A stretch of 64,000 nucleotides of DNA from Rhodoferax koreense (GTDB lineage Bacteria > Pseudomonadota > Gammaproteobacteria > Burkholderiales > Burkholderiaceae_C): assembly GCF_001955695.1 (NCBI RefSeq), contig NZ_CP019236.1, forward strand, positions 1,674,001-1,738,000, in the 5' to 3' direction. Each line of letters begins with the position of its first letter. Within the stretch, counting starts at the first letter, position 1. Under the pieces are notes generated by a model. It was not told the DNA's origin. It ran no database searches and worked only from the letters and a program-made list of their open reading frames with translations. Positions 1-64,000 of this stretch are shown here, piece after piece. Position numbers and translations under genes: made by a program.

Positions 1-449
1 TTGGTGCAGATGTGGGTGTAGCTGGCCTTGGCATCGAGCGACCAGGTGGCAGGATCGGGCAGGCTGGTGTGGCCGGCGGGCGAGGCGTTGCTGGCGGCGA
101 TGTGCACCTCGCAATACTTCTGCGCTTCCTTCTGCGACTTCTGGCTCCAACTGCCGGTGACCACGAAGTTCGCCCTGCCGCCGCGCGACAGGTTCAACGG
201 CACGATGGCGTTCTCGGCCAGGCCGCCGCCCTGCATGAACAGGATCTTGAACTGGCCCGGCACGGCCAGCAGTTCGCGGATGGTGGCTTCCGCCTCTTCG
301 TAGATGGAGATGAATTCCTTGCCGCGGTGGCTCATTTCCATCACGCTCATGCCGCTGCCGTGCCAGTCGAGCATTTCGCTCGCGGCCGTGGCCAGCACCT
401 CTTCGGGAATGGCCGCGGGACCGGCGGAAAAGTTGTACGGTCGGTTCAT
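1..449 (-). CDS. serC: Phosphoserine aminotransferase, N-terminal part
   Basis: The gene begins at the ATG complementary to 447-449 and runs off the window, so only about 149 residues are visible. The product starts [19 protein letters not shown], the classic SerC N-terminus, and continues with the [21 protein letters not shown] and MQGGG segments of the class V aminotransferase fold. SerC is a cytoplasmic PLP enzyme that makes 3-phosphoserine from 3-phosphohydroxypyruvate and glutamate in serine synthesis; it also serves pyridoxine synthesis. It lies downstream of gyrA on the same strand with a 91-bp gap, an order common in Comamonadaceae. The PLP lysine lies outside the window. Confidence 0.95.
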
Positions 450-540
450 CTCAAGTCCACAGTAAAAAGTGCCTACTGCGCAGGTGGGATAGGCGCAGGT
501 AGCTATTGAATCAGTAGCAAGGCGCTACGGAGATGGCGGA

Positions 541-3210
541 TCAGGCGTCTGGCGCGTCGGGGGCTTCGCCGGTATCGGGGGCCGCCGTTTCGCCGCCGCC
601 GGATTCGGCATCTGCCGCAGGCACGTTCGCGTCGTTTTCCACGATGCGCTGCAGACCGCTGAGCTTGGAGCCTTCGTCCAGCCCGATGAGGGTGACGCCC
701 TGGGTGGCGCGACCGAGTTCGCGGATCTCGCTGACGCGGGTGCGCACCAGCACGCCCTTGTCGGTGATCAGCATGATCTCGTCGTCCGCATGCACCAGCG
801 TGGCGGCCACGACCTTGCCGTTGCGCTCGCTCTGCTGGATCGCGATCATGCCCTTGGTGCCGCGGCCGTGGCGCGTGTATTCGGTGATGCTGGTGCGTTT
901 GCCGTAGCCGTTCAGCGTGGCGGTGAGCACGCTCTGGGCTTCGTCCTCGGCCACCAGCATGGCGATCACGCTCTGGCCTTCTTCGAGCATCATGCCGCGC
1001 ACGCCGCGGGCATTGCGACCCATGGGGCGCACGTCGTTTTCATCGAAGCGCACGGCCTTGCCGCCGTCGGAGAACAGCATCACGTCGTGTTCGCCATCGG
1101 TGAGGGCGGCGCCGATCAGGAAGTCGCCCGGATCGAGGTCGACGGCAATGATGCCGGCCTTGCGCGGGTTGCTGAAATCTTCCAGCGGGGTCTTCTTCAC
1201 CGTGCCCATGCTGGTTGCCATGAACACATAGTGGTCGGCGGGGAAGGTGCGGTTGGCGCCGGTGAGCGCGAGCACGACGTTGATCTTCTCGCCTTCCTGC
1301 AGCGGAAACATGTTGACGATGGGCCGGCCGCGCGAGCCGCGCGAGCCCTGCGGCGCTTCCCACACCTTCAGCCAGTAGAGCCGGCCGCGGTTGGAGAAGC
1401 ACAGCAGGTAGTCGTGCGTGTTGGCGATGAACAGTTGGTCGACCCAGTCGTCTTCCTTCGTCGCCGTGGCCTGCTTGCCGCGGCCGCCGCGCTTCTGCGC
1501 ACGGTATTCGGACAAGGGCTGGCTCTTGATATAGCCGCTGTGTGACAGCGTGACGACCATGTCCGTCGGCGTGATCAGGTCTTCGGTGCTCAGGTCGAAC
1601 GAGCTGTGCTCCACCAGGCTGCGGCGCGCGCCGAGCTTGGTCTGGCCGAATTCGGTCTTGATGGCGGTGAGTTCCTCGCCGATGATGACCGACACGCGTT
1701 CGGGCTTGGCCAGGATGTCGAGGAAGTCCTCGATTTCGGCCATCACCTCCTTGTATTCGGCGACGATCTTGTCCTGCTCCAGGCCGGTCAGGCGCTGCAG
1801 GCGCATCTGCAAAATCTCTTGCGCCTGCGTGTCGGAGAGGCGGTACAAGCCGTCGGCGCCCATGCCGAAGGCCCGGTCCAGGCCGTCGGGCCGGTAGTCG
1901 TCGGCGTTGACGATGCCGCCGTCGGCCCGCGTGCGGGTGAGCATCTCGCGCACGAGCTTGCTGTCCCAGGGGCGGTTCATGAGTTCGACCTTGGCCACGG
2001 GCGGCGTGGGCGACTCGCGGATGATGCGGATGAAGTCGTCGATGTTGGCCAGCGCCACCGCCAGGCCTTCGAGCACGTGGCCGCGCTCGCGGGCCTTGCG
2101 CAGGTTGAACACCGTGCGCCGCGTGACCACTTCGCGCCGGTGTTCGAGGAACACCTCGACCAGGTCCTTCAGGTTGCAGAGCTTGGGCTGGCCGTTGATC
2201 AGGGCCACCATGTTCATGCCGAAGGTGTCCTGCAGCTGCGTCTGCTTGTAGAGGTTGTTCAGCACCACCTCGGGCACTTCGCCGCGCTTCAATTCGATCA
2301 CGAGTCGCATGCCGGACTTGTCGGACTCGTCCTGGATGTGGCTGATGCCCTCGATCTTCTTCTCGTGCACCAGTTCGGCCATGCGCTCCTGCAGCGTCTT
2401 CTTGTTGACCTGGTAGGGCAGCTCGTCGACGATGATCGCCTGGCGCTGGCCGCGGTCGATGTCCTCGAAGTGGCACTTGGCGCGCATGACCACCTTGCCG
2501 CGGCCGGTGCGGTAGCCGTCCTTCACGCCGTTGATGCCGTAGATGATGCCGGCCGTGGGGAAGTCGGGCGCCGGAATGATTTCCATCAGGTCGTCGACCG
2601 AAGCGTCCGGGTTGCGCAGCAGATGCAGGCAGGCGTCGACCACCTCGTTCAGGTTGTGCGGCGGAATGTTGGTGGCCATGCCCACGGCGATGCCGCCCGA
2701 GCCGTTCACTAATAGATTAGGCAGCCGCGTGGGCAGCACCAGCGGTTCCTTCTCGCTGCCGTCGTAGTTCGGCCCGAAATCGACGGTTTCCTTGTCGAGG
2801 TCGGCCAGCAGTTCATGCGCGATCTTGGCCAGGCGGATTTCGGTATACCGCATCGCCGCGGCGTTGTCGCCGTCGACCGAGCCGAAGTTGCCCTGGCCAT
2901 CGACCAGCATGTGGCGCATGGAGAAATCCTGCGCCATGCGCACGATGGTGTCGTACACCGACTGGTCGCCGTGCGGGTGGTACTTGCCGATCACGTCGCC
3001 CACGATGCGCGCCGACTTCTTGTATGCGCGGTTCCAGTCGTTGTTCAGTTCGTGCATGGCGAACAGCACCCGGCGGTGCACCGGCTTCAGGCCATCGCGT
3101 GCATCAGGCAATGCCCGGCCCACGATCACGCTCATCGCGTAATCGAGGTAGCTGCGCCGCATCTCCTCTTCAAGGCTGATGGGCAGGGTTTCTTTGGCGA
3201 ACTGGGTCAT
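541..3210 (-). CDS. gyrA: DNA gyrase subunit A
   Basis: An 889-residue GyrA, the breakage-reunion subunit of the A2B2 gyrase that introduces negative supercoils. The N-terminal half carries the winged-helix domain and the catalytic tyrosine at residue 122 (AAAMRYTEI). The C-terminal half is the DNA-wrapping beta-pinwheel, with a GyrA box (QKRGGRGK) near residue 560. The C-terminus ends in an acidic, Ala/Pro-rich tail. In the quinolone-resistance region the sequence is [10 protein letters not shown], so residue 83 is Gln rather than the Ser or Thr of many proteobacteria, while Asp87 is present. It is transcribed away from the ompA-like gene across a 228-bp divergent region. Confidence 0.98.
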
Positions 3211-3438
3211 GAGCGATTGGACGTGATGCGGCGAGAGGGTTTCATTTTAAGGTCAAGTGGCTGTCGCACCGCCGCAACACATGCGCTTAAATCGGCTTTC
3301 GTCCTACGATGCAAACGCCCGTTAACCCTTGGTTTCATAGTTACGTGTGGCACAATTCAATGAACGTTCACGGTGGTGGTCACTGTGAGCGTCCTGTTTC
3401 GCAGCGCTGCTGCGCCTTTTCCCCCCAAGAGGAGAACC

Positions 3439-4080
3439 ATGAAGAAATTGAACAAAGTGGCGATGTTGTTTGCCTCCGCAGCGTTGGTAACGGCCGCTGG
3501 TGCACAAACCGTTGATAACTGGAAGAACGGTTCTAACGAACTGGTCTGGAAGAACGGCACCAACGAACTGTGCTGGCGCGATGCGAACTGGACGCCTGCA
3601 ACCGCTGCTCCTGGCTGCGATGGCGCGCTGGTCGCTCCAACCGCCGCTCCTGCTGCACCGGCACCTGCCGCTGCTCCGGCTCCTGCTGCCCCGGCTCCTG
3701 CCGCCGCCGCACCAGCCGTCGCTGCGACCAAGGTCACCTACGCCGCTGACGCGTTCTTTGACTTCGACAAGTCGGTCCTGAAGCCAGAAGGCAAGGCCAA
3801 GCTGGACGACCTCGTGAGCAAGGTGAAGGGCATCAACCTGGAAGTCATCATCGCCGTGGGTCACACCGACTCCGTGGGTAGCGATGCCTACAACCAGAAG
3901 CTGTCGGTCCGCCGTTCCGAAGCCGTCAAGGCTTACCTGGTGTCCAAGGGCATCGAAAAGAACCGCGTCTACACCGAAGGCAAGGGCGAGAAGCAACCAG
4001 TGGCTGACAACAAGACCGCTGAAGGCCGCGCCAAGAACCGTCGCGTTGAAATCGAAGTGGTCGGCACCCGCGCCAACTGA
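3439..4080 (+). CDS. OmpA-family outer membrane protein
   Basis: A 213-residue secreted protein. The ATG at 3439 is preferred over an upstream GTG because it follows AGAGGAG and opens a clear signal peptide (MKKLNKVAMLFASAALVTAAGAQ). After a short N-terminal part with two WKNGxNEL repeats comes an Ala/Pro-rich linker (about residues 62-95). The C-terminal OmpA peptidoglycan-binding domain runs from about 100 to 213 and includes FDFDKSVLKPEGKAKLD, GHTDSVGSDAYNQKLSVRR and NRRVEIEV. The domain anchors the outer membrane to the cell wall. There is no full eight-strand barrel, so this is the short Burkholderiales type. A double-hairpin terminator follows. Confidence 0.93.
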   Translation: MKKLNKVAMLFASAALVTAAGAQTVDNWKNGSNELVWKNGTNELCWRDANWTPATAAPGCDGALVAPTAAPAAPAPAAAPAPAAPAPAAAAPAVAATKVTYAADAFFDFDKSVLKPEGKAKLDDLVSKVKGINLEVIIAVGHTDSVGSDAYNQKLSVRRSEAVKAYLVSKGIEKNRVYTEGKGEKQPVADNKTAEGRAKNRRVEIEVVGTRAN

Positions 4081-4108
4081 TTTCCGCCAATCCGCCTTTC
4101 ATGGATTG

Positions 4109-4163
4109 GAGCAGGCTGCGGCCTGCTCGCCAGCCCCGCCTGCTCACGCTCGCGGGGCTTTTT
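4109..4163 (+). terminator. Rho-independent terminator of the ompA-like gene
   Basis: A perfect 8-bp hairpin (4109-4116 with 4121-4128, loop TGCG) is followed by a second 8-bp hairpin AGCCCCGC/GCGGGGCT (4132-4139 with 4152-4159) and a T-run. It separates the porin from ubiG. Confidence 0.8.
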
Positions 4164-4209
4164 CTTGTCCGGACGCTGGCCGTACGTCTGATTGCGGGAC
4201 AATGACAAC

Positions 4210-4926
4210 ATGCAGCAACCGACCCTGAATGCCGACCCGGCCGAACTGGCCAAATTCTCCGAACTTGCGCACCGCTGGTGGGACCCGGACAGCGAATTCC
4301 GCCCGCTGCACCAGATCAATCCGTTGCGCCTGGACTGGATCAACGGCATCGCGCCGCTCGCTGGCCAGAAGGTGCTCGACATCGGCTGTGGCGGTGGCAT
4401 CCTGTCCGATGCGATGGCGCGCCAGGGTGCTGAAGTCCTTGGGATCGACCTGTCGACCAAGGCACTGCGGGTCGCGCAACTGCACGCGCTGGAGGCCGGC
4501 ACACCGAACCTGCAATTCCGCGAAGTCAGCGCCGAAGCCATTGCCGCCGAGCAAGCGGCCAGCTTCGACATCGTGACCTGCATGGAGATGTTGGAGCACG
4601 TGCCCGATCCGGCGTCGGTGGTGCAAGCCTGTGCCGATCTCGTGAAGCCTGGCGGCTGGGTGTTCTTCTCCACCATCAACCGCAATGCCAAAGCTTTCCT
4701 GCTGGCCATCGTCGGTGCCGAATATGTATTGAACATGTTGCCCCGCGGCACGCATGAATACGCCAAGCTGATCCGCCCGAGTGAACTTGCGTTCTATGCA
4801 CGCGCGGCAGGCCTGGCGCTGCAGCAGACCCGCGGCCTCGAGCACAACCCGCTCACGCGCCGCTATTGGCTCAGCGCGGACACCAGCGTCAACTACATGT
4901 TTGCCACCAGAAAGCCTGCAGCATGA
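4210..4926 (+). CDS. ubiG: Ubiquinone biosynthesis O-methyltransferase
   Basis: A 238-residue SAM-dependent methyltransferase that carries out both O-methylations of ubiquinone synthesis. The N-terminus [27 protein letters not shown] is diagnostic of UbiG. The SAM-binding motif I is [16 protein letters not shown] near residues 57-72, and post-motif sequences such as [11 protein letters not shown] and [15 protein letters not shown] follow. I chose the ATG at 4210; a TTG at 4192 is in frame but adds residues not typical of the family. It overlaps gph by ATGA, so the two are translationally coupled. Confidence 0.96.
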
Positions 4927-5588
4927 GTCCTTTCGGCCCCATCGACGCCGTTCTGTTCGACCTCGACGGCACCCTCATCGACAGTGCTCCCGATCTTGGC
5001 GCCGCCGTCGACCGCATGCGCACAGACCGCGGACTGGATTCCCTACCGCTCTCGCACTACCGGCACATGGCCGGTGCCGGTGCGCGCGGCATGCTCGGCT
5101 TGGCTTTCGACATGAAGCCGGACCATCCGGATTTTCCGGCCATGCGCGAAGAGTTCTTCGTCAATTACGAAAACTGCATGACCGAACGCACCCACGCTTT
5201 CGATGGCGTGGCCGAACTCATCGCCCAGCTCGATGCCCGCGGCTTGCCCTGGGGCGTGGTCACCAACAAGGCCGAGCGTTTCTCCCTGCCGTTGACCCGT
5301 GCCATCCCGCTGTTCGCCACCGCCCGCACCGTGGTCTGCGGCGACACCACGCCGCACAGTAAGCCGCACCCCGAGCCTCTGTTCGAAGCGGCCCGGCGCA
5401 TCGGCCTGGCGCCCGAGCGCTGCCTCTACGTCGGCGACGATGAACGCGACATCATTGCCGGCCGCGCCGCCGGCATGGGCACCATTGCCGCCACCTACGG
5501 CTATCTCGGGAACAAGGCAGATCCGGCCGCCTGGGGCGCCCATGCGTCCATCGACACGCCACTGGCCTTATTAAACTGGCTAAACTGA
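4923..5588 (+). CDS. gph: Phosphoglycolate phosphatase (HAD family)
   Basis: A 221-residue HAD hydrolase. The nucleophile motif I is FDLDGT (Asp13, Asp15), followed by a helical cap, motif II at VVTNK, motif III lysine at SKPHP, and motif IV GDDERD. Gph removes 2-phosphoglycolate, a by-product of DNA-end repair and oxygenase side reactions. The pairing ubiG-gph with ATGA overlap is the usual one in beta- and gammaproteobacteria. The ssrA promoter lies just 10 bp downstream of the stop. Confidence 0.93.
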
Positions 5589-5597
5589 CTCGAGCCC

Positions 5598-5624
5598 TTG
5601 TGATCCGGGCAAATGGCCTAAAAT
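5598..5624 (+). promoter_or_regulatory. Probable ssrA promoter
   Basis: A -35-like TTGTGA (5598-5603) and a -10-like TAAAAT (5619-5624) lie 10 bp before the first tmRNA base. The 15-bp spacer is shorter than ideal. Only 45 bp separate gph from ssrA, so the promoter must fall here unless ssrA is read through from gph. Confidence 0.5.
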
Positions 5625-5633
5625 GCAAACCCT

Positions 5634-6020
5634 GGGGCTGCACTGGTTTCGACGTGGGTTCGGAATCGCTGTGGTGCATGTCGAGCTGAATGCGCTCGTA
5701 AAACAGATTCAAACAAACTAACTGCAAACGACGAACGTTTCGCACTCGCTGCTTAATAACCAGTGAGCCTTACAACAGCAGGCCGATGGGCTGGGCAAGG
5801 GCTTTTTGACGCAAGTCGATCAGTCCAGGCTGTAAGGTTATTCACATCGGCTGGCGCCGGACCGGGTACCTTGGTCTGGAGCGAGACAATAGGGTACTGG
5901 CGTCCTGTGTAGCGTGCGACTGCGCGACACAGGTGGCAAGACTCAAATCAGACCGCTAAACATGTAGATCTGCTCGAAGAAGGCTTGCGGACGGGGGTTC
6001 AAATCCCCCCAGCTCCACCA
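5634..6020 (+). ncRNA. ssrA: Transfer-messenger RNA (tmRNA)
   Basis: The 5' end GGGGCTG pairs with CAGCTCC next to the 3' CCA at 6018-6020, forming the alanine-tRNA-like acceptor stem. A T-loop (GGTTCAAATCC) is present. The tag reading frame starts with GCA at 5724 and reads ANDERFALAA, then two TAA stops (5754-5759), a typical betaproteobacterial proteolysis tag. tmRNA rescues stalled ribosomes together with SmpB. The last 26 bases double as the phage attachment core, and the prophage leaves the RNA intact. Confidence 0.97.
5995..6020 (+). repeat. attL core (3' end of ssrA)
   Basis: A 26-bp sequence from the T-loop through the terminal CCA of tmRNA is repeated exactly at 51436-51461. Identity stops one base upstream (G versus A) and directly downstream (G versus C), which sets the core limits. 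tmRNA and tRNA 3' ends are classical targets of tyrosine integrases. Confidence 0.93.
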
Positions 6021-6032
6021 GTAAAGACGACT

Positions 6033-6062
6033 AACGCCAATGGGAGACCATTGGCGTTTTTC
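6033..6062 (+). terminator. Phage-supplied terminator for ssrA
   Basis: A perfect 11-bp stem (6033-6043 with 6048-6058, loop GAGA) runs into TTTTT. It lies 12 bp after the tmRNA CCA, inside the prophage. The ssrA transcript can therefore still end correctly after integration. The hairpin can also terminate int transcription from the other side. Confidence 0.85.
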
Positions 6063-6100
6063 CTTCCAAACCGGCTTTTACCTCCCCAAACTGGCCCCCG

Positions 6101-6143
6101 TTTCGCACGGATTTCGCACCGAAATTCGCACGCGGAAACGCAC
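6101..6143. promoter_or_regulatory. Probable integrase arm-type sites, left end
   Basis: TTCGCAC occurs at 6102, 6113 and 6125, and a related AACGCAC at 6137. The copies are spaced 11-12 bp, close to one helical turn. The same heptamer recurs twice with 11-bp spacing near attR (51380, 51391). Repeats at both prophage ends and near the cores fit arm-type binding sites for the integrase. Confidence 0.55.
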
Positions 6144-6145
6144 GC

Positions 6146-7348
6146 TTAACCATTGTTCGCCACCACTTTCAACCCGGCTACACGCGGCTTGCGGTAGTCG
6201 GCCGGCATGAACTTGCCGTAGGTGGTGAACACCAGTTGCACGTCCACATGGCCGAGTTGATCCGCAACGAACCACGGATTGACCCCCGCGGTGATCTGGC
6301 TGCTAGCCCAGGTGTGGCGTACCTGGTACGGATTCCTGTACCGCACCGCGGCCCGCTTGCATAGCGATACCCACAATGTTTTGCGCAGTTGGGCGTCGGT
6401 CGTCCAGGCCTTGCCGCTGGCCGGGTTGACCCAGACATGGGCGTTGGCCAGGAAGGTGATCGGTTTCTGGGCGGTGAGGGCAGCGATAGCTTCAGTGCTG
6501 AGTTCGATGTCGCGGATGCCAGCTTCCGTCTTCGGTCCCTTCACGACGCCGGCCACCTGGTTGCGGTCGATCCGCGCTTTCTTCTCCGTCCAGTCGATCT
6601 TGGGCCACTGCAGCGCCATCAGTTCGCCTGGACGTAGCCCGGTGGCGAACCAGAACCGTACCATGGGCGCTTCGTCCGGTCGGCATGCGGAGATGAGGGC
6701 CTCGCGCTCGTCCTCGGTGAACGGATCCACCTCGTAGTCGCTGGCCTTGGTGGTCTGCTTCAGCAGCTTGGTAAGGGCAATCCGGTCGAAGGGGTTGAAC
6801 TCGATCAGGTCGTCGTTCAGCGCGTCCTCGAATACGCTGCGCAGCGGCGTCAGCAGGTTGCGGGCGAACTTGGCCGTGACGTCCAGGCTGGCGACCCACG
6901 TGCGCAACTCGCTGGGCGTGACGGCCGCAAGGGGCTTGTCCGTCCAGTGTGCCATGCGTTCGCTGCGGATGGCCTTCCTGTAGCCGTCGAGCGTGCTGGG
7001 CGACATGGTGCCGTTGGCCACCTGGTGCTCGTAGGCCTCCAGCTGCTTCTGCAGCCGCTTACCGACGGTGATTCGCACGCCATCGGCGCCGAAGGTCTTG
7101 GCCCGCGGACTGCTGGGGAAGTAATCGCCGTAGACGAAAGTCCCCTCCGAAATCTTGCGCAGGATCTCCGCGCGCAGCCCGTTGGCCAGGGTGACGGCCG
7201 TCTTGGTGATCGGGCCGGGCGGCAGCAGTTCACGGCATTCGACCGAGCGGAAGCTGAATGCGATCTGGATGCGCAGCTCGTGCTTGAACTCGCGGATCTT
7301 TATGCCACGCGGACATGCGATGTTTCCGGCTGGTTGCCCTCCACCCAT
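6146..7348 (-). CDS. Tyrosine-type phage integrase
   Basis: A 400-residue site-specific recombinase that would catalyse attP x attB exchange at ssrA. The N-terminal part (GIKIREFKHELRIQIAFSF) is an arm-binding DUF3596-like domain, followed by a SAM-like core-binding domain. In the catalytic domain I see the first Arg in GLRPGEL, the box II histidine and arginine in YQVRHTWAS, the LGHVD histidine, and the nucleophile tyrosine in TTYGKF. The start at 7348 is chosen for GGAGGA nine bases upstream; the frame stays open further 5' but overlaps the next gene entirely. It overlaps the excisionase-like gene by 49 bp. Confidence 0.92.
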   Translation of the reverse strand: MGGGQPAGNIACPRGIKIREFKHELRIQIAFSFRSVECRELLPPGPITKTAVTLANGLRAEILRKISEGTFVYGDYFPSSPRAKTFGADGVRITVGKRLQKQLEAYEHQVANGTMSPSTLDGYRKAIRSERMAHWTDKPLAAVTPSELRTWVASLDVTAKFARNLLTPLRSVFEDALNDDLIEFNPFDRIALTKLLKQTTKASDYEVDPFTEDEREALISACRPDEAPMVRFWFATGLRPGELMALQWPKIDWTEKKARIDRNQVAGVVKGPKTEAGIRDIELSTEAIAALTAQKPITFLANAHVWVNPASGKAWTTDAQLRKTLWVSLCKRAAVRYRNPYQVRHTWASSQITAGVNPWFVADQLGHVDVQLVFTTYGKFMPADYRKPRVAGLKVVANNG

Positions 7349-7521
7349 TTGTTCCATTCCTCCGGGTTCACGTACAGGTTGCCATCCTTGCCGAGCTTGC
7401 ACTGTACGCCGTCGGTCCACTGCTGCTTTCGGCGGCGGGCGTGGACGGCATCCGGCGTGTCGCCGGTCATTTCGCAATGCCGGGAGAGCTTTACCCAGCG
7501 GTATTGTTGGTCGTTGGTCAT
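7300..7521 (-). CDS. Excisionase-like protein
   Basis: A 73-residue protein reading YRWVKLSRHCEMTGDTPDAVHARRRKQQW, then DGNLYVNPEEWNKWVE, the pattern of small phage excisionases adjoining integrases. It probably bends DNA at attL/attR to favour excision. Its 3' end overlaps the start of the integrase gene. Its ATG overlaps the stop of the AlpA-like gene (TCAT at 7518-7521), so the three are one operon. Confidence 0.8.
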   Translation of the reverse strand: MTNDQQYRWVKLSRHCEMTGDTPDAVHARRRKQQWTDGVQCKLGKDGNLYVNPEEWNKWVEGNQPETSHVRVA

Positions 7522-7787
7522 GGTGTGTGTGGGACCCGGGCGTCAACCCAGGCCCGAATGGCGGTTTCTTTCCAGGTCGTGAACCTCGTGCCCAGCTTGC
7601 CGGGTGGAGGGAACACGCCGTCCTTGAGCATCCTGTAGATGGTCGACTTCTTCAACCCGGTGATCTCCATCACCTCGGGCAGACGGATCAGCCGGTCCGG
7701 GGCTGGTGCCTCGCTGCCGGGACCTTCGCCGAGCAGCATCAGGGCTTGGCGGATCAGGGACCTGGCCTGTTCGATGTTGCTGGTCAT
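7518..7787 (-). CDS. AlpA-family DNA-binding regulator
   Basis: An 89-residue protein with a MerR-like helix-turn-helix: RLPEVMEITGLKKSTIYRMLKDGVFPPPGKLGTRFTTWKETAIRAWVD. AlpA-type proteins activate or assist prophage excision. Here it is the first gene of the alpA-xis-int operon, and each junction overlaps. It is divergent from the small ORF at 7844 across a 56-bp region that must hold both promoters. Confidence 0.85.
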   Translation of the reverse strand: MTSNIEQARSLIRQALMLLGEGPGSEAPAPDRLIRLPEVMEITGLKKSTIYRMLKDGVFPPPGKLGTRFTTWKETAIRAWVDARVPHTP

Positions 7788-7843
7788 GCTGTGCCTTCTC
7801 CATGCGCAGTCATACTGAGCGACTTAATTCTTCGGGGACTCAC

Positions 7844-8047
7844 ATGAATGCATTTACGGACATCGCCAAGAAGCGCGGCCTGAACATCGCCAAAGAGCGG
7901 ACCTTGGATCAAATCGCGGCCGCCATTGAAGTTGCGGCCCTTGCCTTTCCTGGCAGCGAGTACACCCGGAACGAGATTTTGGCCATCGCGCAGATCATCG
8001 CTATCAACCACATTGCCATACCCGGAGTCGCAGAAGGAGCGCAGTAA
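7844..8047 (+). CDS. Small hypothetical phage protein (67 aa)
   Basis: The ATG at 7844 follows GGGG with six bases between. The sequence is MNAFTDIAKKRGLNIAKERTLDQIAAAIEVAALAF..., predicted mostly helical, with no motif I recognise. It is the only + strand gene between the integrase and the Arc-like switch. It converges on the coupled four-gene cassette. Confidence 0.55.
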   Translation: MNAFTDIAKKRGLNIAKERTLDQIAAAIEVAALAFPGSEYTRNEILAIAQIIAINHIAIPGVAEGAQ

Positions 8048-8061
8048 ATTCGACGACGGAA

Positions 8062-8370
8062 TCATGCCGCCACCGCCTTTGCGCTTCGTCTCTGCACAGA
8101 CTCCGGCGGGGCCTGCCAATCGAAGTCTTGATGACGTTCAGGGCCGTCCCTGAGGGCGGCGCAAGCTTGCTGGAGTTGAAAAGCCAGATCGGCGGCCAGT
8201 TCAAGGGTGCCCTTGATGAACCCCTCGTCGGCGTCCGTGTTGCCGACGACGACCAGCAGATCCGCGAGCTGGCTTGAGACCGCCGCAGCGAAACGCTCCA
8301 GCGTGGCTCGATCCTCCACGATGCGCGCGGCTTGGGAGTTGGTGCAAAGCACGAGGTAGGGCGTTTTCAT
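8062..8370 (-). CDS. Unknown protein, last gene of a coupled cassette (102 aa)
   Basis: The ATG at 8370 overlaps the stop of the upstream gene by ATGA. The product is helical and reads MKTPYLVLCTNSQAARIVEDRATLERFAAAV..., with no recognised domain. A block SSQLADLLVVVGNTDADEGFIKGTLELAADLAFQL loosely resembles the C-terminal segments of its upstream neighbours, which suggests a shared fold. This is the fourth gene of the 10614-to-8062 operon. Confidence 0.6.
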   Translation of the reverse strand: MKTPYLVLCTNSQAARIVEDRATLERFAAAVSSQLADLLVVVGNTDADEGFIKGTLELAADLAFQLQQACAALRDGPERHQDFDWQAPPESVQRRSAKAVAA

Positions 8371-9047
8371 TCGGCACCTGCCTTTTCGGGGGCGAACTGA
8401 ATGACCCAATCGACCGGGCTGCCCACGCCATAGTGCGTCATGCCCAAGTCGTCGGCCAGGCTGCCGACCTGTTTCAACATCGACCGAACCACCGCCAGGT
8501 CCACTTCGCCCGCCTGCGCCGCTTTGTCGATGTAGCTGCAGCCCGACTCGCAGACCGTGACGATTTCCGTCAGGGCCTGTTGCACGTCATCTTCAGTGCG
8601 CCCGCTGAGGAATTCCTTTGGTTTCTCCGCCTGAGCTGGATCGCGCTCTTCGCGTGCCGGTTTCGCCAAGTAGCCCTTGGCCTCCACCGTGTCCAGTTCA
8701 CCGAGCAGGATGGTCAACTGGTCGTTCGCCTTGACCAACAGTGCCTGAACTGTTGCAGCATCCGGCCCATCGGCGAGTTTGATGCCGCCGAAGAGAAGGG
8801 CGATGATTGACGCGAGGTCGCCCCGGGCCTCGGCGACGGTCGCCTCGGACGCCCGGTCTTCGGACAATGTATTGGTGGTTGCTCCGAGCCAGTCGCGAGC
8901 AATCTCCAGCGTACGACGGCAGTGCGTTTGTTCAGCGGCAGCCTTCGTGGCTCGATCGATTATTTCGTAAGCCGAGTCCATGGAGAGGCTGAAGTGGCCC
9001 CAGTACCGCTCGATTTCGTTGGCCGAGAGTGCTTCGGTGGTGCTCAT
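8367..9047 (-). CDS. Unknown phage cargo protein (226 aa), paralogue candidate
   Basis: The start at 9047 overlaps the preceding stop by ATGA; a longer open frame upstream is a shadow of that gene. The protein is acidic and helical with no signal peptide or membrane segment. Its C-terminus (MLKQVGSLADDLG ... GSPVDWVIQF) closely resembles the C-terminus of the 9814-10614 product (MVSQVGALADQMANFSV ... GPVSEWAIGPQF), so the two are probably divergent duplicates. The function is unknown. The operon lies in the cargo zone between int and cI, where defence or exclusion genes often sit; that role is only inferred. Confidence 0.65.
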   Translation of the reverse strand: MSTTEALSANEIERYWGHFSLSMDSAYEIIDRATKAAAEQTHCRRTLEIARDWLGATTNTLSEDRASEATVAEARGDLASIIALLFGGIKLADGPDAATVQALLVKANDQLTILLGELDTVEAKGYLAKPAREERDPAQAEKPKEFLSGRTEDDVQQALTEIVTVCESGCSYIDKAAQAGEVDLAVVRSMLKQVGSLADDLGMTHYGVGSPVDWVIQFAPEKAGAE

Positions 9048-9817
9048 GCTGGGACTCCTTCGGGGAACGGCCGGCCGAAGACGGCCTGGTGAGATTCGTC
9101 GACGGTGATGGAGTCGTCGGTCAGGTACGACATGACGATGCTGTTCAGATGCTTGATGCGCAGGGCATAGCACCGGACAAGGCCTGCCTCTACGCCGCCC
9201 AATTCGCCGGCCACGTCGAGTAATGCATCGCTGAGGGGTTCGATGTCCCACGTTGCATGCGAGACGATGCTGAGGGCGATATCGCCGCTCTGTACGAGTT
9301 CGGTGTCGCGTGTGATGGCCTGCGGCGGTTGAACGGAAGCCAGCTCTGGCGGCGCGGTCTGTACGGCTCGCTCCAGCGTCGGCACGTAGTCCTGCCCCTT
9401 GGCCCCGCTCATGTGCATGCTGGTCATCACGTTGAGGATGCTCAACGCATGCTGGACCCATGTGCGCCGACGGATGTCGAACGAGCCGTCCGGGTGGACC
9501 AACGTGGCACGCAGCAGGGCGATGCAGTTGAAAGACGCTTCGGCCACCGTGTTCTGAGGATCTTCGGCGTTCAGCATCTCGGCGGGAAGCATCTCATCGT
9601 CCACCACCGCGGCGGCCATGCCGAGCAGCCGCAAAGCGTAATTCGAATCACTGTCCTCATCAGGCAGGTCGAGGTGATAGGCCTCGTTGAGCAGGGTGCT
9701 CAGCGCGTCGCGTGCCTGTGTCGTGGGGCCGAGCCACCAGGGCAGGGCGGGCGCGGCCGGCTGTTCGACGACGGCGGGCTTGGCTTTGGCCCGGGTCGGG
9801 GTGATGGTCGCGTTCAT
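9044..9817 (-). CDS. Unknown phage cargo protein (257 aa)
   Basis: It starts at the ATG at 9817, overlapping the upstream stop by ATGA. After a basic, Pro/Ala-rich N-terminal tail (MNATITPTRAKAKPAVVEQP) the protein is mainly helical, with segments such as ASFNCIALLRATLVHP and VRCYALRIKHLNSIVMSYL. The N-terminal tail style (TPTRAKAKP) is like that of the upstream gene product (TPTRATRAKTAP). I recognise no domain. Confidence 0.65.
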   Translation of the reverse strand: MNATITPTRAKAKPAVVEQPAAPALPWWLGPTTQARDALSTLLNEAYHLDLPDEDSDSNYALRLLGMAAAVVDDEMLPAEMLNAEDPQNTVAEASFNCIALLRATLVHPDGSFDIRRRTWVQHALSILNVMTSMHMSGAKGQDYVPTLERAVQTAPPELASVQPPQAITRDTELVQSGDIALSIVSHATWDIEPLSDALLDVAGELGGVEAGLVRCYALRIKHLNSIVMSYLTDDSITVDESHQAVFGRPFPEGVPA

Positions 9818-10614
9818 GCTGTCACCGCCTTTCCGGCATCGCGGAACTGCGGGCCGATGGCCCATTCGGAGACCGGGCCGATCACGCTGAAGTTCGCCAT
9901 CTGATCGGCCAACGCACCCACCTGCGACACCATCATGATGGCGGGGAAGGGGCTGACGGCTTCGTCCTGCTCGAGATAGTCACGGATCGTGCAGGCCATC
10001 GACGCCAGGTGTTCGAAGGCCATCTTGACCTGGGCCGGGTTGTAGCCGTTCATGGAATTGGCGGAGATCGGTTTGGCGGGCGAGGGCGTACGTGACGCGG
10101 CGAACGACACAGCGCTGCCCTTGCAGACCTCGCGAAGGGTGTCGATGCTCGCCGGCAGCTTGTCCACCGTCTCGCTTACCAGGTGCGTCCAGGCCGCTGC
10201 CTGGGCCACCAGTGCGGCATGCCTCACCAGGCCGGCCGGGTCGCATACCGTTTCATCGGCAGCGCTGTGGGCCGCCTCGAACAACACCTGCATGCCGTAC
10301 GACAGCTCGTAGCTGAACTCGTAGGGCGCTCGCCATCCGTCGTCGGTGTCTTCAGCGCGTTGCAGGCGCTTGATTTCCCGTTCCGCCAGATCGACCAGCT
10401 TGGCCGCCGGCCCTTCGGCTTCTTCCGAGATGATGGTGTTGTTCAGCTCGTACAGGTTGTCGATCCACTCGCGAAGAATGGGCCGGGCGCTCTCGATCCA
10501 GACGGTTTGCGCTGGGGAAAGAGCAGATGTCGTCGGGTCTTCGACGACGGAGGGCGGAGGGGCGGTTTTTGCCCTGGTTGCACGCGTGGGCGTGCCTGCG
10601 GTAGGATTCGCCAT
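9814..10614 (-). CDS. Unknown phage cargo protein (266 aa), first gene of cassette
   Basis: The ATG at 10614 is preceded by AAGGA seven bases upstream. The protein has a low-complexity basic N-terminus (residues 1-25) and then long helices. Its C-terminal block QVGALADQMANF...GPVSEWAIGPQF matches that of the 8367-9047 product. It heads a four-gene run in which every junction is an ATGA overlap, so the products are likely made in fixed ratio. No catalytic motif is visible. Confidence 0.65.
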   Translation of the reverse strand: MANPTAGTPTRATRAKTAPPPSVVEDPTTSALSPAQTVWIESARPILREWIDNLYELNNTIISEEAEGPAAKLVDLAEREIKRLQRAEDTDDGWRAPYEFSYELSYGMQVLFEAAHSAADETVCDPAGLVRHAALVAQAAAWTHLVSETVDKLPASIDTLREVCKGSAVSFAASRTPSPAKPISANSMNGYNPAQVKMAFEHLASMACTIRDYLEQDEAVSPFPAIMMVSQVGALADQMANFSVIGPVSEWAIGPQFRDAGKAVTA

Positions 10615-10700
10615 GAAGATTCCTTCGGTTTAAGCGCTGGGGTGGTTTTCAAGAATCCGCTTCGCATTGCCGTGCTTAGCGGATTCGCCTTTTGTGGGCC

Positions 10701-11468
10701 TCATGCGGCCTCTTTCTGCTCGCCAAGCAGCGGCAAAACATTCGCCGCCCACTTGATCTGTTGCACGGGTACGCCGCTGCCGTGTTTCTTGCCGGTGTCG
10801 TAGATCCGCGCGAACTCGTGGCCGGCCTCGGTCACTTCCCACACGTCACCACGCTTCATCTGCAGACCGGCTTCGGCCAGCAGCAGATTCACGCCGCGGG
10901 CGCTGGTGTCGATGCGCTTGCCCAACTCGGTCGGCGTGAAGAACTGGGTGTCCTGCTTTTCCGCCACCAGGTGAATCTGGCCCAGGCCCGCCATCAGGTT
11001 CACATCGGTGAGCTTGGTCACCATCTGGTTCGCGCTGATGGCGGCGGCGTTCTTGTCGCAGCCGAGCAGGCGTGCCACGCGGAACAGCGGCGGGAAAGCC
11101 TTGGCTGCGTCATAGGCCAGACGAACCTGTGACGCGCCGGGCTTGGGCGCGGTGTAGCTGCCGGTTTTGCGGATCGTTGGCAGCACTTCCGAAGTAACCC
11201 ACTTCTTGAACTTCATCGCTTCTGGCTTGCGGCTGCCGAGAATTGCAGAGTAGAGACCTGATTCGTTGATCAGGGTTACGCCTCTGGAACCGAAACCGAC
11301 GATCTGTAGGTTTTGTTTTTCGTCGTCGTCGAGACGACGGGTCATCGCTTCAGCGTCTGAGTAAGCCAGGACCGCGCCGATTTCCATCGCGACGAACCAG
11401 GGTGCGCCGTCTAGGTCGATCACACGGATCGCTGCACCGTCGAAGTTGAAGGGAATGATGTTGCTCAT
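10701..11468 (-). CDS. Bro-N domain antirepressor-like protein
   Basis: A 255-residue protein. Residues 5-105 form a Bro-N domain: IRVIDLDGAPWFVAMEIGAVLAYSDAEAMTRRL, GFGSRGVTLINESGLYSAILGSRKPEA and FKKWVTSEVLPTIRKTGSY. The C-terminal part (FFTPTELGKRIDTSARGVNLLLAEAGLQ) resembles the DNA-binding ends of phage antirepressors. Such proteins usually bind and inactivate phage repressors. Its ATG overlaps the stop of an Arc-like gene, as ant follows arc in P22 immI, so the Arc-like protein may control it. Confidence 0.85.
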   Translation of the reverse strand: MSNIIPFNFDGAAIRVIDLDGAPWFVAMEIGAVLAYSDAEAMTRRLDDDEKQNLQIVGFGSRGVTLINESGLYSAILGSRKPEAMKFKKWVTSEVLPTIRKTGSYTAPKPGASQVRLAYDAAKAFPPLFRVARLLGCDKNAAAISANQMVTKLTDVNLMAGLGQIHLVAEKQDTQFFTPTELGKRIDTSARGVNLLLAEAGLQMKRGDVWEVTEAGHEFARIYDTGKKHGSGVPVQQIKWAANVLPLLGEQKEAA

Positions 11469-11647
11469 GCACGGGCTCCTTTGAGTTGGCTAGGGTTGTG
11501 GTCGTCGAATGTCGACCGGAGGCGGTTGACGATTTCGCCGTTTAGGCTGCGATCGTTCTTGCTTGCAGACTTTTTCAAGTCGGCTTTCAAGGAGTCAGGC
11601 AGCCGAACCGGGGTTGGCGGAATTTGATGGCGGTCTTTGTTTGGCAT
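11465..11647 (-). CDS. Arc-like ribbon-helix-helix repressor
   Basis: A 60-residue protein, about the size of P22 Arc. It has the RHH pattern TPVRLPDSLKADLKKSASKNDRSLNGEIVNRLRSTF. It overlaps the downstream antirepressor gene by ATGA. It is divergent from a larger RHH gene at 11732, across an AT-rich region with inverted repeats. By analogy it represses the antirepressor gene. Confidence 0.85.
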   Translation of the reverse strand: MPNKDRHQIPPTPVRLPDSLKADLKKSASKNDRSLNGEIVNRLRSTFDDHNPSQLKGARA

Positions 11648-11654
11648 GATGTGG

Positions 11655-11720
11655 ATGAAATATAGATTCTTAATTTGTGGATGTCAATTAGATTCTTTGA
11701 AAAGAATCCTTTTGATGTCC
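11655..11720. promoter_or_regulatory. Divergent operator region between two RHH repressor genes
   Basis: This AT-rich stretch holds a perfect inverted repeat GATTCTTT-GA-AAAGAATC near 11691-11708. A further TAGATTCTT copy lies about 25 bp to the left. GATGTC is repeated on either side of the palindrome. Repeated half-sites between two RHH genes fit cooperative repressor binding that controls both directions. Confidence 0.6.
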
Positions 11721-11731
11721 ACAATCCGGGT

Positions 11732-12334
11732 ATGGCAACAGACAGACATCAAGCTCCCTCCTACCCTCTGCGAATGCCGGAGGAGCTAAAAAGCAAGGTG
11801 CAGGCCGCCGCGGAGAAAAGTGGGCGCAGCTTGCATGCGGAGTTGCTGCATCGACTTGATGCGTCCTTTTCGATCGAGCCGTCCGGCTCGGACACTGTGG
11901 TCCAGGCATTGGCTCTTGCAGTCGCAAAGGCGGAGGAAGACGCTGCGGCCATGGAGATTCAGAATGTCAGCCGTATCTTTCAAGGCGCCATCGTGGGGCA
12001 GGCTTTCATGGAGTTGTTCCCCGCACTGGATGCGTTGGGAGTAGAGTTTCCGAACAAGAAAGAACTTGATGAGGCCTACGAGGCTGCGTACCTGCTTTAC
12101 CTTGATGCGGAAAGGACCCTTGAAGCTGGACGTTTTGACAAGGCCATGGAGACTGCGAAGACTGCCGAGGCCAATCTTAAAAAGGCGAAGCGCGTAGCAG
12201 CTAGGACGATTTCTTCTCGCGGTGACGCCATCCAGGAACCCCTCGACTTCTACCAATCGGTAATAAACAGAAAACCGATGCAGGTAGGACGGAAGGTCGC
12301 GAACAACGGACCATCCCCCAAGCGCAAGCCATAA
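11732..12334 (+). CDS. Mnt-like RHH regulator with helical C-terminal extension
   Basis: A 200-residue protein. I take the ATG at 11732 because the RHH domain begins there (MATDRHQAPSYPLRMPEELK, then AAEKSGRSLHAELLHRLDASF). The N-terminal 50 residues are Arc/Mnt-like; the rest is an acidic helical region (EEDAAAMEIQNVSRIF) and a Lys-rich end. The extension is much longer than in Mnt and may be an oligomerisation or sensing part. It is followed three bases later by a small membrane-protein gene, which suggests co-expression. Confidence 0.75.
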   Translation: MATDRHQAPSYPLRMPEELKSKVQAAAEKSGRSLHAELLHRLDASFSIEPSGSDTVVQALALAVAKAEEDAAAMEIQNVSRIFQGAIVGQAFMELFPALDALGVEFPNKKELDEAYEAAYLLYLDAERTLEAGRFDKAMETAKTAEANLKKAKRVAARTISSRGDAIQEPLDFYQSVINRKPMQVGRKVANNGPSPKRKP

Positions 12335-12337
12335 CCC

Positions 12338-12694
12338 ATGGACGTATTCAATCTCGGCTCGCTGGTTGGCGCCGGGCTCCTGTTTCTGCTCCAGCAAATC
12401 GTCAGCTTCCTTCTGAAGGATTGGCTGGAGCGGCACAAGGACCAGTTGAGGCGCGCCCTGAACTTCAAGCTTTTTATGGTCGCCCTGGATTTGTTCGTGA
12501 TTGGAGGGCTGATCTGGATGGCCTTCGAGCTCTTCAACAATCACCAGCCGGCCGCGCGACAGGATCTCCTGCTGGGATTGGGAATGCAGACGATGCTGAT
12601 CATCGTCGCCATGAACCTGTTCGACGATCTTGGTATATGGGTGAAAGCCTCCCGTGCCAAGGCTGTAGCTGCGGCGGATGGGCCCAAACCCTAA
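12338..12694 (+). CDS. Small phage membrane protein (118 aa, about 3 TM)
   Basis: Hydrophobic segments lie at about residues 6-27, 43-66 and 76-97, with a basic amphipathic stretch (KDWLERHKDQLRRAL) between the first two. It follows the Mnt-like gene at a 3-base gap. Lysogenically expressed small membrane proteins in phages often act in superinfection exclusion; that is inference here. A holin role is less likely because the lysis genes lie at 49.3-50.6 kb. Confidence 0.6.
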   Translation: MDVFNLGSLVGAGLLFLLQQIVSFLLKDWLERHKDQLRRALNFKLFMVALDLFVIGGLIWMAFELFNNHQPAARQDLLLGLGMQTMLIIVAMNLFDDLGIWVKASRAKAVAAADGPKP

Positions 12695-12919
12695 ATTCAC
12701 GAAGATTTTGACGGTGCTCATGCCGCCAATGATCTTGGACTTCACCGTCAAAATCCCGGACAAACCACTCGGCTTGGTAGGTAGCGGCTGCGCTGTAGTG
12801 TTTGGTGGCATCGTTCATCCCAGTAAACCCGCCGTGGCGGTATGGGATGAACTGTCGTTGCTCAGGCTGGACCGTGGGGGCAATTGCCCAAACCAAATAG
12901 GCAATTGCCTATCAAGCCC
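12695..12919. other. Convergent intergenic region with palindrome pair
   Basis: I see no convincing gene here. Two perfect palindromes, GGGCAATTGCCC (12878-12889) and TAGGCAATTGCCTA (12898-12911), have centres 21 bp apart and lie 8 bp beyond the stop of the next gene. They can also pair with each other as a 10-bp hairpin with an 11-base loop. Confidence 0.6.
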
Positions 12920-13606
12920 TTATTTCATGCGGCTGCCAAGCGCTTCCCTCGCCTTTTTGAGATGGCCCTCGATGGTCGAGTCTCCGATGGAGACGCCCAG
13001 TTGGGCTGCGGCATGCTGAATCTGGGCAGCAGACTTCGATGACTTTTTGAAGTCGATCCCTGCAATCGTGCAAACGGTTCCGATGATGCAAAGCAGGGTG
13101 TCGCGCTCGCGATTCCCCAGGGGTTTTTCGATTTCGGCGTTTGGGGTTTCTTGGTCGTGCCGAGACTCGTACCTCAGCACTTCCTCCATCACGAAAGCAC
13201 ATTTTTCTTGCACTTCATCCATTCCGAGAGGCACGGTCAGCCAAAACCACGAACCTAGTGGCCCGTCATTTTCATCTTCCGGAACCTTAGGATCGCGAGC
13301 CGAACTGGCCAGTTCAAATCTGCAGTCCAGAGGAGCGATGACTTGGGGGCTCTGAAGGTAAAGCCAACCTCCTGGCAGTATCTCCAAATCGTATCCTTCG
13401 ATGCCCGACATTTTGTCACTTGGAATGCACGCTCCGGAAAACGAATCAAATTCCCAGTCAGGAACGTTAAGCGGCTCCGTCGCCTTGAAGGAGGGCTTCA
13501 TTTCGCCGTTTACAACGAGGTATCTCAGATCACTGTCTGTGCACTGCCAGCGGTCTACTAATTCCTTGAACGTGAGGTACTTCCGCGGTGGGATTTTTAT
13601 CGTCAT
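12920..13606 (-). CDS. Unknown phage cargo protein (228 aa), paralogue A
   Basis: The N-terminus (RKYLTFKELVDRWQCTDSDLRYLVVNGEMKPS) looks like a short winged-helix or MerR-like module seen in mobile-element proteins. The C-terminal 60 residues (TLLCIIGTVCTIAGIDFKKSSKSAAQI ... DSTIEGHLKKAREALGSR) match the C-terminus of the next gene (13762-14421). The shared domain is presumably DNA- or partner-binding. The middle parts differ. A palindromic hairpin follows the stop codon. Confidence 0.7.
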   Translation of the reverse strand: MTIKIPPRKYLTFKELVDRWQCTDSDLRYLVVNGEMKPSFKATEPLNVPDWEFDSFSGACIPSDKMSGIEGYDLEILPGGWLYLQSPQVIAPLDCRFELASSARDPKVPEDENDGPLGSWFWLTVPLGMDEVQEKCAFVMEEVLRYESRHDQETPNAEIEKPLGNRERDTLLCIIGTVCTIAGIDFKKSSKSAAQIQHAAAQLGVSIGDSTIEGHLKKAREALGSRMK

Positions 13607-13761
13607 CTCGCCTTGTCCATCTGGACGGCAGAATTGCCATCACCGGATTGTGCGGCACTATCCGGGACTATGTTGGACGGAGAACGATTGTTAATGCTTA
13701 GCCCAGGCGCATCAGCCGGACTGGCAATTGCCAAGCGACGGCGGCAACTGCCAGTCCGTTG
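13607..13761. promoter_or_regulatory. Hairpin of GGCAATTGCC palindromes between paralogues
   Basis: A 16-bp stem with one mismatch (13717-13732 with 13743-13758, 10-base loop) lies 3 bp from the stop of the gene at 13762. Its left arm contains the perfect palindrome TGGCAATTGCCA (13722-13733), its right arm the near-palindrome GGCAACTGCC (13743-13752). There is no T-run on either side, so it is not a plain intrinsic terminator. An imperfect copy lies at 13627-13638. The region must also serve as the promoter for 12920-13606 unless that gene is read through. Confidence 0.6.
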
Positions 13762-14421
13762 CTATCTGGCTCGGCGCTCCAGGGCGTCAGGAATCTTCTT
13801 GAGGTGCTCTTCGATCGTGCGCTTTGCGACGGGAGTGCCCATCGCAACGGTCAGCCCGGCAATCAACTCCGCGGACTTGCTGGGGGTCAAGATTTGGATC
13901 TTTGCTTCTTCGGCAATGGCCGCGATGATGGTCAAGAGCGTCGTGCGCTCCTTTGTCGATAGCGTCTCTGCGCGCAAGGCCTCGAGGCTTTGGGGCGAGG
14001 GCTGAAACGTTTCCGCAATCGTAGAAGCGACCGCACCTGGGTCCTGGCCTGGGTTGAGCAGGGCGGCCACCCTTGCGGCGGGAAACTTTACGCCAGTGCC
14101 AGCAAAGAAATCTTCAAGCGCGGGCGAGAGCCAACCGCCGATATAGCCATCTTGGTCTTCGTCCCAGTCGACTTCATCTGGTCTCTGGTCCGCCACAGCG
14201 TGGAAAACGTCGGACGACCAAGGGGGCGAAATGATGCGGAAATCCCTCAGGAGACGATTGAACGCAAACATCGGAAGCTCGTCCAGCGCGGTGAGGTGTC
14301 GCACAAACCAACTTGCTGCTTGATAGGCATGGACTTGTTCTTGCTCGGCAACCGCGGTTAGCAGCACATCACCAGGGACAAATTCGGCTTCCATCAATGC
14401 AATTTCTTCAGCAATCCTCAT
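13762..14421 (-). CDS. Unknown phage cargo protein (219 aa), paralogue B
   Basis: The ATG at 14421 follows AAAGGG with five bases between; an upstream in-frame ATG lacks such a site. The N-terminal part (MRIAEEIALMEAEFVPGDVLLTAVAEQEQVHAYQAASWFVRHL) is unlike paralogue A. The C-terminal part (TLLTIIAAIAEEAKIQI ... KRTIEEHLKKIPDALERRAR) is clearly related. The pair therefore shares a C-terminal domain with variable N-termini, a pattern seen where the variable half sets specificity. Confidence 0.7.
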   Translation of the reverse strand: MRIAEEIALMEAEFVPGDVLLTAVAEQEQVHAYQAASWFVRHLTALDELPMFAFNRLLRDFRIISPPWSSDVFHAVADQRPDEVDWDEDQDGYIGGWLSPALEDFFAGTGVKFPAARVAALLNPGQDPGAVASTIAETFQPSPQSLEALRAETLSTKERTTLLTIIAAIAEEAKIQILTPSKSAELIAGLTVAMGTPVAKRTIEEHLKKIPDALERRAR

Positions 14422-14976
14422 CGCGCCCTTTCGCTCGGTAGGCACGGATGAATGCGTGCCGCTTGCGCCATTGTGCGACACGAAGCGGGACGACCGTGGA
14501 CGAGAAGAGGCCCGTCAATAGCGCCACGTCATCGATGTGCAGGGAACCTGTACCCCGGATGCATGGTGACCCACGGCACCATAACGAACGATTGATGCAG
14601 GCCATGCGGAACTAGTGGGGCCTGGATCTGTCACATCAACGCCACCAGGGAAGGCGAAGGCAGTCCTTGAGAGCATCTCGTGAACCAAGATCAAAGCGCA
14701 AGCAATGTGGAGAGGCCGACACACGGGGAACCTCAAGGTAGGCCCTGCAACAACTGGTTAAAACGACAGGTTAACGCTGCTGAGCCATGGGTAAACCCGT
14801 AGCGTGATGTGGGGCAAAGTGCGAAAACGTGCGGAAAAGTGTGGATAAGTCCACGACGTTACTAACAGTCTCGCTAATAACGCCCATAATTGGGAGTCTT
14901 GACCAGATGGTCAAGTTTTCGCTTCGGCGAACACAAGAGAAGAACCACCGCACCATCAACCAGGGAGGGAAGAGAG
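14422..14976. other. 555-bp region without a convincing gene
   Basis: Open frames here look like chance. A perfect inverted repeat CTTGACC-AGAT-GGTCAAG lies at 14898-14915, 61 bp before the next start codon, and could be an operator. GTGGA-TAAG-TCCAC just upstream (near 14842-14855) is another small dyad. Direct repeats of the type GTGCG-AAAA lie around 14820-14840. Confidence 0.5.
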
Positions 14977-15522
14977 ATGAGATCAGCAATGGCCATAGAT
15001 TCGACCTTCTTCGATCTGGCGACGGAACGCATGGGACGTATCGAGAGCGAGCTTCACAACTCCTCGCTGATTGGGCCTTTCGTTCGACGCCTTTCTTTCG
15101 CCTGGTTTGACCACTTCAACGCAAGAGTGGTGGACAAGATGACTAAGTCCATGAGAGACGACACCATCTGGTTCCGCGGAGCTGCTGACGAGTTGAGGAA
15201 CAGTTCCAACGATGCCGCTGGCATCGAATCCTACCCTTCGCTCGACGACATGTTCAAACACATTGAGGGCATGAAACACGGCATGCTCCGCAGGCATGGC
15301 GATTTTCTCAACCTTGCAGCCATCGCTAAAAGGCACGGCAAGATCAGCGCTGCTGCGACGAACGCAGCCGCCGCGGCCTGCGATCTTTTCGACGCCATGG
15401 AATCATTCCGCTGGGCATTGATGGACATTGAAGCCAATCACGCTCACATCAGCGAAGGCTACTCCGCTACTAACGCGGCTGAACTGGAAGCTGTCTTCGA
15501 TCGCATCGCCTCGGAAGGATGA
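14977..15522 (+). CDS. Unknown protein, partner of a RelE-like gene (181 aa)
   Basis: The ATG at 14977 follows a strong GGGAGGG site. The protein is helical with no recognised domain (FFDLATERMGRIESELHNSS, DTIWFRGAADELRNSSNDAAG). Its stop overlaps the next ATG by ATGA. The strict coupling and the inverted repeat upstream make a two-gene autoregulated module plausible, but I cannot identify an antitoxin fold. Confidence 0.6.
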   Translation: MRSAMAIDSTFFDLATERMGRIESELHNSSLIGPFVRRLSFAWFDHFNARVVDKMTKSMRDDTIWFRGAADELRNSSNDAAGIESYPSLDDMFKHIEGMKHGMLRRHGDFLNLAAIAKRHGKISAAATNAAAAACDLFDAMESFRWALMDIEANHAHISEGYSATNAAELEAVFDRIASEG

Positions 15523-15860
15523 ACGCCCCGATCGAGGGGCGTACCATCCGAGGAATCGACCTGAACAACGACGCGTACCGAGCCAGATGGAAAGATCTGC
15601 CGGGTAACGTTCAGGCAGAGGGAAAAAAAGCAATTCAGTCCATGCTTTTCATGGAATTGGATGCGCCGCCTGCAAAGTTGCACCTTCACACTCTGAAGAA
15701 CCGCGAAGTGCAAAGCCGCTTGGACCCAACCAAAAAGGTCGCGGTTTGGACAATCCATCTCACAGCAGATGACAACTACAAAGCCAGTTTCACGCTCGAG
15801 CATGGCACCGCATACTTTCGCACATGCGGCAAGCACGATGCCGTCGACAAGAAGCCTTGA
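15519..15860 (+). CDS. RelE/ParE-like toxin candidate (113 aa)
   Basis: The C-terminal half, PAKLHLHTLKN ... VAVWTIHLTADDNYKASFTLEHGTAYFRTCGKHD, follows the RelE/ParE strand pattern: a 'lh-HxLk' block, a strand with alternating hydrophobics, an F-x-L-E-x-G turn and a final 'GxHD'. In RelE-type mRNA interferases these strands carry the catalytic residues. The match is by pattern only. Codon use and GC are near the phage average. Confidence 0.55.
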   Translation: MNAPIEGRTIRGIDLNNDAYRARWKDLPGNVQAEGKKAIQSMLFMELDAPPAKLHLHTLKNREVQSRLDPTKKVAVWTIHLTADDNYKASFTLEHGTAYFRTCGKHDAVDKKP

Positions 15861-16039
15861 AAGCATGGCGAACTTCTTGCCCCATTGAGGTGGTGCTCGG
15901 TCGCGGGGATGCAAGGAGTTTCACGATTCAGCGAGGCAAACTGGCTATCTATTAGCCCTTTGCGGTTGAGCCATGGAGGTAGATCGTCCAGGCGTAAAAA
16001 AGCCCACCGGGGTAGGGTGGGCTGATGTAGAGAGCCAGG

Positions 16040-16180
16040 CTACTTGGTTTTTTTGGCCGGGGGCTTTTTCGCAGGGATCTTGATGGTCTCGACTACCGAT
16101 CCCTTTTTGTCTTTTTCAGCCTCCTTCACCGGCTTGAACAGCCCGGTCTCCGCGTCCCTCCCAATTTTCCTTGTTGCCAT
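16040..16180 (-). CDS. Small basic phage protein (46 aa)
   Basis: It reads MATRKIGRDAETGLFKPVKEAEK..., then a VVETIKIP segment and a Lys/Pro-rich tail. The shape, a TRKxGRDAxTGxFxPVKEAE head and basic tail, recurs among tiny mobile-element proteins of unknown role. The ATG at 16180 is taken as the start because the conserved part begins there. Confidence 0.55.
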   Translation of the reverse strand: MATRKIGRDAETGLFKPVKEAEKDKKGSVVETIKIPAKKPPAKKTK

Positions 16181-16388
16181 GGTGTGTCCCGAAGCTCCCA
16201 CGGTCCGCGTGGGCGCGGTGACGGATTGACCCATAGGTCCAGCGAATTTGCATCATCAATACGGTGGGCGAAGCGGGATGACTGTGGACAAACAAAGGGC
16301 CGAGCAGGGCGCCCCTGAGCCGTGTTGGATCCGCGAAAGTTGCAGGTTAAAGTTGACAGGCCTCGCTCACCCTACAACGGAGACCCGC

Positions 16389-16706
16389 TTGAACAAACGC
16401 CGCACCAACGTCCAGAACAATCCCCTGCCTAAAGACCACCGGGACGCTGTGGCCGAGGCGCGCACCCGCCGTGACCGCATTGGGGAATTGATCCGCATCA
16501 ACAGGGATAGCTCAGATCGCTCTGTCGAAAGCAAAGAGGCCCGTGAGGCGCAACTACTTGCAGAGTTGGAAGAGGCTGACGCGATAGTGGCCACCGCACA
16601 GCACGACTCGTACAACGAGCAAAACCCGGTGAAGGATCGGCCTGAGCCAAAGCCAAACGTGCCTGATTACGTGGGATTGACGGCGAGCGGCAAGGTTAAA
16701 GCCTGA
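16389..16706 (+). CDS. Hypothetical charged protein (105 aa)
   Basis: The most likely start is the TTG at 16389, behind CGGAG with six bases between; the frame is open further upstream but with less protein-like sequence. The product is highly charged and probably coiled coil (VAEARTRRDRIGELIRINRDSS, REAQLLAELEEADAIV). No domain is recognised. A further hairpin lies at 16777-16803 (AAAAGCCCGCT/GGGCGGGCT-like) after the gene. Confidence 0.4.
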   Translation: MNKRRTNVQNNPLPKDHRDAVAEARTRRDRIGELIRINRDSSDRSVESKEAREAQLLAELEEADAIVATAQHDSYNEQNPVKDRPEPKPNVPDYVGLTASGKVKA

Positions 16707-16827
16707 AGCTCGACTGGGCCACGAGCGGAGCCTGTAAAGAGGCAGCACGCATCAGGGCCTAACGGGATATCGAGCGGGCGTTAAAAAGCCCGCTCGGGGC
16801 GGGCTGCTTGGATGGTCAGCGGCCAGT

Positions 16828-17574
16828 TCAATGAAACGTCGCCATCAGATGGCTCGCCGGCATCGCACGAGTCATCGAGCCGAGAATGCTTATTTCGTTC
16901 GTCGCCTTCTCGCTGTTCACCAAGTCGTAGACGATGATCAACGGCGACAGGTGCTCAGCAAACGGGCCGTTTTGGATGTCCCCCGCCTTGCGCATCGCTG
17001 CACCGGTGGATCGTGGATCTGCGGGGATTACGTCAATGAGATCTCTCCCGTGCTGCAAATCGAACGTGTAATCCGTGCTGGATGCGCCTCGGGCATGTGG
17101 TCTACGTTTAAGCACTGCGTTCGGATCGCGTGCGATGATGTACGGCTCCATCTGAGCGACGATGTCAATTTCTGGCGCGTCTATCTCCATATGGTTGGCA
17201 GCCCAGCCGGACAGCGCGAGCAGCCCAGTTATGGCCAACGCAAATCCGCTTGCGGCATGGGAATGCTTGGCTAACAGGAACACCTCGCCTCGCTCACCAA
17301 CTGCCATTTTGTGGCGCTTCATCAAGTCGCGCACAGCGTTCAGGCGTGCCGCTTGCCAGACATCCAGGCCCATGCCTCCCAACTGAAAAAGCGTATCAGC
17401 GTTGTCGCTGATCTTCAGCATCTCCTGACCAACCTGGTGGATGTATAGGTTGATGGCGCTGCCATCGGGCAGGCTGAACGGCGTACCGATTTCTAGGCAG
17501 GGGCTACCGTCCAGCGCCCGGATGGTCTGGCAGTCAAAACGTGTCAGGGCTGACGCCCAGCTGCAGTTCAACAT
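16828..17574 (-). CDS. DUF1828-type protein (248 aa)
   Basis: From the ATG at 17574 the protein begins MLNCSWASALTRFDCQTI, then PFSLPDGSAINLYIHQVGQEMLKISDNADTLFQLGGMGLDVWQAARL, the pattern of DUF1828-family proteins found in phages and genomic islands. The conserved part covers residues 1-120. The rest (DYTFDLQHGRDLIDVIPADP) is less familiar. The gene overlaps its upstream partner by 7 bp. The biochemical role is unknown; location in the cargo zone and strict pairing hint at a two-component conflict system. Confidence 0.65.
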   Translation of the reverse strand: MLNCSWASALTRFDCQTIRALDGSPCLEIGTPFSLPDGSAINLYIHQVGQEMLKISDNADTLFQLGGMGLDVWQAARLNAVRDLMKRHKMAVGERGEVFLLAKHSHAASGFALAITGLLALSGWAANHMEIDAPEIDIVAQMEPYIIARDPNAVLKRRPHARGASSTDYTFDLQHGRDLIDVIPADPRSTGAAMRKAGDIQNGPFAEHLSPLIIVYDLVNSEKATNEISILGSMTRAMPASHLMATFH

Positions 17575-18023
17575 GGCTCGGTAGGGTCTTCGATTGGGAA
17601 AGCTTGGACGTTGACTCGCAGGAAAAACCACGCGAGAGACGATTTCCAATTGTTGCAGGTTACCGCACTGCTTGTGACCGGTGTGGGTTCTTCTTCGCGA
17701 CCAACGTGCTCGTGTGGTCCGTAGATGGGCGAATGACCATTGTGAGTTCGTTTTTCCGCTGGCGCCACTTCCAATTGATAGACGACGCCACGTTGCCCTT
17801 TTACCTGCTGCATAAGACTGAAAAGGTATAAGCAGCGCGAGGCGTCCACCGGGGCCTTTATTTCAATCTGGACGGTCACGCCTGGGATGGTGATTCCATG
17901 CCCGTCAGCGACTTCCGCCACGCCAATGAGATGACCCGCATGGTTTGATCGTGCCTTGAAGCCTGACCACCGAATACTTCTTTTCTGCATCGAGATTAAC
18001 TCATGCAGTGACAGATGGGCCAA
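17568..18023 (-). CDS. DUF6978-like partner protein (151 aa)
   Basis: The start is the TTG at 18023, behind AGGAAGA at good spacing. It begins LAHLSLHELISMQKRSIRWSGFKARSNHAGHLIGVAEVADGHG and reads as a compact beta-rich fold (VTVQIEIKAPVDASRCLYLFSLMQ). This looks like the DUF6978 family, but the assignment is from memory of its pattern. It overlaps the DUF1828-type gene downstream, so the two are coupled. Confidence 0.55.
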   Translation of the reverse strand: MAHLSLHELISMQKRSIRWSGFKARSNHAGHLIGVAEVADGHGITIPGVTVQIEIKAPVDASRCLYLFSLMQQVKGQRGVVYQLEVAPAEKRTHNGHSPIYGPHEHVGREEEPTPVTSSAVTCNNWKSSLAWFFLRVNVQAFPIEDPTEPC

Positions 18024-18393
18024 GTAGTCTTCCTATGTGAATAAAACGCGACGGGGACATCTATTGTGCAAGATGAAACAGGATGCTTCCCGTAAAAATT
18101 ACCCGATGGTGCAGGGGTTTGCACTCACTTCGGGCAAGCGAGCGAGTCTGTCAGCAATCTCGGGGGACCGCCCAGGCGGCTGCACACCGAGGAAAACGCT
18201 CGAAAGTCGACCGAATCAGTGCCAGAATTAGTTCGCCATGCGAACGGATCTGAAGCCTCCTTCACGCCCTGAACCGCCACCACCGCGGCCGACGCCAAGC
18301 AAGGAGCGCTTGCCCGACGGCCGCTGGAAGACCCGGGCCGAGTCGTAGGGCAGGCCGACCAACGCAAGGTTGAGCGATTCGCCGAGAGACTGT
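18024..18393. other. 370-bp region, at most one tiny ORF
   Basis: The only candidate is a 36-codon + strand ORF at 18238-18348 (MRTDLKPPSRPEPPPPRPTP, ending DGRWKTRAES), which has no clear ribosome-binding site. It is probably not a gene. The left part should contain the promoter of the 18023-to-16828 operon. Confidence 0.5.
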
Positions 18394-18750
18394 TCAGTTC
18401 ACAAGTAGCGCTCCGAGGCTGGCATGCAGCGCAGCCACCTCTCCGCGCGTGATCCCGGTGCCGAACGTCAGCCCGTTCTCGAGTTGGTATTGCAGGTAGG
18501 GCCTGCCGTCCGGCGTTTGCCCGGCATCGATCTTGCGGATGGCGAAGATCTGCAGCAGCTGCATTGCCTCGGGGGTTTGTCGTTCCATCAGGCGCGCCGT
18601 CAAACTGGTGATCAGCGCAGCCGCCTCGGCGTTGTCCAGGACGACGGTCTGGCAGGTTTCTCCGGTCTCAACCGTCATGGCGACTTCGTTGTCGCCAGGC
18701 AGGTTGAACACCTCGATATCGGTGATCCGTGTCGCGCGCGCTGTGCTCAT
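18394..18750 (-). CDS. Hypothetical phage protein (118 aa)
   Basis: The ATG at 18750 follows GGAGGG at good spacing. The sequence is acidic: TRITDIEVFNLPGDNEVAMTVETGETCQTVVLDNAEAAALITSL, and later GRPYLQYQLENGLTFGTGITRGEVAAL. It looks like a small mixed alpha/beta protein. No domain is recognised. It probably shares a transcript with the 80-aa gene upstream. Confidence 0.6.
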   Translation of the reverse strand: MSTARATRITDIEVFNLPGDNEVAMTVETGETCQTVVLDNAEAAALITSLTARLMERQTPEAMQLLQIFAIRKIDAGQTPDGRPYLQYQLENGLTFGTGITRGEVAALHASLGALLVN

Positions 18751-18819
18751 GGCAATCCCTCCGTTCAGGATGCCAGTATCTTTTTCGTTCTGAAGAGCGC
18801 ATGTCGGCGAACGCCGCAT

Positions 18820-19062
18820 TCAGCTAAGGTCGCCGAAGCCGCTTTCCCGGATCTTCTCTCGGTAGTAAATCGCCAGCGCCCGGTGCCCTTCAGGCTTGAT
18901 GCGCATCACCTTGGCCGGCCCGGCGTCCTTGGACGGCGGCGGGACGTAGGCATCGACATAACCCGCTGCCTGGCAGAGCAAGACCCGGTCTATGTCTTCC
19001 TGCTCCAGAAAAAAGCGCGGCAACGGCTGCTCGGCCAGCTTTGCCAGCATCTCGATCGACAT
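18820..19062 (-). CDS. Hypothetical phage protein (80 aa)
   Basis: The ATG at 19062 follows GCAGGAG eight bases upstream. It reads MSIEMLAKLAEQPLPRFFLEQEDIDRVLLCQAAGYVDAYVPPP..., with a basic mid-part. No family is recognised. It is divergent from the SRAP gene; the 123-bp gap holds both promoters. Confidence 0.55.
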   Translation of the reverse strand: MSIEMLAKLAEQPLPRFFLEQEDIDRVLLCQAAGYVDAYVPPPSKDAGPAKVMRIKPEGHRALAIYYREKIRESGFGDLS

Positions 19063-19185
19063 TGCTTGTCTCCTGCGGTCGTGGAGTCCATCCACAAATT
19101 TGAGGAAATCATAGGCACGCGCCAACGTCAATTCAATCCATTTTTTGCGACCCTACTGCTGACGGGGTAGCGTTACGATCTTGTC

Positions 19186-19848
19186 ATGTGCAACCGGTAC
19201 ACCAGCCCGCAGGAAACGGATGTGGAGCGCTTCTGGGACCTTCCCAGGGGCAAGACACTGCCTCTATGGCCTCCGACGCAATTTCCGCGCAGCCCTGGCC
19301 CGTTCATCCGGCGGGCGCGCGAAGATGCCGGCTACTCGCGCGAGCTGGTGGTCGGTCAATGGGCGCTGATTCCGTGGTTTGCCAAAGCCGCGAAGCTGCC
19401 GTACAGCACGAACAACGCGCGCAGTGAGGACTTGGAAAAGACGGCCAGTTACAAGCAGCCATGGGCCCGCGGCCAGCGCTGCATCATCCCGGCGCTCGAC
19501 TTCGACGAACCGAACTGGGAAAGCGGGAAGAACGAATGGTGGCGCTTCCGCCGCGCCGACGGTGAACCCTGGAGCCTGGCCGGCCTGTGGAACACATGGA
19601 CCGACAAGGCCACAGGCGAGATCCACGAGAGCTACACCATGCTCACGCTCAACGCGGACCACCATCCGCTGATGCGCCGCATGCACAAGCCAGACCCGAA
19701 GCTCGGGCCCGATCAGCAGGACAAGCGCAGCGTGATACCGATTGAGGCGGGCGATATCGACACTTGGCTGGCCGGCACCGTTGACGAGGCAAGGACGCTT
19801 CTCAGGCTCACGCCTGTGGAGGTGTTTCAAGCGGGGCCGGTGGCGTAG
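19186..19848 (+). CDS. SRAP-domain protein (YedK/HMCES family)
   Basis: A 220-residue SOS-response-associated peptidase family protein. The catalytic Cys2 (MCNRYTS) that crosslinks to abasic sites in single-stranded DNA is present, as are the NARSE motif and the histidine in LNADHHPLMRRMHKP. The usual 'IPADGFYEW' block is replaced by IPALDFDEPNWE, a variant I associate with phage and plasmid copies. It probably shields abasic sites during phage replication or after DNA damage. Its 3' end overlaps a convergent gene by 41 bp. Confidence 0.9.
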   Translation: MCNRYTSPQETDVERFWDLPRGKTLPLWPPTQFPRSPGPFIRRAREDAGYSRELVVGQWALIPWFAKAAKLPYSTNNARSEDLEKTASYKQPWARGQRCIIPALDFDEPNWESGKNEWWRFRRADGEPWSLAGLWNTWTDKATGEIHESYTMLTLNADHHPLMRRMHKPDPKLGPDQQDKRSVIPIEAGDIDTWLAGTVDEARTLLRLTPVEVFQAGPVA

Positions 19849-20167
19849 TTGCCCCTTGTGGCAGGACGCACCACCAGCTTTGCCGGTATTCGTTGTTCTG
19901 GTGCTTTCGAACGCCGTTCGAGACGAATTCGCGGCCGGCGATCAGCATCCCCTGGCTATCGACCTTCAGGATGACTGCCTCGTCGAGCAGCGGAATCACA
20001 TGGAAGTTTTTCATGTCACCAGGGCGCACCAGCAAGGCTTTGAACGTGCGGCCGCGCATGTTGTTCCGCTCGTACATGAATTCGCCAACTTCCGGGCCGC
20101 GCCGCTCGACCTCACCTCCCGGCAGGCGCCGGCCCTTCTCCCGCAGTCGGTAAACCTGCAGCTTCAC
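19808..20167 (-). CDS. Hypothetical protein in LexA-controlled operon (119 aa)
   Basis: It starts with GTG at 20167, overlapping the upstream stop (GTGA). The product is basic: KLQVYRLREKGRRLPGGEVERRG, MYERNNMRGRTFKALLVRPGDMKNFHVIPLLDEAVILKVD. The middle looks like a small beta-barrel. No family is recognised. It is the second gene behind a perfect SOS box and lies beside a CI repressor without a cleavage domain, so a role in SOS induction of the prophage is possible. Confidence 0.6.
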   Translation of the reverse strand: MKLQVYRLREKGRRLPGGEVERRGPEVGEFMYERNNMRGRTFKALLVRPGDMKNFHVIPLLDEAVILKVDSQGMLIAGREFVSNGVRKHQNNEYRQSWWCVLPQGATTPPAPLETPPQA

Positions 20168-20385
20168 GGTGCATCGGGGTGCGGAAAGAAGACCGCGCGG
20201 ATGTGGTCGCCCGGGTTGCGCTCCGGGTCGCCGTACCTGTCACCGATGCGCGCGCACGCCGCAATGATGTCGTAGCCGTAGGCGAGCAGGGCGCCGGAAG
20301 GTTCCTGATCTGGTTCCAGCAGCCCGGCTTGAATGGCGATTTCCTTCAGGTCTTGGTCAACGCTGACCAGTGGCGAGTGGCTCAT
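20164..20385 (-). CDS. Hypothetical protein, first gene of LexA-controlled operon (73 aa)
   Basis: The ATG at 20385 follows AAAGGAG at ideal spacing. The protein is acidic: LVSVDQDLKEIAIQAGLLEPDQEPSGALLAYGYDIIAACARIGDRYG. The LexA box at 20411-20426 lies 25 bp upstream. Its size and position fit SOS-induced antirepressors such as those of coliphage 186 (Tum) and the Gifsy/Fels phages, though no sequence likeness is claimed. Confidence 0.6.
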   Translation of the reverse strand: MSHSPLVSVDQDLKEIAIQAGLLEPDQEPSGALLAYGYDIIAACARIGDRYGDPERNPGDHIRAVFFPHPDAP

Positions 20386-20410
20386 AGCGATAACTCCTTT
20401 CTGCCAAATA

Positions 20411-20426
20411 CTGTATTTTCATACAG
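20411..20426 (-). promoter_or_regulatory. Perfect LexA (SOS) box
   Basis: CTGTATTTTCATACAG fits CTGT-N8-ACAG exactly, and the flanks extend it to TACTGT...ACAGTTA. It lies 25 bp before the start at 20385, on a likely -10 region of the minus-strand promoter. Host LexA should repress the two-gene operon until DNA damage. Confidence 0.85.
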
Positions 20427-20514
20427 TTAGTTTAGCGCGATGGGCGTTCCGCTTCAACCATTGTTCTGGTCGGTGGTGGTTTGGTCGCGTGTTGCACCAA
20501 GCGGCACAGCCGCG

Positions 20515-20904
20515 TTATATGCGGTCTGATTTCAGCTCTTCGATCCGATTACGGATCGTCTTCTCCAGGCGGGTGAGTTCGGACTCGCCCAGTCCTTCGA
20601 AGTCGGCCGGCTGTAGGGTCGGGAATGGCCAGACCGTGCCGAGGGTTGCTTGAAGCGACGGGATCGCTTCCGCTGCCTCACGCTGGGCCTCGCTCGCCCA
20701 CTTGTTGCCCTCGCCAGTCGCAAGCCATCTCGGCGCCAGTCCGAACAGTGTGGCGGCCTTGAAGTTGTTCGCGGAGCCGAATGCGCCCCCGTTTCGCACC
20801 TTCGCAACAGCCTGAAAAGTCACGTTGATGGCTCGTGCCAAATCCGCGACCTCCATATTCCGCGCGTCCATTTCCGGCTTTAAGCGTTCCCAGTATGTAA
20901 CCAT
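20515..20904 (-). CDS. CI-like phage repressor, short form
   Basis: A 129-residue protein with an N-terminal helix-turn-helix (NMEVADLARAINVTFQAVAKVRNGG, FKAATLFGLAPRWLATGEG). It is divergent from a Cro-like gene across 69 bp, the classical immC layout. The C-terminal part is short and helical and has no S24 peptidase (Ser/Lys) domain, so RecA-stimulated self-cleavage is not expected. Induction would need another route, such as an antirepressor. Confidence 0.85.
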   Translation of the reverse strand: MVTYWERLKPEMDARNMEVADLARAINVTFQAVAKVRNGGAFGSANNFKAATLFGLAPRWLATGEGNKWASEAQREAAEAIPSLQATLGTVWPFPTLQPADFEGLGESELTRLEKTIRNRIEELKSDRI

Positions 20905-20973
20905 GGTTCATAGCATAACAAATATTTTTGTACCCGTGTTGTTAAATCGTTAAACATCGGTTCAAATAACGGT
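20905..20973. promoter_or_regulatory. cI/cro operator-promoter region
   Basis: The 69-bp divergent region is AT-rich. GGTTCA followed a few bases later by ATAAC occurs at both ends (near 20906 and 20957). The middle has a near-palindrome ACAAATATTTTTGT and a repeated GTTAAA. These are likely operator half-sites for CI and Cro. Confidence 0.65.
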
Positions 20974-21177
20974 ATGAAAAAGCAAAAAGCGATTGAACTT
21001 CTGGGCGGAGTACACGCAACCGCCAAGGCCGTTGGCGTGACTTACCAGGCGGTGAAGAAGTGGCCGGAAGAGTTGACCGACCGGATAGAGGACCGAATCT
21101 GGGCTGTGATGGCACGCAAGCACCTCCCGAGGAAGCTGCGGCTCGAACTGACCGCAGACGCTCGGCAGGAGGCATAG
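20974..21177 (+). CDS. Cro-like (YdaS-type) regulator
   Basis: A 67-residue HTH protein: MKKQKAIELLGGVHATAKAV, then GVTYQAVKKWPEELTDRIEDRIWAVMARK. The 'AxxLGGVxAxAKAVGVTYQAVxKWP' form is the Cro/YdaS family of lambdoid phages. It opens the rightward early operon (cro, cII, initiator, helicase) and would repress cI during lytic growth. Confidence 0.85.
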   Translation: MKKQKAIELLGGVHATAKAVGVTYQAVKKWPEELTDRIEDRIWAVMARKHLPRKLRLELTADARQEA

Positions 21178-21552
21178 TGCCCCGCGACGCTCACATCCGC
21201 CTCGGCCGGCACGGCGCGTCGCCTAGCCTCGTCTGGCCGACCATGCGCGCCTCGATGAAGCGCACCTGCAGCACGCCGTCCACCCAGTGCATTTCGAGCT
21301 TAGAGGTCCGTACGGATTGCGTGCTCTCGCCGGTGGTGCGGGTGTTGACCGAGACAGCGCTGTGCGACGAGCGGTGGACGAGGGCAGGGTGGGCGAGTTG
21401 TGCCGGTGTTCGGGGTATGTGGTGTGTCATGGGAGGCAAGTCTCGGCCGGCCTGCCTGGAAGCACCAGCAAGACGCACTGCAACGAATTTCACCGCCATG
21501 CAGCAGCCGCACGGCGCCGCATCCTCATGCAATGCCATGAAAGTGGGCCGTG
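21178..21552. other. 375-bp region between cro and cII
   Basis: No confident gene. A minus-strand frame at 21191-21430 (79 codons, MTHHIPRTPAQLAHPALVH..., ending LEMHWVDGVLQVRFIEARMVGQTRLG) looks partly protein-like but has no ribosome-binding site. In lambdoid phages the cro-cII gap carries nutR/tR1-type signals; I cannot point to one here. Confidence 0.35.
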
Positions 21553-21852
21553 ATGGATCTTGAACCGCCAGACGTCCGCGCCCGCAAGATCACCGCATCG
21601 GTGTTGCAGGCCACCCAGCGCGACGCCACGCAGGCCGCCATTGCCGCGGCCATGGGTGTCAGCGAATCCACCGTTTCCCGGCTGCTCAGCGACCACCTCG
21701 ACAAGTTGGCGCTGGTACTGGCCTATGCCGGGCTTAAGGTCTCGCCGGCCACCTCACGGTGTTTCCCGCCCGACTACGTGGACGCCTTGCTGCTGATGGC
21801 CAAGGAGCACCTGAACGCCGTGCAGTCCGTCCGAAACCTGGAGTGGGATTGA
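21553..21852 (+). CDS. CII-like transcriptional activator
   Basis: A 99-residue protein with KITASVLQATQRDATQAAIAAAMGVSESTVSRLLSDHLDKLALVLAYAGLKVSP, the CII helix-turn-helix arrangement. CII activates repressor and integrase promoters when lysogeny is chosen. The ATG at 21553 is chosen over the GTG one codon earlier. The initiator gene starts 3 bp after the stop. Confidence 0.85.
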   Translation: MDLEPPDVRARKITASVLQATQRDATQAAIAAAMGVSESTVSRLLSDHLDKLALVLAYAGLKVSPATSRCFPPDYVDALLLMAKEHLNAVQSVRNLEWD

Positions 21853-21854
21853 TC

Positions 21855-22823
21855 TTGAGCTACGCAGTTATGGAATGTTGCTGGCCGCTGCGCATGCCGC
21901 CGACCGCGAAGGCCGTGCTGATCTCAATGGCCGACCAAGCCAATGATGCAGGCCTGTGCTGGCCGTCGATCGACACGATTTCCGAGCGCACCTGCGTATC
22001 CCGGCGGGCGGTCATCGACGCCCTGAAATGGCTGGAATCGAGCCATGCCCTATCGGCCGACCGATCGAACGGCCGGCACACCAAATATATGCTGACCCCT
22101 GATCTCTTCAGCCCATCCAGCGAGAAATCGCCACGCACCATGAAGCGCTTGACCAGTGCAGATGCCGCACTCCCACCCGTGCAAATGCCGCACCGGTCAA
22201 ACACCGAAACCAGTGCAGATGCCGCACAGGTAGGGGTGCAGATGCCGCACGGGTTGAACGAGGGGACCAGTGCAGATGCCGCACTGACCGGTGCAGATGC
22301 CGCACCACCACCCGTGCAGATGCCGCACAAACCAGTGCGGCAGCCGCACACTAACCATCAAGAACCATCAGTTGAACCATCAAGAACCACCAACGCGCGA
22401 GCATCGGATTCTGAAATCGATGCAGGTGCATTCGTGTTGGCCGGGTTCCTCGAATTTTGGAAGGCCTACCCCCGCAAGGTTTCGAGACCGGCAGCGCACA
22501 AGGCCTGGTTCAAGGTCTGGAAAACGCGCGAACCCGACCGGGCCGTCATCGACCTGATGCTAGACGCCATCGCGTGGCAGCGTAAGACCGAGGATTGGCG
22601 GAAGGAGGGCGGCCGTTTCATTCCCCACCCTGCGACCTGGCTCAACAACGAACGCTGGAACGACGAGCCGCCGGCGACGGCGAAAAAGCCCGCCGAGGGT
22701 CCGAGCTGGTTCGAGCTCGCCGGCTTCACGCACATCGCCGAAGCCCAAAACGCGCACTGCCACGTCCTGAACTTTCATCAGTTCCGAGACGGCAAGCGAC
22801 TGCCTGCGGAGGTGAGCGCATGA
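21855..22823 (+). CDS. Phage replication initiator (HTH, O-like) carrying iterons
   Basis: About 322 residues from the TTG at 21855 (LSYAVMECCWPLRMPPTAKAVL); an ATG at 21870 is the alternative. Residues 15-95 form a helix-turn-helix domain (ADQANDAGLCWPSIDTISERTCVSRRAVIDAL). The middle (about 100-165) is low complexity, repeating 'SADAA' and 'VQMPH', because the DNA there is an iteron array. The C-terminus (FWKAYPRKVSRPAAHKAWFKVWKTREPD, GRFIPHPATWLNNERWND) is the helicase-loading or primosomal type. As with lambda O, the protein probably binds the iterons within its own gene and recruits the helicase encoded next. Confidence 0.85.
   Translation: MSYAVMECCWPLRMPPTAKAVLISMADQANDAGLCWPSIDTISERTCVSRRAVIDALKWLESSHALSADRSNGRHTKYMLTPDLFSPSSEKSPRTMKRLTSADAALPPVQMPHRSNTETSADAAQVGVQMPHGLNEGTSADAALTGADAAPPPVQMPHKPVRQPHTNHQEPSVEPSRTTNARASDSEIDAGAFVLAGFLEFWKAYPRKVSRPAAHKAWFKVWKTREPDRAVIDLMLDAIAWQRKTEDWRKEGGRFIPHPATWLNNERWNDEPPATAKKPAEGPSWFELAGFTHIAEAQNAHCHVLNFHQFRDGKRLPAEVSA
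22156..22349 (+). repeat. Iteron array, probable phage replication origin
   Basis: The 15-mer GTGCAGATGCCGCAC occurs at 22156, 22213, 22236, 22270, 22291 and 22314. Variants lie at 22179 (one change) and 22335 (GTGCGGCAGCCGCAC). Each copy has GTGC/GCAC inverted ends. Start-to-start spacings are 23, 34, 23, 34, 21, 23 and 21 bp, near multiples of a helical turn, so all copies present one face. Location inside the initiator gene mirrors lambda ori. Confidence 0.8.
22351..22394 (+). repeat. AACCATCA repeats next to iterons (possible unwinding element)
   Basis: Directly after the last iteron, AACCATCA is repeated three times and AAGAACCA twice in about 44 bp. The stretch is the most AT-rich within this gene and purine/pyrimidine-skewed. 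In lambda the equivalent position is the AT-rich region that melts first. Confidence 0.5.
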
Positions 22824-24652
22824 ACGCCGCCGAGATCAGCAGGGCGCTCGCCGCTCGGGCCGTGGACGTGGTGGAGCTCCTGCTCCCCGAGGGCAAACGC
22901 AAAGGCCAGGAGGTCAAGGTCGGCAACACCAGCGGCGAGCCGGGGGAGAGCCTGTCGGTGCGCGTCAGCGGTGCAAAAGCAGGGGTCTGGAAGGATTTCA
23001 GCTCGGGGGAAAGCGGCGACCTGATCGACCTGTGGATGGCGTGCCGGGGCCAGTCGATGCCCGAAGCGATGAAATCGATCAAGGCCTTCCTCGGCATCCG
23101 CGACGATGCGCCGCGGCCTCCGGAGAGGGTCTATCGCCGGCCGGCCAAGCCCAGCGTTCGAACGCCCAAGGCCCGTGTCGCCGAGTGGCTCACCAGCCGA
23201 GGTCTGACCGAGGAAACGATCAAGGCGTTCAAGGTCGGCGAGATGCAGCAATCGGGGAAGGTGTACGCCGTGTTCCCGTTCATCGACGATACCGGCGAGC
23301 TGATCAACGTCAAGTACCGCAACCCCGACGACAAAAAGGACATGCGCCAGGAAAAGGACGCTGCACCGTGTCTGTTCGGCTGGCACCTCATCGAGCCGAA
23401 GGCCCGGACCGTGGCGATCACGGAGGGTGAGATCGACGCGATGACCTTGCACCAGATGGGCGTTCCCGCCTTGTCGGTCAACCAGGGTGCGGGCAACCAT
23501 CAATGGATCGAGATCGACTGGGATCGGCTCGAGCGGTTCAGCGACATCCTCGTCTGCTTCGACAACGATCCGCCCGGCGACAAAGGCGCTGCCGAGGTCA
23601 TCAGCCGGCTCGGTATCGAACGCTGCCGTCGGGTTCGACTGGGGGCCAAGGATGCCAACCAGTGGCTGCAGGATGGCGCGGAGCCGTACGACTTCAAGAT
23701 GGCCATGGACGATGCGCGCCCGTTGGACCCTGACGAACTGCACAGCGCCGACGACTACACCCCACAGGTGGAGGCCCTGTTCTACCCGCCCCCTGGCGCA
23801 CCCGCCGAGCCCGCACTGAGGCTCGACAAGGAAGTCGACTGGTTCTACTTCCGCCGCGGCGAATACACCTGCTGGACCGGCATCAACGGCCACGGCAAAA
23901 GCCTGATGCTCGATCAGATCCTGCTGGGCCTGATGAAGCAGGGTGAGCGCGTGGTGATCTTCTCTGGAGAAATGCCGCCGGCCAAGCACCTGAAGCGGAT
24001 CCACAAGCAAGCCACCGGCGTTGACCGCCCGACCCGGCAGTACATCCACGCCGTTGGGGCATGGCTGCGTGACAAATGCTGGCTGTTCGACCTGGTGGGC
24101 ACGGCGAAGCTCGATCGCCTGCTGGAGGTCTTCGCCTATGCCGCCCGCCGCTATGGGGTGCGCCACTTCGTGATCGACAGCCTGATGATGATCGACGTGC
24201 CGCAGGACGGCCCGGGCGCGATCAGCAGGCAGAACGAAGCCGTGCAGAAGATCGTGGTCTTCAAGAAGACCTACGACGCCCATGTGCACCTCGTCGCTCA
24301 CCCGCGCAAGGGGCGGGACGAAACGGAGGCGCCCGGAAAGATGGATGTCGCTGGTGCTGGTGGCATCGTCAACGGAGCCGACAACGTTTTCTCCATCTGG
24401 AAAGCGCCCAAGGACGAGGCACCACCCAACACGACCGACGAGGAGGCCATCGCGGAATGGCAGAAGCAGCAGGAAGACATCGACGCGAAGCTGATCCTGA
24501 AAAAGTCACGGTACGGCGAACACCAGGACTACACCTGGCGCCTCTGGTTCGACAAAGCCTCCATGCAATACCGATCGCAGCCGCGCCGCCTTCCTTTCCA
24601 TTACGTCGATTTTTCAACCCAGGAGCCGAGCAATGAACATGAGCACCTTTAA
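22820..24652 (+). CDS. Phage primase-helicase (Toprim + DnaB-like)
   Basis: A 610-residue fusion. The N-terminus (MNAAEISRALAARAVDVVELLLPEGKRKGQ, later GVWKDFSSGESGDLIDL) is like a primase zinc-finger region without clear cysteine ligands. A Toprim domain follows (VAITEGEIDAMTLHQMG, DILVCFDNDPPGDKGA). The C-terminal RecA-type helicase has Walker A GINGHGKSLMLDQ near residue 355 and Walker B-like HFVIDSLMMID, then VHLVAHPRKG. This is the T7 gp4-like arrangement: it primes and unwinds at the fork. ATGA overlap joins it to the initiator gene. Confidence 0.93.
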   Translation: MNAAEISRALAARAVDVVELLLPEGKRKGQEVKVGNTSGEPGESLSVRVSGAKAGVWKDFSSGESGDLIDLWMACRGQSMPEAMKSIKAFLGIRDDAPRPPERVYRRPAKPSVRTPKARVAEWLTSRGLTEETIKAFKVGEMQQSGKVYAVFPFIDDTGELINVKYRNPDDKKDMRQEKDAAPCLFGWHLIEPKARTVAITEGEIDAMTLHQMGVPALSVNQGAGNHQWIEIDWDRLERFSDILVCFDNDPPGDKGAAEVISRLGIERCRRVRLGAKDANQWLQDGAEPYDFKMAMDDARPLDPDELHSADDYTPQVEALFYPPPGAPAEPALRLDKEVDWFYFRRGEYTCWTGINGHGKSLMLDQILLGLMKQGERVVIFSGEMPPAKHLKRIHKQATGVDRPTRQYIHAVGAWLRDKCWLFDLVGTAKLDRLLEVFAYAARRYGVRHFVIDSLMMIDVPQDGPGAISRQNEAVQKIVVFKKTYDAHVHLVAHPRKGRDETEAPGKMDVAGAGGIVNGADNVFSIWKAPKDEAPPNTTDEEAIAEWQKQQEDIDAKLILKKSRYGEHQDYTWRLWFDKASMQYRSQPRRLPFHYVDFSTQEPSNEHEHL

Positions 24653-24917
24653 TCTCACGCCCACGCCGGCCCCGACCGCCAACACAGGTGGTCCATGGGT
24701 CCTCCTGTGGAGCCACAGCCAGAACGCTTTTCACATCGAATCGTTCGCCGAGATGCTTTCGAGCAACCGCCGCGCTTATTCCGACGACCGTGCTATGGAC
24801 TACGTGCCGCTCTACGCCGGCAGGAAAGACGAGTGCCACAAGATTTCCAGTGCGGTGCGCAGCACCATGATCAAGCGTGCGGAAGAGCGTGTAGCCGGAG
24901 GGAGGCTCACCCGATGA
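24633..24917 (+). CDS. Hypothetical phage protein (94 aa)
   Basis: It starts inside the 3' end of the helicase gene (20-bp overlap) after GGAG. The protein reads TGGPWVLLWSHSQNAFHIESFAEMLSSNRRAYSDDRAMDYVPLYAGRKDECHKI. It is small and mixed alpha/beta, with no family recognised. Its stop overlaps the next ATG. Confidence 0.7.
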   Translation: MNMSTFNLTPTPAPTANTGGPWVLLWSHSQNAFHIESFAEMLSSNRRAYSDDRAMDYVPLYAGRKDECHKISSAVRSTMIKRAEERVAGGRLTR

Positions 24918-25279
24918 ACCCACGCAATCAAAAGCAGCGCCCCTGGTTCTTCATCCTCCGGGATCTGATGAAGGCAGGCGTCTCCATGACCAAGGTCGCC
25001 AAGGCTTGCGGCCGGACGGTGAAGTCCGTGTCCCACTGGTGCGAAGGAGGCGACCCGAAGGACCTGGATGCGCGCATTGTCCTGGCGCTCTACCGCCGTT
25101 ACTGCCCCGAGCAGTACGTCGCCCACATGCGGGAGTTCGAGCCCGATGTCCTGGAAATCCGCCCGGTGGTGATGGTGGATGCCGATCGCTCTATCCGGGG
25201 TCGCCCACGCCCGCGCAAGGTTGCGGTCACACAGACGGTTGAAGACCATCAGCGCCTGTTGTTCGTGGAGGTGGCATGA
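24914..25279 (+). CDS. HTH-containing phage protein (122 aa)
   Basis: The ATG at 24914 overlaps the preceding stop. The segment LRDLMKAGVSMTKVAKACGRTVKSVSHWCEGGDPKDLDARIVLALYRRYCPEQY is a helix-turn-helix. Its place just before the small terminase gene suggests a late-gene regulator or packaging accessory. The rest (VVMVDADRSIRGRPRPRK) is basic. Confidence 0.7.
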   Translation: MNPRNQKQRPWFFILRDLMKAGVSMTKVAKACGRTVKSVSHWCEGGDPKDLDARIVLALYRRYCPEQYVAHMREFEPDVLEIRPVVMVDADRSIRGRPRPRKVAVTQTVEDHQRLLFVEVA

Positions 25280-25752
25280 AGAAGGAGAAGGGCAAGGCAG
25301 GTCGGCCGAGCAAGTACACGCCGGAACTGGTTGCGGAGATTTGCACGCGCCTCAGCACCGGGGAGCCATTGGCACAGATTTGCCGGGATGCGCACATGCC
25401 GAGCGACCATACTGTGCGGATTTGGGCAGATGGCGACGAGGCGATTTCGTCCGCCATCGCGCGTGCGCGAGAGGCCGGCTTCGACGCCATCGCCAATGCA
25501 TGCCTGGAGATCGCAGACGACGCGCGAAACGACTTCATCGAGAAGCTGGCCGGCGAGGGCGACGAGGGGGCGGTCAAAGCCATGGCGTTCAACGCCGAGC
25601 ACGTCCAGCGCTCCAAGCTGCGCGTCGAGACCCGCCTGAAGCTGCTCGCCAAGTGGGACCCGAAACGCTACGGCGACAAGATGGCCGTGACCGATGGTGA
25701 TGGCAAGCCACTTAATGCGATACCGCCGGTGTTCAACATCACCCTCTCATGA
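25276..25752 (+). CDS. Terminase small subunit
   Basis: A 158-residue protein with the N-terminal recognition HTH AGRPSKYTPELVAEICTRLSTGEPLAQICRDAHMPSDHTVRIW, then a helical oligomerisation part and RLKLLAKWDPKRYGDKMAV, the standard end of Sf6 gp1-like small terminases. It marks phage DNA for headful packaging. It overlaps the large terminase by ATGA. Confidence 0.92.
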   Translation: MKKEKGKAGRPSKYTPELVAEICTRLSTGEPLAQICRDAHMPSDHTVRIWADGDEAISSAIARAREAGFDAIANACLEIADDARNDFIEKLAGEGDEGAVKAMAFNAEHVQRSKLRVETRLKLLAKWDPKRYGDKMAVTDGDGKPLNAIPPVFNITLS

Positions 25753-27290
25753 CGACGAACCCCCCGCAGTTCAACATCAAGTTCACGCCGAAGCAGACCC
25801 GCGCGCTGAAGTCCGAAGCCACGGAAATCCTCTACGGTGGCGCGGCCGGTGGCGGCAAGAGCTACTTCATGCGCGCGCTGGCCATCATCCTGTGCGGACT
25901 GATCCCCGGCCTGAACGTGTACCTGTTCCGCCGCATCTACGAGGACTTGATCAAGAACCACATGGAAGGCACGGGCGGCTTTCCGGTGATGCTGGCGCCG
26001 CTGGTGCAGTCGGGCCACGTCAAGATCGTGGACGACGAAATCAGGTTCTGGAACGGCTCGCGCATCTTCCTGTGCCATTGCCAGCTCGAGAAGCACCGGT
26101 TCAAGTACCAGGGCGCGGAAATCCATGTGCTGCTGATCGACGAGCTCACCATGTTCACCTCGACGATCTATCGCTTCCTGCGCGGCCGGATGCGCGCGCC
26201 GGGCCTGGACATCCCGCAATGGGCCATCGATTTCTTCCGCGAAAAGTTCGGCGTGAACCTGTCGGCCAAGATCCCACTGGCACTCAGCGGGTCGAATCCG
26301 GGCAACCTGGGACACGGCTGGGTGAAGGCGGCTTTCATCGATGGCGTGGCCGAGTTCGCCATCCGCCGGATGTCGCCGTCCGAGGGCGGCATGCTGCGTC
26401 AGTACATCCCGGCCAGGCTGGAAGACAACCCGCACATCGACGCGGCCGAGTACGAGGGCAAGCTGGCCGGCCTGGGCACGAAGGAATTGGTGCGCGCCAT
26501 GCGCGACGGTGATTGGTCGATCGTGGCCGGCGCGTTCTTCGACAACATCCGCGAGGACAAACACAAGCTGCCGAGCTTCACCCCGCCTGCACATTGGACG
26601 CGCTTCCGGTCGTTCGACTGGGGCAGCGCGAAACCGTTCAGCGTCGGCTGGTGGGTGGTGGCCGAGGCCGAGTGGGTCAAGACCTTCAAGGACGGTAAGG
26701 AGCGCATGCTGCCCCAGGGCGCGCTGGTGCGCTACCGGGAGTGGTATGGCGTCAAGCGGGACGAGGACGGCCAGATCAAGGCCAACGAGGGGCTACGCCT
26801 GTCGGCCGAGGCGGTGGGCCGCGGCATCATGGAGCGCGAACGCGGCGAGAAGATCGATGAGGCCATGAGCCGGGCCGATCCCTCGATGTGGAAGGAGGAC
26901 GGCGGCGCGTCCAACGCCGAGAAGATGCTGAAATGCGACGCACGCGATCCGAACAAGATCTGCGGCCCGCGCTTCGCCCCTGCCGACAACACGCGCGCCC
27001 TCGGCTGGCAGGAGATGTATTCCCGCCTGGCCTGGGAGGATGTCGACGACGGCGAGCCCATGCTGTTCGTCACCGAGGACTGCTACGACTGGTGGCGCAC
27101 GGTGCCGCCGCTGCAGCACGACGAGAACAAGCCCGAGGACATCAACTCCGACATGGAAGACCACGCCGGCGACGACACGCGCTATGCGTGCATGGGTCGG
27201 CCGGTGAGCCGTGTGCAGAAGCCGCGCACCCCGACCGGCCCGGCGCCATGGACGATGGACTGGATCACTTCGCAGGGCAGCCGCGGCTGA
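25749..27290 (+). CDS. Terminase large subunit
   Basis: A 513-residue packaging motor. Walker A is GGAAGGGKS (residues 30-38), and Walker B is VLLIDELTMF near residue 130. The coupling region is LALSGSNPGNLGHGWV. The nuclease domain begins at FDWGSAKPFSVGWW, with the conserved first Asp. Size and pairing fit a P22-like headful packaging system. Two bases after the stop begins a copy of the CGTGGAAAAAA motif. Confidence 0.95.
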   Translation: MTTNPPQFNIKFTPKQTRALKSEATEILYGGAAGGGKSYFMRALAIILCGLIPGLNVYLFRRIYEDLIKNHMEGTGGFPVMLAPLVQSGHVKIVDDEIRFWNGSRIFLCHCQLEKHRFKYQGAEIHVLLIDELTMFTSTIYRFLRGRMRAPGLDIPQWAIDFFREKFGVNLSAKIPLALSGSNPGNLGHGWVKAAFIDGVAEFAIRRMSPSEGGMLRQYIPARLEDNPHIDAAEYEGKLAGLGTKELVRAMRDGDWSIVAGAFFDNIREDKHKLPSFTPPAHWTRFRSFDWGSAKPFSVGWWVVAEAEWVKTFKDGKERMLPQGALVRYREWYGVKRDEDGQIKANEGLRLSAEAVGRGIMERERGEKIDEAMSRADPSMWKEDGGASNAEKMLKCDARDPNKICGPRFAPADNTRALGWQEMYSRLAWEDVDDGEPMLFVTEDCYDWWRTVPPLQHDENKPEDINSDMEDHAGDDTRYACMGRPVSRVQKPRTPTGPAPWTMDWITSQGSRG

Positions 27291-27292
27291 AA

Positions 27293-27309
27293 CGTGGAAA
27301 AAACGTAAC
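27293..27309 (+). promoter_or_regulatory. Putative phage late promoter motif, copy 1
   Basis: CGTGGAAAAAACGTAAC begins 40 bp before the ATG at 27333. AAATAG lies at 27323-27328, near the start codon. The same core occurs at 39779 and 47553 with the same distance to an ATG. It would drive the head genes. Confidence 0.6.
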
Positions 27310-27332
27310 GCTTGCCGCCGTGAAATAGCGGC

Positions 27333-27821
27333 ATGAGCATTTCCGCCGCCAACGTCGCGCCACACTTCGCCACCCGTCGCAGCATCACCGCTGCGCAGCT
27401 TGCCAAGTTGCAAGAGCCGGCCGTGATCTTCGAAGGCACACGCCGGGATGACGACGGCGAGGTGATGTTCCTCTATACCGTGGCCGGCTGGCTCGACGGA
27501 CAGAACATCTTCACCATGCAGGGCGGCGCCACGGTCGGCGGTGACGTGATCGTCATCCATGCGCCAGACCGCGAATCTGCCGATCTGATGGCCGGCATGG
27601 GTCTGCAGGACACCATCAACGCGCTGAACAGCGAGGACGACCAGATCGTCGATGCCATGGCCGCCCAGGCGCGCATCGCCGCGCTGCTCCCGATCGAGCG
27701 CCTGAACCTCGCCGCCAAGCCTGACGCCGAGAAGAACCCCGAATTCGAAGCCGATGCCGCGAAGCTGCGCATTCTGGCCGGTGACGACATTGTGATGGCC
27801 GCTGGCCGTGTAGCCCACTGA
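27333..27821 (+). CDS. Hypothetical head-region protein (162 aa)
   Basis: It reads MSISAANVAPHFATRRSITAAQLAKL, with a later VMFLYTVAGWLDGQNIFTMQGG and a Lys/Glu-rich end. Its position between terminase and portal is typical of small accessory head proteins. No domain is recognised. Confidence 0.75.
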   Translation: MSISAANVAPHFATRRSITAAQLAKLQEPAVIFEGTRRDDDGEVMFLYTVAGWLDGQNIFTMQGGATVGGDVIVIHAPDRESADLMAGMGLQDTINALNSEDDQIVDAMAAQARIAALLPIERLNLAAKPDAEKNPEFEADAAKLRILAGDDIVMAAGRVAH

Positions 27822-27894
27822 TTCTCTCGGGCGGCACGGCCCTTTGCTTCGTGTCCGGCTGGCAGGTCCGTAGTCTGCCGAAGAAGGAAACATC

Positions 27895-28485
27895 ATGTCC
27901 AACAAAGTTCTCTCCCTTGGCTCCGCAACGGCTGCCGCCGCGCTTCTCACCGTGTCAGGCGCCACCAACGCGACGCCGATCGTGATCACGTTGGGCGCTG
28001 GCCATGGCCTGAAGAACGACGACCGCATCGCGATCGCCGGCATCACAGGCAACACCAACGCGAACGGCACCTGGAGCTTGGCGAACGTGACGGCCACCAC
28101 CGCGGTGCTGCTCGGCTCGTCCGGCAATGGCGCCTATGGCGGCACGCCGCGCGTCGGCGTGGTGTTCAGCCACACCCCGCACATGAAGCAGCACAGCATG
28201 AATTGCGCCGCCTGGGGTAACGGCGTGGCCACCCTCGACATCGAGTCCTATGCCAGCTTGGCCGATTTCGCCGCCGGTTCGAACAACGACGGGGCCAGCG
28301 CTCCGGTCATGGCGCCTTCGATCGGTGTCGCATCGGCGGGCTCGAACTCCACGCCCGCCAAGAGCACCGTGACCCTCACCGCGGCGACATCCGGCGTCGA
28401 GTTCGAGATCAAGCCGAACATCATCATGCGCGCTGTGCTGACCGCGTACACGTCGGGCACCGTCGGCGTTTCGATCACCAGCTGA
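27895..28485 (+). CDS. Probable virion protein with FCCH-like domain (196 aa)
   Basis: After a hydrophobic start it reads TPIVITLGAGHGLKNDDRIAIAGITGNTNANGTWSLANV, the 'GHG-x-x-x-D-x-x-x-I-x-G-x-x-G' pattern of FCCH-like beta domains common in phage structural proteins. The remainder is Ser/Thr/Ala-rich beta sequence. The ATG follows AAGGAAA. The last base of its stop is shared with the portal start. Confidence 0.75.
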   Translation: MSNKVLSLGSATAAAALLTVSGATNATPIVITLGAGHGLKNDDRIAIAGITGNTNANGTWSLANVTATTAVLLGSSGNGAYGGTPRVGVVFSHTPHMKQHSMNCAAWGNGVATLDIESYASLADFAAGSNNDGASAPVMAPSIGVASAGSNSTPAKSTVTLTAATSGVEFEIKPNIIMRAVLTAYTSGTVGVSITS

Positions 28486-30638
28486 TGTTCGAACAACCCG
28501 CCCCCGCCGCCCCCGAGGCTGCCGACCAGTCGCCGGCGGAGCGGGTTGTCTCCGAAGAGGACAAGAAACTCGCGGCCGACTGGCTGAAGAAGATCGCCGC
28601 GGCCGAAAAGCGCGTTGAGAAGACTTTCAAGCAGTTCGACACCAACCGCAAGCTGCTGGCCGGCAAGAAGCCGAACACCGAGGGCAAGGAAACGGTCCGC
28701 GCGAACCTGCACTACGCCAACATGGCCGCGATGCTGCCGCAGATCTACGCCAAGGATCCGGAGTTCTCGGCGCAACCCGGCCCAGGTGTCAACCCGCAGC
28801 AGATCGATGCGACGAAGAAATTCGCCTCGACCTGCGAGTTCATGCTGAAGAAGTTCGTCGTCAAGGATGCGAACCTGAAGAAACAAGCCAAGAAGACCAT
28901 CCGCTCGGGCTTCGCCACGTCGGTGGGCTGGCTCAAGGCCTCTTGGCAGGAGAAGCGCGGCCAGGACCCGCTGATCCTGAACCAGATCAAGGACACCCAG
29001 GACAACATCGACCGCATCCAGATGCTGCTCGACCAGGCCAACGATCCCCAGGCCGGCAGCGACGAGGTGCTGAAGCTGGCCGAGCTCAAGCAGACCATGG
29101 AGGGGCTGCAGTCGCAGACTGAGATCGCCATTGCCAAGGGCATCGCGCTCGATTTCGTGATGAGCGAGGACATCCTGGTGGTGGATCCGTCCGTGCGCGC
29201 CGTGGCCGATTACCCACGGGCTGCCGCCATGGCGCACCGGGTGTGGATGACGCCCGACCAGTATCAGACCACCTTCGGTTACGCCTGCAAGAAGGGCAAG
29301 AGCTATTCCGAGCAGGAGGACGGCGGCGCCATGAAGGCCGGCAACGGTGGCGTGGACAATTCGGCCACGCTGCTGTGCGTGTGGGAAATCTGGTGTCAGG
29401 ACGACAACCGCCTGTATTACGTCTGCGATGGCGAGGAGGGCTTCTGCAAGCCGCCGTCGTCGGTTGACTGGACCGGCAAGCGCTGGTATCCGTTCTTCCT
29501 GCTGACGTTCAACGAGATAGACGGCAGTTTCTACCCGCTGTCGGATATCGAACTGACCGACAAGCTGGTGTCCGAGCACAACCAGAGCCGCGACGACTTC
29601 GTGCGCGACCGCCGCGAAGCACTGCCGGTCCTGATCGTGCGCAAGGGCGGATCACTCACGCCGGCTGACGTCGAGAACATCAAGAACCGCAAGGGTGGCG
29701 ACACCATCATGGTGGAAGGTGTTGGTGGTCAGCCCATCACGAACGACGTCTGGATGGGGCAGATGGCCCAGCTGAAAGGCGAGAACTACGACACCAGCGG
29801 CGCGCGCGGCGACATGGAGAAGATCCTGGGCGGCGGCGACACCTCCACCGGCTCGATCACCAAGGCCAAGACCGCCACGGAGGCGGAGATTCTCAGCCAG
29901 GGCCTGCGCAGCCGGGCCGGTGAGCGCCAGGACATCCTCGAGGACCTGCTGAACGAGCTCGGGCCGTACTGCCTGGAGATCATGCTGCGCAAGTTCAACG
30001 AGGCCGAGGTGAGGGCGCTGGCCGGTGAGGACGCGGTGTGGCCGCAAATGGGCATCGACCAGATCTTCAACCTGATCAGCGTGGAAGTGCGCGGTGGCTC
30101 GACCGGCAAGCCTGATCGCTTGCAGGAGCAGGACCGCTGGACCAAGCTGCTGCCCATCATCAACGAGGCCGTCAGCAAGGTGGCCGAGCTGCGCGAGAAG
30201 GGCCAGGACAACCTCGCCCAGGCCGTGATCGAGCTCACCCGGGAAACCATGCGCCGCTTCGACGAGCGCATCGACATCGAGCAGTTCTTGCCGAAGCAGG
30301 CCGAGGGCCAGGACGACCCGGCCGCCATGAAGCAGCAGCTGATCATGGGCAAGCAGCAACTCGATGCGCTTGAGGCCGAGTTGAAGGACGCCAACGAGAA
30401 GCTCGAAAAGGGCTTGGTCTCCGCCGGTGCTTCGATCGCCACGTCGGCCGACCCGATCCGCGGCGCGATCGCTTTCCAGGCCGTGATGGGCAACATCGCC
30501 CCGGGCGTGCTGGAGAGCCTCCCGCCGATGCCGGAGGCCCAGGAGCCGGGCGAGCACCCGACCAACGAACCCAGCGAGCCAGGAGAGCCTGGCGCGCAAC
30601 CCGTTCCGCAACCACAGACGGCCGAGATGCCGCAATGA
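28485..30638 (+). CDS. Portal protein, P22-like
   Basis: A 717-residue protein (P22 gp1 has 725). It has the long portal pattern: EDKKLAADWLKKIAAAEKRVEKTF, ANLHYANMAAMLPQIYAKDPEF, GFATSVGWLKASWQEK, and the crown-like helical C-terminus (KQQLIMGKQQLDALEAELKDANEKLEKG). The portal dodecamer is the DNA entry and exit gate at one capsid vertex. A Pro/Glu-rich tail ends the protein. The scaffold gene overlaps by ATGA. Confidence 0.92.
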   Translation: MFEQPAPAAPEAADQSPAERVVSEEDKKLAADWLKKIAAAEKRVEKTFKQFDTNRKLLAGKKPNTEGKETVRANLHYANMAAMLPQIYAKDPEFSAQPGPGVNPQQIDATKKFASTCEFMLKKFVVKDANLKKQAKKTIRSGFATSVGWLKASWQEKRGQDPLILNQIKDTQDNIDRIQMLLDQANDPQAGSDEVLKLAELKQTMEGLQSQTEIAIAKGIALDFVMSEDILVVDPSVRAVADYPRAAAMAHRVWMTPDQYQTTFGYACKKGKSYSEQEDGGAMKAGNGGVDNSATLLCVWEIWCQDDNRLYYVCDGEEGFCKPPSSVDWTGKRWYPFFLLTFNEIDGSFYPLSDIELTDKLVSEHNQSRDDFVRDRREALPVLIVRKGGSLTPADVENIKNRKGGDTIMVEGVGGQPITNDVWMGQMAQLKGENYDTSGARGDMEKILGGGDTSTGSITKAKTATEAEILSQGLRSRAGERQDILEDLLNELGPYCLEIMLRKFNEAEVRALAGEDAVWPQMGIDQIFNLISVEVRGGSTGKPDRLQEQDRWTKLLPIINEAVSKVAELREKGQDNLAQAVIELTRETMRRFDERIDIEQFLPKQAEGQDDPAAMKQQLIMGKQQLDALEAELKDANEKLEKGLVSAGASIATSADPIRGAIAFQAVMGNIAPGVLESLPPMPEAQEPGEHPTNEPSEPGEPGAQPVPQPQTAEMPQ

Positions 30639-31750
30639 CCATGAAAATCCGCCGATTCTTTTCTCGCCTGTACCGCAGCCCAGAACCCGGTGAAGACGGT
30701 GGTGGCTTCGAGCCCACCGAATCCGCCGACCTGACGCCGGTCGCCGGCGTCGAGACGCCCGAGGCAACGCCCGGCACCGAACTGACACCCAAGCCTGCGA
30801 CCATGCAGGAGGCCATGTTCCCGACGGTGACGACGCCCGAGGAAAAGGCCGCCGCCGACCAGCGCGCCCGCGATGCGCTCGGCCGTTTCGCCGGCAAGCC
30901 ACCGGTGGACCCGGCCGCGCCGCCCGTCGATCCGCTGAAGAAGCCGCCTGTCGACCCCAACGCCATGCCCGAAGGGCTGGCACCCAAGGCGCAGGAGCGC
31001 TTCCAGGCGCTGGTGAACACGAACAAGGAGCTGGCTGGCAAGCTGGAGCAGGCCACGCAGATCGCCGGCAGTCCTGAAGCCGTGCTGCCCATGCTGCAGA
31101 GTGCCCAGGCCATGCAGACGACCTTCCGCGACAACGGCGTGACCCGCGAGCAGTTCGAACAGGCCACCTCCGTGATCGGCCTGATCAACCGCGGCGACAT
31201 GGCCGGCGCGCAGAAGGTGCTGGAAGACCAGCTGCGCCAGATCTCGCTCGTCACCGGCAAGCCGATCGGCCAGGTGGATGCGCTGGCGTCTTTCCCCGAC
31301 CTGCGCGAGGCCGTGGACAACCTGCAGATCGACCAGGAGCGCGCGCTGGAGATCGCCCGAGCCCGCACCATCCAGCAGAACCAGCAGCAAGGCGCCCAGC
31401 GCCAGCAACAGCAAGAGCGCCAGCAGCAGGAAGTCCAGCAGGCAGTGCAACAGGGTCAGCTTGCCGTCGACCAGTTCTGCAAGTCCAAGATGACCAGCGA
31501 CCTCGATTACCTGCGCATCGAACCGCTGCTGCTGAAGGAAGTGCAGGGTGGCCTGCTCGTCGGCGTGCCGCCGAACCTGTGGCCGCGCATCGTGGAAAAA
31601 ACTTACAACCTCATCAAGCAAACTGCCGCATCGGCTCGAACAACGCAAAGCACCCAGGTGCTGCGTCCAACGGGCGGTGAGTCGCCTCGGCAGGCTCCAA
31701 AGTCCAGCTACGAGGCCATGTGGGGCGCACCAAAGCCCGCAGGCATGTAG
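30635..31750 (+). CDS. Scaffold protein
   Basis: A 371-residue, highly charged protein between portal and coat. It has a disordered, Pro-rich N-terminus (PPVDPAAPPVDPLKKPPVDP), long coiled coil (QNQQQGAQRQQQQERQQQEV, about residues 245-270) and a basic C-terminal region. This composition and position are those of P22 gp8-type scaffolds, which guide procapsid assembly and then leave. A CGTGGAAAAAAC copy (31591) lies inside its 3' part. Confidence 0.8.
   Translation: MTMKIRRFFSRLYRSPEPGEDGGGFEPTESADLTPVAGVETPEATPGTELTPKPATMQEAMFPTVTTPEEKAAADQRARDALGRFAGKPPVDPAAPPVDPLKKPPVDPNAMPEGLAPKAQERFQALVNTNKELAGKLEQATQIAGSPEAVLPMLQSAQAMQTTFRDNGVTREQFEQATSVIGLINRGDMAGAQKVLEDQLRQISLVTGKPIGQVDALASFPDLREAVDNLQIDQERALEIARARTIQQNQQQGAQRQQQQERQQQEVQQAVQQGQLAVDQFCKSKMTSDLDYLRIEPLLLKEVQGGLLVGVPPNLWPRIVEKTYNLIKQTAASARTTQSTQVLRPTGGESPRQAPKSSYEAMWGAPKPAGM
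31591..31602 (+). promoter_or_regulatory. CGTGGAAAAAAC motif, intragenic copy 2
   Basis: The 12-mer lies inside the scaffold gene, coding for the residues VEK. It is 292 bp before the coat gene start. It lacks the following GTA found in the intergenic copies, so it may be a weaker site or chance coding use. Confidence 0.35.
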
Positions 31751-31882
31751 TCGGCAACGGCGTAACGCCCCTTCGCCAAGGGCATGGTCGGTTCGGATGT
31801 GAGCGCAATTCATCCCGCGCAAATGTGACGTAGTAGCCCAGTCGTCGGGGCGTGTGTTCTTCAACATTTGCAAGGATGAAAA

Positions 31883-32938
31883 ATGCCATTCACCGCACAA
31901 GAAATCAGCGACGCCGGCAAGATCGGCATCGACTTCTACCTGGCCAACAAGCCCGTCGACCAGATCGCCCTGGAACGCCCCCTGCTGAAGCTGCTGAAGA
32001 GCAAGCAGAAGAAGGCGCCCGGCGCGAAGCAGTACATCGTCGAGCAGCTCCGCAAGAGCTACTCGTCCAACTTCCAGTGGTACAACGGTTCGTCCATCGT
32101 GACGTACAACCGTCGCGTCACCAACGAGCAGGCGAACTACGCATGGCGCTCGTGCCACGACGGCCTGGCCCTCGATGAAGACCGCCTGGCGCAGAACGGC
32201 ATCATCATCAACGATGACCGCGAGCCCGGCAACTCGTCCGAAGCCGAAAAGATCCAGCTGACCAACCTGTTCGAAGAACAGTCCGAAGTGCTGCGCCTGG
32301 GTTTCCAGGAGCAGTTCAGCTACCAGCTGCACCTGGACGGCACGCAGTCGACCGACTCCATCGCGGGCCTGGATTCGCTGCTCTCGCTGACGCCGACGGC
32401 GGGCGTGGTCGGCGGCATCGACCGTTCCAGCGCGGCCAACGCCTACTGGCGCAACAACGTGGCCACCGGCCTGACGACCACGACCAGCACTGGCACGATC
32501 CTGAACAGCATGGAAGTGAACTACCGCCAGTGCATGCGCAACGGCGGCAAGCCCGACGCGCTGATCGCTGGCTCGCAGTTCATCGACGGCTACCGCAACT
32601 TCGTGCTGAACACTTTCGGCCGCATGGACTTCGGTCCGAGCAACCGCAAGCGCGTCGAAGGCGGCACCGAAGTGCTGACGTTCCAGGGCATCGAGATGGA
32701 ATGGTCGCCCGAGTTCCAGGAACTGGACAGCCGCTACGCCCCGGCCACCGCCTGGGAAAAGCGCTGCTACATGCTGAACTCCAGCACGATCACGCTGCGC
32801 CCCCTGCAAGGCCACGACATGATCACCCGCAAGCCGCCTCGTGCGTATGACCGCTACGAGTACTACTGGGGTCTCACCTGGAAAGGCGCGCTGACCATGA
32901 ACCGCGCGAACGCCAACGCCGTTCTCGCCCTGGCCTGA
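31883..32938 (+). CDS. Major capsid (coat) protein
   Basis: A 351-residue protein after the scaffold gene, with a strong AAGGATG site. Sequence: MPFTAQEISDAGKIGIDFYLANKPVDQIALERPLLKLL, VEQLRKSYSSNFQWYNGSS, QLHLDGTQSTDSIAGLDSLLS, and a C-terminal GLTWKGALTMNRANANAVLALA. It is presumably an HK97-fold coat. Codon use is strongly biased, as expected for the most abundant virion protein. A 132-bp leader precedes it and a terminator follows. Confidence 0.88.
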   Translation: MPFTAQEISDAGKIGIDFYLANKPVDQIALERPLLKLLKSKQKKAPGAKQYIVEQLRKSYSSNFQWYNGSSIVTYNRRVTNEQANYAWRSCHDGLALDEDRLAQNGIIINDDREPGNSSEAEKIQLTNLFEEQSEVLRLGFQEQFSYQLHLDGTQSTDSIAGLDSLLSLTPTAGVVGGIDRSSAANAYWRNNVATGLTTTTSTGTILNSMEVNYRQCMRNGGKPDALIAGSQFIDGYRNFVLNTFGRMDFGPSNRKRVEGGTEVLTFQGIEMEWSPEFQELDSRYAPATAWEKRCYMLNSSTITLRPLQGHDMITRKPPRAYDRYEYYWGLTWKGALTMNRANANAVLALA

Positions 32939-33009
32939 TTCACCGCGGGCCGCCTGACCGCTTCTCTGCAGTTGTCTCCAGTTCTGTCGCGGCGGTGGCA
33001 GGACCTTTC

Positions 33010-33035
33010 GGGCTGGGGCAACCCGGCCCTTTTTT
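33010..33035 (+). terminator. Terminator after the coat gene
   Basis: A GC-rich stem GGGCTGGG/CCCGGCCC with loop GCAA (33010-33029) runs into six Ts. It lies 72 bp after the coat stop and 22 bp before the next start. Partial termination here would give a surplus of coat mRNA. Confidence 0.85.
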
Positions 33036-33056
33036 GAATACAAAAAGGAAGATCAC

Positions 33057-33668
33057 ATGGCCACCGCACAATCGAGATACGCAGGTCCCAAGGGCGCCAG
33101 TCTGTCGCGCCGCATCCTCGTCAACGTCTTCCAGGGGCCGATGCTCAGCACGCCCGTGGTGATCTGGCAGCACGAGCTCCCCATCCTCGAAGAAATCCAC
33201 GGCGAGGGCAACATCAAGCCTGTCGACATCGAAAAGCTCGACGAAGGCTATTCGGCCAAGGCCTCGCCCGTCAACCTGCCGTACAACAAGACGCAGGAAG
33301 CCTTCTCCAAGCCGTCCACCAACCTGTGCCTCGGCTACGTGTTCTCCGGTGACGCCGGCATCGAATACCAGCGCCTGGCGGATGTTTACGGCAAGCACCG
33401 CGAGGACAACGTGTCCAACGTCGAGAAGGTCTACGGCCGCCTGCAATCCGGTCAATTCGCGTCGCTGGTGGGCGTGCCTCGCCTGGCCGATCTGCCCGAA
33501 GCTCAGCTGCGCGGCCTGATCCTGGCCTACGGCTACGCGCCGGACGTGCACAAGGAGGCCTCGGCAGAAGAAAAGCGCGAAGCCATCGAGAAGCGAAAAG
33601 AACTCGCGGCCATGCCGCTGGACGAGCTCGTGAAGCTCGCCGAATCCCTCGACGTCCAACTCGGCTAA
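33057..33668 (+). CDS. Hypothetical head-region protein (203 aa)
   Basis: The ATG follows AAAAAGGAAG. The N-terminal part (RRILVNVFQGPMLSTPVVIWQHELPILEEIHGEGNIKPVDIEKLDEGYSAK) is beta-rich. The C-terminal third is a charged helix (EASAEEKREAIEKRKELAAMPLDELVKLAESL). Such proteins downstream of coat genes often belong to head completion. I recognise no family. Confidence 0.75.
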   Translation: MATAQSRYAGPKGASLSRRILVNVFQGPMLSTPVVIWQHELPILEEIHGEGNIKPVDIEKLDEGYSAKASPVNLPYNKTQEAFSKPSTNLCLGYVFSGDAGIEYQRLADVYGKHREDNVSNVEKVYGRLQSGQFASLVGVPRLADLPEAQLRGLILAYGYAPDVHKEASAEEKREAIEKRKELAAMPLDELVKLAESLDVQLG

Positions 33669-33678
33669 GGAGCCCACC

Positions 33679-33987
33679 ATGCTTTTCTTGATCGTCAAAG
33701 ACCCGGCCACCCAGGTGCCGAAGGAACTCACCGTCGACGAGGCCCAGGCCTTCGAGGATCAGGGGCATGGCGTCCTAGTCGTCATCGGCGAGGGCGAGAC
33801 GCAACCGTTGAAGGCGTGGCGCGCGACCCAGGAACAGGTGGCCGCGGATCTCGCGCAGCCAGAGCCCGAAGAAGCAGGCCCGGCCGATGGCGATGCGCCC
33901 GAAGCCGTCACCGAAACCCCGCAGGAGCCTGCCGCAGTCGCAGCGCCCGCAAAGACCGCCGCCAAGAAGAAATCCACCTCGAAATAA
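33679..33987 (+). CDS. Hypothetical phage protein (102 aa)
   Basis: A compact N-terminal half (MLFLIVKDPATQVPKELTVDEAQAFEDQGHGVLVVIGEGE) is followed by an Ala/Pro/Glu-rich disordered tail with a basic end (KTAAKKKSTSK). A ribosome-binding site AAGGAG precedes it. The role is unknown. Confidence 0.7.
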   Translation: MLFLIVKDPATQVPKELTVDEAQAFEDQGHGVLVVIGEGETQPLKAWRATQEQVAADLAQPEPEEAGPADGDAPEAVTETPQEPAAVAAPAKTAAKKKSTSK

Positions 33988-33999
33988 CCGGAGCGCGGT

Positions 34000-35463
34000 A
34001 TGCCCACCTATGTCATCCAGAAGGATTCGAAAACGGCCGTTCCGTTGACGATCACCCAGGCCCAAGCCGACGCGTACGCGCTGAAGTTTCCGGTCTACCT
34101 CGTGAACGCGGACAACAGCCGGACCTTCTATGCGGGGCCTACCGCGCCGGCGAACATCGCGACGCTGCCGAATCTGGGTGTGAAGAACGCGAGCGAAATC
34201 GCTGACCTGAATGCGCAACTCGCGGCCGGCACGCTGACATATCCGCCTGGCACCTGGCTGACCCTGGCGAGCTCGGGCACGGACGCTGGCACGGTCTACC
34301 GTCTCAAGGGCGTGGGCACGGCAGCCACATTTTCGGTGGAAGGGGGTGGGAGTGGCGGCGGCAGCACCACGGTGGGGACTGATGTCTCGTCGGCCCGGTC
34401 GTTCGCATCGTCGGATTCCGGTTCCATCGTCCCGCTGGTGAATCCCGATTTGGTGATGACAATCCCGCTGGGCCTGGCCGGCGCAACGCTGAATTCGCTG
34501 TTCTCGTGCGTGGTTGCGCTGAATGGCACGCCCGGTTTTACTTTCCCCTCTGGTGTGACGGTCAACGGCGTGGCCGGCCCCTCGACTCTGTACCGTGCCG
34601 CTTCGGCCGGTGTCATGGTGTCGCTGACGCAGATCGCGGCCAACAAGTTCCTGCTGAACGGCGTGGACGCATCGGCCCCGACCGATGCCGACATGACCGC
34701 GTTCAATGCGCGCGTCACGGCCGCAAGCGGTACGACCAGCAGCGGCACGAAGGCTGCGGTGCAGGCTTTCATCACCGGCCTGAAGGCCGATGGCCTGTGG
34801 ACGTTGCTCGATGACATTTGGGTTCCGGTCGGTGACTTCGCGGCCTCGCCGGTCAAGATCAAGAACGCCACGAACGCCATCTTCGTCGGCATCGTGTCGG
34901 GCGACTACGCCGAGAATCTGGGCGTGAAGGGTGATGGCACCACGGCCAAATACGTGCGCCGCCAGTACAACCCGAAGCACATCGGATCGTTCTACCAATA
35001 CTTGCGGACAACGCAGGCAGGCAGCACCACGCTGCGCTGCGGCTTGGGTGTCGCTGAAACGAACCACTTCACGCTCGGCTACAACACCAATGCAGTCGGG
35101 ACGGGTTCGTCCACCAGCATCCGCGGGAAGGCAGGCGGCGCGTTCAGCACCTCCTCACCCGCGGCGTTCAATGGGAATGCAGCTGGCGGATACGGTGTCA
35201 TTCGCCGTTCCAACACGGACGCGGAACTGACGTTCAATGCTACGAGCCTGAACACCAGCGCAACGAGCACAACGGGTGCGGACTGCACGTTGGAAGCCTT
35301 CGAACTGCTGCGCAATGCCAACGGCACGCCGGATCAGGTGCTCGATGCCAACAGCTACACGGGCGGCTCGGCCTATTTCAACACCGGCGTGACCCAGGCG
35401 CAAATGTTCGCCTTCCACGCGCGCATGCAGACGCTGCAGACCGCTCTCAGCCGTAACGTCTAA
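34000..35463 (+). CDS. Probable tail or surface protein (487 aa)
   Basis: A long Ser/Thr/Gly/Ala-rich beta protein. Around residues 108-125 is a Gly/Ser linker (EGGGSGGGSTTVG). The C-terminal domain (LGYNTNAVGTGSSTSIRGKAGG, FELLRNANGTPDQVLDANSY) looks like a trimeric fibre or receptor-binding region. It precedes a glycosidase-like gene by 8 bp, so both may form the host-recognition apparatus. Confidence 0.65.
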   Translation: MPTYVIQKDSKTAVPLTITQAQADAYALKFPVYLVNADNSRTFYAGPTAPANIATLPNLGVKNASEIADLNAQLAAGTLTYPPGTWLTLASSGTDAGTVYRLKGVGTAATFSVEGGGSGGGSTTVGTDVSSARSFASSDSGSIVPLVNPDLVMTIPLGLAGATLNSLFSCVVALNGTPGFTFPSGVTVNGVAGPSTLYRAASAGVMVSLTQIAANKFLLNGVDASAPTDADMTAFNARVTAASGTTSSGTKAAVQAFITGLKADGLWTLLDDIWVPVGDFAASPVKIKNATNAIFVGIVSGDYAENLGVKGDGTTAKYVRRQYNPKHIGSFYQYLRTTQAGSTTLRCGLGVAETNHFTLGYNTNAVGTGSSTSIRGKAGGAFSTSSPAAFNGNAAGGYGVIRRSNTDAELTFNATSLNTSATSTTGADCTLEAFELLRNANGTPDQVLDANSYTGGSAYFNTGVTQAQMFAFHARMQTLQTALSRNV

Positions 35464-35471
35464 GGACCGAC

Positions 35472-36584
35472 ATGCGACACGCTGTTGTTCACTGGAACGG
35501 CCTCTGGCAAGGGGCGAATGGCACGCTGGGCGCCTACGAGAACTCTTACCTTGGCCCCGTGCAGTACGAGCCGCGCCGGCCCTACTTCGCGCAGCGCGTG
35601 GGTGCGACCATTACCGCCAACTGCAACGACCAGGCGGTGATCGACTCCGACCTGCTGATGGCCTCGCTGTGCGGAATTGAGGCGTTTTGGTATCTCATGT
35701 ACCCGAGCGAGCCGAACTTCCTGGCACCAGGCAAGGGAACTGAAGATGCCGTATTCACCGCGGGCATGAATGGCGGCTACAAGGGTTACCTTGTTAGCCC
35801 ACACCGCTCAAAGGTGAAGCACGCTTTCATCATGGAGGGCTATCGCACCTGGTCATCGCCGGCACTGGCTGCGGATTGGGACAGCTATTCCAGCGTGCTG
35901 GCCGCCCGGATGCTGGAGGCCGACTACCACCAGTACAACGGCCGGCCGATCCTGGCGCTGTTCGACGCTGCTTCATTCGTGGCACAGACGGGCGGCGGTG
36001 TGTTGGCAACGGCACAGGCGGCTATTGCTTCGCTGCGCACCAAAGTCCAAGCGTTGGGTGGACAAAATCCCTACATCGTGTCGCTGGACAGCACGTACAC
36101 GAACCTCGGATTCGATGCCTTCAGTGGTTATTTCACGTACTCGAATCAAGGCCAGGTGGCCAAGACCTACGCTGACCTGACGGCCGTCGCCGTGGCACGG
36201 TGGAATGCGCTCAAAGCCAGCGGTAGCCAAATCATCCCTCAGATCACGTCAGGCCTCGACTGGACGCCGCGCGTGGGTTCTGGCAGTCCTTATGTCGGTG
36301 GCGAATCGGTTGCGGGTACAGCCTATGCCATGCCGACCACGGCGCAGTACCTGGCCCATGTGCAGGCGGCGAAAACGTTCATCGAGTCGTTCCCTGGCAA
36401 CTGCGAGAGCGGCATCGGCTTGCACTACGCCTGGAACGAGTTTTCCGAGGGCGGCTGGATCTGCCCGAGCGCGGCCGACAACTACGGTGACCGCATCCGC
36501 GGCATTGCAGCGATGCAGGGTGCGCCAGGCCTGCCGTCCGCGCAGATCAACATGGCGTTTCAGAGCCTGCTGCGCGCGGTGTGA
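35472..36584 (+). CDS. GH99-like glycoside hydrolase domain protein, tail-associated
   Basis: A 370-residue protein resembling GH71/GH99-like barrels: LMASLCGIEAFWYLMYPSEPN, GRPILALFDAASFVAQTGGG, QIIPQITSGLDWTPRVGSG, and the signature LHYAWNEFSEGGWICPS with the putative acid residues in NEFSEGG. Related domains act on mannose-containing or surface polysaccharides. In a podovirus tail region it could be a depolymerase that opens the capsule or O-antigen. The substrate is not predictable from sequence. Confidence 0.7.
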   Translation: MRHAVVHWNGLWQGANGTLGAYENSYLGPVQYEPRRPYFAQRVGATITANCNDQAVIDSDLLMASLCGIEAFWYLMYPSEPNFLAPGKGTEDAVFTAGMNGGYKGYLVSPHRSKVKHAFIMEGYRTWSSPALAADWDSYSSVLAARMLEADYHQYNGRPILALFDAASFVAQTGGGVLATAQAAIASLRTKVQALGGQNPYIVSLDSTYTNLGFDAFSGYFTYSNQGQVAKTYADLTAVAVARWNALKASGSQIIPQITSGLDWTPRVGSGSPYVGGESVAGTAYAMPTTAQYLAHVQAAKTFIESFPGNCESGIGLHYAWNEFSEGGWICPSAADNYGDRIRGIAAMQGAPGLPSAQINMAFQSLLRAV

Positions 36585-36601
36585 ACCCCCCTTTGCCGGG
36601 G
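36585..36601 (+). repeat. 17-bp direct repeat flanking moron, left copy
   Basis: ACCCCCCTTTGCCGGGG follows the stop of the glycosidase-like gene and recurs exactly at 39349-39365. The two copies bracket 2.75 kb that holds the O-acetyltransferase gene. Each can fold as a CCCC/GGGG hairpin, so a terminator role is the alternative. Confidence 0.7.
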
Positions 36602-36672
36602 CACCTCATCGCCGTTGGCGTCGTTTGATGCGCTCGGCGGTCGTCTTCTGGGAATGACCCGTTGCCGATCGA

Positions 36673-36906
36673 TTGACGGTTACGCCAGGTGGGACGTTCG
36701 ATCATTTGGAAGTCGTGTTTGCGACGAATCCGACCCAGGCAACCTTCGGCATCAGTGTGGACGTTGGTTCAACCATCGTATCGGGCGGGATCATTGCCGA
36801 CAACGCCGCGATCGGTGTGGGCCGGACAGTGCTAACGGTGCCTGCGGGCTGGCATCTGAATGCCAGCGGCGTGCCTATCCGGCCGCATCGTTTGTGGGTC
36901 GGCTGA
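36673..36906 (+). CDS. Hypothetical small beta protein (77 aa)
   Basis: The only start in this frame is TTG at 36673. The translation (GGTFDHLEVVFATNPTQATFGISVDVGSTIVSGGIIADNAAIG) is convincingly protein-like and beta-rich. It could be a small tail protein or a remnant of a longer one. There is no good ribosome-binding site. Confidence 0.4.
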   Translation: MTVTPGGTFDHLEVVFATNPTQATFGISVDVGSTIVSGGIIADNAAIGVGRTVLTVPAGWHLNASGVPIRPHRLWVG

Positions 36907-36928
36907 TGGCGCCGCTGACCTGAGTTGG

Positions 36929-37057
36929 CTAGCGGCGGTCCTCATCCTCGACCACCCGATCCTCTGGCGGCAGCTTGTAATACGAGCGCGCCAGAGAGTA
37001 GATGCCAACGATGATTGCGGCATAACCTAGGGCGGCGAGGGTGAGGATGGGGTCCAT
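36929..37057 (-). CDS. Tiny membrane protein (42 aa)
   Basis: The ATG at 37057 follows AAAGG at seven bases. The protein is a single TM helix (ILTLAALGYAAIIVGIYSLA) plus a charged tail (YYKLPPEDRVVEDEDRR). It lies on the same strand as the O-acetyltransferase gene, downstream of it. Confidence 0.5.
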   Translation of the reverse strand: MDPILTLAALGYAAIIVGIYSLARSYYKLPPEDRVVEDEDRR

Positions 37058-37247
37058 TTGTTTGCCTTTCGAGCAAATGCAAATGTAACCTGTCGCACGA
37101 ATCAGGCAACTCCTGCGCAAAGCACTCCTTCGTCCGTCAGATTTCGGGTATGAAGCAGGGTGCATGAGGACTGTTCGCCGCAATGCAGAGTGAGCCAGGT
37201 GGGTCGGTCACGATGGTTATGCCAACCTGCTGATGGCTATGTCCTGG

Positions 37248-39248
37248 CTACGGGCGACCGGATGCAACAGCGGAAGAATTCGGGAATTGTGGCTCGCGTA
37301 AGCTCCGGATGACCAGTTTATAAGCTTGAGTTTTTGCAAAGAATTCAGCCGATGTCCTCGCGCCAAAGATGCTTATATGCGCGCCGTCGAAGCTTAGAGG
37401 CAATACTGTCCCATCAAGAAGATTGGTTCCGCTCTTTGGGAAGACCTCCTCTTGATCCAAATAAATCACGTTTTTGTATTTGGAAGCAATATTTTTTATT
37501 GCTAGGTTTGCTTCTGTAATGGCGTGATTTTCTTTCATTGTGTATTTTTCTATATTGAAATCTACGCCATTTGCTAGATTGCGTGCAAACTTTAACCCAA
37601 GATTTGCATCATATCGCGGTGGAGAGGGCATGATGACCACGGTTGCGGAATGAGTGGATGCGAAGGAAACGGCTTCCTCAAAACCTGCCAGCTGCTTATT
37701 TCTAAGCGTTTCAATCCAGTTGCCTCCCATTACCACCATGTCATAATCTTTAACGCTTTCTCGAAAGTATTTACGATTAATTAAGCATTGTTCGAAGGCG
37801 CGGCCCGGTGTGGGGCCTACGAAATCTGCATTTAACGCCGGCGCACACCAATTTGTGGTGACCGCATTAACGTCGAAGTTCTCTTTGCGTCCTATCTGGT
37901 CCCAAAATGGTTCGTTGTGTCCGGCAAATGAGTCGCCGAATAACAGGACTTTCGCGGCTGCGCCCTTGGCGCCGAGATGACAAGTGAGTCCGTTTGCGCC
38001 GACTGACAGCGCTGGATTTGTGTCCACTGAGTAGAAACACCAGCCGTTGGAAGATAAAGGCAGCTGAGTTTCCCCTATGATTTTCTGATAGCGCTCACTC
38101 ATATGGGTTGGAATACCGTTGCCAAGCTTGATGGCGATACCCGCAGCAGCCAACACCACAACAGGTGCACCGATTGTTCCCCAACCTTTGACCGGCGTCA
38201 TGAGGCGCAAAGATCTCGCAGTTGGCTGCTCTACAAATCGGTAGGAAAGCCAGCCCAGCACTGCGGTCGCCACGAGGCCACAGGACACTGCCAATGCGTT
38301 TTTGCTGGAGTCAGCGTAGAAAAGTCCGACGACAAGCGGCCAGTGCCACAAATATATGGAATAAGAGCACTTCCCCAACCATTGCGCAATCCGTGTGCCT
38401 GTCCAGGCAGAGCGTGCATTATTTGCAACGAGAACTAGCGCCGCACCTAAAGTAGGGATTAGGGCCCGCCAACTTGGCCACACCGTTTGGGTAGTAAAAA
38501 TACCTATCGACAATATTAGTAACAGGAAGCCTGTCGCCTCGACAGTAAGTTGAGTACGACGTGAGCGCTGCAAATCCATCGGTGCTAAAAAGACAAGTCC
38601 TCCAACCAGCATTTGCCACGCCCTGGTTGGTAATAGATAGAAGGCAAAGCTCGGATTTAATTCTGATGCAGATATCGACGCTGCCAGGGAAATGAAAATA
38701 GCTAGTACGACCGCTATCCTTGCGTTTTTTCTACCAGGTGCGACCTTCCACAGTAAGGCCAATAATATGGGTAGAACAAGGTAGAATTGCCATTCTACGG
38801 ACAGAGACCATGTATGCAGCAACCATTTGTAATGTGCATCAATATTAAAGTAGTCTATTTCAATAAAATAAATGATGTTGCTGAAAAAACCTAGTGCGCT
38901 GACGGCGTGTTTAGAAAGTAAGGCGTATTCAACCGGTGGCAAGAAGAACCAGCCTACGGCCATCAACGCAGAGCACAGCGTAAGCAGCGCTGGAATAATT
39001 CGGATAGCGCGCGCGAGATAGAATTTCCAGATGTCGAAAGATGTGTCCTCGACTTGCCTTTCGAGGCCTTTGATAATGATTCCGGTCATCAAGTATCCGG
39101 AAATTACAAAAAAGACGTCTACGCCAGCAAATCCGCCGCTGAATCCTGGAACAGCGAAGTGGTATAGGACCACTGCGGCAACCGCCCAGGCGCGCAGCCC
39201 ATTGATGTCGGCACGAAATTCTGTTGGACCGGCAGGCCTCGGTTGCAT
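37248..39248 (-). CDS. Acyltransferase-3/SGNH O-acetyltransferase (lysogenic conversion)
   Basis: A 666-residue OafA-type enzyme. The membrane acyltransferase-3 domain (about residues 10-350, ten or so helices) starts RADINGLRAWAVAAVVLYHF and includes GGFAGVDVFFVISGYL and YSIYLWHWPLVV. The C-terminal SGNH domain has LLFGDSFAGH (catalytic Ser) and a late DGAHIS histidine motif. Such enzymes acetylate O-antigen or other surface sugars and alter phage receptors. The gene is visibly AT-richer than its surroundings and opposes the late genes, the hallmarks of a moron. Confidence 0.92.
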   Translation of the reverse strand: MQPRPAGPTEFRADINGLRAWAVAAVVLYHFAVPGFSGGFAGVDVFFVISGYLMTGIIIKGLERQVEDTSFDIWKFYLARAIRIIPALLTLCSALMAVGWFFLPPVEYALLSKHAVSALGFFSNIIYFIEIDYFNIDAHYKWLLHTWSLSVEWQFYLVLPILLALLWKVAPGRKNARIAVVLAIFISLAASISASELNPSFAFYLLPTRAWQMLVGGLVFLAPMDLQRSRRTQLTVEATGFLLLILSIGIFTTQTVWPSWRALIPTLGAALVLVANNARSAWTGTRIAQWLGKCSYSIYLWHWPLVVGLFYADSSKNALAVSCGLVATAVLGWLSYRFVEQPTARSLRLMTPVKGWGTIGAPVVVLAAAGIAIKLGNGIPTHMSERYQKIIGETQLPLSSNGWCFYSVDTNPALSVGANGLTCHLGAKGAAAKVLLFGDSFAGHNEPFWDQIGRKENFDVNAVTTNWCAPALNADFVGPTPGRAFEQCLINRKYFRESVKDYDMVVMGGNWIETLRNKQLAGFEEAVSFASTHSATVVIMPSPPRYDANLGLKFARNLANGVDFNIEKYTMKENHAITEANLAIKNIASKYKNVIYLDQEEVFPKSGTNLLDGTVLPLSFDGAHISIFGARTSAEFFAKTQAYKLVIRSLREPQFPNSSAVASGRP

Positions 39249-39348
39249 ACTAACTTTCGAGTGATCGTTAGCTTGTTATTACATCAGGTTTTTGTGCACT
39301 GCAACATGTAAGTAAGCACCTTTCGACCACGCGATCACGACAGATCCC

Positions 39349-39365
39349 ACCCCCCTTTGCCGGGG
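39349..39365 (+). repeat. 17-bp direct repeat flanking moron, right copy
   Basis: An exact second copy of the repeat at 36585-36601, located 54 bp before the next late gene. It lies upstream of the acetyltransferase promoter region (39249-39348). Confidence 0.7.
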
Positions 39366-39419
39366 GATAGGACCGCGCGAGGTGGCTGATACGATGTCGG
39401 CCTCTCAAGCGGGAACCGC

Positions 39420-39716
39420 ATGACAGCCTTTGATTTCAATAAGTGCTATCTCGACCAAGCCGAGATGGCAGTCTTCGACGCCATCGACGGCGGGGCCGCG
39501 TCTAAGTTCGGACGACAGGTTCGGGCTGTGGAGCTCTCAAATGCAGAGTACGACCGTCGATACAGGCGCATGGCGCAATCGCGGAACATGAAGGCGCCAC
39601 CCAGCCACCTTCGTATATTCCCGGGGTATTTGGTTGTGCGCCGGCTTGATTGTCCAGATCAGTACGAAACCTGGATGCCAGAAGGTGCCTTTAACGAGTG
39701 CTACCGCCCTAGTTAG
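39420..39716 (+). CDS. Hypothetical phage protein (98 aa)
   Basis: It reads MTAFDFNKCYLDQAEMAVFDAIDGGAASKFGRQVRAVELSNAEYDRRYRRM, and later GYLVVRRLDCPDQYETWMPEGAFNECY. The last part looks like a common small phage protein domain ('YETWMP...F'). It is alone between the moron and the tail genes. The function is unknown. Confidence 0.65.
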   Translation: MTAFDFNKCYLDQAEMAVFDAIDGGAASKFGRQVRAVELSNAEYDRRYRRMAQSRNMKAPPSHLRIFPGYLVVRRLDCPDQYETWMPEGAFNECYRPS

Positions 39717-39778
39717 AGCGGGCGCGATCCCCACCCACTGCCGGTGAGGATGGGGTTGAGGACCATTGCCCGTGCCAA

Positions 39779-39795
39779 CGTGGAAAAAAAGTAGC
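39779..39795 (+). promoter_or_regulatory. Putative phage late promoter motif, copy 3
   Basis: CGTGGAAAAAAAGTAGC starts exactly 40 bp before the ATG at 39819. A downstream block CGATAGTCGG lies at 39806-39815. It would drive the adaptor and ejection genes. Confidence 0.6.
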
Positions 39796-39818
39796 GCCAT
39801 CCGCCCGATAGTCGGCCG

Positions 39819-40481
39819 ATGGCCTACCGCACGCTCGAAACCCTTCGCACGACACTGCTAGCCCGGCTGGGGATGGCCGGCATGGGCGCCTCGGGCGGCG
39901 CGAACCTGGCGCTGATCGATTCCTTCCTAGCCAATGGCCAGGCCCAGTTGTACCGGATGCAGGACTGGAAACACCTGATCGCCTACGAGGACAAGACCCT
40001 CGGCGAGCAGCAAAACGAGATCGATTACCCCGATGCCTGCGCCCGGGATCAACGGGTATTGCGGGTGGAGACGAAGTATTCCGGTCAGTGGCTGCAGCTT
40101 CGCGAAGGCATCACCACCACGATGTGGTCCACCATGGAGACGCTTTCCTCCCCGGTGCGCTACGAGCGATATGCACAGATCCTGATCTACCCGCGCGCCA
40201 ACCAGCAATACACCATCCGCATCTGGTACGTGGCCGATCTGGGTCGATTCTCTGAAGCTGGCGACGCGTGCACCCTCGAGGATGAAATGGTGCTGCTGCA
40301 CGCCCTCGCCAACGCCAAGGCGCACTACCGGCAGCCGGACGCGCCGACCTACCAGGGGCAGCTGAACACGCTGCTGGCCTCGATCCGCGGCCAGTCCTTC
40401 GGCTCGAACGGCGTCTACCGGCGCGATACCATGCCGCCGCAGCTGCGCAAGCCCGCGGTGGTCGGTCGGGACGTGCCCTGA
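39819..40481 (+). CDS. Head-tail adaptor (P22 gp4-like position)
   Basis: A 220-residue helical protein: TLETLRTTLLARLGMAGMGASGGANLALIDSFLANGQAQLYRM, then KTLGEQQNEIDYPDACARDQRVLRVETKYSGQWL and a helical ring-like end. This is the adaptor fold order of podoviruses: DNA-exit ring subunits that extend the portal. The stop and the next start share a base. Confidence 0.75.
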   Translation: MAYRTLETLRTTLLARLGMAGMGASGGANLALIDSFLANGQAQLYRMQDWKHLIAYEDKTLGEQQNEIDYPDACARDQRVLRVETKYSGQWLQLREGITTTMWSTMETLSSPVRYERYAQILIYPRANQQYTIRIWYVADLGRFSEAGDACTLEDEMVLLHALANAKAHYRQPDAPTYQGQLNTLLASIRGQSFGSNGVYRRDTMPPQLRKPAVVGRDVP

Positions 40482-41908
40482 TGCCTGCCATCACGTACAA
40501 CGAGTTCTCCGGCGGCCTGGATCGCCGACTGTCGATCAACAGCCAGGATGCGAACAAGCTCTGGAGCCTGCGCAATGCCTACGTCACGCTCGGCAAGCGC
40601 CTGAACAAGCGTCCGGGGCTGCGCAAGGTCACTGCCGGCTTGGCCGGATCCTTCGGCCTCGAGTCGGTGAGCGGTGCGCTGAAGGTGTTTTGCGACGCCC
40701 CCTCTGGCTTTGCGCCGCCGGTTGTTGCAGGCCTGCCGATCGATCGCGTGAGCCTGAATGTCCCGCCTGCAGGTTCCACGCTGGACCGCATCTACTACGC
40801 CGACCTTTTCCAGGGGTTCATCTACGTGGTGGCGCGCTACGCCTCGGGCTACACCCGTCACCATTACGTCGACGGGGCCACCACTTACATCTCCGACGCC
40901 AACTGCCCGCACACCATCGGCGTGACCAAGGCCGCGAGCCGGATCTTCGCGCCTTCTGCGGAGAATGTGCGCTACTCGGCCGCCGGTGCCGCGCGCGATT
41001 GGACAACGGCCTCCGATGCCGGCTTCCTGCCCGCGGGCCTTCAGCAGGACACCAAGGGCCTGGTGAAAGCCTGCGGCACCTTCCAGGATAGCCTGGTGGT
41101 GTTCTTCGACGACAGCGCGCAGATCTGGGCCGTGGCCACCGACCCCGCGGCGAACGCCATCAGCAAGCGGCTGTACGGCATCGGCACGCAGGCGCCGCTC
41201 TCACTGGCGTCCTTCTTCAGCGACCTGGTGTTCCTGTCGCCCTTCGGTTTTCGCTCTATGACCGTGCAGGCCGTGAGCAATCGGATCGATGATTCCGATG
41301 TTGGTGTGCCGATCGATCCCCTGGTGAAGCCGGACATTGCCACCGTGGCCGCGACAGCCGATCCTGAAGAGATCATGGGCGTATGGATCGCCGAGTTCGG
41401 GCAGTACTGGGCGGTGATGGACATGGGGAGCTATTCCAAGGTGTGGGTGTACACCTTCTCGCGCAGCAGCAAGATCGCCTGCTGGTCCGAGTACATCTAC
41501 CCGATCGAGATCAAGGCCATCGCGACACTGGCCGGCAAGGTCTATCTGCGCAGCGTCGATGCCCTATACGAAGCCGACCCACTGAAGTTCACCGATGACG
41601 GGCAACTGATCGACATCGAAGTCCAGATGGCTTTTCAGGATGCCAAAAGCCCGGGCGTCAGCAAGCAGTTCTATGGGGCCGATTTCGTGACCGAAGGAAC
41701 ACCGTCGGTGTCCTACAAGTTCGATCCACGGGACACCGGCAAGGAATCGATTCCGATGGTGATTCCTGGCGACACGCGGCCGGGTGACATCCTGCCGGTG
41801 GAGATCATGGCGCCGGCGCTGGCCCCGGTGTTTCGGCACTCGAAGGACGAGGCCATGACGATTGACGCGCTCACGCTTTTTTACAACACCCTAGGCCTCA
41901 ACGGCTGA
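40481..41908 (+). CDS. Packaged-DNA stabilisation or tail protein (P22 gp10-like)
   Basis: 475 residues, against 472 for P22 gp10. It begins MPAITYNEFSGGLDRRLSINSQDANKLWSLRNAYVTLGKRLNKRPGL, a typical opening for this virion family, and continues as a beta-propeller-like repeat protein (FSDLVFLSPFGFRSMTV, GVWIAEFGQYWAVMDMG). It probably caps the adaptor and keeps DNA inside the head. Confidence 0.8.
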   Translation: MPAITYNEFSGGLDRRLSINSQDANKLWSLRNAYVTLGKRLNKRPGLRKVTAGLAGSFGLESVSGALKVFCDAPSGFAPPVVAGLPIDRVSLNVPPAGSTLDRIYYADLFQGFIYVVARYASGYTRHHYVDGATTYISDANCPHTIGVTKAASRIFAPSAENVRYSAAGAARDWTTASDAGFLPAGLQQDTKGLVKACGTFQDSLVVFFDDSAQIWAVATDPAANAISKRLYGIGTQAPLSLASFFSDLVFLSPFGFRSMTVQAVSNRIDDSDVGVPIDPLVKPDIATVAATADPEEIMGVWIAEFGQYWAVMDMGSYSKVWVYTFSRSSKIACWSEYIYPIEIKAIATLAGKVYLRSVDALYEADPLKFTDDGQLIDIEVQMAFQDAKSPGVSKQFYGADFVTEGTPSVSYKFDPRDTGKESIPMVIPGDTRPGDILPVEIMAPALAPVFRHSKDEAMTIDALTLFYNTLGLNG

Positions 41909-42375
41909 TGGATGAATTCCGCACGCTCACGCTCTCGGCCGCCGTCTACGTCGCGCACCATATGCGCGAGATGGACCGGGAATGCTTGCGCGCCGTCAGC
42001 ACGATCACCGACCCCGAAGTCTTCGGCCTGAACCGCTGGCAAACCGACGGCGCGGCCTGGGCCCTTTTCGACACGTTCAACGAACCGGTGGCGATCGGCG
42101 GCATCAGTCAGCACGTCCCCTGGTGCGGCACCGCGTGGATGGTGGCCACCGACGCCATGCAACCCGCATCGTGGAAAAAACTCATCCGGCACAGCCGTAA
42201 AGTCTTCCGCAACGCTGCGAAGTCCATCCCGCGCATCGAGGCGCAAGTCCTTGCGGGCTGGGCCGAGGCCGATGTGTTCGCGCGCAGCCTGAATTTCGAG
42301 CTTGAGGGCGTCCGCCGACGCGCCGGCAGAGACGGCCAGGACATTCTTACTTTCGTTTATCAGGGGTCGCCATGA
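41908..42375 (+). CDS. GNAT-like phage virion protein (155 aa)
   Basis: The shape is that of the GNAT-fold proteins found in podovirus tail modules (T7 gp13-type): MDEFRTLTLSAAVYVAHHMREMDRECLRAV, VAIGGISQHVPWCGTAWMVATDAM, AEADVFARSLNFELEGVRRR. Such proteins may have lost catalysis and serve in assembly. A CGTGGAAAAAAC copy (42170) lies in the gene. Confidence 0.65.
   Translation: MDEFRTLTLSAAVYVAHHMREMDRECLRAVSTITDPEVFGLNRWQTDGAAWALFDTFNEPVAIGGISQHVPWCGTAWMVATDAMQPASWKKLIRHSRKVFRNAAKSIPRIEAQVLAGWAEADVFARSLNFELEGVRRRAGRDGQDILTFVYQGSP
42170..42181 (+). promoter_or_regulatory. CGTGGAAAAAAC motif, intragenic copy 4
   Basis: The 12-mer lies in the GNAT-like gene (codons for SWKK), 202 bp before the next start. 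It lacks the GTA extension. Its function is uncertain, but it shares the strand and region of the other copies. Confidence 0.35.
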
Positions 42376-42689
42376 ACATCACGCAGATCACCGCCGAGGC
42401 CTTGACCGGCGGGCAGTCCACATCCATCGTCAACGCCGCCGGCACATCCGCGCAGTCGCCCGTGGTGGTGCGACCCGCAAACCATCCCGCCGGCGTGCCG
42501 GTGAAGGTGCTGGTGACCCCGGACAACACCTGCTTCGGTCGCAAGGGCACGAACCCGACCGCGCTGAACGACGGCACCGACCAGGTGTTCGTGGCGAACA
42601 CGCCTTATCGCATCGAGTTGATGGAAGGTGAGCGCATGGCGTTCATCTCCACCGCGGGTGGCACGGTCAAATGGACTCCGGGAGCTTGA
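42372..42689 (+). CDS. Hypothetical small virion protein (105 aa)
   Basis: A beta-rich sequence (VVRPANHPAGVPVKVLVTPDNTCFGRKGTN, RIELMEGERMAFISTAGGTVKWTP). It overlaps the preceding gene by ATGA. It could be a small tail or head-decoration protein. Confidence 0.7.
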   Translation: MNITQITAEALTGGQSTSIVNAAGTSAQSPVVVRPANHPAGVPVKVLVTPDNTCFGRKGTNPTALNDGTDQVFVANTPYRIELMEGERMAFISTAGGTVKWTPGA

Positions 42690-42690
42690 C

Positions 42691-43494
42691 ATGGGTGGCG
42701 GCGGCGGAAGCGACAACTACGAGCAGAAACAGGCCGAGACCGAAGCCAAGAAGCAGGCCGCGCGCGACGCACTGAACTACCAGTTCGGCGTTGGCAACGC
42801 GCCGACCACGACGACCTACACCGGGACGTCGCCCAACATGGCAGATTACTGGAGTGGCGAGAGCGTTGGTGATTCCGGTAGCGCCATGTTCGACCAGGCC
42901 GGCTACGACAAGGCGCTGGCCGCTTACAAAAATTCAGGTGTCACGACGGGTGGCGAGGCGAATCCCAATGCCGGGGCGCGCGATACGCTGTACCAGACGG
43001 TCCGCGACAACGCCTACAACGCCGGCAAACGCGGCCTCGACGAAACCAAGGACAGCGCCGGTCGTGCGCTCAAGTTCGAACTGTTCGCCAAGGGGCTGAA
43101 CGGCGGCAGCGAGGACATCAACCAGAACGCGCTGCTCGGCCGCACGTATTCGAACGGTCTGCTCGACCTGGGCGGCAAGGCCGATGCGGCGAAGGCCAAT
43201 TTCAAGGGCAACGATGAAACCACGCGCTTGAACCTGCTGCAGTCCATCGACGCCGGCATGGACCAGGGTTCCGCGTTGAGCTCGGCGACGGCCCAGCTGC
43301 AGAACAACAACGATCAAGCCGCGGCGGACGCCACCGGCACCACGCTCGGTGATCTGTTCGCGAACACCGCGCTGATCTCGAACCAGAGCCAGTACCGGCA
43401 GGGCAAACAGGCCGGAACGGAATGGTTCAACAACTACGCGCCGACAAGCGGCCGATCCACCAAAGCCTCCACGGGCATGATCACGGGGGTTTGA
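42691..43494 (+). CDS. Virion-associated protein (267 aa)
   Basis: The start is the ATG at 42691, one base after the previous stop. The N-terminus MGGGGGSDNYEQKQAETEAKKQAARDALNYQFGVG and the Gly/Asn/Ala-rich body resemble internal or tail-needle-region proteins of podoviruses. It is in the position of P22 gp26/gp14, but I cannot assign it. Confidence 0.7.
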   Translation: MGGGGGSDNYEQKQAETEAKKQAARDALNYQFGVGNAPTTTTYTGTSPNMADYWSGESVGDSGSAMFDQAGYDKALAAYKNSGVTTGGEANPNAGARDTLYQTVRDNAYNAGKRGLDETKDSAGRALKFELFAKGLNGGSEDINQNALLGRTYSNGLLDLGGKADAAKANFKGNDETTRLNLLQSIDAGMDQGSALSSATAQLQNNNDQAAADATGTTLGDLFANTALISNQSQYRQGKQAGTEWFNNYAPTSGRSTKASTGMITGV

Positions 43495-43495
43495 C

Positions 43496-44146
43496 ATGGG
43501 ACCAGAAGTTCTTCTTCCGTTGCTTCTCTCGGGCGGTGGCGCGCTGCTACAAAACCAGGCACAACAGGACCAGGCTGACGAAAAGCGCCAGATCCTGAAC
43601 CGCCAGATGGAGCGCGACAACGCAGCCACCGACAAGGCTACCGCCCTCGTGCAGACCGAGGGCCAGAACTACGGCATGGATCAGCGCAATCAGCAGCTCG
43701 CGGCCAACGAGGACAAGGCCTACCAACAAGCACAGACGGACATCGCCGGCGCCGGTGGCGCCCTGGTGGACACCGCGGGTGATGCAGGCAACGTCAGCGC
43801 TGATTTTCTCAAGGACAAGGCGAGCCGCACCATCGACGAGGGCACGCGCTTGACGTCGATCGCCCGCGAGGCCGCGAAGAACCGCTCGGCCGGCGGACTG
43901 ATGAACGACGACGCACTGCGCCGGGCCGGCCTGGCGGGCAACCTGCAGAACCTCTGGGGCACGACCAAAAACATGGATTCGGCCACGCGCAATGACGCCG
44001 ACAGCGTTCAGACGCCTGGTTATGGCTTGCTCGGCTCGATCGCCTCGGCCGCCGGCGGCGCCATGGCCGGCAAGGCTGGCGCTGGTGTGAGCTGGGACCC
44101 GGACGGCAGCTACGGCCTGAAATACGCACGAGGGATCGGACGGTAA
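43496..44146 (+). CDS. Internal ejection protein, P22 gp7-like (216 aa)
   Basis: A hydrophobic start (PEVLLPLLLSGGGALL) is followed by an Ala/Gln-rich coiled coil and a Gly/Ala-rich hydrophobic segment (SIASAAGGAMAGKAGAG). Its size and place before 454- and 628-aa proteins match the P22 gp7-gp20-gp16 order. Such proteins leave the head with the DNA and help form a channel across the envelope. Confidence 0.7.
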   Translation: MGPEVLLPLLLSGGGALLQNQAQQDQADEKRQILNRQMERDNAATDKATALVQTEGQNYGMDQRNQQLAANEDKAYQQAQTDIAGAGGALVDTAGDAGNVSADFLKDKASRTIDEGTRLTSIAREAAKNRSAGGLMNDDALRRAGLAGNLQNLWGTTKNMDSATRNDADSVQTPGYGLLGSIASAAGGAMAGKAGAGVSWDPDGSYGLKYARGIGR

Positions 44147-44148
44147 CC

Positions 44149-45513
44149 ATGCCCAACTACAACGTATCCGCATTTCGCGCCGCCACGCCAGGCCTGGGTG
44201 CCCTCGCCCAGGCGTTGGTGGGCGGCAATCAGGCTTTCGAGCAGGGCCGCGAGCAGGCCGTGACCTACCAGAGCAAGATCGCCAACGCTTTGGCCCAGCA
44301 GCGCGCGCACGACGCCACCGCGGACCTGGCCGGCGCCAAGGCGGCATCGGAGCGTGCCGAGCTCGAGGCGCGTTCCCCGACCGCGCTGCGCGACGCCGCG
44401 ATGCTGAATTCGGGCATTCCGTCTGACGAGGCGCCCACCGTCGACGCCTACTTGCAGACCGGCAAACTGGGCAGTCGGTACGACACCCCCGCGGTGGATG
44501 GCGTCGGCCCAACGATGCCCGCGCCAGACTGGGCGTCCAAGCTGGGCAACGTCGCGGCGATGATCGGCGGCAACCGAAATGCCATCGCGATCGGCGACAA
44601 AAGTAGCAAGAGTGTCGCCGAAGGTCGACAAATTGACCGGGCCTCCGCGCTGTCCGACGCGATCCTGGCGGGCACGCAGAACCGCAACGCCGTCGCCGGT
44701 GCTCAAGCCGCCATGGACGGCAAGCCGATGTACCATGCCGGCGGCGATGGCGGTGTGCTCGATCTGTTCGCCGGCAGCTTGAACACCGACAATCCGCTGG
44801 CCAAGTCCACCATCGGCCTGCGCGGCGCCCAGGCGGGTGCGCAAAATGCGTCGGCGGCGAACAGCTACGCCAGCGCTGGACAGCACAAGGCGGCGACGGA
44901 GAAGATCCGCACCGAAACCGGCCAGATCATCAATGCGCCCAAGGGCAAATTTGACGCAGCAAGCGGCATGCTCATTGACGAGCGGGCCGGCACCGCTCGC
45001 CCAATCATGGTCGACGGGAAGCCCATGGCCGGCCGCACCAAGGAGCTGACCGAGGGCCAGGCCAAGGACAACGGCTACGGCTCGCGCATGCAGGAGGCCG
45101 ACAGCATCCTGAATCAGCTGCAAGGCAAGTATTCGCCCGCTTCAGTGAACTCGCGCGTCGCGGCCGACAACAGCGTGGTGCCCGGCATCGGGATGGTCGC
45201 GAACTGGCTGCAGTCGGAAGAGGGCCAGCGCGCCGAGCAGGCGCAGCGCGACTTCATCAACGCGATCCTGCGTCGCGAGTCGGGCGCCGCGATCGCACCG
45301 AGCGAGTTCGCCAACGCCACGAAGCAATACTTCCCGCAGCCGAACGACAAGCCGGAAACCATCAAGCAGAAGGCGCGCAACCGCCAGATCGCGATCGAGG
45401 GTGTGTTCGGCTCCGTGCCGAAGGATCGCCGCGGCGTGCCCAGCCTGACCAGTGCGCAACCGGTGCCCGCGGCCCCAGGGCCGGCCGGCTTCACCTACCT
45501 CGGCAAGGAATAA
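44149..45513 (+). CDS. Internal ejection protein, P22 gp20-like (454 aa)
   Basis: An Ala-rich, helical protein (ALAQALVGGNQAFEQGREQAVTYQSKIANALAQQRAHDAT), with a C-terminal FINAILRRESGAAIAPSEFANATKQYFPQPNDKPETIKQKARNRQIAI block typical of injected phage proteins. 454 residues compare with 471 for gp20. Confidence 0.75.
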   Translation: MPNYNVSAFRAATPGLGALAQALVGGNQAFEQGREQAVTYQSKIANALAQQRAHDATADLAGAKAASERAELEARSPTALRDAAMLNSGIPSDEAPTVDAYLQTGKLGSRYDTPAVDGVGPTMPAPDWASKLGNVAAMIGGNRNAIAIGDKSSKSVAEGRQIDRASALSDAILAGTQNRNAVAGAQAAMDGKPMYHAGGDGGVLDLFAGSLNTDNPLAKSTIGLRGAQAGAQNASAANSYASAGQHKAATEKIRTETGQIINAPKGKFDAASGMLIDERAGTARPIMVDGKPMAGRTKELTEGQAKDNGYGSRMQEADSILNQLQGKYSPASVNSRVAADNSVVPGIGMVANWLQSEEGQRAEQAQRDFINAILRRESGAAIAPSEFANATKQYFPQPNDKPETIKQKARNRQIAIEGVFGSVPKDRRGVPSLTSAQPVPAAPGPAGFTYLGKE

Positions 45514-45516
45514 GCC

Positions 45517-47403
45517 ATGGCGAAATACCGTGTTCAAGGCCCAGATGGCGCAATTCACGTGTTCCAGGGCCCCGATGAAGCCACCCCGGAGCAAGTGACC
45601 GCTTTCGCGCAGCAGCACTTCGGCAAGGCCACGCCGGCGGCGCCCGCTGCAGCACCCGCACCCCAGGCCACGCCCGACGACCCGGGCGCGTTCATGTCGG
45701 CGCTGATCGGCGCCGGCCGCACCACCGACAACATCATCGACGGCATGAAGCAGCTGGGATTCAACCTGACCGGCGACAAGGCCGCGCTCGAGCAGTTGCG
45801 GGCAGACCATGAAGAAAAGACACGCCTCTACAAGCCGCTGCAGGAGCAGCACGCCATCACCACCGCGATCGGCGAGGCCTTGCCCTCGATGGTCGTTCCG
45901 GTCGGCGGCGCGGCGGGTGTGGCTGGCAACGTGGCCCGGCTGGCGGTCGCTGGTGCTGCCCCTGGCGCCTTGGAGTATGGGACAGCCGGCGAGCGCGCTG
46001 GACGTGCGGCAGGTGGTGCCGTTGCTGGTGTGGCCGGCGGTGCCGTGGTGCCGGCCGTGGCGCGCGCGGTTAGTAAGGTGGTGCCGGCCATCGGGCGCAC
46101 GGCCAAGGCCCTGACCGAGCCGCTGTATGAGGGCGGCCGGCAGGCCATCGCCGGGCGTACCCTGAATCGTGCGGCGGGCGAGGGCGCGGACGACGTGGTG
46201 CAGCGCCTTGCCGGTGCGGCCGGGCTGGTGCCCGGATCACTACCGACGGCGGCCCAGGTGGCCGAGAACGGTGGCATCGCGGCGCTGGAGCGCTCCGTCG
46301 CGGCGGCACAACCGGCCGAGTTCGCCCAGCGTGGCATGGAGCAGGCCGCGGCCCGCACCGGCGCGCTGCGGGACATGGCGGGCGATGCCACGTCACGAGC
46401 CGCGGCGGTCGATGCGCGCAAGGCAGCTACGAAGGGCTTGTATTCGCAGGCGGCCCAGGCGAACTACACGATGGACCCTCAACTGCAGCGCCTGCTGCAG
46501 ACACCGGCGATGCAGGAGGCCCTCGCCATGGCGAAGAAGCTGGCGGAGAACAACCAACGGCCGTTCACCTTCAACGTGGAGCCGCCGAGCCCATTTGGAG
46601 GCCTCGGGGTGAAGGGCCCAGCGGCATCGACGCAGATCACCGGCCAGGGGTTGCACGATCTGAAAATGGCTGTGGACACCATGCTGAAGGATCCGGCATC
46701 AGGCTATGCAGGTTCGGCGGGTGATTCGGTGAAGGCGCTGCGAGGGCAACTGTTGAACTGGATGGAGTCGCGCAATCCTGCGTACCGCCAGGCCCGCACC
46801 ACCTACGCCGATATGTCGAAGCCGATCGGGCAGATGGACATTGGTCAAGAACTGCTGACAAAACTGGAACCGGCATTGAACGATTACGGCGGCTTGGCGC
46901 GCGAGACCGGCAACAAGTTCGCCACCGCGTTGCGCAATGCAGACCAGACGGCGGTAAAGGCCACCAAGTTCAAAGGCTCGGGCATGGCCGACGTGATGAC
47001 GCCCGACCAGATGCGCACGCTGGAAGGCATCGCTGGCGACCTGGCGCGAAAGGCCAACGCGCAGGACCTGGGCCGCGGCGTGGGTTCGGACACCTTCCAG
47101 AAACTTGCCATGAGCAACATCGCAAACCAATCCGGTGCGCCGGGCGTGGTCGGTGGGGCGTTAAATTTTCCCGGCGTGTCGAAGGTGGCGAAGTTCCTCT
47201 ATGCGGGCCCCGAGGAGAAGATCCAGACCATCATCGCGCAGGCTCTGCTGGAGCCCAAGTCTGCCGCCAAACTGATGGGCGAGCAGATCCAGCGCGGTGC
47301 GCCGCAGTCAGCGACCGATGTGCTTTTTGCCAACCCCAAGCGTGCGACACAGGTTCTTGGCGGTCTGGCCGGCCTTTCCACTGGCAATTTTCTGGCGCAG
47401 TAG
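45517..47403 (+). CDS. Internal ejection protein, P22 gp16-like (628 aa)
   Basis: 628 residues, against 609 for gp16. The N-terminus (YRVQGPDGAIHVFQGPDEATPEQVTAFAQQHF) is a short domain common in phage ejection proteins. A hydrophobic Gly/Ala-rich region (about 125-190) could insert in membranes, and a long helical part follows. It probably enters the cell with the DNA. Its 3' end overlaps a small minus-strand ORF. Confidence 0.75.
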   Translation: MAKYRVQGPDGAIHVFQGPDEATPEQVTAFAQQHFGKATPAAPAAAPAPQATPDDPGAFMSALIGAGRTTDNIIDGMKQLGFNLTGDKAALEQLRADHEEKTRLYKPLQEQHAITTAIGEALPSMVVPVGGAAGVAGNVARLAVAGAAPGALEYGTAGERAGRAAGGAVAGVAGGAVVPAVARAVSKVVPAIGRTAKALTEPLYEGGRQAIAGRTLNRAAGEGADDVVQRLAGAAGLVPGSLPTAAQVAENGGIAALERSVAAAQPAEFAQRGMEQAAARTGALRDMAGDATSRAAAVDARKAATKGLYSQAAQANYTMDPQLQRLLQTPAMQEALAMAKKLAENNQRPFTFNVEPPSPFGGLGVKGPAASTQITGQGLHDLKMAVDTMLKDPASGYAGSAGDSVKALRGQLLNWMESRNPAYRQARTTYADMSKPIGQMDIGQELLTKLEPALNDYGGLARETGNKFATALRNADQTAVKATKFKGSGMADVMTPDQMRTLEGIAGDLARKANAQDLGRGVGSDTFQKLAMSNIANQSGAPGVVGGALNFPGVSKVAKFLYAGPEEKIQTIIAQALLEPKSAAKLMGEQIQRGAPQSATDVLFANPKRATQVLGGLAGLSTGNFLAQ

Positions 47404-47532
47404 CGCGAACTTCAAGCGGATGACGGGATAGACGTTTCGCTGCACCCAGCCGTCGAACATGTTCACGCCGAGCCAGAACAGGCAGACCATGGACATGGCG
47501 ATCGCGGTGCCGAGCAGTTTTTCGAAAGTCAT
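47308..47532 (-). CDS. Possible small membrane protein (74 aa), antisense overlap
   Basis: From the ATG at 47532: MTFEKLLGTAIAMSMVCLFWLGVNMFDGW, a clear TM helix, then a basic tail. It overlaps the 3' end of the gp16-like gene by 96 bp on the other strand and has a poor ribosome-binding site. It may be a real exclusion-type peptide or a chance frame. Confidence 0.4.
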   Translation of the reverse strand: MTFEKLLGTAIAMSMVCLFWLGVNMFDGWVQRNVYPVIRLKFALLRQKIASGKAGQTAKNLCRTLGVGKKHIGR

Positions 47533-47552
47533 GTCCGGATGGTAAGCGGATT

Positions 47553-47569
47553 CGTGGAAAAAACGTAGG
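47553..47569 (+). promoter_or_regulatory. Putative phage late promoter motif, copy 5
   Basis: CGTGGAAAAAACGTAGG starts 41 bp before the ATG at 47594. AAATAC lies at 47583-47588, at the same offset as AAATAG in copy 1. It would drive the fibre and lysis genes. Confidence 0.6.
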
Positions 47570-47593
47570 CGTGAGAAATGCCAAATACGTGGC

Positions 47594-48130
47594 ATGCAAC
47601 CCACGCCCTACACGCCGTCGACGAACTTTGCACAGGACGAGCGCGCCAATGTCGGAGGCCGCTCGACCGTGCGCACCGACCGCGTGGACGCTGAGTTCGA
47701 CGCCATCGAAGTTTCCATTTCGGACATCGAGCGCAACCTGGCGCTGATCCAGCGCGACGACGGCAAGCTCTTGGACGCTTTGGTCGAGCCTTACAACCTC
47801 AGCGCCACGACCAAGGCATTCGTTCAGGCGACGAAGTGGAACGCTCGCGGCCTGTGGGCTACCTTGACCGCATATGCCGTGAACGACATGGTGGACGTTT
47901 CTGGCGCTTCCTACATCTGCGCGGTCGCCCATGTCTCTGGCAACTTTGCCGCCGATTACGCCGCTGGCAAGTGGCAGGTCTTCGTGACCGCGAACAACGC
48001 CGCGGCGCAGGCTTTCGCACCGACCGCCACGATCAGCAGCACCAACACCCAGGCGGCCGTCGTTGAGGTCGATGCCGCGGCTCGTGCCGCATCCCTTCCT
48101 GCTCTTTCCGCCTTCTACGGGGGTTTCTAA
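47594..48130 (+). CDS. Tail fibre/tailspike-like protein (178 aa)
   Basis: The N-terminal part (TPYTPSTNFAQDERANVGGRSTVRTDRVDAEFDAI) is a head-binding-like module. The middle (WNARGLWATLTAYAVNDMVDVSGASYICAVAHVSGNFAADYAAGKWQV) is the carbohydrate-binding-like repeat common in phage tail proteins. Its shortness suggests an adaptor for a separate receptor-binding protein. Confidence 0.7.
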   Translation: MQPTPYTPSTNFAQDERANVGGRSTVRTDRVDAEFDAIEVSISDIERNLALIQRDDGKLLDALVEPYNLSATTKAFVQATKWNARGLWATLTAYAVNDMVDVSGASYICAVAHVSGNFAADYAAGKWQVFVTANNAAAQAFAPTATISSTNTQAAVVEVDAAARAASLPALSAFYGGF

Positions 48131-48540
48131 TGTCCAGCGCTCCATCCTTCATCGCCACGCCGCGCACCCCCGCCGTGGCTTTCGTCAACGCCGACGGCAC
48201 CACGTTCAAAACGGTTTTCTCCGCCGGGATCAATGGCTCGCGTGTCGATTCGCTGTTTGGCGCAAGCACCGATACGGCCGGGTTTTACGTAATGCAACTC
48301 GCAGTGCAGAAATCCGGCGTGGATTACCCAATCGGCGAAGTGACGATTCCGATCGGCGCGGGCACGAACGGCGCGGCGAAATCCGTGGCTCTGCTGAACC
48401 CCACGGACATTCCTGGCCTGACGTACACAGAGAGCGGGGCGCTGTATCTCGAAACCGGCTGCGCCCTACGGGCTCGCGTCAAATCGGCCGTGGGCGGGTC
48501 GTTTTCTATTGCTCTGGTCGGCGTAGCCGGAGATTATTGA
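48130..48540 (+). CDS. Hypothetical tail-region protein (136 aa)
   Basis: A beta-rich sequence (FIATPRTPAVAFVNADGTTFKTVFSAGINGSRVDSL, ALYLETGCALRARVKSAVGGSFSIALVGVAGDY). The start shares a base with the preceding stop. It resembles small neck or tail-tip proteins, with no firm family. Confidence 0.65.
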   Translation: MSSAPSFIATPRTPAVAFVNADGTTFKTVFSAGINGSRVDSLFGASTDTAGFYVMQLAVQKSGVDYPIGEVTIPIGAGTNGAAKSVALLNPTDIPGLTYTESGALYLETGCALRARVKSAVGGSFSIALVGVAGDY

Positions 48541-48903
48541 ATGTTGGCCGGATTTAGCGCACTGCCGCTCAAAAAATCTTTCTCCGCGCAACTGGCACGG
48601 GTGGAAAAGGGCGCCCAAACTTGGCAAGGGCTTATGGCCAGCCGGGCGATCAACACAACGTATATCAACACGACCGGCAAGACGATCATGGTGTCCGCGT
48701 CTGTGTCCGGCGTGGTTGCGAACAGCACCTTGGCATTGGCCTGGACGATTGGCGGCGTGTCCAGTATTGGAATCAGCGTCACCACCGCTGGCAGCACACC
48801 GGCCAACACGACGCTCGCGGCCACTGCACTTGTACCTCCGGGAGCCTCCTACGCTTTGCTCGTCACGCAAGGTTCGCTGGCTTCCTGGGCCGAGCTCCGC
48901 TAA
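48541..48903 (+). CDS. Hypothetical tail-region protein (120 aa)
   Basis: It begins directly after the previous stop. The body is Thr/Ser/Ala-rich beta sequence (NTTGKTIMVSASVSGVVANSTLALAWTIGG) and ends ASYALLVTQGSLASWAELR. It may be a fibre-tip protein partnered with the 136-aa protein. Confidence 0.65.
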   Translation: MLAGFSALPLKKSFSAQLARVEKGAQTWQGLMASRAINTTYINTTGKTIMVSASVSGVVANSTLALAWTIGGVSSIGISVTTAGSTPANTTLAATALVPPGASYALLVTQGSLASWAELR

Positions 48904-48914
48904 AGAACAGTCCC

Positions 48915-49301
48915 ATGAAATATTTCAAGAACTCCGCGAACGCCGTCTACGCGTTCGAAGCCGATGGGTCGCAAGACGCCTTCATCGGGCCTGAATTGGT
49001 GTCCATCTCAGTGGCCGAGGCCGAAGCGTTAAGTCAGCCCTTGACGCCTCCTCTCGCGGTGCCGCGGATCGTGCCCATGCTCAATGCGCAGATCGTCCTC
49101 AGTCGCGCCGGCAAGCTAACGCGGGTAGAAAACCTGATCCAAGCCATGTCAGGGCAGGCAGGAATCGAGGCGCGGATCACTTGGGCGCGGGCTCAGACGG
49201 TGGACCGCGATTCTGACCTGGTACAGACCTTGATTGCCGAAGTTCCTCTCACGGAGGAAGAAACAGATTGCCTTTTTGCGGAGGCGGCTGCGCTCCCATG
49301 A
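48915..49301 (+). CDS. Tail fibre assembly-like protein (128 aa)
   Basis: It reads MKYFKNSANAVYAFEADGSQDAFIGPELVSISVAEAEAL, then NLIQAMSGQAGIEARITWARAQTVDRDSDLVQTLIAEV. The 'vyAfe.DGsQ' opening and small helical end resemble tail-fibre assembly chaperones. The holin gene overlaps its stop. Confidence 0.65.
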   Translation: MKYFKNSANAVYAFEADGSQDAFIGPELVSISVAEAEALSQPLTPPLAVPRIVPMLNAQIVLSRAGKLTRVENLIQAMSGQAGIEARITWARAQTVDRDSDLVQTLIAEVPLTEEETDCLFAEAAALP

Positions 49302-49567
49302 ACACGCCAGCAGAAGCAGCAACCGCGGGCATTGCCAGCAAAGTCACCACGGGAGGCGGCACTGTCGCTTTCATCGCGGGGTTCAGTTCGCACGAGTTCA
49401 TCGCCTGGGCCGGCCTCGGCGTGGCTGTGGCGGGCTTGTTGATGAACCTCGCCTTCAAGCTCGAAGCACGGCAGCGCGCCAAGCGCGAGCACGCTGCGCG
49501 TATGCGGCGGCTCGAACGGATGCTAAGCAGCGACACCGACATGGTTTCGCTTGGGGAGGACGATTGA
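49298..49567 (+). CDS. Holin
   Basis: An 89-residue protein with two short hydrophobic helices (TVAFIAGFSSHEFIAWAGLGVAVAGLLMNLAF) and a basic C-terminal tail (KLEARQRAKREHAARMRRLER). It lies directly before the endolysin gene. It should time lysis by permeabilising the inner membrane. Confidence 0.75.
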   Translation: MNTPAEAATAGIASKVTTGGGTVAFIAGFSSHEFIAWAGLGVAVAGLLMNLAFKLEARQRAKREHAARMRRLERMLSSDTDMVSLGEDD

Positions 49568-50040
49568 TGGAATTTGAGCAAGCATTCGACCGACTGTTGG
49601 GTCACGAGGGCGGCTACAGCAACGATGTTCGCGACCCGGGCGGCGAGACCAACTGGGGGATCAGCAAGCGCTCCTACCCCAACGTCGACATCAAGGCCTT
49701 GACCCGCGACGGTGCAAAGCTGATTTACCTGCGTGATTTCTGGGAACCGCTCGGCGACGCGCATCCGGCCGTCAAGTTCCAGGTCTTCGATTTCGCCGTC
49801 AATGGTGGCCTGGCAACCGGCTTGCGCAAGCTGCAGTCGGCGGTCGGTGTGGCCGACGACGGGCATTGGGGGCCTCGCAGCGCCGCCGCGCTGGCCGCCA
49901 TGGAGCTCAATGACGTGCTGTTGCGCTTCAACGCCCAGCGCATCCGCTACTACGCCAGCCTAGCCAACTGGCCGACCTACGGCAAGGGCTGGGCGATCCG
50001 CGTGGCCGGCAACCTCGATTACGCTGCTGAGGACAATTGA
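49567..50040 (+). CDS. Endolysin, GH108 N-acetylmuramidase
   Basis: A 157-residue protein. The catalytic motif is HEGGYSNDVRDPGGETNWGIS, with Glu14 as the acid. A peptidoglycan-binding type 3 region follows (LRKLQSAVGVADDGHWGPRS). There is no signal peptide, so release needs the holin. It degrades host murein at the end of the lytic cycle. Confidence 0.93.
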   Translation: MEFEQAFDRLLGHEGGYSNDVRDPGGETNWGISKRSYPNVDIKALTRDGAKLIYLRDFWEPLGDAHPAVKFQVFDFAVNGGLATGLRKLQSAVGVADDGHWGPRSAAALAAMELNDVLLRFNAQRIRYYASLANWPTYGKGWAIRVAGNLDYAAEDN

Positions 50041-50041
50041 A

Positions 50042-50566
50042 ATGGACCCCATCACCATTGGCTTGGCGCTGGCTTCGCAGTTCGCGCCGCAACTAATCAA
50101 ATACTTCAGCAACTCGGACACGGCCGCGACGGTGGCCGGCCAGGTGATCGACATCGCCAAGACGGTGACCGGCAAGGGCACTCCCGATGAGGCGGCGACG
50201 GCCCTGCAGGCCGACCCGACCCTGGCGCTGCAGTTCAAGACTGCTGTGCTGGCCAGCGAAACAGACCTGGAGAAGGCCTACCTGGCCGACCGAGCCGATG
50301 CACGCGCCCGCGATGTAGACCTGGCCAAGCTGGGCCGGCGCAACGTACGCGCTGACATCATGGTGTTTCTTGACGTCGTAGGTCTGATCGCCTGCCTCGT
50401 GGTGCTGATCTTCTACAAGGAAAAAATTCCCGGCGAGGCCGTGGGCCTGATCAGCACCATCGCCGCTACTTTCGGCCTATGCTTGCGCGATGCACATCAG
50501 TACGAGTTCGGCAGTTCGCGAAGTTCGGCGAACAAAGATCTGACGATCACCAACCTGACGCGATAG
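50042..50566 (+). CDS. 3TM-type holin-like protein
   Basis: A 174-residue protein of the 3TM phage holin type: MDPITIGLALASQFAPQLIKYFSNSDTAATVAGQVIDIAK, a helical middle with LASETDLEKAYLADRADARARDV, then IMVFLDVVGLIACLVVLIFYKEKIPGEAVGLISTIAATFGLCLRDAHQYEFGSS. It may work together with the 89-aa holin as a pair or antiholin. No spanin genes are recognisable. Confidence 0.85.
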   Translation: MDPITIGLALASQFAPQLIKYFSNSDTAATVAGQVIDIAKTVTGKGTPDEAATALQADPTLALQFKTAVLASETDLEKAYLADRADARARDVDLAKLGRRNVRADIMVFLDVVGLIACLVVLIFYKEKIPGEAVGLISTIAATFGLCLRDAHQYEFGSSRSSANKDLTITNLTR

Positions 50567-50568
50567 CA

Positions 50569-50859
50569 ATGCACTGGCACGCAGAATCCATCACTGTGAC
50601 CCTGCGCGGGTTCAAGGATGGCGACAGCTACGAGAATCGCGACAAGTTCCCCGTAGTGGCCACGGCGCAACTGCTGGGGGGCAAGCGGGCCTTCATCAGC
50701 GCCTTCCTGCGGGACGGAACGCAGATCCACCGAATCGAAAAAGCCGACTGGCTAGCTCTCGGCGTGATGTTGCGGGAGCAGTTCGGCATCGAGAAAATCG
50801 AGACGGAACGCCACACCAAGCCAAAAACGTTCGCCACCGGGCCGGCGCCACTGTCCTGA
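50569..50859 (+). CDS. Hypothetical phage protein (96 aa)
   Basis: The ATG at 50569 is two bases after the previous stop. It reads MHWHAESITVTLRGFKDGDSYENRDKFPVVATAQLLGGKRAFISAFL, a small alpha/beta fold I associate with late phage genes of unknown role. Confidence 0.65.
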   Translation: MHWHAESITVTLRGFKDGDSYENRDKFPVVATAQLLGGKRAFISAFLRDGTQIHRIEKADWLALGVMLREQFGIEKIETERHTKPKTFATGPAPLS

Positions 50860-50871
50860 GCCGCGGCATCG

Positions 50872-51324
50872 TCAGTTTCCTTGCAAATACTTTGTGGGTA
50901 CGATCGCCCAAATCAGGTGAGGCTTGGCAAAAACGTACTCTTCGCCATCGCCATCAACGAAGGTGACGAAAAGTGTGCTCTCGTCCGCCAGGCCTTCCAC
51001 AAGTGTCATGCAGTCCTCGGGCTCGACGAACTCATCAAAGATTTCGGGCCGGTCTCTGAATTTCAGCTTGACGCCACCTTCGTATTCCTCCGCCTCCCTG
51101 GAAATCCATATCGGTTCCCAAAGCTGCCGGGCGACCTGGAGCTCGGCAAGGTTGAGATGGACGCTCTGCCCATCTGTCGAGTCAAACCCGAAAAACCCGA
51201 TGGTCTGCGAGGGATCGAAGGTTTCCAGGCAGGCCGACAGCCGAATCTGTTCCTGCTCCGCCACCTCGAATATCATTCTCTCGGCCTCGCCGCGCATCAG
51301 GAAGCTGAAGAAGTAGCGTTTCAT
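50872..51324 (-). CDS. Hypothetical protein at right prophage end (150 aa)
   Basis: The ATG at 51324 starts MKRYFFSFLMRGEAERMIFEVAEQEQIRLSACLETFDP. The protein is acidic, with later DEFVEPEDCMTLVEGLADESTLFVTFVDGDGEEYVFA. It opposes the late operon and lies against attR, a common place for lysogenically expressed cargo. No family is recognised. Confidence 0.6.
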   Translation of the reverse strand: MKRYFFSFLMRGEAERMIFEVAEQEQIRLSACLETFDPSQTIGFFGFDSTDGQSVHLNLAELQVARQLWEPIWISREAEEYEGGVKLKFRDRPEIFDEFVEPEDCMTLVEGLADESTLFVTFVDGDGEEYVFAKPHLIWAIVPTKYLQGN

Positions 51325-51379
51325 CCGGCCGATCCTACGCAGCGCCAGGCTCGCGGGGAACAGGAAACGGGATGAGCGG

Positions 51380-51407
51380 TTCGCACCGGATTCGCACCGA
51401 ATGGCGC
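51380..51407. promoter_or_regulatory. Probable integrase arm-type sites, right end
   Basis: TTCGCAC occurs at 51380 and 51391 (11-bp spacing), each followed by CG. The same heptamer occurs three times near attL. A degenerate GGCGCA follows at 51403. Confidence 0.5.
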
Positions 51408-51435
51408 AAACCCCCGTCCAGCCTAGGTGCGGCGA

Positions 51436-51461
51436 GGGTTCAAATCCCCCCAGCTCCACCA
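51436..51461 (+). repeat. attR core
   Basis: An exact second copy of the 26-bp ssrA 3' end. It looks like the end of a tRNA gene but has no upstream tRNA or tmRNA body, so it is a remnant made by integration. Confidence 0.92.
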
Positions 51462-51470
51462 CCGCACCGA

Positions 51471-51507
51471 ACGGGAGTCGTTGTCACCAGCGACTCCCGT
51501 TTTTTTA
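51471..51507 (+). terminator. Displaced original ssrA terminator
   Basis: A 10-bp perfect stem ACGGGAGTCG/CGACTCCCGT (51471-51480 with 51491-51500) is followed by a run of eight Ts. It lies 10 bp after the attR CCA, where an ssrA terminator would be in the unoccupied chromosome. Confidence 0.8.
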
Positions 51508-51542
51508 TCTTGAACAGAAGATGAACGCGATACGGCTTGGCG

Positions 51543-51680
51543 TTATGCCGTCCTTAGCATCTGGTATGAAAAGATGGTGACGCCACCGATGAACGCCAGC
51601 GCCACCACCGTCAGAACGACGATCGCCAAAGCCCGATTCAGCTTGTTCCGGCGCGTCGAACGTTCGGGCGGCCTGCTCAA
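51543..51680 (-). CDS. Tiny membrane protein (45 aa)
   Basis: It starts at TTG 51680, overlapping the upstream stop as TTGA. The translation begins with a basic segment (SRPPERSTRRNKLNRA) and has one TM helix (LAIVVLTVVALAFIGGVTIF). It is too short for usual ORF calling and is supported by coupling and composition. It lies in the host, outside attR. Confidence 0.5.
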   Translation of the reverse strand: MSRPPERSTRRNKLNRALAIVVLTVVALAFIGGVTIFSYQMLRTA

Positions 51681-51829
51681 AGCAGGCGCAAAGCCGCGTC
51701 AAGCACCTTGTAGGCGGCCAAGCCCAGCATACCCAGCATCAGCACCGACTGGATGAGTGCCGTGCTGGTCAATGGCTCGGCGACGGGTCGTTCGGACTCG
51801 GCGGATGGGGAGGAGGTGTCGTGACTCAT
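51677..51829 (-). CDS. Tiny membrane protein (50 aa)
   Basis: The ATG at 51829 opens MSHDTSSPSAESERPVAEPL, then a TM helix (STALIQSVLMLGMLGLAAYK). It is coupled to the 45-aa protein downstream. Both may be subunits or accessory peptides of a membrane complex; the function is unknown. Confidence 0.5.
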   Translation of the reverse strand: MSHDTSSPSAESERPVAEPLTSTALIQSVLMLGMLGLAAYKVLDAALRLL

Positions 51830-51964
51830 GCGCCTCAATTTAGCGGAACCACATGTCGTTTGCATGAAGCCTGAATTTTTAGGCTGCGAATTCCGGCATT
51901 ATTCGATCAATATCAGAGCGAATCCCAAGCGTCCGCGTCACCTACCGTGGGCGCTGTGGGGGCC

Positions 51965-53932
51965 TTAGGGGCCGGCGACCGCCGGGGCCTGCTCCGCGCG
52001 GTTGCGGCCGAGGTGCTTTGCGATGTAGAGAGCGCTGTCCGCAGACCGGATCAGCTGTGCGGGCTGATCGGTGGCGACGGGCGCCATGCTGGCGACGCCG
52101 ATGCTCATCGTGAGCACGGCAGCGGTGCTCGACGCAATGTGCGGAATCGCGGCTTGGGCAAGTTGGGCGAGAAACAGATCGGCGACGATGCTCGCGCTCT
52201 CCATGTCACTGCCGGGCAGCAGCACCGCAAACTCTTCCCCGCCGTAGCGTGCCACCAGTTCGCCAGACCGCTGCACGCATTGCGTCAGGATGGTGGCCAC
52301 CTGGCGCAACACGGCATCGCCGCCCTGGTGTCCGTAATGGTCGTTGTAGAGTTTGAAGTGGTCGATGTCTACCATCAGCAAGCCGAGGTCGAGTCCGCGC
52401 CGCGCGCAACGGGTCCATTCGGTCGCGAGTTTCTGGTCGAACAGCCGGCGATTGCCGACGCCCGTTAGGCCATCCGTGACGGTGAGGCGCTCCAGCTTCT
52501 CGTTGGCCGCCTGCAACTCGGTGGCAAAACGTACGCGCTCGGTGACGTCCTGCGATGCCCCGATCAGCCGCACCACCCGGCCATTCTCGACGATGGCTTC
52601 TCCTTGGGTGCGCACCCAGAGTTGGCGTCCCCGAGCGGTGACCACGCGGGCTTCGAGCGACCACGGTGTGCCGTGTTGGATGGCTTCATGCATGGCGGAC
52701 TCGACCAATCGACGCGCATCGGGCGTGTAAGGTGAGAGAGCCACCCCTCTCGACAGTGCAGCTTGTCGATCGACGTCGTGGATCTCGTACATCTCGTCGG
52801 TCCAGGTCATCTGCTGGGTGGCCAGTTCGAGCTGCCAGCCTCCGACCTTGGCAAGGCGGCCGGTGCGCTGCTGAAGCTCGGCGGCGCCTCGCAGCTGCTC
52901 GGCGCTGATGTCGGCCAGCCGCTGACGTTCGTTTGCGGCATGGGAGGTCGCCTGGCGGCGTTGCTGCACGAAATGCAAGGTGCCCGCCGAACTGATGCAC
53001 AACAGAACGAACAGCAAGGCGAGGCTGCGCACGTCGTCGCGCCACGGCGCATAGACCTCTCGCGTGCTGCGGCTCACCGACACCACCAGCGGCGTGTCCA
53101 TGTCCAGTTCTGGCGGAAAAACGGTGCGAAACACCACCATGCGGTTGTCATGGGTCAAGGCATCTTCGTCTTCGGCGATGGTCTCGCTGCGTTCGCTGGC
53201 AATGTGTCGCGCGAAACTGGCGCTGTGTTGTGCCGGGTCTTTGCCGTGGCCGGATCGCGCGGGATGAAGGTCGATGAACGGTTTGCCATCACCGTGGATC
53301 ACGCTCACCAGCATGTCGGGCGCATACAGCACGGAGCGGGCGACGATTTCGAAATACTCCGGATCGAGATTTGCCGAGATGACGCCATTGAACCGGCCAT
53401 GCACATCGGGCACGGCGATGCCGAGGTTGATGGAGTAGACACCACGTGTGGATGTGAACGGCGGCGACACGTACAGGCTCGTGTAGTCCGGCCGTTCCCT
53501 GGGTGCCCTGAAGTATTCGCGCGAGGCAAAATCCTGGCCCTCCAGGACCGATGCTTCCGAAACCGTGATCCTGCCTTGCGCGTCGAGTACCACGATGCCT
53601 CTGACGCCCGGCATGGCCCGACCGAGTTCATTGAGCCGATGTGGCGAGACGACATCCGCCTGCGCCGCCGACGGGGCTGTCAGGTCAGCGCGAAGACCCC
53701 GCAGTGCACTGTCCACGCCGCGCAGCTGCCGTACCAAGTTTTCCGCCACAACTCTCGCCTGGGTCTGCAGGCGGTTTTGCTGTTCTGCCTTGATTTGCGC
53801 GTGGTTGCGCTGCAATTGCACGGCGCCCATGAGGAAAATCAAACTCAATGCCAGCACCAGAACCGCCCATGCCGACAGGTCGGCGCGGGAAACGGTGGAT
53901 GAGATTGGACCGCGGTCCTGAGGCATGGGCAT
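51965..53932 (-). CDS. Diguanylate cyclase with periplasmic sensor, PAS and GGDEF
   Basis: A 655-residue membrane sensor. TM1 lies at about residues 20-40. A periplasmic dCACHE-like domain runs about 45-300 (REYFRAPRERPDYTSLYVSPPF, YSINLGIAVPD), and TM2 is near 305-325. A PAS domain follows (GRLAKVGGWQLELATQQMTWTDEMYEIHDV). The GGDEF domain begins TVTDGLTGVGNRRLFD, with the active site RYGGEEF. The position five residues before it reads RSGE instead of RxxD, so product feedback inhibition may be weak. It makes cyclic-di-GMP, and the nearby glycosyltransferase and PEP-CTERM genes are plausible outputs. Confidence 0.93.
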   Translation of the reverse strand: MPMPQDRGPISSTVSRADLSAWAVLVLALSLIFLMGAVQLQRNHAQIKAEQQNRLQTQARVVAENLVRQLRGVDSALRGLRADLTAPSAAQADVVSPHRLNELGRAMPGVRGIVVLDAQGRITVSEASVLEGQDFASREYFRAPRERPDYTSLYVSPPFTSTRGVYSINLGIAVPDVHGRFNGVISANLDPEYFEIVARSVLYAPDMLVSVIHGDGKPFIDLHPARSGHGKDPAQHSASFARHIASERSETIAEDEDALTHDNRMVVFRTVFPPELDMDTPLVVSVSRSTREVYAPWRDDVRSLALLFVLLCISSAGTLHFVQQRRQATSHAANERQRLADISAEQLRGAAELQQRTGRLAKVGGWQLELATQQMTWTDEMYEIHDVDRQAALSRGVALSPYTPDARRLVESAMHEAIQHGTPWSLEARVVTARGRQLWVRTQGEAIVENGRVVRLIGASQDVTERVRFATELQAANEKLERLTVTDGLTGVGNRRLFDQKLATEWTRCARRGLDLGLLMVDIDHFKLYNDHYGHQGGDAVLRQVATILTQCVQRSGELVARYGGEEFAVLLPGSDMESASIVADLFLAQLAQAAIPHIASSTAAVLTMSIGVASMAPVATDQPAQLIRSADSALYIAKHLGRNRAEQAPAVAGP

Positions 53933-54215
53933 CCGATCGATTTTCGCGCTGTGTGTTCTTTTTCAGGAATGAAATAGTCCGGAAATGGTGCAAATCGATG
54001 GGGTTCGAGTCTGCCCTGTCCAAGCGTGCAATCGTTCACATGTACCCCCTCGAACGCGCGTTGGGCGAAGAACACACCCAACGACAAAGCCGCGAGCTTG
54101 TGCCAAGAAGTACCGGAAAGCCGGGCGCGGAGCAAGTCGGCGTTGGGCGATCTTCCATGTCCATACGGATAATTGTTTCCATATGTACTTTCAAGAAACA
54201 AAAGGGGTGAGCCAG

Positions 54216-55001
54216 GTGAAAAAGATTCTTTTCGGCAGCGTGATGGCAATGGGTCTCGCGGCGTCCGTCCCTGCGCTGGCGTACAGCGTCTCTTTCGACT
54301 CCACCAACACCAATGTCGCTGGCGGCGACCAATCGGGCAAGACGAGCTATCTGCTGGGTGCCAACAACGTGGCGGCGGCCGGCTCAGGCCTGTTCGTGGA
54401 GACGTTCGACGCGCGCAACGGCGGCGGCAATGCCCAGGGATGCGGTTTGGATACGCCGTCGAACCTCGTGAGCATCGCCGGCGGCACCTATGGCCTGCGC
54501 ACGGGCACTGTGGCAAGCGTGGCTGCCGCGCCTGCAGGCGACAAGACCTGTTACGCTTTCGGGCCGACGCCTGGCGGCGCGCTGCCCGACAAAGTGAACA
54601 TCAACTATTCGGGACTGCTGGCAACGCTCGGTCCGGGCGCCAGCCTGAACTATTTCGGTCTCTACTACGGCTCGATCGATACCTTCAACGACCTCATTTT
54701 CTATAACGCCTCCGGGGCCGTGATTGCCACCGTGACCGGCAGCAGCCTGATCAACCAGTTCAAGGGCACGTCCGGCAACCAGCAGGCCGACTCGTCCAAT
54801 ATCTACGTGAACCTGTTCTTCACGCCGGCCGAGCAGTTCACCAGCTTCGCTTTCTCCACCTCTGGCGTCGCCTTCGAGATGGACAACCTGGCCATTGGCT
54901 ACAACATCGCCCGCAACGTGCCCGAACCTGCCTCCCTGGCTTTGACGGGCCTGGCCCTGGCCGCGGTGGTGGTCACACGTCGCCGCAAGCTGATCCGCTG
55001 A
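54216..55001 (+). CDS. PEP-CTERM sorting domain protein
   Basis: About 261 residues from the GTG at 54216, which follows GGGGTG; ATG 54183 and GTG 54207 are alternatives. A signal peptide (KKILFGSVMAMGLAASVPALA) is followed by a beta-rich body, with two Cys in the GCGLD and KTCYAF segments. The C-terminus is VPEPASLALTGLALAAVVVTRRRK, the PEP-CTERM signal processed by exosortase. Such proteins are linked to exopolysaccharide and floc or biofilm matrices. Confidence 0.93.
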   Translation: MKKILFGSVMAMGLAASVPALAYSVSFDSTNTNVAGGDQSGKTSYLLGANNVAAAGSGLFVETFDARNGGGNAQGCGLDTPSNLVSIAGGTYGLRTGTVASVAAAPAGDKTCYAFGPTPGGALPDKVNINYSGLLATLGPGASLNYFGLYYGSIDTFNDLIFYNASGAVIATVTGSSLINQFKGTSGNQQADSSNIYVNLFFTPAEQFTSFAFSTSGVAFEMDNLAIGYNIARNVPEPASLALTGLALAAVVVTRRRKLIR

Positions 55002-55044
55002 AGACTGTTGGTGGGATGGCCGGGGGCCTCGCGCCCCTTGGCCC

Positions 55045-55080
55045 AAGGCCGTTCGCTGGTTCAGCGGACGGCCTTTTTTT
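55045..55080 (+). terminator. Terminator of the PEP-CTERM gene
   Basis: A 14-bp stem with one G-T pair (55045-55058 with 55062-55075) and a three-base loop runs into a long T tract. Confidence 0.9.
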
Positions 55081-55130
55081 CTGTTCGTCCCCATGTCCAT
55101 TCCGTGAAAATGGTCAAAAAACATCCAATA

Positions 55131-55148
55131 ACCATCCAGTTGGATGGT
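55131..55148 (+). promoter_or_regulatory. Inverted-repeat operator upstream of RHH-like regulator
   Basis: ACCATCC-AGTT-GGATGGT is a perfect 7-bp inverted repeat 16 bp before the ATG at 55164. ACATCCA just upstream may be a further half-site. The placement fits autoregulation. Confidence 0.6.
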
Positions 55149-55163
55149 GTTAGGATGCTTTCC

Positions 55164-55571
55164 ATGCTGCCAAACAAACTCAAACCGGCCGATTCGGAAA
55201 AGATCACCATCAACCTGGGGTTCGTCGATCTTGGCCAGATCGACCTGTTGGTGGCCGAAAGCTTCTACGGCAACCGTTCCGACTTCATCCGCACCGCCAT
55301 CCGCAACCAGTTGCGCAGCCATGCCGACGCCGTCCAGCAGGTCGTGGCCCGCAAGATGCTCGTGCTCGGCATGCAGCATTTCAGCGCGGATGACCTGCGT
55401 GCCGTGCAGGCCGCCGGACAAAAGCTGCAGATTCGCGTACTCGGACTCGCGACGATTGCCGCCGACGTCACGCCCGAACTCGCGCTCGCCACCATCGATT
55501 CAATCGACGTGCTCGGCGCGCTGCAAGCCAGCACCGAGGTCAAGGCCGCGCTGGCCAGCCGCCAGCGCTGA
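55164..55571 (+). CDS. Ribbon-helix-helix (CopG-like) regulator
   Basis: About 135 residues from the ATG at 55164, eight bases after AGGA. The N-terminal part (SEKITINLGFVDLGQIDLLVAESFYGNRSDFIRTAIRNQLRSH) is an RHH domain. The rest reads QVVARKMLVLGMQHFSADDLRAVQAAGQKLQIRVLGLATIAADV, a possible ligand-binding end. It precedes the PHB-depolymerase-like gene by 25 bp and is probably its regulator. Confidence 0.75.
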   Translation: MLPNKLKPADSEKITINLGFVDLGQIDLLVAESFYGNRSDFIRTAIRNQLRSHADAVQQVVARKMLVLGMQHFSADDLRAVQAAGQKLQIRVLGLATIAADVTPELALATIDSIDVLGALQASTEVKAALASRQR

Positions 55572-55596
55572 GCCACGTCGCATTCCCAACACCTTC

Positions 55597-56721
55597 ATGA
55601 AAGATTCCATGCATTCCTCCATCCACGACTTGATGCGCGCAGCCAGCCGGCTCACGCAAGGCGGCGACCTGCAGCAGGCGACGGAAAACATCCAACGTGC
55701 ACTCAGGCAGGCCGGCCTGTCCAATCCCGGCTTTTCGCCGCCCGGCATGCCCGTGGCACCGCCGACGACACAAGGCACCGTGCTCGACGGCTACGTCTTC
55801 GAGGTCGGTGCCGCCAAGCCCACCTCGGCCAAAACCGACGCCGCCAGCGCCGACTTCGTCAGCGGTACGCACAGCCATGCCGGTCGCAGCCTCGCCTACA
55901 AGCTCTATGTGCCGCCTGGCTACGAGGGCCAGTCGCTGCCCCTGGTGGTCATGCTGCATGGCTGCACGCAGAACCCCGATGATTTCGCCGCCGGCACCGG
56001 TATCAACGAACTGGCGCGCGAGCAAGGCTTTTATGTGCTGTACCCCGCGCAGGCGCAGGATGCCAATCCGTCGCGCTGCTGGAACTGGTTCAAGCACAAC
56101 CACCAGGGCCGCGGTAACGGTGAACCGGGAGTGATCAGCAACCTCACACAGGCCATCGTGCGCAGCCACGGCATCGACCCCAGCCGCGTGTATGTGGCCG
56201 GGCTGTCGGCCGGCGGCGCCATGGCCGCGATTCTTGCCGAGGCGTATCCCGAAATCTTTGCCGCGGCCGGCGTGCATTCCGGCCTGCCGCCCGGTGCGGC
56301 GCGTGACATGCCCGGCGCCTTTTCGGTGATGAAAACAGGCGTTTCCCCGGCCGGTGCCGCGCGCGCGAACGGCGCATCGGGCGCGGCGGTGCCGACCATC
56401 GTCTTCCATGGCGACCGTGATGACACGGTGCATCCGCTGAACGGTCAGCAGGTCGTCACCAAGGCGCTGGGCGACGACGCGGCGCCTGCCTCGCAACGGC
56501 AGGAGCAGGGCCGCGCTCCCAACGGCCGTCGCTTCACCCGCACCGTCCACACTGCCGCGGATGGCCGCGTACTGGCCGAACACTGGCTGATTCACGGCGC
56601 GGGCCATGCATGGTCGGGTGGGCGGCCGCAGGGCAGCTACACGGATGGCACCGGCCCCGATGCGACTCGCGAGATGATGCGCTTTTTCGCGGGGCATCGC
56701 CGCCCGGACGCGCGCGCCTGA
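55597..56721 (+). CDS. PHB depolymerase family esterase
   Basis: A 374-residue alpha/beta hydrolase. After a helical N-terminal part (MRAASRLTQGGDLQQATENIQRALRQAG) come PLVVMLHGCTQNPDDFAAGTG (oxyanion), the lipase box GLSAGGAMAA (nucleophile Ser), HGDRDDTVHPLNG (Asp) and GAGHAWSGG (His). There is no classical signal peptide, so it may act on intracellular polyhydroxybutyrate or another polyester. An adjacent RHH gene suggests induction. It abuts the convergent LysR gene with no gap. Confidence 0.9.
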   Translation: MKDSMHSSIHDLMRAASRLTQGGDLQQATENIQRALRQAGLSNPGFSPPGMPVAPPTTQGTVLDGYVFEVGAAKPTSAKTDAASADFVSGTHSHAGRSLAYKLYVPPGYEGQSLPLVVMLHGCTQNPDDFAAGTGINELAREQGFYVLYPAQAQDANPSRCWNWFKHNHQGRGNGEPGVISNLTQAIVRSHGIDPSRVYVAGLSAGGAMAAILAEAYPEIFAAAGVHSGLPPGAARDMPGAFSVMKTGVSPAGAARANGASGAAVPTIVFHGDRDDTVHPLNGQQVVTKALGDDAAPASQRQEQGRAPNGRRFTRTVHTAADGRVLAEHWLIHGAGHAWSGGRPQGSYTDGTGPDATREMMRFFAGHRRPDARA

Positions 56722-57663
56722 TCAGGCCTGGAAACCCGCCGCCATGCTGCGCTCGAGGTGGCGCACGAACAGCGTGACCGCGCGCGGCACCTGCTGCGCA
56801 TAAGGCCGCAGCGCAAATATCTTTTCGGCGAACGTACCGACCGGGCGCCAGTCGGGCAACACCTCCACCAACTCGCCGCTGCGCAAACCGGCCTGGGCCG
56901 AGAAATCCGGCACCAGCGCGATGCCAAGCCCGGCCATGGCGGCATCGCGCAGCGCTTCGCTGTTGTTGGCCGCGAGCGGGCCGCCCACCGGCACGGTGAT
57001 GCGTTGGGCCGCCTTGGTGCGGCCGGACTTCGGCTCGAGGGACCAGACCGGCGAGTCCTTCCCGCGGGGATAGTGCAGGCATGCGTGTTCCGTCAGGGCC
57101 TGGGGTGCGGCCGGGCTCCCGCAGCGGTCCAGGTAGGCCCGGCTGGCGACGAGCAGGGAGTAGGTCCTGCACAGCTCCCAGGCGACGTGGGTGTCGGGTG
57201 GCGCCGCCGTGTGCCGCACCGCGAGGTCGAAGCCTTCGGTGGCGAGTGAGCTGAAGCGGTCGGACAGTTCCATTTCCACGCGAATCGCCGGATGCGTGAG
57301 CAAAAACGCGGCCACGCGCGGCACGAGCTGTTGTCGGCCGAGTGCGACCGGCGCCGTAACCCGCACCAGGCCGCGCGGTTCACCGGCAAGATCCTTGGCC
57401 CCGTGGAAACTTTCGGCGATCTGCGCAAAGGCATGCCCGGTGTCGTCCACCAGCCGCTGGCCGGCCTCGGTCAGCCGCATGCTGCGCGTGGTGCGGCGCA
57501 CCAGTGGCAGCCCGACCTCGCGCTCCAGTTCCGCAATGTGCTGGCTCATGGCGGCCTTGCTCACGCCGAGCCGTTTGGCAGCGGCGGTGTAGCTGCCCTG
57601 TTCGGACAACACGATCAACCAGTGCAGATGGGACCAGAGGCTTTCGACTTTTGAACTTCGCAT
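56722..57663 (-). CDS. LysR-family transcriptional regulator
   Basis: About 313 residues from the ATG at 57663; two further in-frame ATGs lie within 27 bp upstream. The N-terminal winged HTH is LHWLIVLSEQGSYTAAAKRLGVSKAAMSQHIAELEREVGLPLVRRTTRSMRLTEAG. A periplasmic-binding-like effector domain follows. It is divergent from mmsA across about 110 bp and is its likely regulator. AmpR/CrgA-type family members repress or activate a neighbouring dehydrogenase in this way. Confidence 0.9.
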   Translation of the reverse strand: MRSSKVESLWSHLHWLIVLSEQGSYTAAAKRLGVSKAAMSQHIAELEREVGLPLVRRTTRSMRLTEAGQRLVDDTGHAFAQIAESFHGAKDLAGEPRGLVRVTAPVALGRQQLVPRVAAFLLTHPAIRVEMELSDRFSSLATEGFDLAVRHTAAPPDTHVAWELCRTYSLLVASRAYLDRCGSPAAPQALTEHACLHYPRGKDSPVWSLEPKSGRTKAAQRITVPVGGPLAANNSEALRDAAMAGLGIALVPDFSAQAGLRSGELVEVLPDWRPVGTFAEKIFALRPYAQQVPRAVTLFVRHLERSMAAGFQA

Positions 57664-57773
57664 GCCTGCATTGTTCACCATGATGAACAAAGCTTTCAGC
57701 CACGCGGTCTATGCAAGGCTTGCACGGCTTCCTAAACTCCATGCACTTTCACCACTGCACCGCACGCACCATC

Positions 57774-59294
57774 ATGACCAGCACCGCCATCACCGACATC
57801 GCCCACTACATCGGCGGCCGCATTGCCGCCGGCACTTCGGGCCGCACACAGGATGTGTTCAACCCGGCTACCGGCGCGGTGACCGGTCGCGTGGCGCTGG
57901 CCGGCGTGGACGAGGTGGCCGTGGCCGTGGCCGCGGCCCAGGCCGCATTCCCCAAGTGGGCCGACACGCCGCCGATCCGCCGGGCCCGCGTGCTGTTCAA
58001 GTTCCTCGAGCTGCTGAACGTGCACAAGGACGAACTGGCCCACATGATCACCGCCGAACACGGCAAGGTGTTCACCGACGCGCAGGGCGAGGTCTCGCGC
58101 GGCATCGACATCGTCGAATTCGCCTGCGGCATTCCGCAGTTGCTCAAGGGCGACTACACGGACCAGGTCTCCACCGGGATCGACAACTGGACGTTGCGCC
58201 AGCCGCTGGGCGTGGTGGCTGGCATCACGCCGTTCAACTTCCCGGTCATGGTGCCGATGTGGATGTTCCCCGTGGCGATTGCCGCCGGCAATACCTTCGT
58301 GCTCAAGCCCAGCCCGACGGATCCGACGCCGTCGCTGTTCATGGCCGATCTGCTCAGGCAGGCTGGCCTGCCCGACGGCGTGTTCAACGTGGTTCAGGGG
58401 GACAAGGTGGCGGTGGACGCGCTGCTCGAGCATCCCGACGTGAAGGCCATCAGCTTCGTCGGCTCCACGCCGATCGCCAACTACATCTACGAGACCGGCG
58501 CGCGCCACGGCAAGCGCGTGCAGGCGCTTGGCGGCGCGAAGAACCACATGGTGGTGATGCCCGACGCCGACATCGACCAGACCGTGGACGCCCTCATCGG
58601 CGCGGGTTACGGTTCGGCCGGCGAACGCTGCATGGCGATCAGCGTGGCTGTGCTGGTGGGCGACGCGGGCGACAAGGTCATCGACAAGCTCGTGGCACGC
58701 ACGCATGAACTCAAGGTGCTCAACGGCACCAACCTCGCGGCCGAAATGGGCCCGATCGTCACGCGCGCCGCACACCAACGCATCACCGGCTACATCGAAA
58801 CCGGTGAGAAGGAAGGCGCGAAGCTGCTCGTCGATGGCCGCGGTTTCCAGGGCGCACGTGCCGGCGCGGGTTGCGACAACGGTTTCTGGATGGGCGGCAC
58901 GCTGTTCGACCACGTCACGCCCGAGATGAAGATCTACAAGGAAGAAATCTTCGGTCCGGTGCTGAGCTGCGTCCGTGTGCCGGACCTGGCCTCGGCCATC
59001 GAACTGATCAACGCGCACGAGTTCGGCAACGGCGTGTCGTGTTTTACGCGCGACGGCAACGTGGCACGCGAATTCAGCCGCCGCATCCAGGTCGGCATGG
59101 TCGGTATCAATGTGCCGATTCCGGTGCCGATGGCCTGGCACGGCTTCGGCGGCTGGAAGAAGAGCCTTTTCGGCGACATGCACGCCTATGGCGAGGAGGG
59201 CGTGCGTTTCTACACCAAGCAAAAGAGCGTGATGCAGCGTTGGCCCGAGAGCATCGGCAAGGGCGCCGAGTTCGTGATGCCCACGGCCAAGTAA
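57774..59294 (+). CDS. mmsA: Methylmalonate-semialdehyde dehydrogenase (CoA-acylating)
   Basis: A 506-residue aldehyde dehydrogenase starting [19 protein letters not shown]-binding and catalytic segments include [32 protein letters not shown] and [11 protein letters not shown] with the catalytic Cys. [22 protein letters not shown] near the end is diagnostic of MmsA. It converts methylmalonate or malonate semialdehyde to propionyl- or acetyl-CoA in valine, inositol and beta-alanine breakdown. LysR control is likely. Confidence 0.95.
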
Positions 59295-59472
59295 GAGGCG
59301 AGGATAAGAGGGGAGCACGAGCGCCGGAAAGGGCGCCGTCCTACAGCCGGGTGTGGCGGGTTTGGACACCTGTCACGGTCAAGGTGCGCGATGCTTGGGT
59401 TTCGTTTTCCCCTAGTCATTCCGTGCGCCCCTGGATGCCACAACGGGCGATGCGGCGCTGCTTTCTCAGCCC

Positions 59473-61644
59473 ATGTCTTCTGAATCCCATGTGCCCCACG
59501 CCTGGCAATTCTTCCGCGCGGGCGGCGTCGACCAAGTCCTGATCACCCGCGGTGCCGACATCGCGCACCTGCGCGAACTCGACCAGAAGCTCTGGGTGGC
59601 GCTGGCTTGCCCCACGCGCGGCATCGACTTCGACACCCGTACGCTGGACCTCATCGACACCGACCACGACGGACGCATCCGCGCGCCCGAGCTGCTGGCG
59701 GCCTGCGACTGGGCCTGCGCGCGTCTGCGCAACCCCGATCTGTTGCTGCAGCCTGCCGGCCGGCTGGCGCTCGATGATCTGGCCGACAACGAGGCAGGGC
59801 GTGCCCTGGCCGCGGAGGCTCGCCATACCTTGGCACTACAGGGGCTCAAAGATGCGAGCGACATCGGACTCGAGGCACTGGTCGAACGCCAGAAGCACCT
59901 GGCGAGCGAACGCTTCAATGGCGACGGCATCGTGACGCCCGCGACCGCGGCCGAAGATGCGGCCTTGCGCGAGTTGATCGAAACCATCATCGCCACTGGC
60001 GGCGGTGTCGACGACGCCAGCGGTACGCCGGGTATCGACAAGGCCCGTGGCCTGGCTTTCTTCGAGGCCGCCGAGCGCCTGCTGGCCTGGCATGCCCAAG
60101 GTGAGCAGGATTGCGGCGCACTACGCACCGCGGCGCAGGCCGTGCAGGCGGTACAGCCCAAGGTGGAGGATTTCTTTGCGCGCTGCCGACTGGCCGCGTA
60201 TGACGCGGGCGCCGCCGGGGCCTTGAATGCGCCGCCGGCCGAAGAGTTGCGCGCCTATGCGTCCCAGATCCTGTCGCTCACCGCCGATCCGTTGAAGCAG
60301 TTGCCACTGGCGCCAGTGGCCGCCGGCCGTGCCCTGCCGCTGGGAGAATATGTGAACCCCGCCTGGCAGCCTGCGCTCGACGCGCTGCGCGAACAGGCTG
60401 TGTTGCCGCTGCTTGGCGCGGACCATGGCCATGCCATCGACGAAGCGGCCTGGCAGCAGCTCAAAGCCCTGGTCGCACCGTGCGGCGATTGGCTGGCCAC
60501 GCGCCCCGCAGGCCCGGTGGCCGCGCTCGGGAGCGAGACCGTGAACCGGCTGCTCGGATGCGATCTGCCCGCGGCGCGCGAACGATTGCTGGCGCTGATC
60601 GCACAGGACAGCCAGGCTGCCCCGCAGCAGGGCCTGGTGAACGATCTGGAAAAGCTGTTGCGGCTGCAGCGCGACCTGCTGGCGCTGCTGCGCAACTTCG
60701 TCTCCTTCGAGTCTTTCTACCACCGGGAGGGCGCGGTCTTCCAGGCAGGCCGGCTGTACCTCGACGGACGCAGCTGCGACCTCACGGTGCAAGTGGCCGA
60801 TGCCGGCAAGCATGCGGTCGTGGCCGGCCTGGCCAAGGCCTATCTTGCCTATTGCGAATGCACGCGCGGCAAGGAAAGGATGACGATCGCCGCGGCCTTC
60901 ACGGCCGGCGATGTGGACTTCCTGTTCGTCGGTCGCAACGGACTCTTCTACGATCGCGACGGCCTCGATTGGGACGCCCGCATCGTCAAGGTGATCGAGA
61001 ACCCGATCAGCATCGCCCAGGCCTTCCTCTCCCCGTACAAGAAGTTCCTGCGCATGATCGAGGAGCAGGTCGCCAAGCGCGCGGCCGCCAGCGACGCCAC
61101 GCAGCAAACCAAGCTCGGGGGCTGGGCCGGCCAGATCGCGAAGGCCGACAAGGCGTTGCCCACAGCCACCGCTTCCACGATGACCACGCCGCCGGTCTCA
61201 GCACCGCGCAGTCGCATCGATGTCGGCACCGTGGCCGCACTGGGGGTGGCCCTGGGCAGCATCAGCGCGGTCATCGTCGGCGTGTTCGGGAAGTTCGTCG
61301 ATCTGGGTTGGTGGATTCCGTTGGCCATCATCGGCATCGTGCTGTCGATCTCGGGGCCGAGCATGCTGATCGCCTGGCTCAAGCTGCGCCAGCGCAGCCT
61401 CGGCCCCATCCTGGACGCCAGCGGCTGGGCCATCAATGGCCGCATGCGGCTCAACGTGCGGCTGGGCGCGTCCCTGTCGCAGACCGCGCGCCTGCCGCCG
61501 GGCACGCGGCGCCAGCCAGACCCGTTCGGCGAGCGCCATGTCGGAGGGTGGAGCCTGGTGGCCTTGCTGCTGGTGCTGGGCGCGGCGCTCGCGGCTTGGC
61601 GCCTGGGCTGGCTGCAAGGAGTTCGCGCATTTTTCACCGTCTGA
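59473..61644 (+). CDS. Large EF-hand membrane protein of unknown function (723 aa)
   Basis: It begins MSSESHVPHAWQFFRAGGVDQVLITRGADIAHLRELDQKLW. A calcium-binding-like EF hand, DTDHDGRIRAPELL, lies near residue 65, and a second weaker one (FNGDGIVTPATA) near 155. A long cytosolic Ala/Leu-rich helical part follows. TM helices lie near residues 585-605, 612-635 and at the C-terminus (WSLVALLLVLGAALAAWRLGW). I know of no function for this family. It is monocistronic as far as spacing shows. Confidence 0.75.
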   Translation: MSSESHVPHAWQFFRAGGVDQVLITRGADIAHLRELDQKLWVALACPTRGIDFDTRTLDLIDTDHDGRIRAPELLAACDWACARLRNPDLLLQPAGRLALDDLADNEAGRALAAEARHTLALQGLKDASDIGLEALVERQKHLASERFNGDGIVTPATAAEDAALRELIETIIATGGGVDDASGTPGIDKARGLAFFEAAERLLAWHAQGEQDCGALRTAAQAVQAVQPKVEDFFARCRLAAYDAGAAGALNAPPAEELRAYASQILSLTADPLKQLPLAPVAAGRALPLGEYVNPAWQPALDALREQAVLPLLGADHGHAIDEAAWQQLKALVAPCGDWLATRPAGPVAALGSETVNRLLGCDLPAARERLLALIAQDSQAAPQQGLVNDLEKLLRLQRDLLALLRNFVSFESFYHREGAVFQAGRLYLDGRSCDLTVQVADAGKHAVVAGLAKAYLAYCECTRGKERMTIAAAFTAGDVDFLFVGRNGLFYDRDGLDWDARIVKVIENPISIAQAFLSPYKKFLRMIEEQVAKRAAASDATQQTKLGGWAGQIAKADKALPTATASTMTTPPVSAPRSRIDVGTVAALGVALGSISAVIVGVFGKFVDLGWWIPLAIIGIVLSISGPSMLIAWLKLRQRSLGPILDASGWAINGRMRLNVRLGASLSQTARLPPGTRRQPDPFGERHVGGWSLVALLLVLGAALAAWRLGWLQGVRAFFTV

Positions 61645-61844
61645 GTTTGCCTGCTGCACCGCGTTCGCTTGGATAAATACTCATATAAATCAAGTATCTG
61701 TTTCCTATGTCGAACGTGTTACGTTAATCGATGAACGATTGAGATACGGCATGTAAAAGACGGCGCCAAACACGCAGAAATCCGCCTTTGGTTGGTATCC
61801 CTTTGGGCATACTTCGCGACTTTGCATACTCTGCACAGGAACGA

Positions 61845-63242
61845 ATGACCATCCGTATTGGAAAAACAGCACTGGTAACCAGTGTGGTTTGTCTTCTTTT
61901 TGCGACTGCTGCGGGCGTGCTCGAAACGTCGCAGTTCGGTGTCCGCGTCCAGAGCCCGCTCGGCGCCACCTGGGCCTGGACGCTCGCCAGTTTGATGGTG
62001 GTGGTCATGTTGCTGCTCACGGTCTACACGGCGCGGCACTACGTGTTTTCGTTGAACCGCCTGTTCGGCCGCCAGCGCCACACTTACGCCAGCATCGTCA
62101 GCGCCGACTGGCCGCGGGTCACCATCTTCGTGGCCGCGCACAACGAAGAGGATGTGATCCAGGATTGCCTGGAAAACCTGATGCTGGTGGACTACCCGGC
62201 CGACCGCATGGTGGTGGTGCCGGTGAACGACCGCTCGAGCGACCGCACGCGCGAAATCATCGACGCCGTGGTCGCGCGCTTCCCCGGGCGCATCGTGCCG
62301 TTCCACCGCGTGGGCGGCAAACCGGGCAAGGCGGCGGCGCTGAAGGACGCGACGGAGACCGTCGACACCGATTTCATCGTCGTCTTCGACGCCGACTACA
62401 TGCCCTCGCGCGGGCTGATCCGGCGCTTGATGGCGCCCTTCTTCGATCCCGAAGTGGGCGCGGTGATGGGCCGCGTCGTGCCGCACAACGTCGGCGCCAA
62501 TCTGCTCACCCGGCTGCTCGACCTGGAGCGCTCCGGCGGCTACCAAGTGGACCAGCAGGCGCGCATGAACCTCGGCCTGGTGCCGCAGTACGGCGGCACC
62601 GTCGGCGGCATCCGCATGAGTGCGCTGCAGGCCGTGGGCGGCTGGCATGACGACGTGCTCGCCGAAGACACCGACCTGACCTACCGGCTGCTGCTGGGCC
62701 GCTGGCGCACGGTTTATCACAACCGCGCCGAATGCTACGAAGAGGTGCCGCAGAGCTGGGCCGTGCGCATGCGCCAGATCAAGCGCTGGTCCAAGGGCCA
62801 CAACCAAGCCATGGTGCGCCATGCCGGCGCGCTGTACCGCAACCGCGAACTCGGCCTCGTCGAACGCGTGGACGGTCTGCTGCTGCTCGGCGTCTACATG
62901 ATGTCGCCGATCCTGCTACTGGGCTGGGTGCTCAGCGTGCTGATGTATTTCACCGTCAGCATCCAGTGGCTCGCCCCCGCCTTGCTGCTGATGGCCTTCA
63001 TGGTGCACAGCGCGCTGGGCAACTTCGCGGCGTTCTTCGAGATCGCCGCGGCCGTGCACCTGGACCGCTCGAACCGGCGCATCCGCCTGCTGGCTTTCTC
63101 CTTCCTCGGCTTCATCGTCAGCGCCGTGGCGATTGCGCTGTCGGTCTGGGAACAGGTGGTGGTGGACCGCATGCCCGGGCGCAAATTCCACTGGGACAAG
63201 ACCGTGCGCTACCGCCGTGCCGCGCCGAAGGGCCAGCCATGA
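61845..63242 (+). CDS. Processive family-2 glycosyltransferase
   Basis: About 465 residues from the ATG at 61845, behind AGGA. An N-terminal TM pair (GKTALVTSVVCLLFATAAGV, TLASLMVVVMLLLTVY) precedes the GT2 catalytic domain: PVNDRSSDRT, FDADYMPSRG (DxD-like), LAEDTDL and QIKRW, which together are the D,D,D,QxxRW set of cellulose/hyaluronan-type synthases. More TM helices follow (LLLLGVYMMSPILLLGWVL, LLAFSFLGFIVSAVAIAL). It polymerises and exports a polysaccharide of unknown sugar. It overlaps the next gene by ATGA. Confidence 0.93.
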   Translation: MTIRIGKTALVTSVVCLLFATAAGVLETSQFGVRVQSPLGATWAWTLASLMVVVMLLLTVYTARHYVFSLNRLFGRQRHTYASIVSADWPRVTIFVAAHNEEDVIQDCLENLMLVDYPADRMVVVPVNDRSSDRTREIIDAVVARFPGRIVPFHRVGGKPGKAAALKDATETVDTDFIVVFDADYMPSRGLIRRLMAPFFDPEVGAVMGRVVPHNVGANLLTRLLDLERSGGYQVDQQARMNLGLVPQYGGTVGGIRMSALQAVGGWHDDVLAEDTDLTYRLLLGRWRTVYHNRAECYEEVPQSWAVRMRQIKRWSKGHNQAMVRHAGALYRNRELGLVERVDGLLLLGVYMMSPILLLGWVLSVLMYFTVSIQWLAPALLLMAFMVHSALGNFAAFFEIAAAVHLDRSNRRIRLLAFSFLGFIVSAVAIALSVWEQVVVDRMPGRKFHWDKTVRYRRAAPKGQP

Positions 63243-64000
63243 TGCTGGCCCTGCTTGCCGGGCTGACGCTGGCCGTGGTGTTGCTGCCGATGCTGCCGGC
63301 GCTGAGCGAATGGCGGCGCCCACGGGACATCGTGCCGCTGCCGATCGACGAGACCGACGCGCTCGACCCGACGTTCATGGCGACCCGTTTCTCGGCCATG
63401 CTGAAGGACGCGATCCGTTCGTGCGCAAACCGCGTCGGACAGTCCGAACTCATGTGCCTGACCCAGGCCGCCGCCGTGGCGTGGCCGCTGTCGCCAGCGG
63501 AACGCGACACGGGCGCGAGCCGCCGGGTGTGGCACGTGGATGGCGATGCCAGCCTGCCGCGCCGCGTGTCCTTCCTCGTCGAGGTCGCGGCCACGGGCAG
63601 CCTCACCACGGCCACCGGCGGTGTCTACCGGGCGCTGTGGTCCGACGCGGATCTGCATCTGCTGGGCGGGGCTTCCGTGCTGCGCTGGGCCCATGGCCGG
63701 CACGTGACGGTTCATGCCGGCAGCACGTTGCCCGGCCGCATCACCGCGGCCCAGGCCTTGAGCCTGGATGAGGGCGTGGGCTTCACGCTCCTGCATGCGC
63801 CGACCATCCAGTTCCTGCCGAGAACCATCGGGGCCGAGGCCGTGGCCGGTGAAATCCTGCCGATGCGAGACTGGCCAGCGGGGCTGGCCTGGGACGCGCA
63901 GCAGCGACGGGGCTTCAGCAAGGCGAGCGTGGTCTTGCCCGCGCGGCGTGCATGGCAGGGCGATCTGGTCGCTGCCGGCGACATGGAACTCGGCGCCGAC
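63239..64000 (+). CDS. Partner of the glycosyltransferase, partial
   Basis: The gene overlaps the GT2 stop (ATGATG) and runs off the window with 254 codons visible. An N-terminal TM anchor (LALLAGLTLAVVLLPMLPAL) is followed by a periplasmic or cytosolic part with a repeated beta pattern (HLLGGASVLRWAHGRHVTVHAG, ITAAQALSLDEGVGFTLLH) similar to polymer-forming or bactofilin-like beta-helices. It is probably a scaffold of the synthase. Confidence 0.7.
   Translation, partial: MMLALLAGLTLAVVLLPMLPALSEWRRPRDIVPLPIDETDALDPTFMATRFSAMLKDAIRSCANRVGQSELMCLTQAAAVAWPLSPAERDTGASRRVWHVDGDASLPRRVSFLVEVAATGSLTTATGGVYRALWSDADLHLLGGASVLRWAHGRHVTVHAGSTLPGRITAAQALSLDEGVGFTLLHAPTIQFLPRTIGAEAVAGEILPMRDWPAGLAWDAQQRRGFSKASVVLPARRAWQGDLVAAGDMELGAD

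Follow-up and report, generated by a model that had tools for sequence, protein, structure and literature searches.

A two-box element at late gene junctions of a Rhodoferax koreense prophage and its relatives, a probable new family of phage-specific late promoters

RESULTS AND DISCUSSION

Late gene blocks and the repeated 11-mer

The window, the whole 64,000-nucleotide stretch of DNA analyzed here, carries a prophage with five copies of the 11-mer CGTGGAAAAAA in its late region (Table 1). An earlier note made from the sequence had placed these copies at 27293, 31591, 39779, 42170, and 47553, all on the + strand and in no other part of the prophage, and our search agrees; they span 27293 to 47563. 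The three intergenic copies (27293, 39779, and 47553) precede the ATGs at 27333, 39819, and 47594 by 40, 40, and 41 bp, respectively, and those at 27293 and 47553 have AAATA in common at motif positions 31 to 35, both as the note described. The copies at 31591 and 42170 lie within ORFs (30635-31750 and 41908-42375) and encode the peptides VEKT and SWKK. On both strands of the whole 5.9-Mb genome, CGTGGAAAAAA occurs exactly at these five places, and the window holds no sixth copy with one mismatch or fewer. The chance expectation, which had been put at well under one, is low by two measures: none of 100 dinucleotide shuffles yielded the exact 11-mer, and base composition predicts 0.005 copies per prophage strand. 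With one mismatch allowed, the mean over 100 dinucleotide shuffles is 0.83. A programmed frameshift at the A-run was discarded by reading, because three copies are intergenic and neither of the two intragenic frames (GTG GAA AAA ACT and TGG AAA AAA CTC) has the form A AAA AAC.

Between the copy at 39779 and the late genes upstream of it lies an inserted stretch. It includes an O-acetyltransferase-like gene on the minus strand (37248-39248; PHROG 6705), and none of its five genes had a match in the four relatives searched.

Table 1. Elements and surrounding genes in the window
Feature	Position	Strand	Description
Small helix-turn-helix protein, 121 aa	24914..25279	+	Candidate reader of the box
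P1	27290..27333	+	Box 27290-27305, hexamer TGAAAT 27321-27326, predicted +1 at ATG 27333
First gene after P1	27333..27821	+	No Pfam match; no Shine-Dalgarno 4-mer before the ATG
P2	31588..31631	+	11-mer 31591 in ORF 30635-31750, hexamer CAAACT 31619-31624
Major head protein gene	31883..32938	+	Downstream of P2; PHROG 9953
Inserted stretch	34000..39716		Genes 34000, 35472, 36615, 37248-39248, and 39420
Copy 39779	39776..39819	+	Box 39776-39791, hexamer GATAGT 39807-39812, predicted +1 at ATG 39819
Adaptor gene	39819..40481	+	After copy 39779; SU10 adaptor, Pfam PF24175
Internal virion protein gene	41908..42375	+	Contains P3; PHROG 308
P3	42167..42210	+	11-mer 42170 in gene 41908-42375, hexamer TAAAGT 42198-42203
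P4	47550..47594	+	Box 47550-47565, hexamer CCAAAT 47581-47586, predicted +1 at ATG 47594
First gene after P4	47594..48130	+	Relatives have homologues at this junction

Anatomy of the two-box element

The element as a whole has two boxes, and CGTGGAAAAAA forms just the core of the upstream one. The consensus consists of an upstream box, AATC-N2-GGAAAAAAC, a 17-nt spacer, the hexamer NNCAAT, and usually 6 to 7 nt before an ATG, so that the box takes a -35-like place and the hexamer a -10-like place. At copy 39779, where the A-run has seven residues, the sixth served as the reference for the hexamer register. P2 lies 282 nt upstream of the major head gene. Compared with the sigma-70 hexamer, the second box has T at position 6 in 22/22 sites and A at position 2 in 1/22, in keeping with the earlier view that the motif does not look like a sigma-70 promoter; a sigma-70 consensus scan of 33000-48200 likewise detected nothing at 39779, 42170, or 47553. 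The sigma-54 consensus is GG-N10-GC, and the claimed lack of resemblance to it holds by eye at P1, the one copy inspected, where the dinucleotide 10 nt beyond GG at 27296-27297 is AC rather than GC.

Conservation in related phages

The earlier note had looked to conservation of the motif at the same gene junctions in related phages. This was the case for a diverged version, found at the same places in the two closest relatives (L005, from Roseateles depolymerans, and L006), and not for the exact 11-mer, which is absent from all nine relatives searched (L005 to L013). Among the seven more distant relatives (TerL identities of 39 to 53%), the element was missing where checked (L007 to L011). The elements of P1 and P4 are found at the same junction in relatives, and in nine further phages, to which the helix-turn-helix protein had led, the top-scoring site of each locus lies directly after terL (9/9, a count that leaves out L128 and L176, which yielded no terL, and L118, which has only the terL end). 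A site is present at the place of P3 in 14/14 loci covering the gene. Counterparts of P2 within the same gene were found in L109, L182, and L110 only, and the junction of copy 39779 carries no element in four relatives that lack the insertion. Before the site list was drawn up, L095, L101, L103, and L108 were left out as duplicates or near duplicates of other phages; L094, L118, L122, L128, and L129 were left out as distant or having an unclear homologue start. An exact-pattern scan of IMG/VR with CGTGGAAAAAAMGTAR returned 61 stretches, 3 of which belong to the phage of the window itself (contig 2751185765); the remaining 58 have a single match apiece.

A matrix was built from 19 sites of relatives only, hand-aligned on the A-run; in this alignment, L088 was moved to match the 17-nt spacer, and L107 is off register by one base. 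Applied to the window, it ranks P1 first (37.4) and P4 second (27.8), with P3 (11.8), P2 (10.6), and copy 39779 (4.3) at or below background; the copies at 31591 and 39779 are the weakest cases. Core sites scoring above 9 in 26 sequences number 61 on the late strand and 12 on the opposite strand. In the seven phages with P1, P3, and P4, that of the window included, the boxes of one phage agree with each other: the agreement was matched in 1 of 5,040 permutations for P1 and P4, 4 for P1 and P3, and 8 for P3 and P4. The same tests revealed no within-phage agreement of the spacers (531, 1,045, and 1,362 of 5,040). At P3, the codons of the virion gene in 18 loci are uniform, with lysine encoded by AAA in 16/16 cases and arginine by CGA or AGA in 10/10; L101, near kin of G282 with AAA as its lysine codon, is not included in the count. 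On this evidence, the copy at 42170 is kept by an unusual codon choice in the virion gene of relatives.

At the element-adjacent start codons, the hexamer-to-ATG gap is 6 to 7 nt in 26/29 cases, and a Shine-Dalgarno sequence precedes only 2 of the 29 starts. The major head gene has one in 14/14 homologues, as does the gene of the window. The missing Shine-Dalgarno sequences suggest that mRNAs of virion genes transcribed from the intergenic copies are likely leaderless.

A proposed late promoter and its candidate reader

A common element heads the late gene blocks, and its position is conserved in relatives. It recurs at the same junctions, its two boxes resemble -35 and -10 elements set 17 nt apart, and the second mostly lies 6 to 7 nt before the start codon; the earlier proposal of a phage-specific late promoter is the reading that fits best. 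We consider it very probable that the five copies serve as late promoters of the prophage and its lineage, used by the host polymerase with a phage protein at the box and giving mostly leaderless mRNAs. Transcription would begin about 7 nt after the hexamer, which is at the A of the ATG in most intergenic cases. The transcribing enzyme would most likely be the host RNA polymerase, which a protein of the phage would redirect by binding the upstream box as a substitute for the usual -35 contact. That each phage has its own box spelling hints at a phage-made protein reading the switch, as do the non-sigma-70 hexamer and a co-occurring helix-turn-helix gene.

The best candidate for binding the box would be the product of this gene at 24914-25279. 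It is the sole early-region protein common to 12/12 upstream loci compared, which represent 10 distinct phages, since L089 equals L198 and L200 is nearly the same as L201. In the window, it falls below the cutoff of every Pfam and NCBIfam model; its relatives show weak matches to PHROG 16553, annotated as a repressor. The gene and the element co-occur inside one lineage, which could be explained by a single gain or loss, and the gene at 27333 has a nearly identical distribution. When similarity of the boxes was compared with that of the helix-turn-helix proteins in a Mantel test, the outcome was unspecific and speaks against this protein as the reader, with r values of 0.18 for box and helix-turn-helix protein, 0.16 for box and TerL, and 0.28 for spacer and helix-turn-helix protein; this set and that of the further phages contain near kin (L107/L193, 90%; G282/L192, 95%). 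A profile search against the PDB placed designed helical repeats on top and was uninformative. A CII-like protein (21550-21852) was rejected as the reader, since a search of 11 relative loci did not match it. A search of the genome for a single-subunit RNA polymerase gave no matches, with the control equally silent, so such a gene may still be present. The fuller model, in which a novel family of small helix-turn-helix proteins replaces the -35 contact for the host RNA polymerase and reads a drifting, phage-private code (box, 17-nt spacer, NNCAAT) with starts at AUG, leaderless translation of the opening gene of every virion block late in infection, and one intragenic promoter that forces codon choice, is put forward tentatively, as a possibility that we hold to be somewhat less probable than its converse.

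Recognition by an alternative sigma factor of the host, without any phage factor, is distinctly unlikely. The two boxes at 17-nt spacing would suit it, and sigma region 2 (PF04542) has 12 matches in the genome, all outside the prophage, where a very diverged sigma factor might nevertheless escape the model. However, the boxes are uniform inside each phage and unlike between phages, a pattern that recognition by a common host factor would not call for, and the rest of the host genome is without the 11-mer. We regard as distinctly unlikely that the copies are directional repressor sites resembling the stoperators of mycobacteriophage L5, at which a bound immunity repressor would silence the late genes in the lysogen. 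The L5 sites are also asymmetric, face one direction, and lie in some cases in short intergenic gaps (PMC9283540), and the weak matches to the PHROG 16553 repressor among relatives of the helix-turn-helix protein fit such a role. It does not account for a second box at fixed spacing or a fixed distance to the ATG, and the 11-mer is confined to the late region, whereas the L5 sites are described as genome-wide (PMC9283540).

Chance repeats or a coding coincidence are highly improbable. The peptides encoded at the intragenic copies and the expectation reached once a mismatch is allowed speak for them, and the copy at 31591 taken alone could be a coincidence. The 5.9-Mb genome without a further copy, the orthologous sites in relatives, and the codon bias at P3 speak against them, and they are already contradicted at P1, P3, and P4.

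Comparison with known systems

The middle promoters of phage T4 retain the sigma-70 -10 element; in this they differ from the prophage lineage, with its hexamer lacking A at position 2 in 21/22 sites. Like those promoters, which depend on MotA and AsiA, the element would have a box for a phage protein in place of the -35 element (PMC7403470). In the phiEco32-like phage 7-11, a bipartite late element, GTAAtg-16-aCTA, has transcription starts 6 to 9 bp from it, and in a relative of that phage, comparable genome positions carry an element with another consensus (PMC8948821). The prophage shares with phage 7-11 a bipartite phage-specific element before late genes, with spelling that varies between relatives; it differs in its element sequence, in the predicted start at the ATG, and in having no sigma region 2 match, whereas phage 7-11 has its own sigma factor (PMC8948821). 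The late promoters of phage Mu are also several per phage, have nonconsensus -10 and -35 sequences, and respond to one phage activator, C, which binds upstream of -35, whereas the conserved box of the prophage lies at -35 itself (PMC4461284).

The report on phage AR9 describes transcripts of phages as often leaderless, as predicted here, and places 13 AR9 late promoters inside ORFs (PMC5312081), so neither feature is new in itself. Unlike the prophage, AR9 has its own multisubunit polymerase, the motif AACA-6N-TA/G, and long leaders of 26 to 491 nt (PMC5312081). The L5 stoperators are likewise asymmetric and oriented with transcription, but they repress, and the available portion of their description mentions neither a second box nor a fixed distance to the ATG (PMC9283540).

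Novelty and significance

The element appears to be a new family within a known kind, that of phage-specific late promoters. No report of the element or the phage group was found by title or abstract start in open-licence PubMed Central, and no close relative was found among 50,697 phage records, in which the best head-protein identity was 26.5%. For this phage lineage, the analysis predicts where transcription would start and names one candidate gene for the late switch. Since the spelling is private to each phage and repeated at several sites, the lineage may offer matched sets of promoters and proteins, which would suit the study of how a DNA-binding specificity changes together with all of its targets. 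The leaderless arrangement, if real, would allow the first gene of a block to be translated independently of Shine-Dalgarno pairing. Members of the lineage were found in Burkholderiales (Roseateles and Herminiimonas) and among IMG/VR contigs.

Late genes of the prophage

The prophage is bounded by 26-bp direct repeats of the ssrA end, likely its attachment sites, and its late genes follow an order common to its relatives (L- and G-numbered loci). Close relatives occur in Roseateles depolymerans (large terminase, TerL, 73%; L005), in Herminiimonas contaminans (72%; L006), in a genome from the host's family (G282) and among IMG/VR contigs. Named phages are distant: their records matched the head protein four times (top identity, 26.5%) and the portal three times, with no match to the helix-turn-helix (HTH) protein of L109. 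A comparison with four relatives gave no match for genes 34000, 35472, 36615, 37248 (the acetylase) and 39420.

Features of the prophage, with positions in the window
Feature	Position	Strand	Remark
Direct repeat	5995-6020		ssrA (tmRNA) 3' end
Integrase-like frame	6146-7420	-	Named by reading only
CII-like regulator	21550-21852		Ahead of replication gene; PHROG 725, 2.5e-20
HTH protein	24914-25279	+	121 aa
Terminase	25276-27290		Late region
P1	27290-27333	+	Before gene 27333
Portal	28485		Late region
P2	31591	+	Intragenic
Major head protein	31883		Late region
O-antigen acetylase	37248-39248	-	Within late region; PHROG 6705, 1.9e-136
Adaptor	39819		Late region
Internal virion protein	41908		Late region
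P3	42170	+	Intragenic
Short frame	47400-47532	-	MTFEKLLGTAIAMSMVCLFWLGV...; start just 5' of P4
P4	47550-47594	+	Before gene 47594
Gene block	47594		Late region
Endolysin	49234		Late region
Unknown-function protein	50042-50566		3' of endolysin; PHROG 1544
Direct repeat	51436-51461		ssrA (tmRNA) 3' end

A bipartite element in the late region

The 11-mer CGTGGAAAAAA occurs at 27293, 31591, 39779, 42170 and 47553, always on the plus strand, as the earlier note had read it; the window holds no further copy with up to one mismatch, and neither strand of the 5.9-Mb genome has any beyond these five. From base composition alone, 0.005 copies would be expected per prophage strand, in line with the claim that chance would give far fewer than one, and the three intergenic copies do lie 40, 40 and 41 bp upstream of ATGs. 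The relatives bear their own versions 5' of their counterparts of genes 27333 and 47594, for example, CGGGAAAAAAGTT and ATGGAAAATATTT in Herminiimonas and, in two copies each, GCGAAAAC in Roseateles, CGCGGGGAAAACGCC in G282 and GATCAAAAAAG in L110. The element that the earlier note proposed as a phage-specific late promoter is thus found at equivalent gene junctions, in diverged spellings of each phage's own. The sites were lined up manually at the final A of the A-run, and after a further 17 nt nearly all show a hexamer, NNCAAT; L088 and L107 had to be shifted to fit, and the A-run of copy 39779 is seven long.

Built on 19 sites of relatives, with none taken from the window, a position matrix gave its top two window scores at 27303 (37.4) and 47563 (27.8), followed by 42180 (11.8), 31601 (10.6) and a minus-strand background site (10.6), with only 4.3 at 39789. 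Because they head a relatives-only ranking, copies 27293 and 47553 are strongly confirmed as candidate promoters. Support for 42170 rests on codon evidence, and that for 31591 and 39779 on the exact 11-mer, position and a fair hexamer. Copy 39779 lies directly 3' of the stretch carrying genes 34000-39420, and the equivalent junction in the four relatives compared has no element, which would fit a promoter serving genes past an inserted, partly opposite-strand cassette.

A core-matrix scan of 26 sequences, counting sites over 9, found 61 on the late strand versus 12 on the other. Sites lie within the gene preceding the head protein in the window, L109, L182 and L110, and weaker ones lie ahead of gene 30635 or where it starts in L099, L111, L117, L127, L192 and G282. 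Near the 3' end of the HTH gene, ahead of the terminase genes, sites occur in L097 (2712; 20.7) and L109 (2693; 14.2); the window has none above 9 near that end.

In seven phages with P1, P3 and P4, the window included, the upstream boxes of P1 and P4 agree at 88 of 112 positions (mean under permutation, 64.4; 1 of 5040 permutations), with 4 of 5040 for P1 versus P3 and 8 of 5040 for P4 versus P3. Spacers showed no within-phage agreement (531, 1045 and 1362 of 5040), and hexamers gave 816, 48 and 1020. Since boxes agree within phages and spacers do not, the pattern argues for a single reader per phage and against recent copying of whole regions.

Start codons and leader

In counts that include near-identical loci, an ATG stands at most 14 nt past the hexamer at 29 of 31 intergenic sites, and 26 of these have a gap of 6 or 7 nt; a Shine-Dalgarno 4-mer accompanies the element in 2/29 (L111 and L117) and occurs at other genes in 23/23 (27895), 14/14 (head protein), 13/13 (33057), 9/13 (43496) and 6/18 (portal). 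At three P4 sites the homologous start is farther away: L102 and G282 have AGGAG or GAGG in the intervening stretch, and in Roseateles a short frame begins with an ATG at the predicted start and ends on the gene's own start. Transcription usually starts about 7 nt past the -10 hexamer, so the observed gap predicts an RNA 5' end at the A of the ATG and a leaderless mRNA.

A site kept within a virion gene

Copy 42170 sits within gene 41908, and a site above 9 occupies the equivalent place in all 14 sequences spanning that gene. Because the protein motif S-W-K/R-K is conserved there, codon choice was tested, with columns located by protein alignment. The fourth codon is Lys in 16/18 loci, AAA in 16/16 of these (AAA share among the Lys codons of these sequences, 8 to 36%; product, 10^-13.1), and the third, where Arg (n = 10), is CGA nine times and AGA once (2 to 19% of Arg codons; product, 10^-12.1); both products ignore relatedness, identity to the nearest query being 44 to 69%, the query itself aside. 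In L096 and L112 the fourth codon encodes Asn, and in seven loci farther removed other residues fill these columns.

Candidate reader

The hexamer bears out the earlier view that this is unlike a sigma-70 promoter. Across 22 phages, position 6 is T in 22, positions 4 and 5 are A in 21 each and position 3 is C in 17; A at position 2, on which sigma-70 depends strongly, occurs in 1. Sigma region 2 had 12 matches genome-wide and none in the prophage, so that on this test the element does not belong to the phage-sigma promoter type. A polymerase search was uninformative, its controls being silent too.

Open frames were compared in the 8 kb or less preceding terL in 12 sequences, which represent 10 distinct phages, and the HTH protein was the only one found in all 12 regions; the runners-up among the frames listed were in 7 and 5. 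The window protein reaches the cut-off of no Pfam or NCBIfam model, and its relatives match generic HTH models and PHROGs 16553 and 17493 (best, 1.5e-7). An HTH protein scan yielded nine phages outside the matrix set, and in 9/9 the top site of the locus on both strands is just 3' of terL, scoring 31.1, 27.5, 35.0, 37.9, 45.2, 31.4, 37.1 and 41.0 in eight and only 7.7 in L202; L192 and L193 have near kin (95% and 90%) among the matrix phages. In 10 distant relatives with terL and no HTH protein in the locus (L007-L011, L093, L113, L122, L167 and L170), the same region scored -3.2 to -20.6 and ranked 17 to 945. The HTH profile found no match in the records or genomes behind these ten, of which virus records may be fragments, save a weak one (4e-4) in the L170 record; L102 and L103 do have the protein, which lay outside their truncated loci.

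This co-occurrence could reflect a single gain or loss, because every carrier sits in one lineage. Gene 27333 has nearly the distribution of the HTH protein, and a Mantel test did not show box similarity to track that protein over general relatedness (r = 0.18 for box-HTH, 0.16 for box-TerL and 0.28 for spacer-HTH). The HTH protein is thus the best candidate for the box reader, not an established one. The CII-like regulator has a Pfam Sigma70_r4 match barely above cut-off, and a search of 11 relative loci found no counterpart.

Relation to known systems

By analogy, the element may work like bipartite phage-specific late promoters. Those of phage 7-11 are bipartite and phage specific, as proposed here, and their consensus differs from those of related phages, in which the promoters occupy similar places in the genome (PMC8948821); T4 middle promoters likewise have a box at the -35 place (PMC7403470). 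Phage transcripts without leaders are already known, as are late promoters inside genes (PMC5312081). Open-licence PubMed Central text yielded no report of this element, whose added interest lies in a predicted start at the AUG as the rule of a class, a promoter kept in a virion gene through codon choice and a possible HTH reader.

At the right end of the prophage, the 50042-50566 protein is 74% identical to a Herminiimonas prophage protein, its only match among the relatives searched. L109 has no clear counterpart of the short frame beside P4; G400, G399, G282, L102 and L110 show similar-looking, short membrane-like frames at this position.
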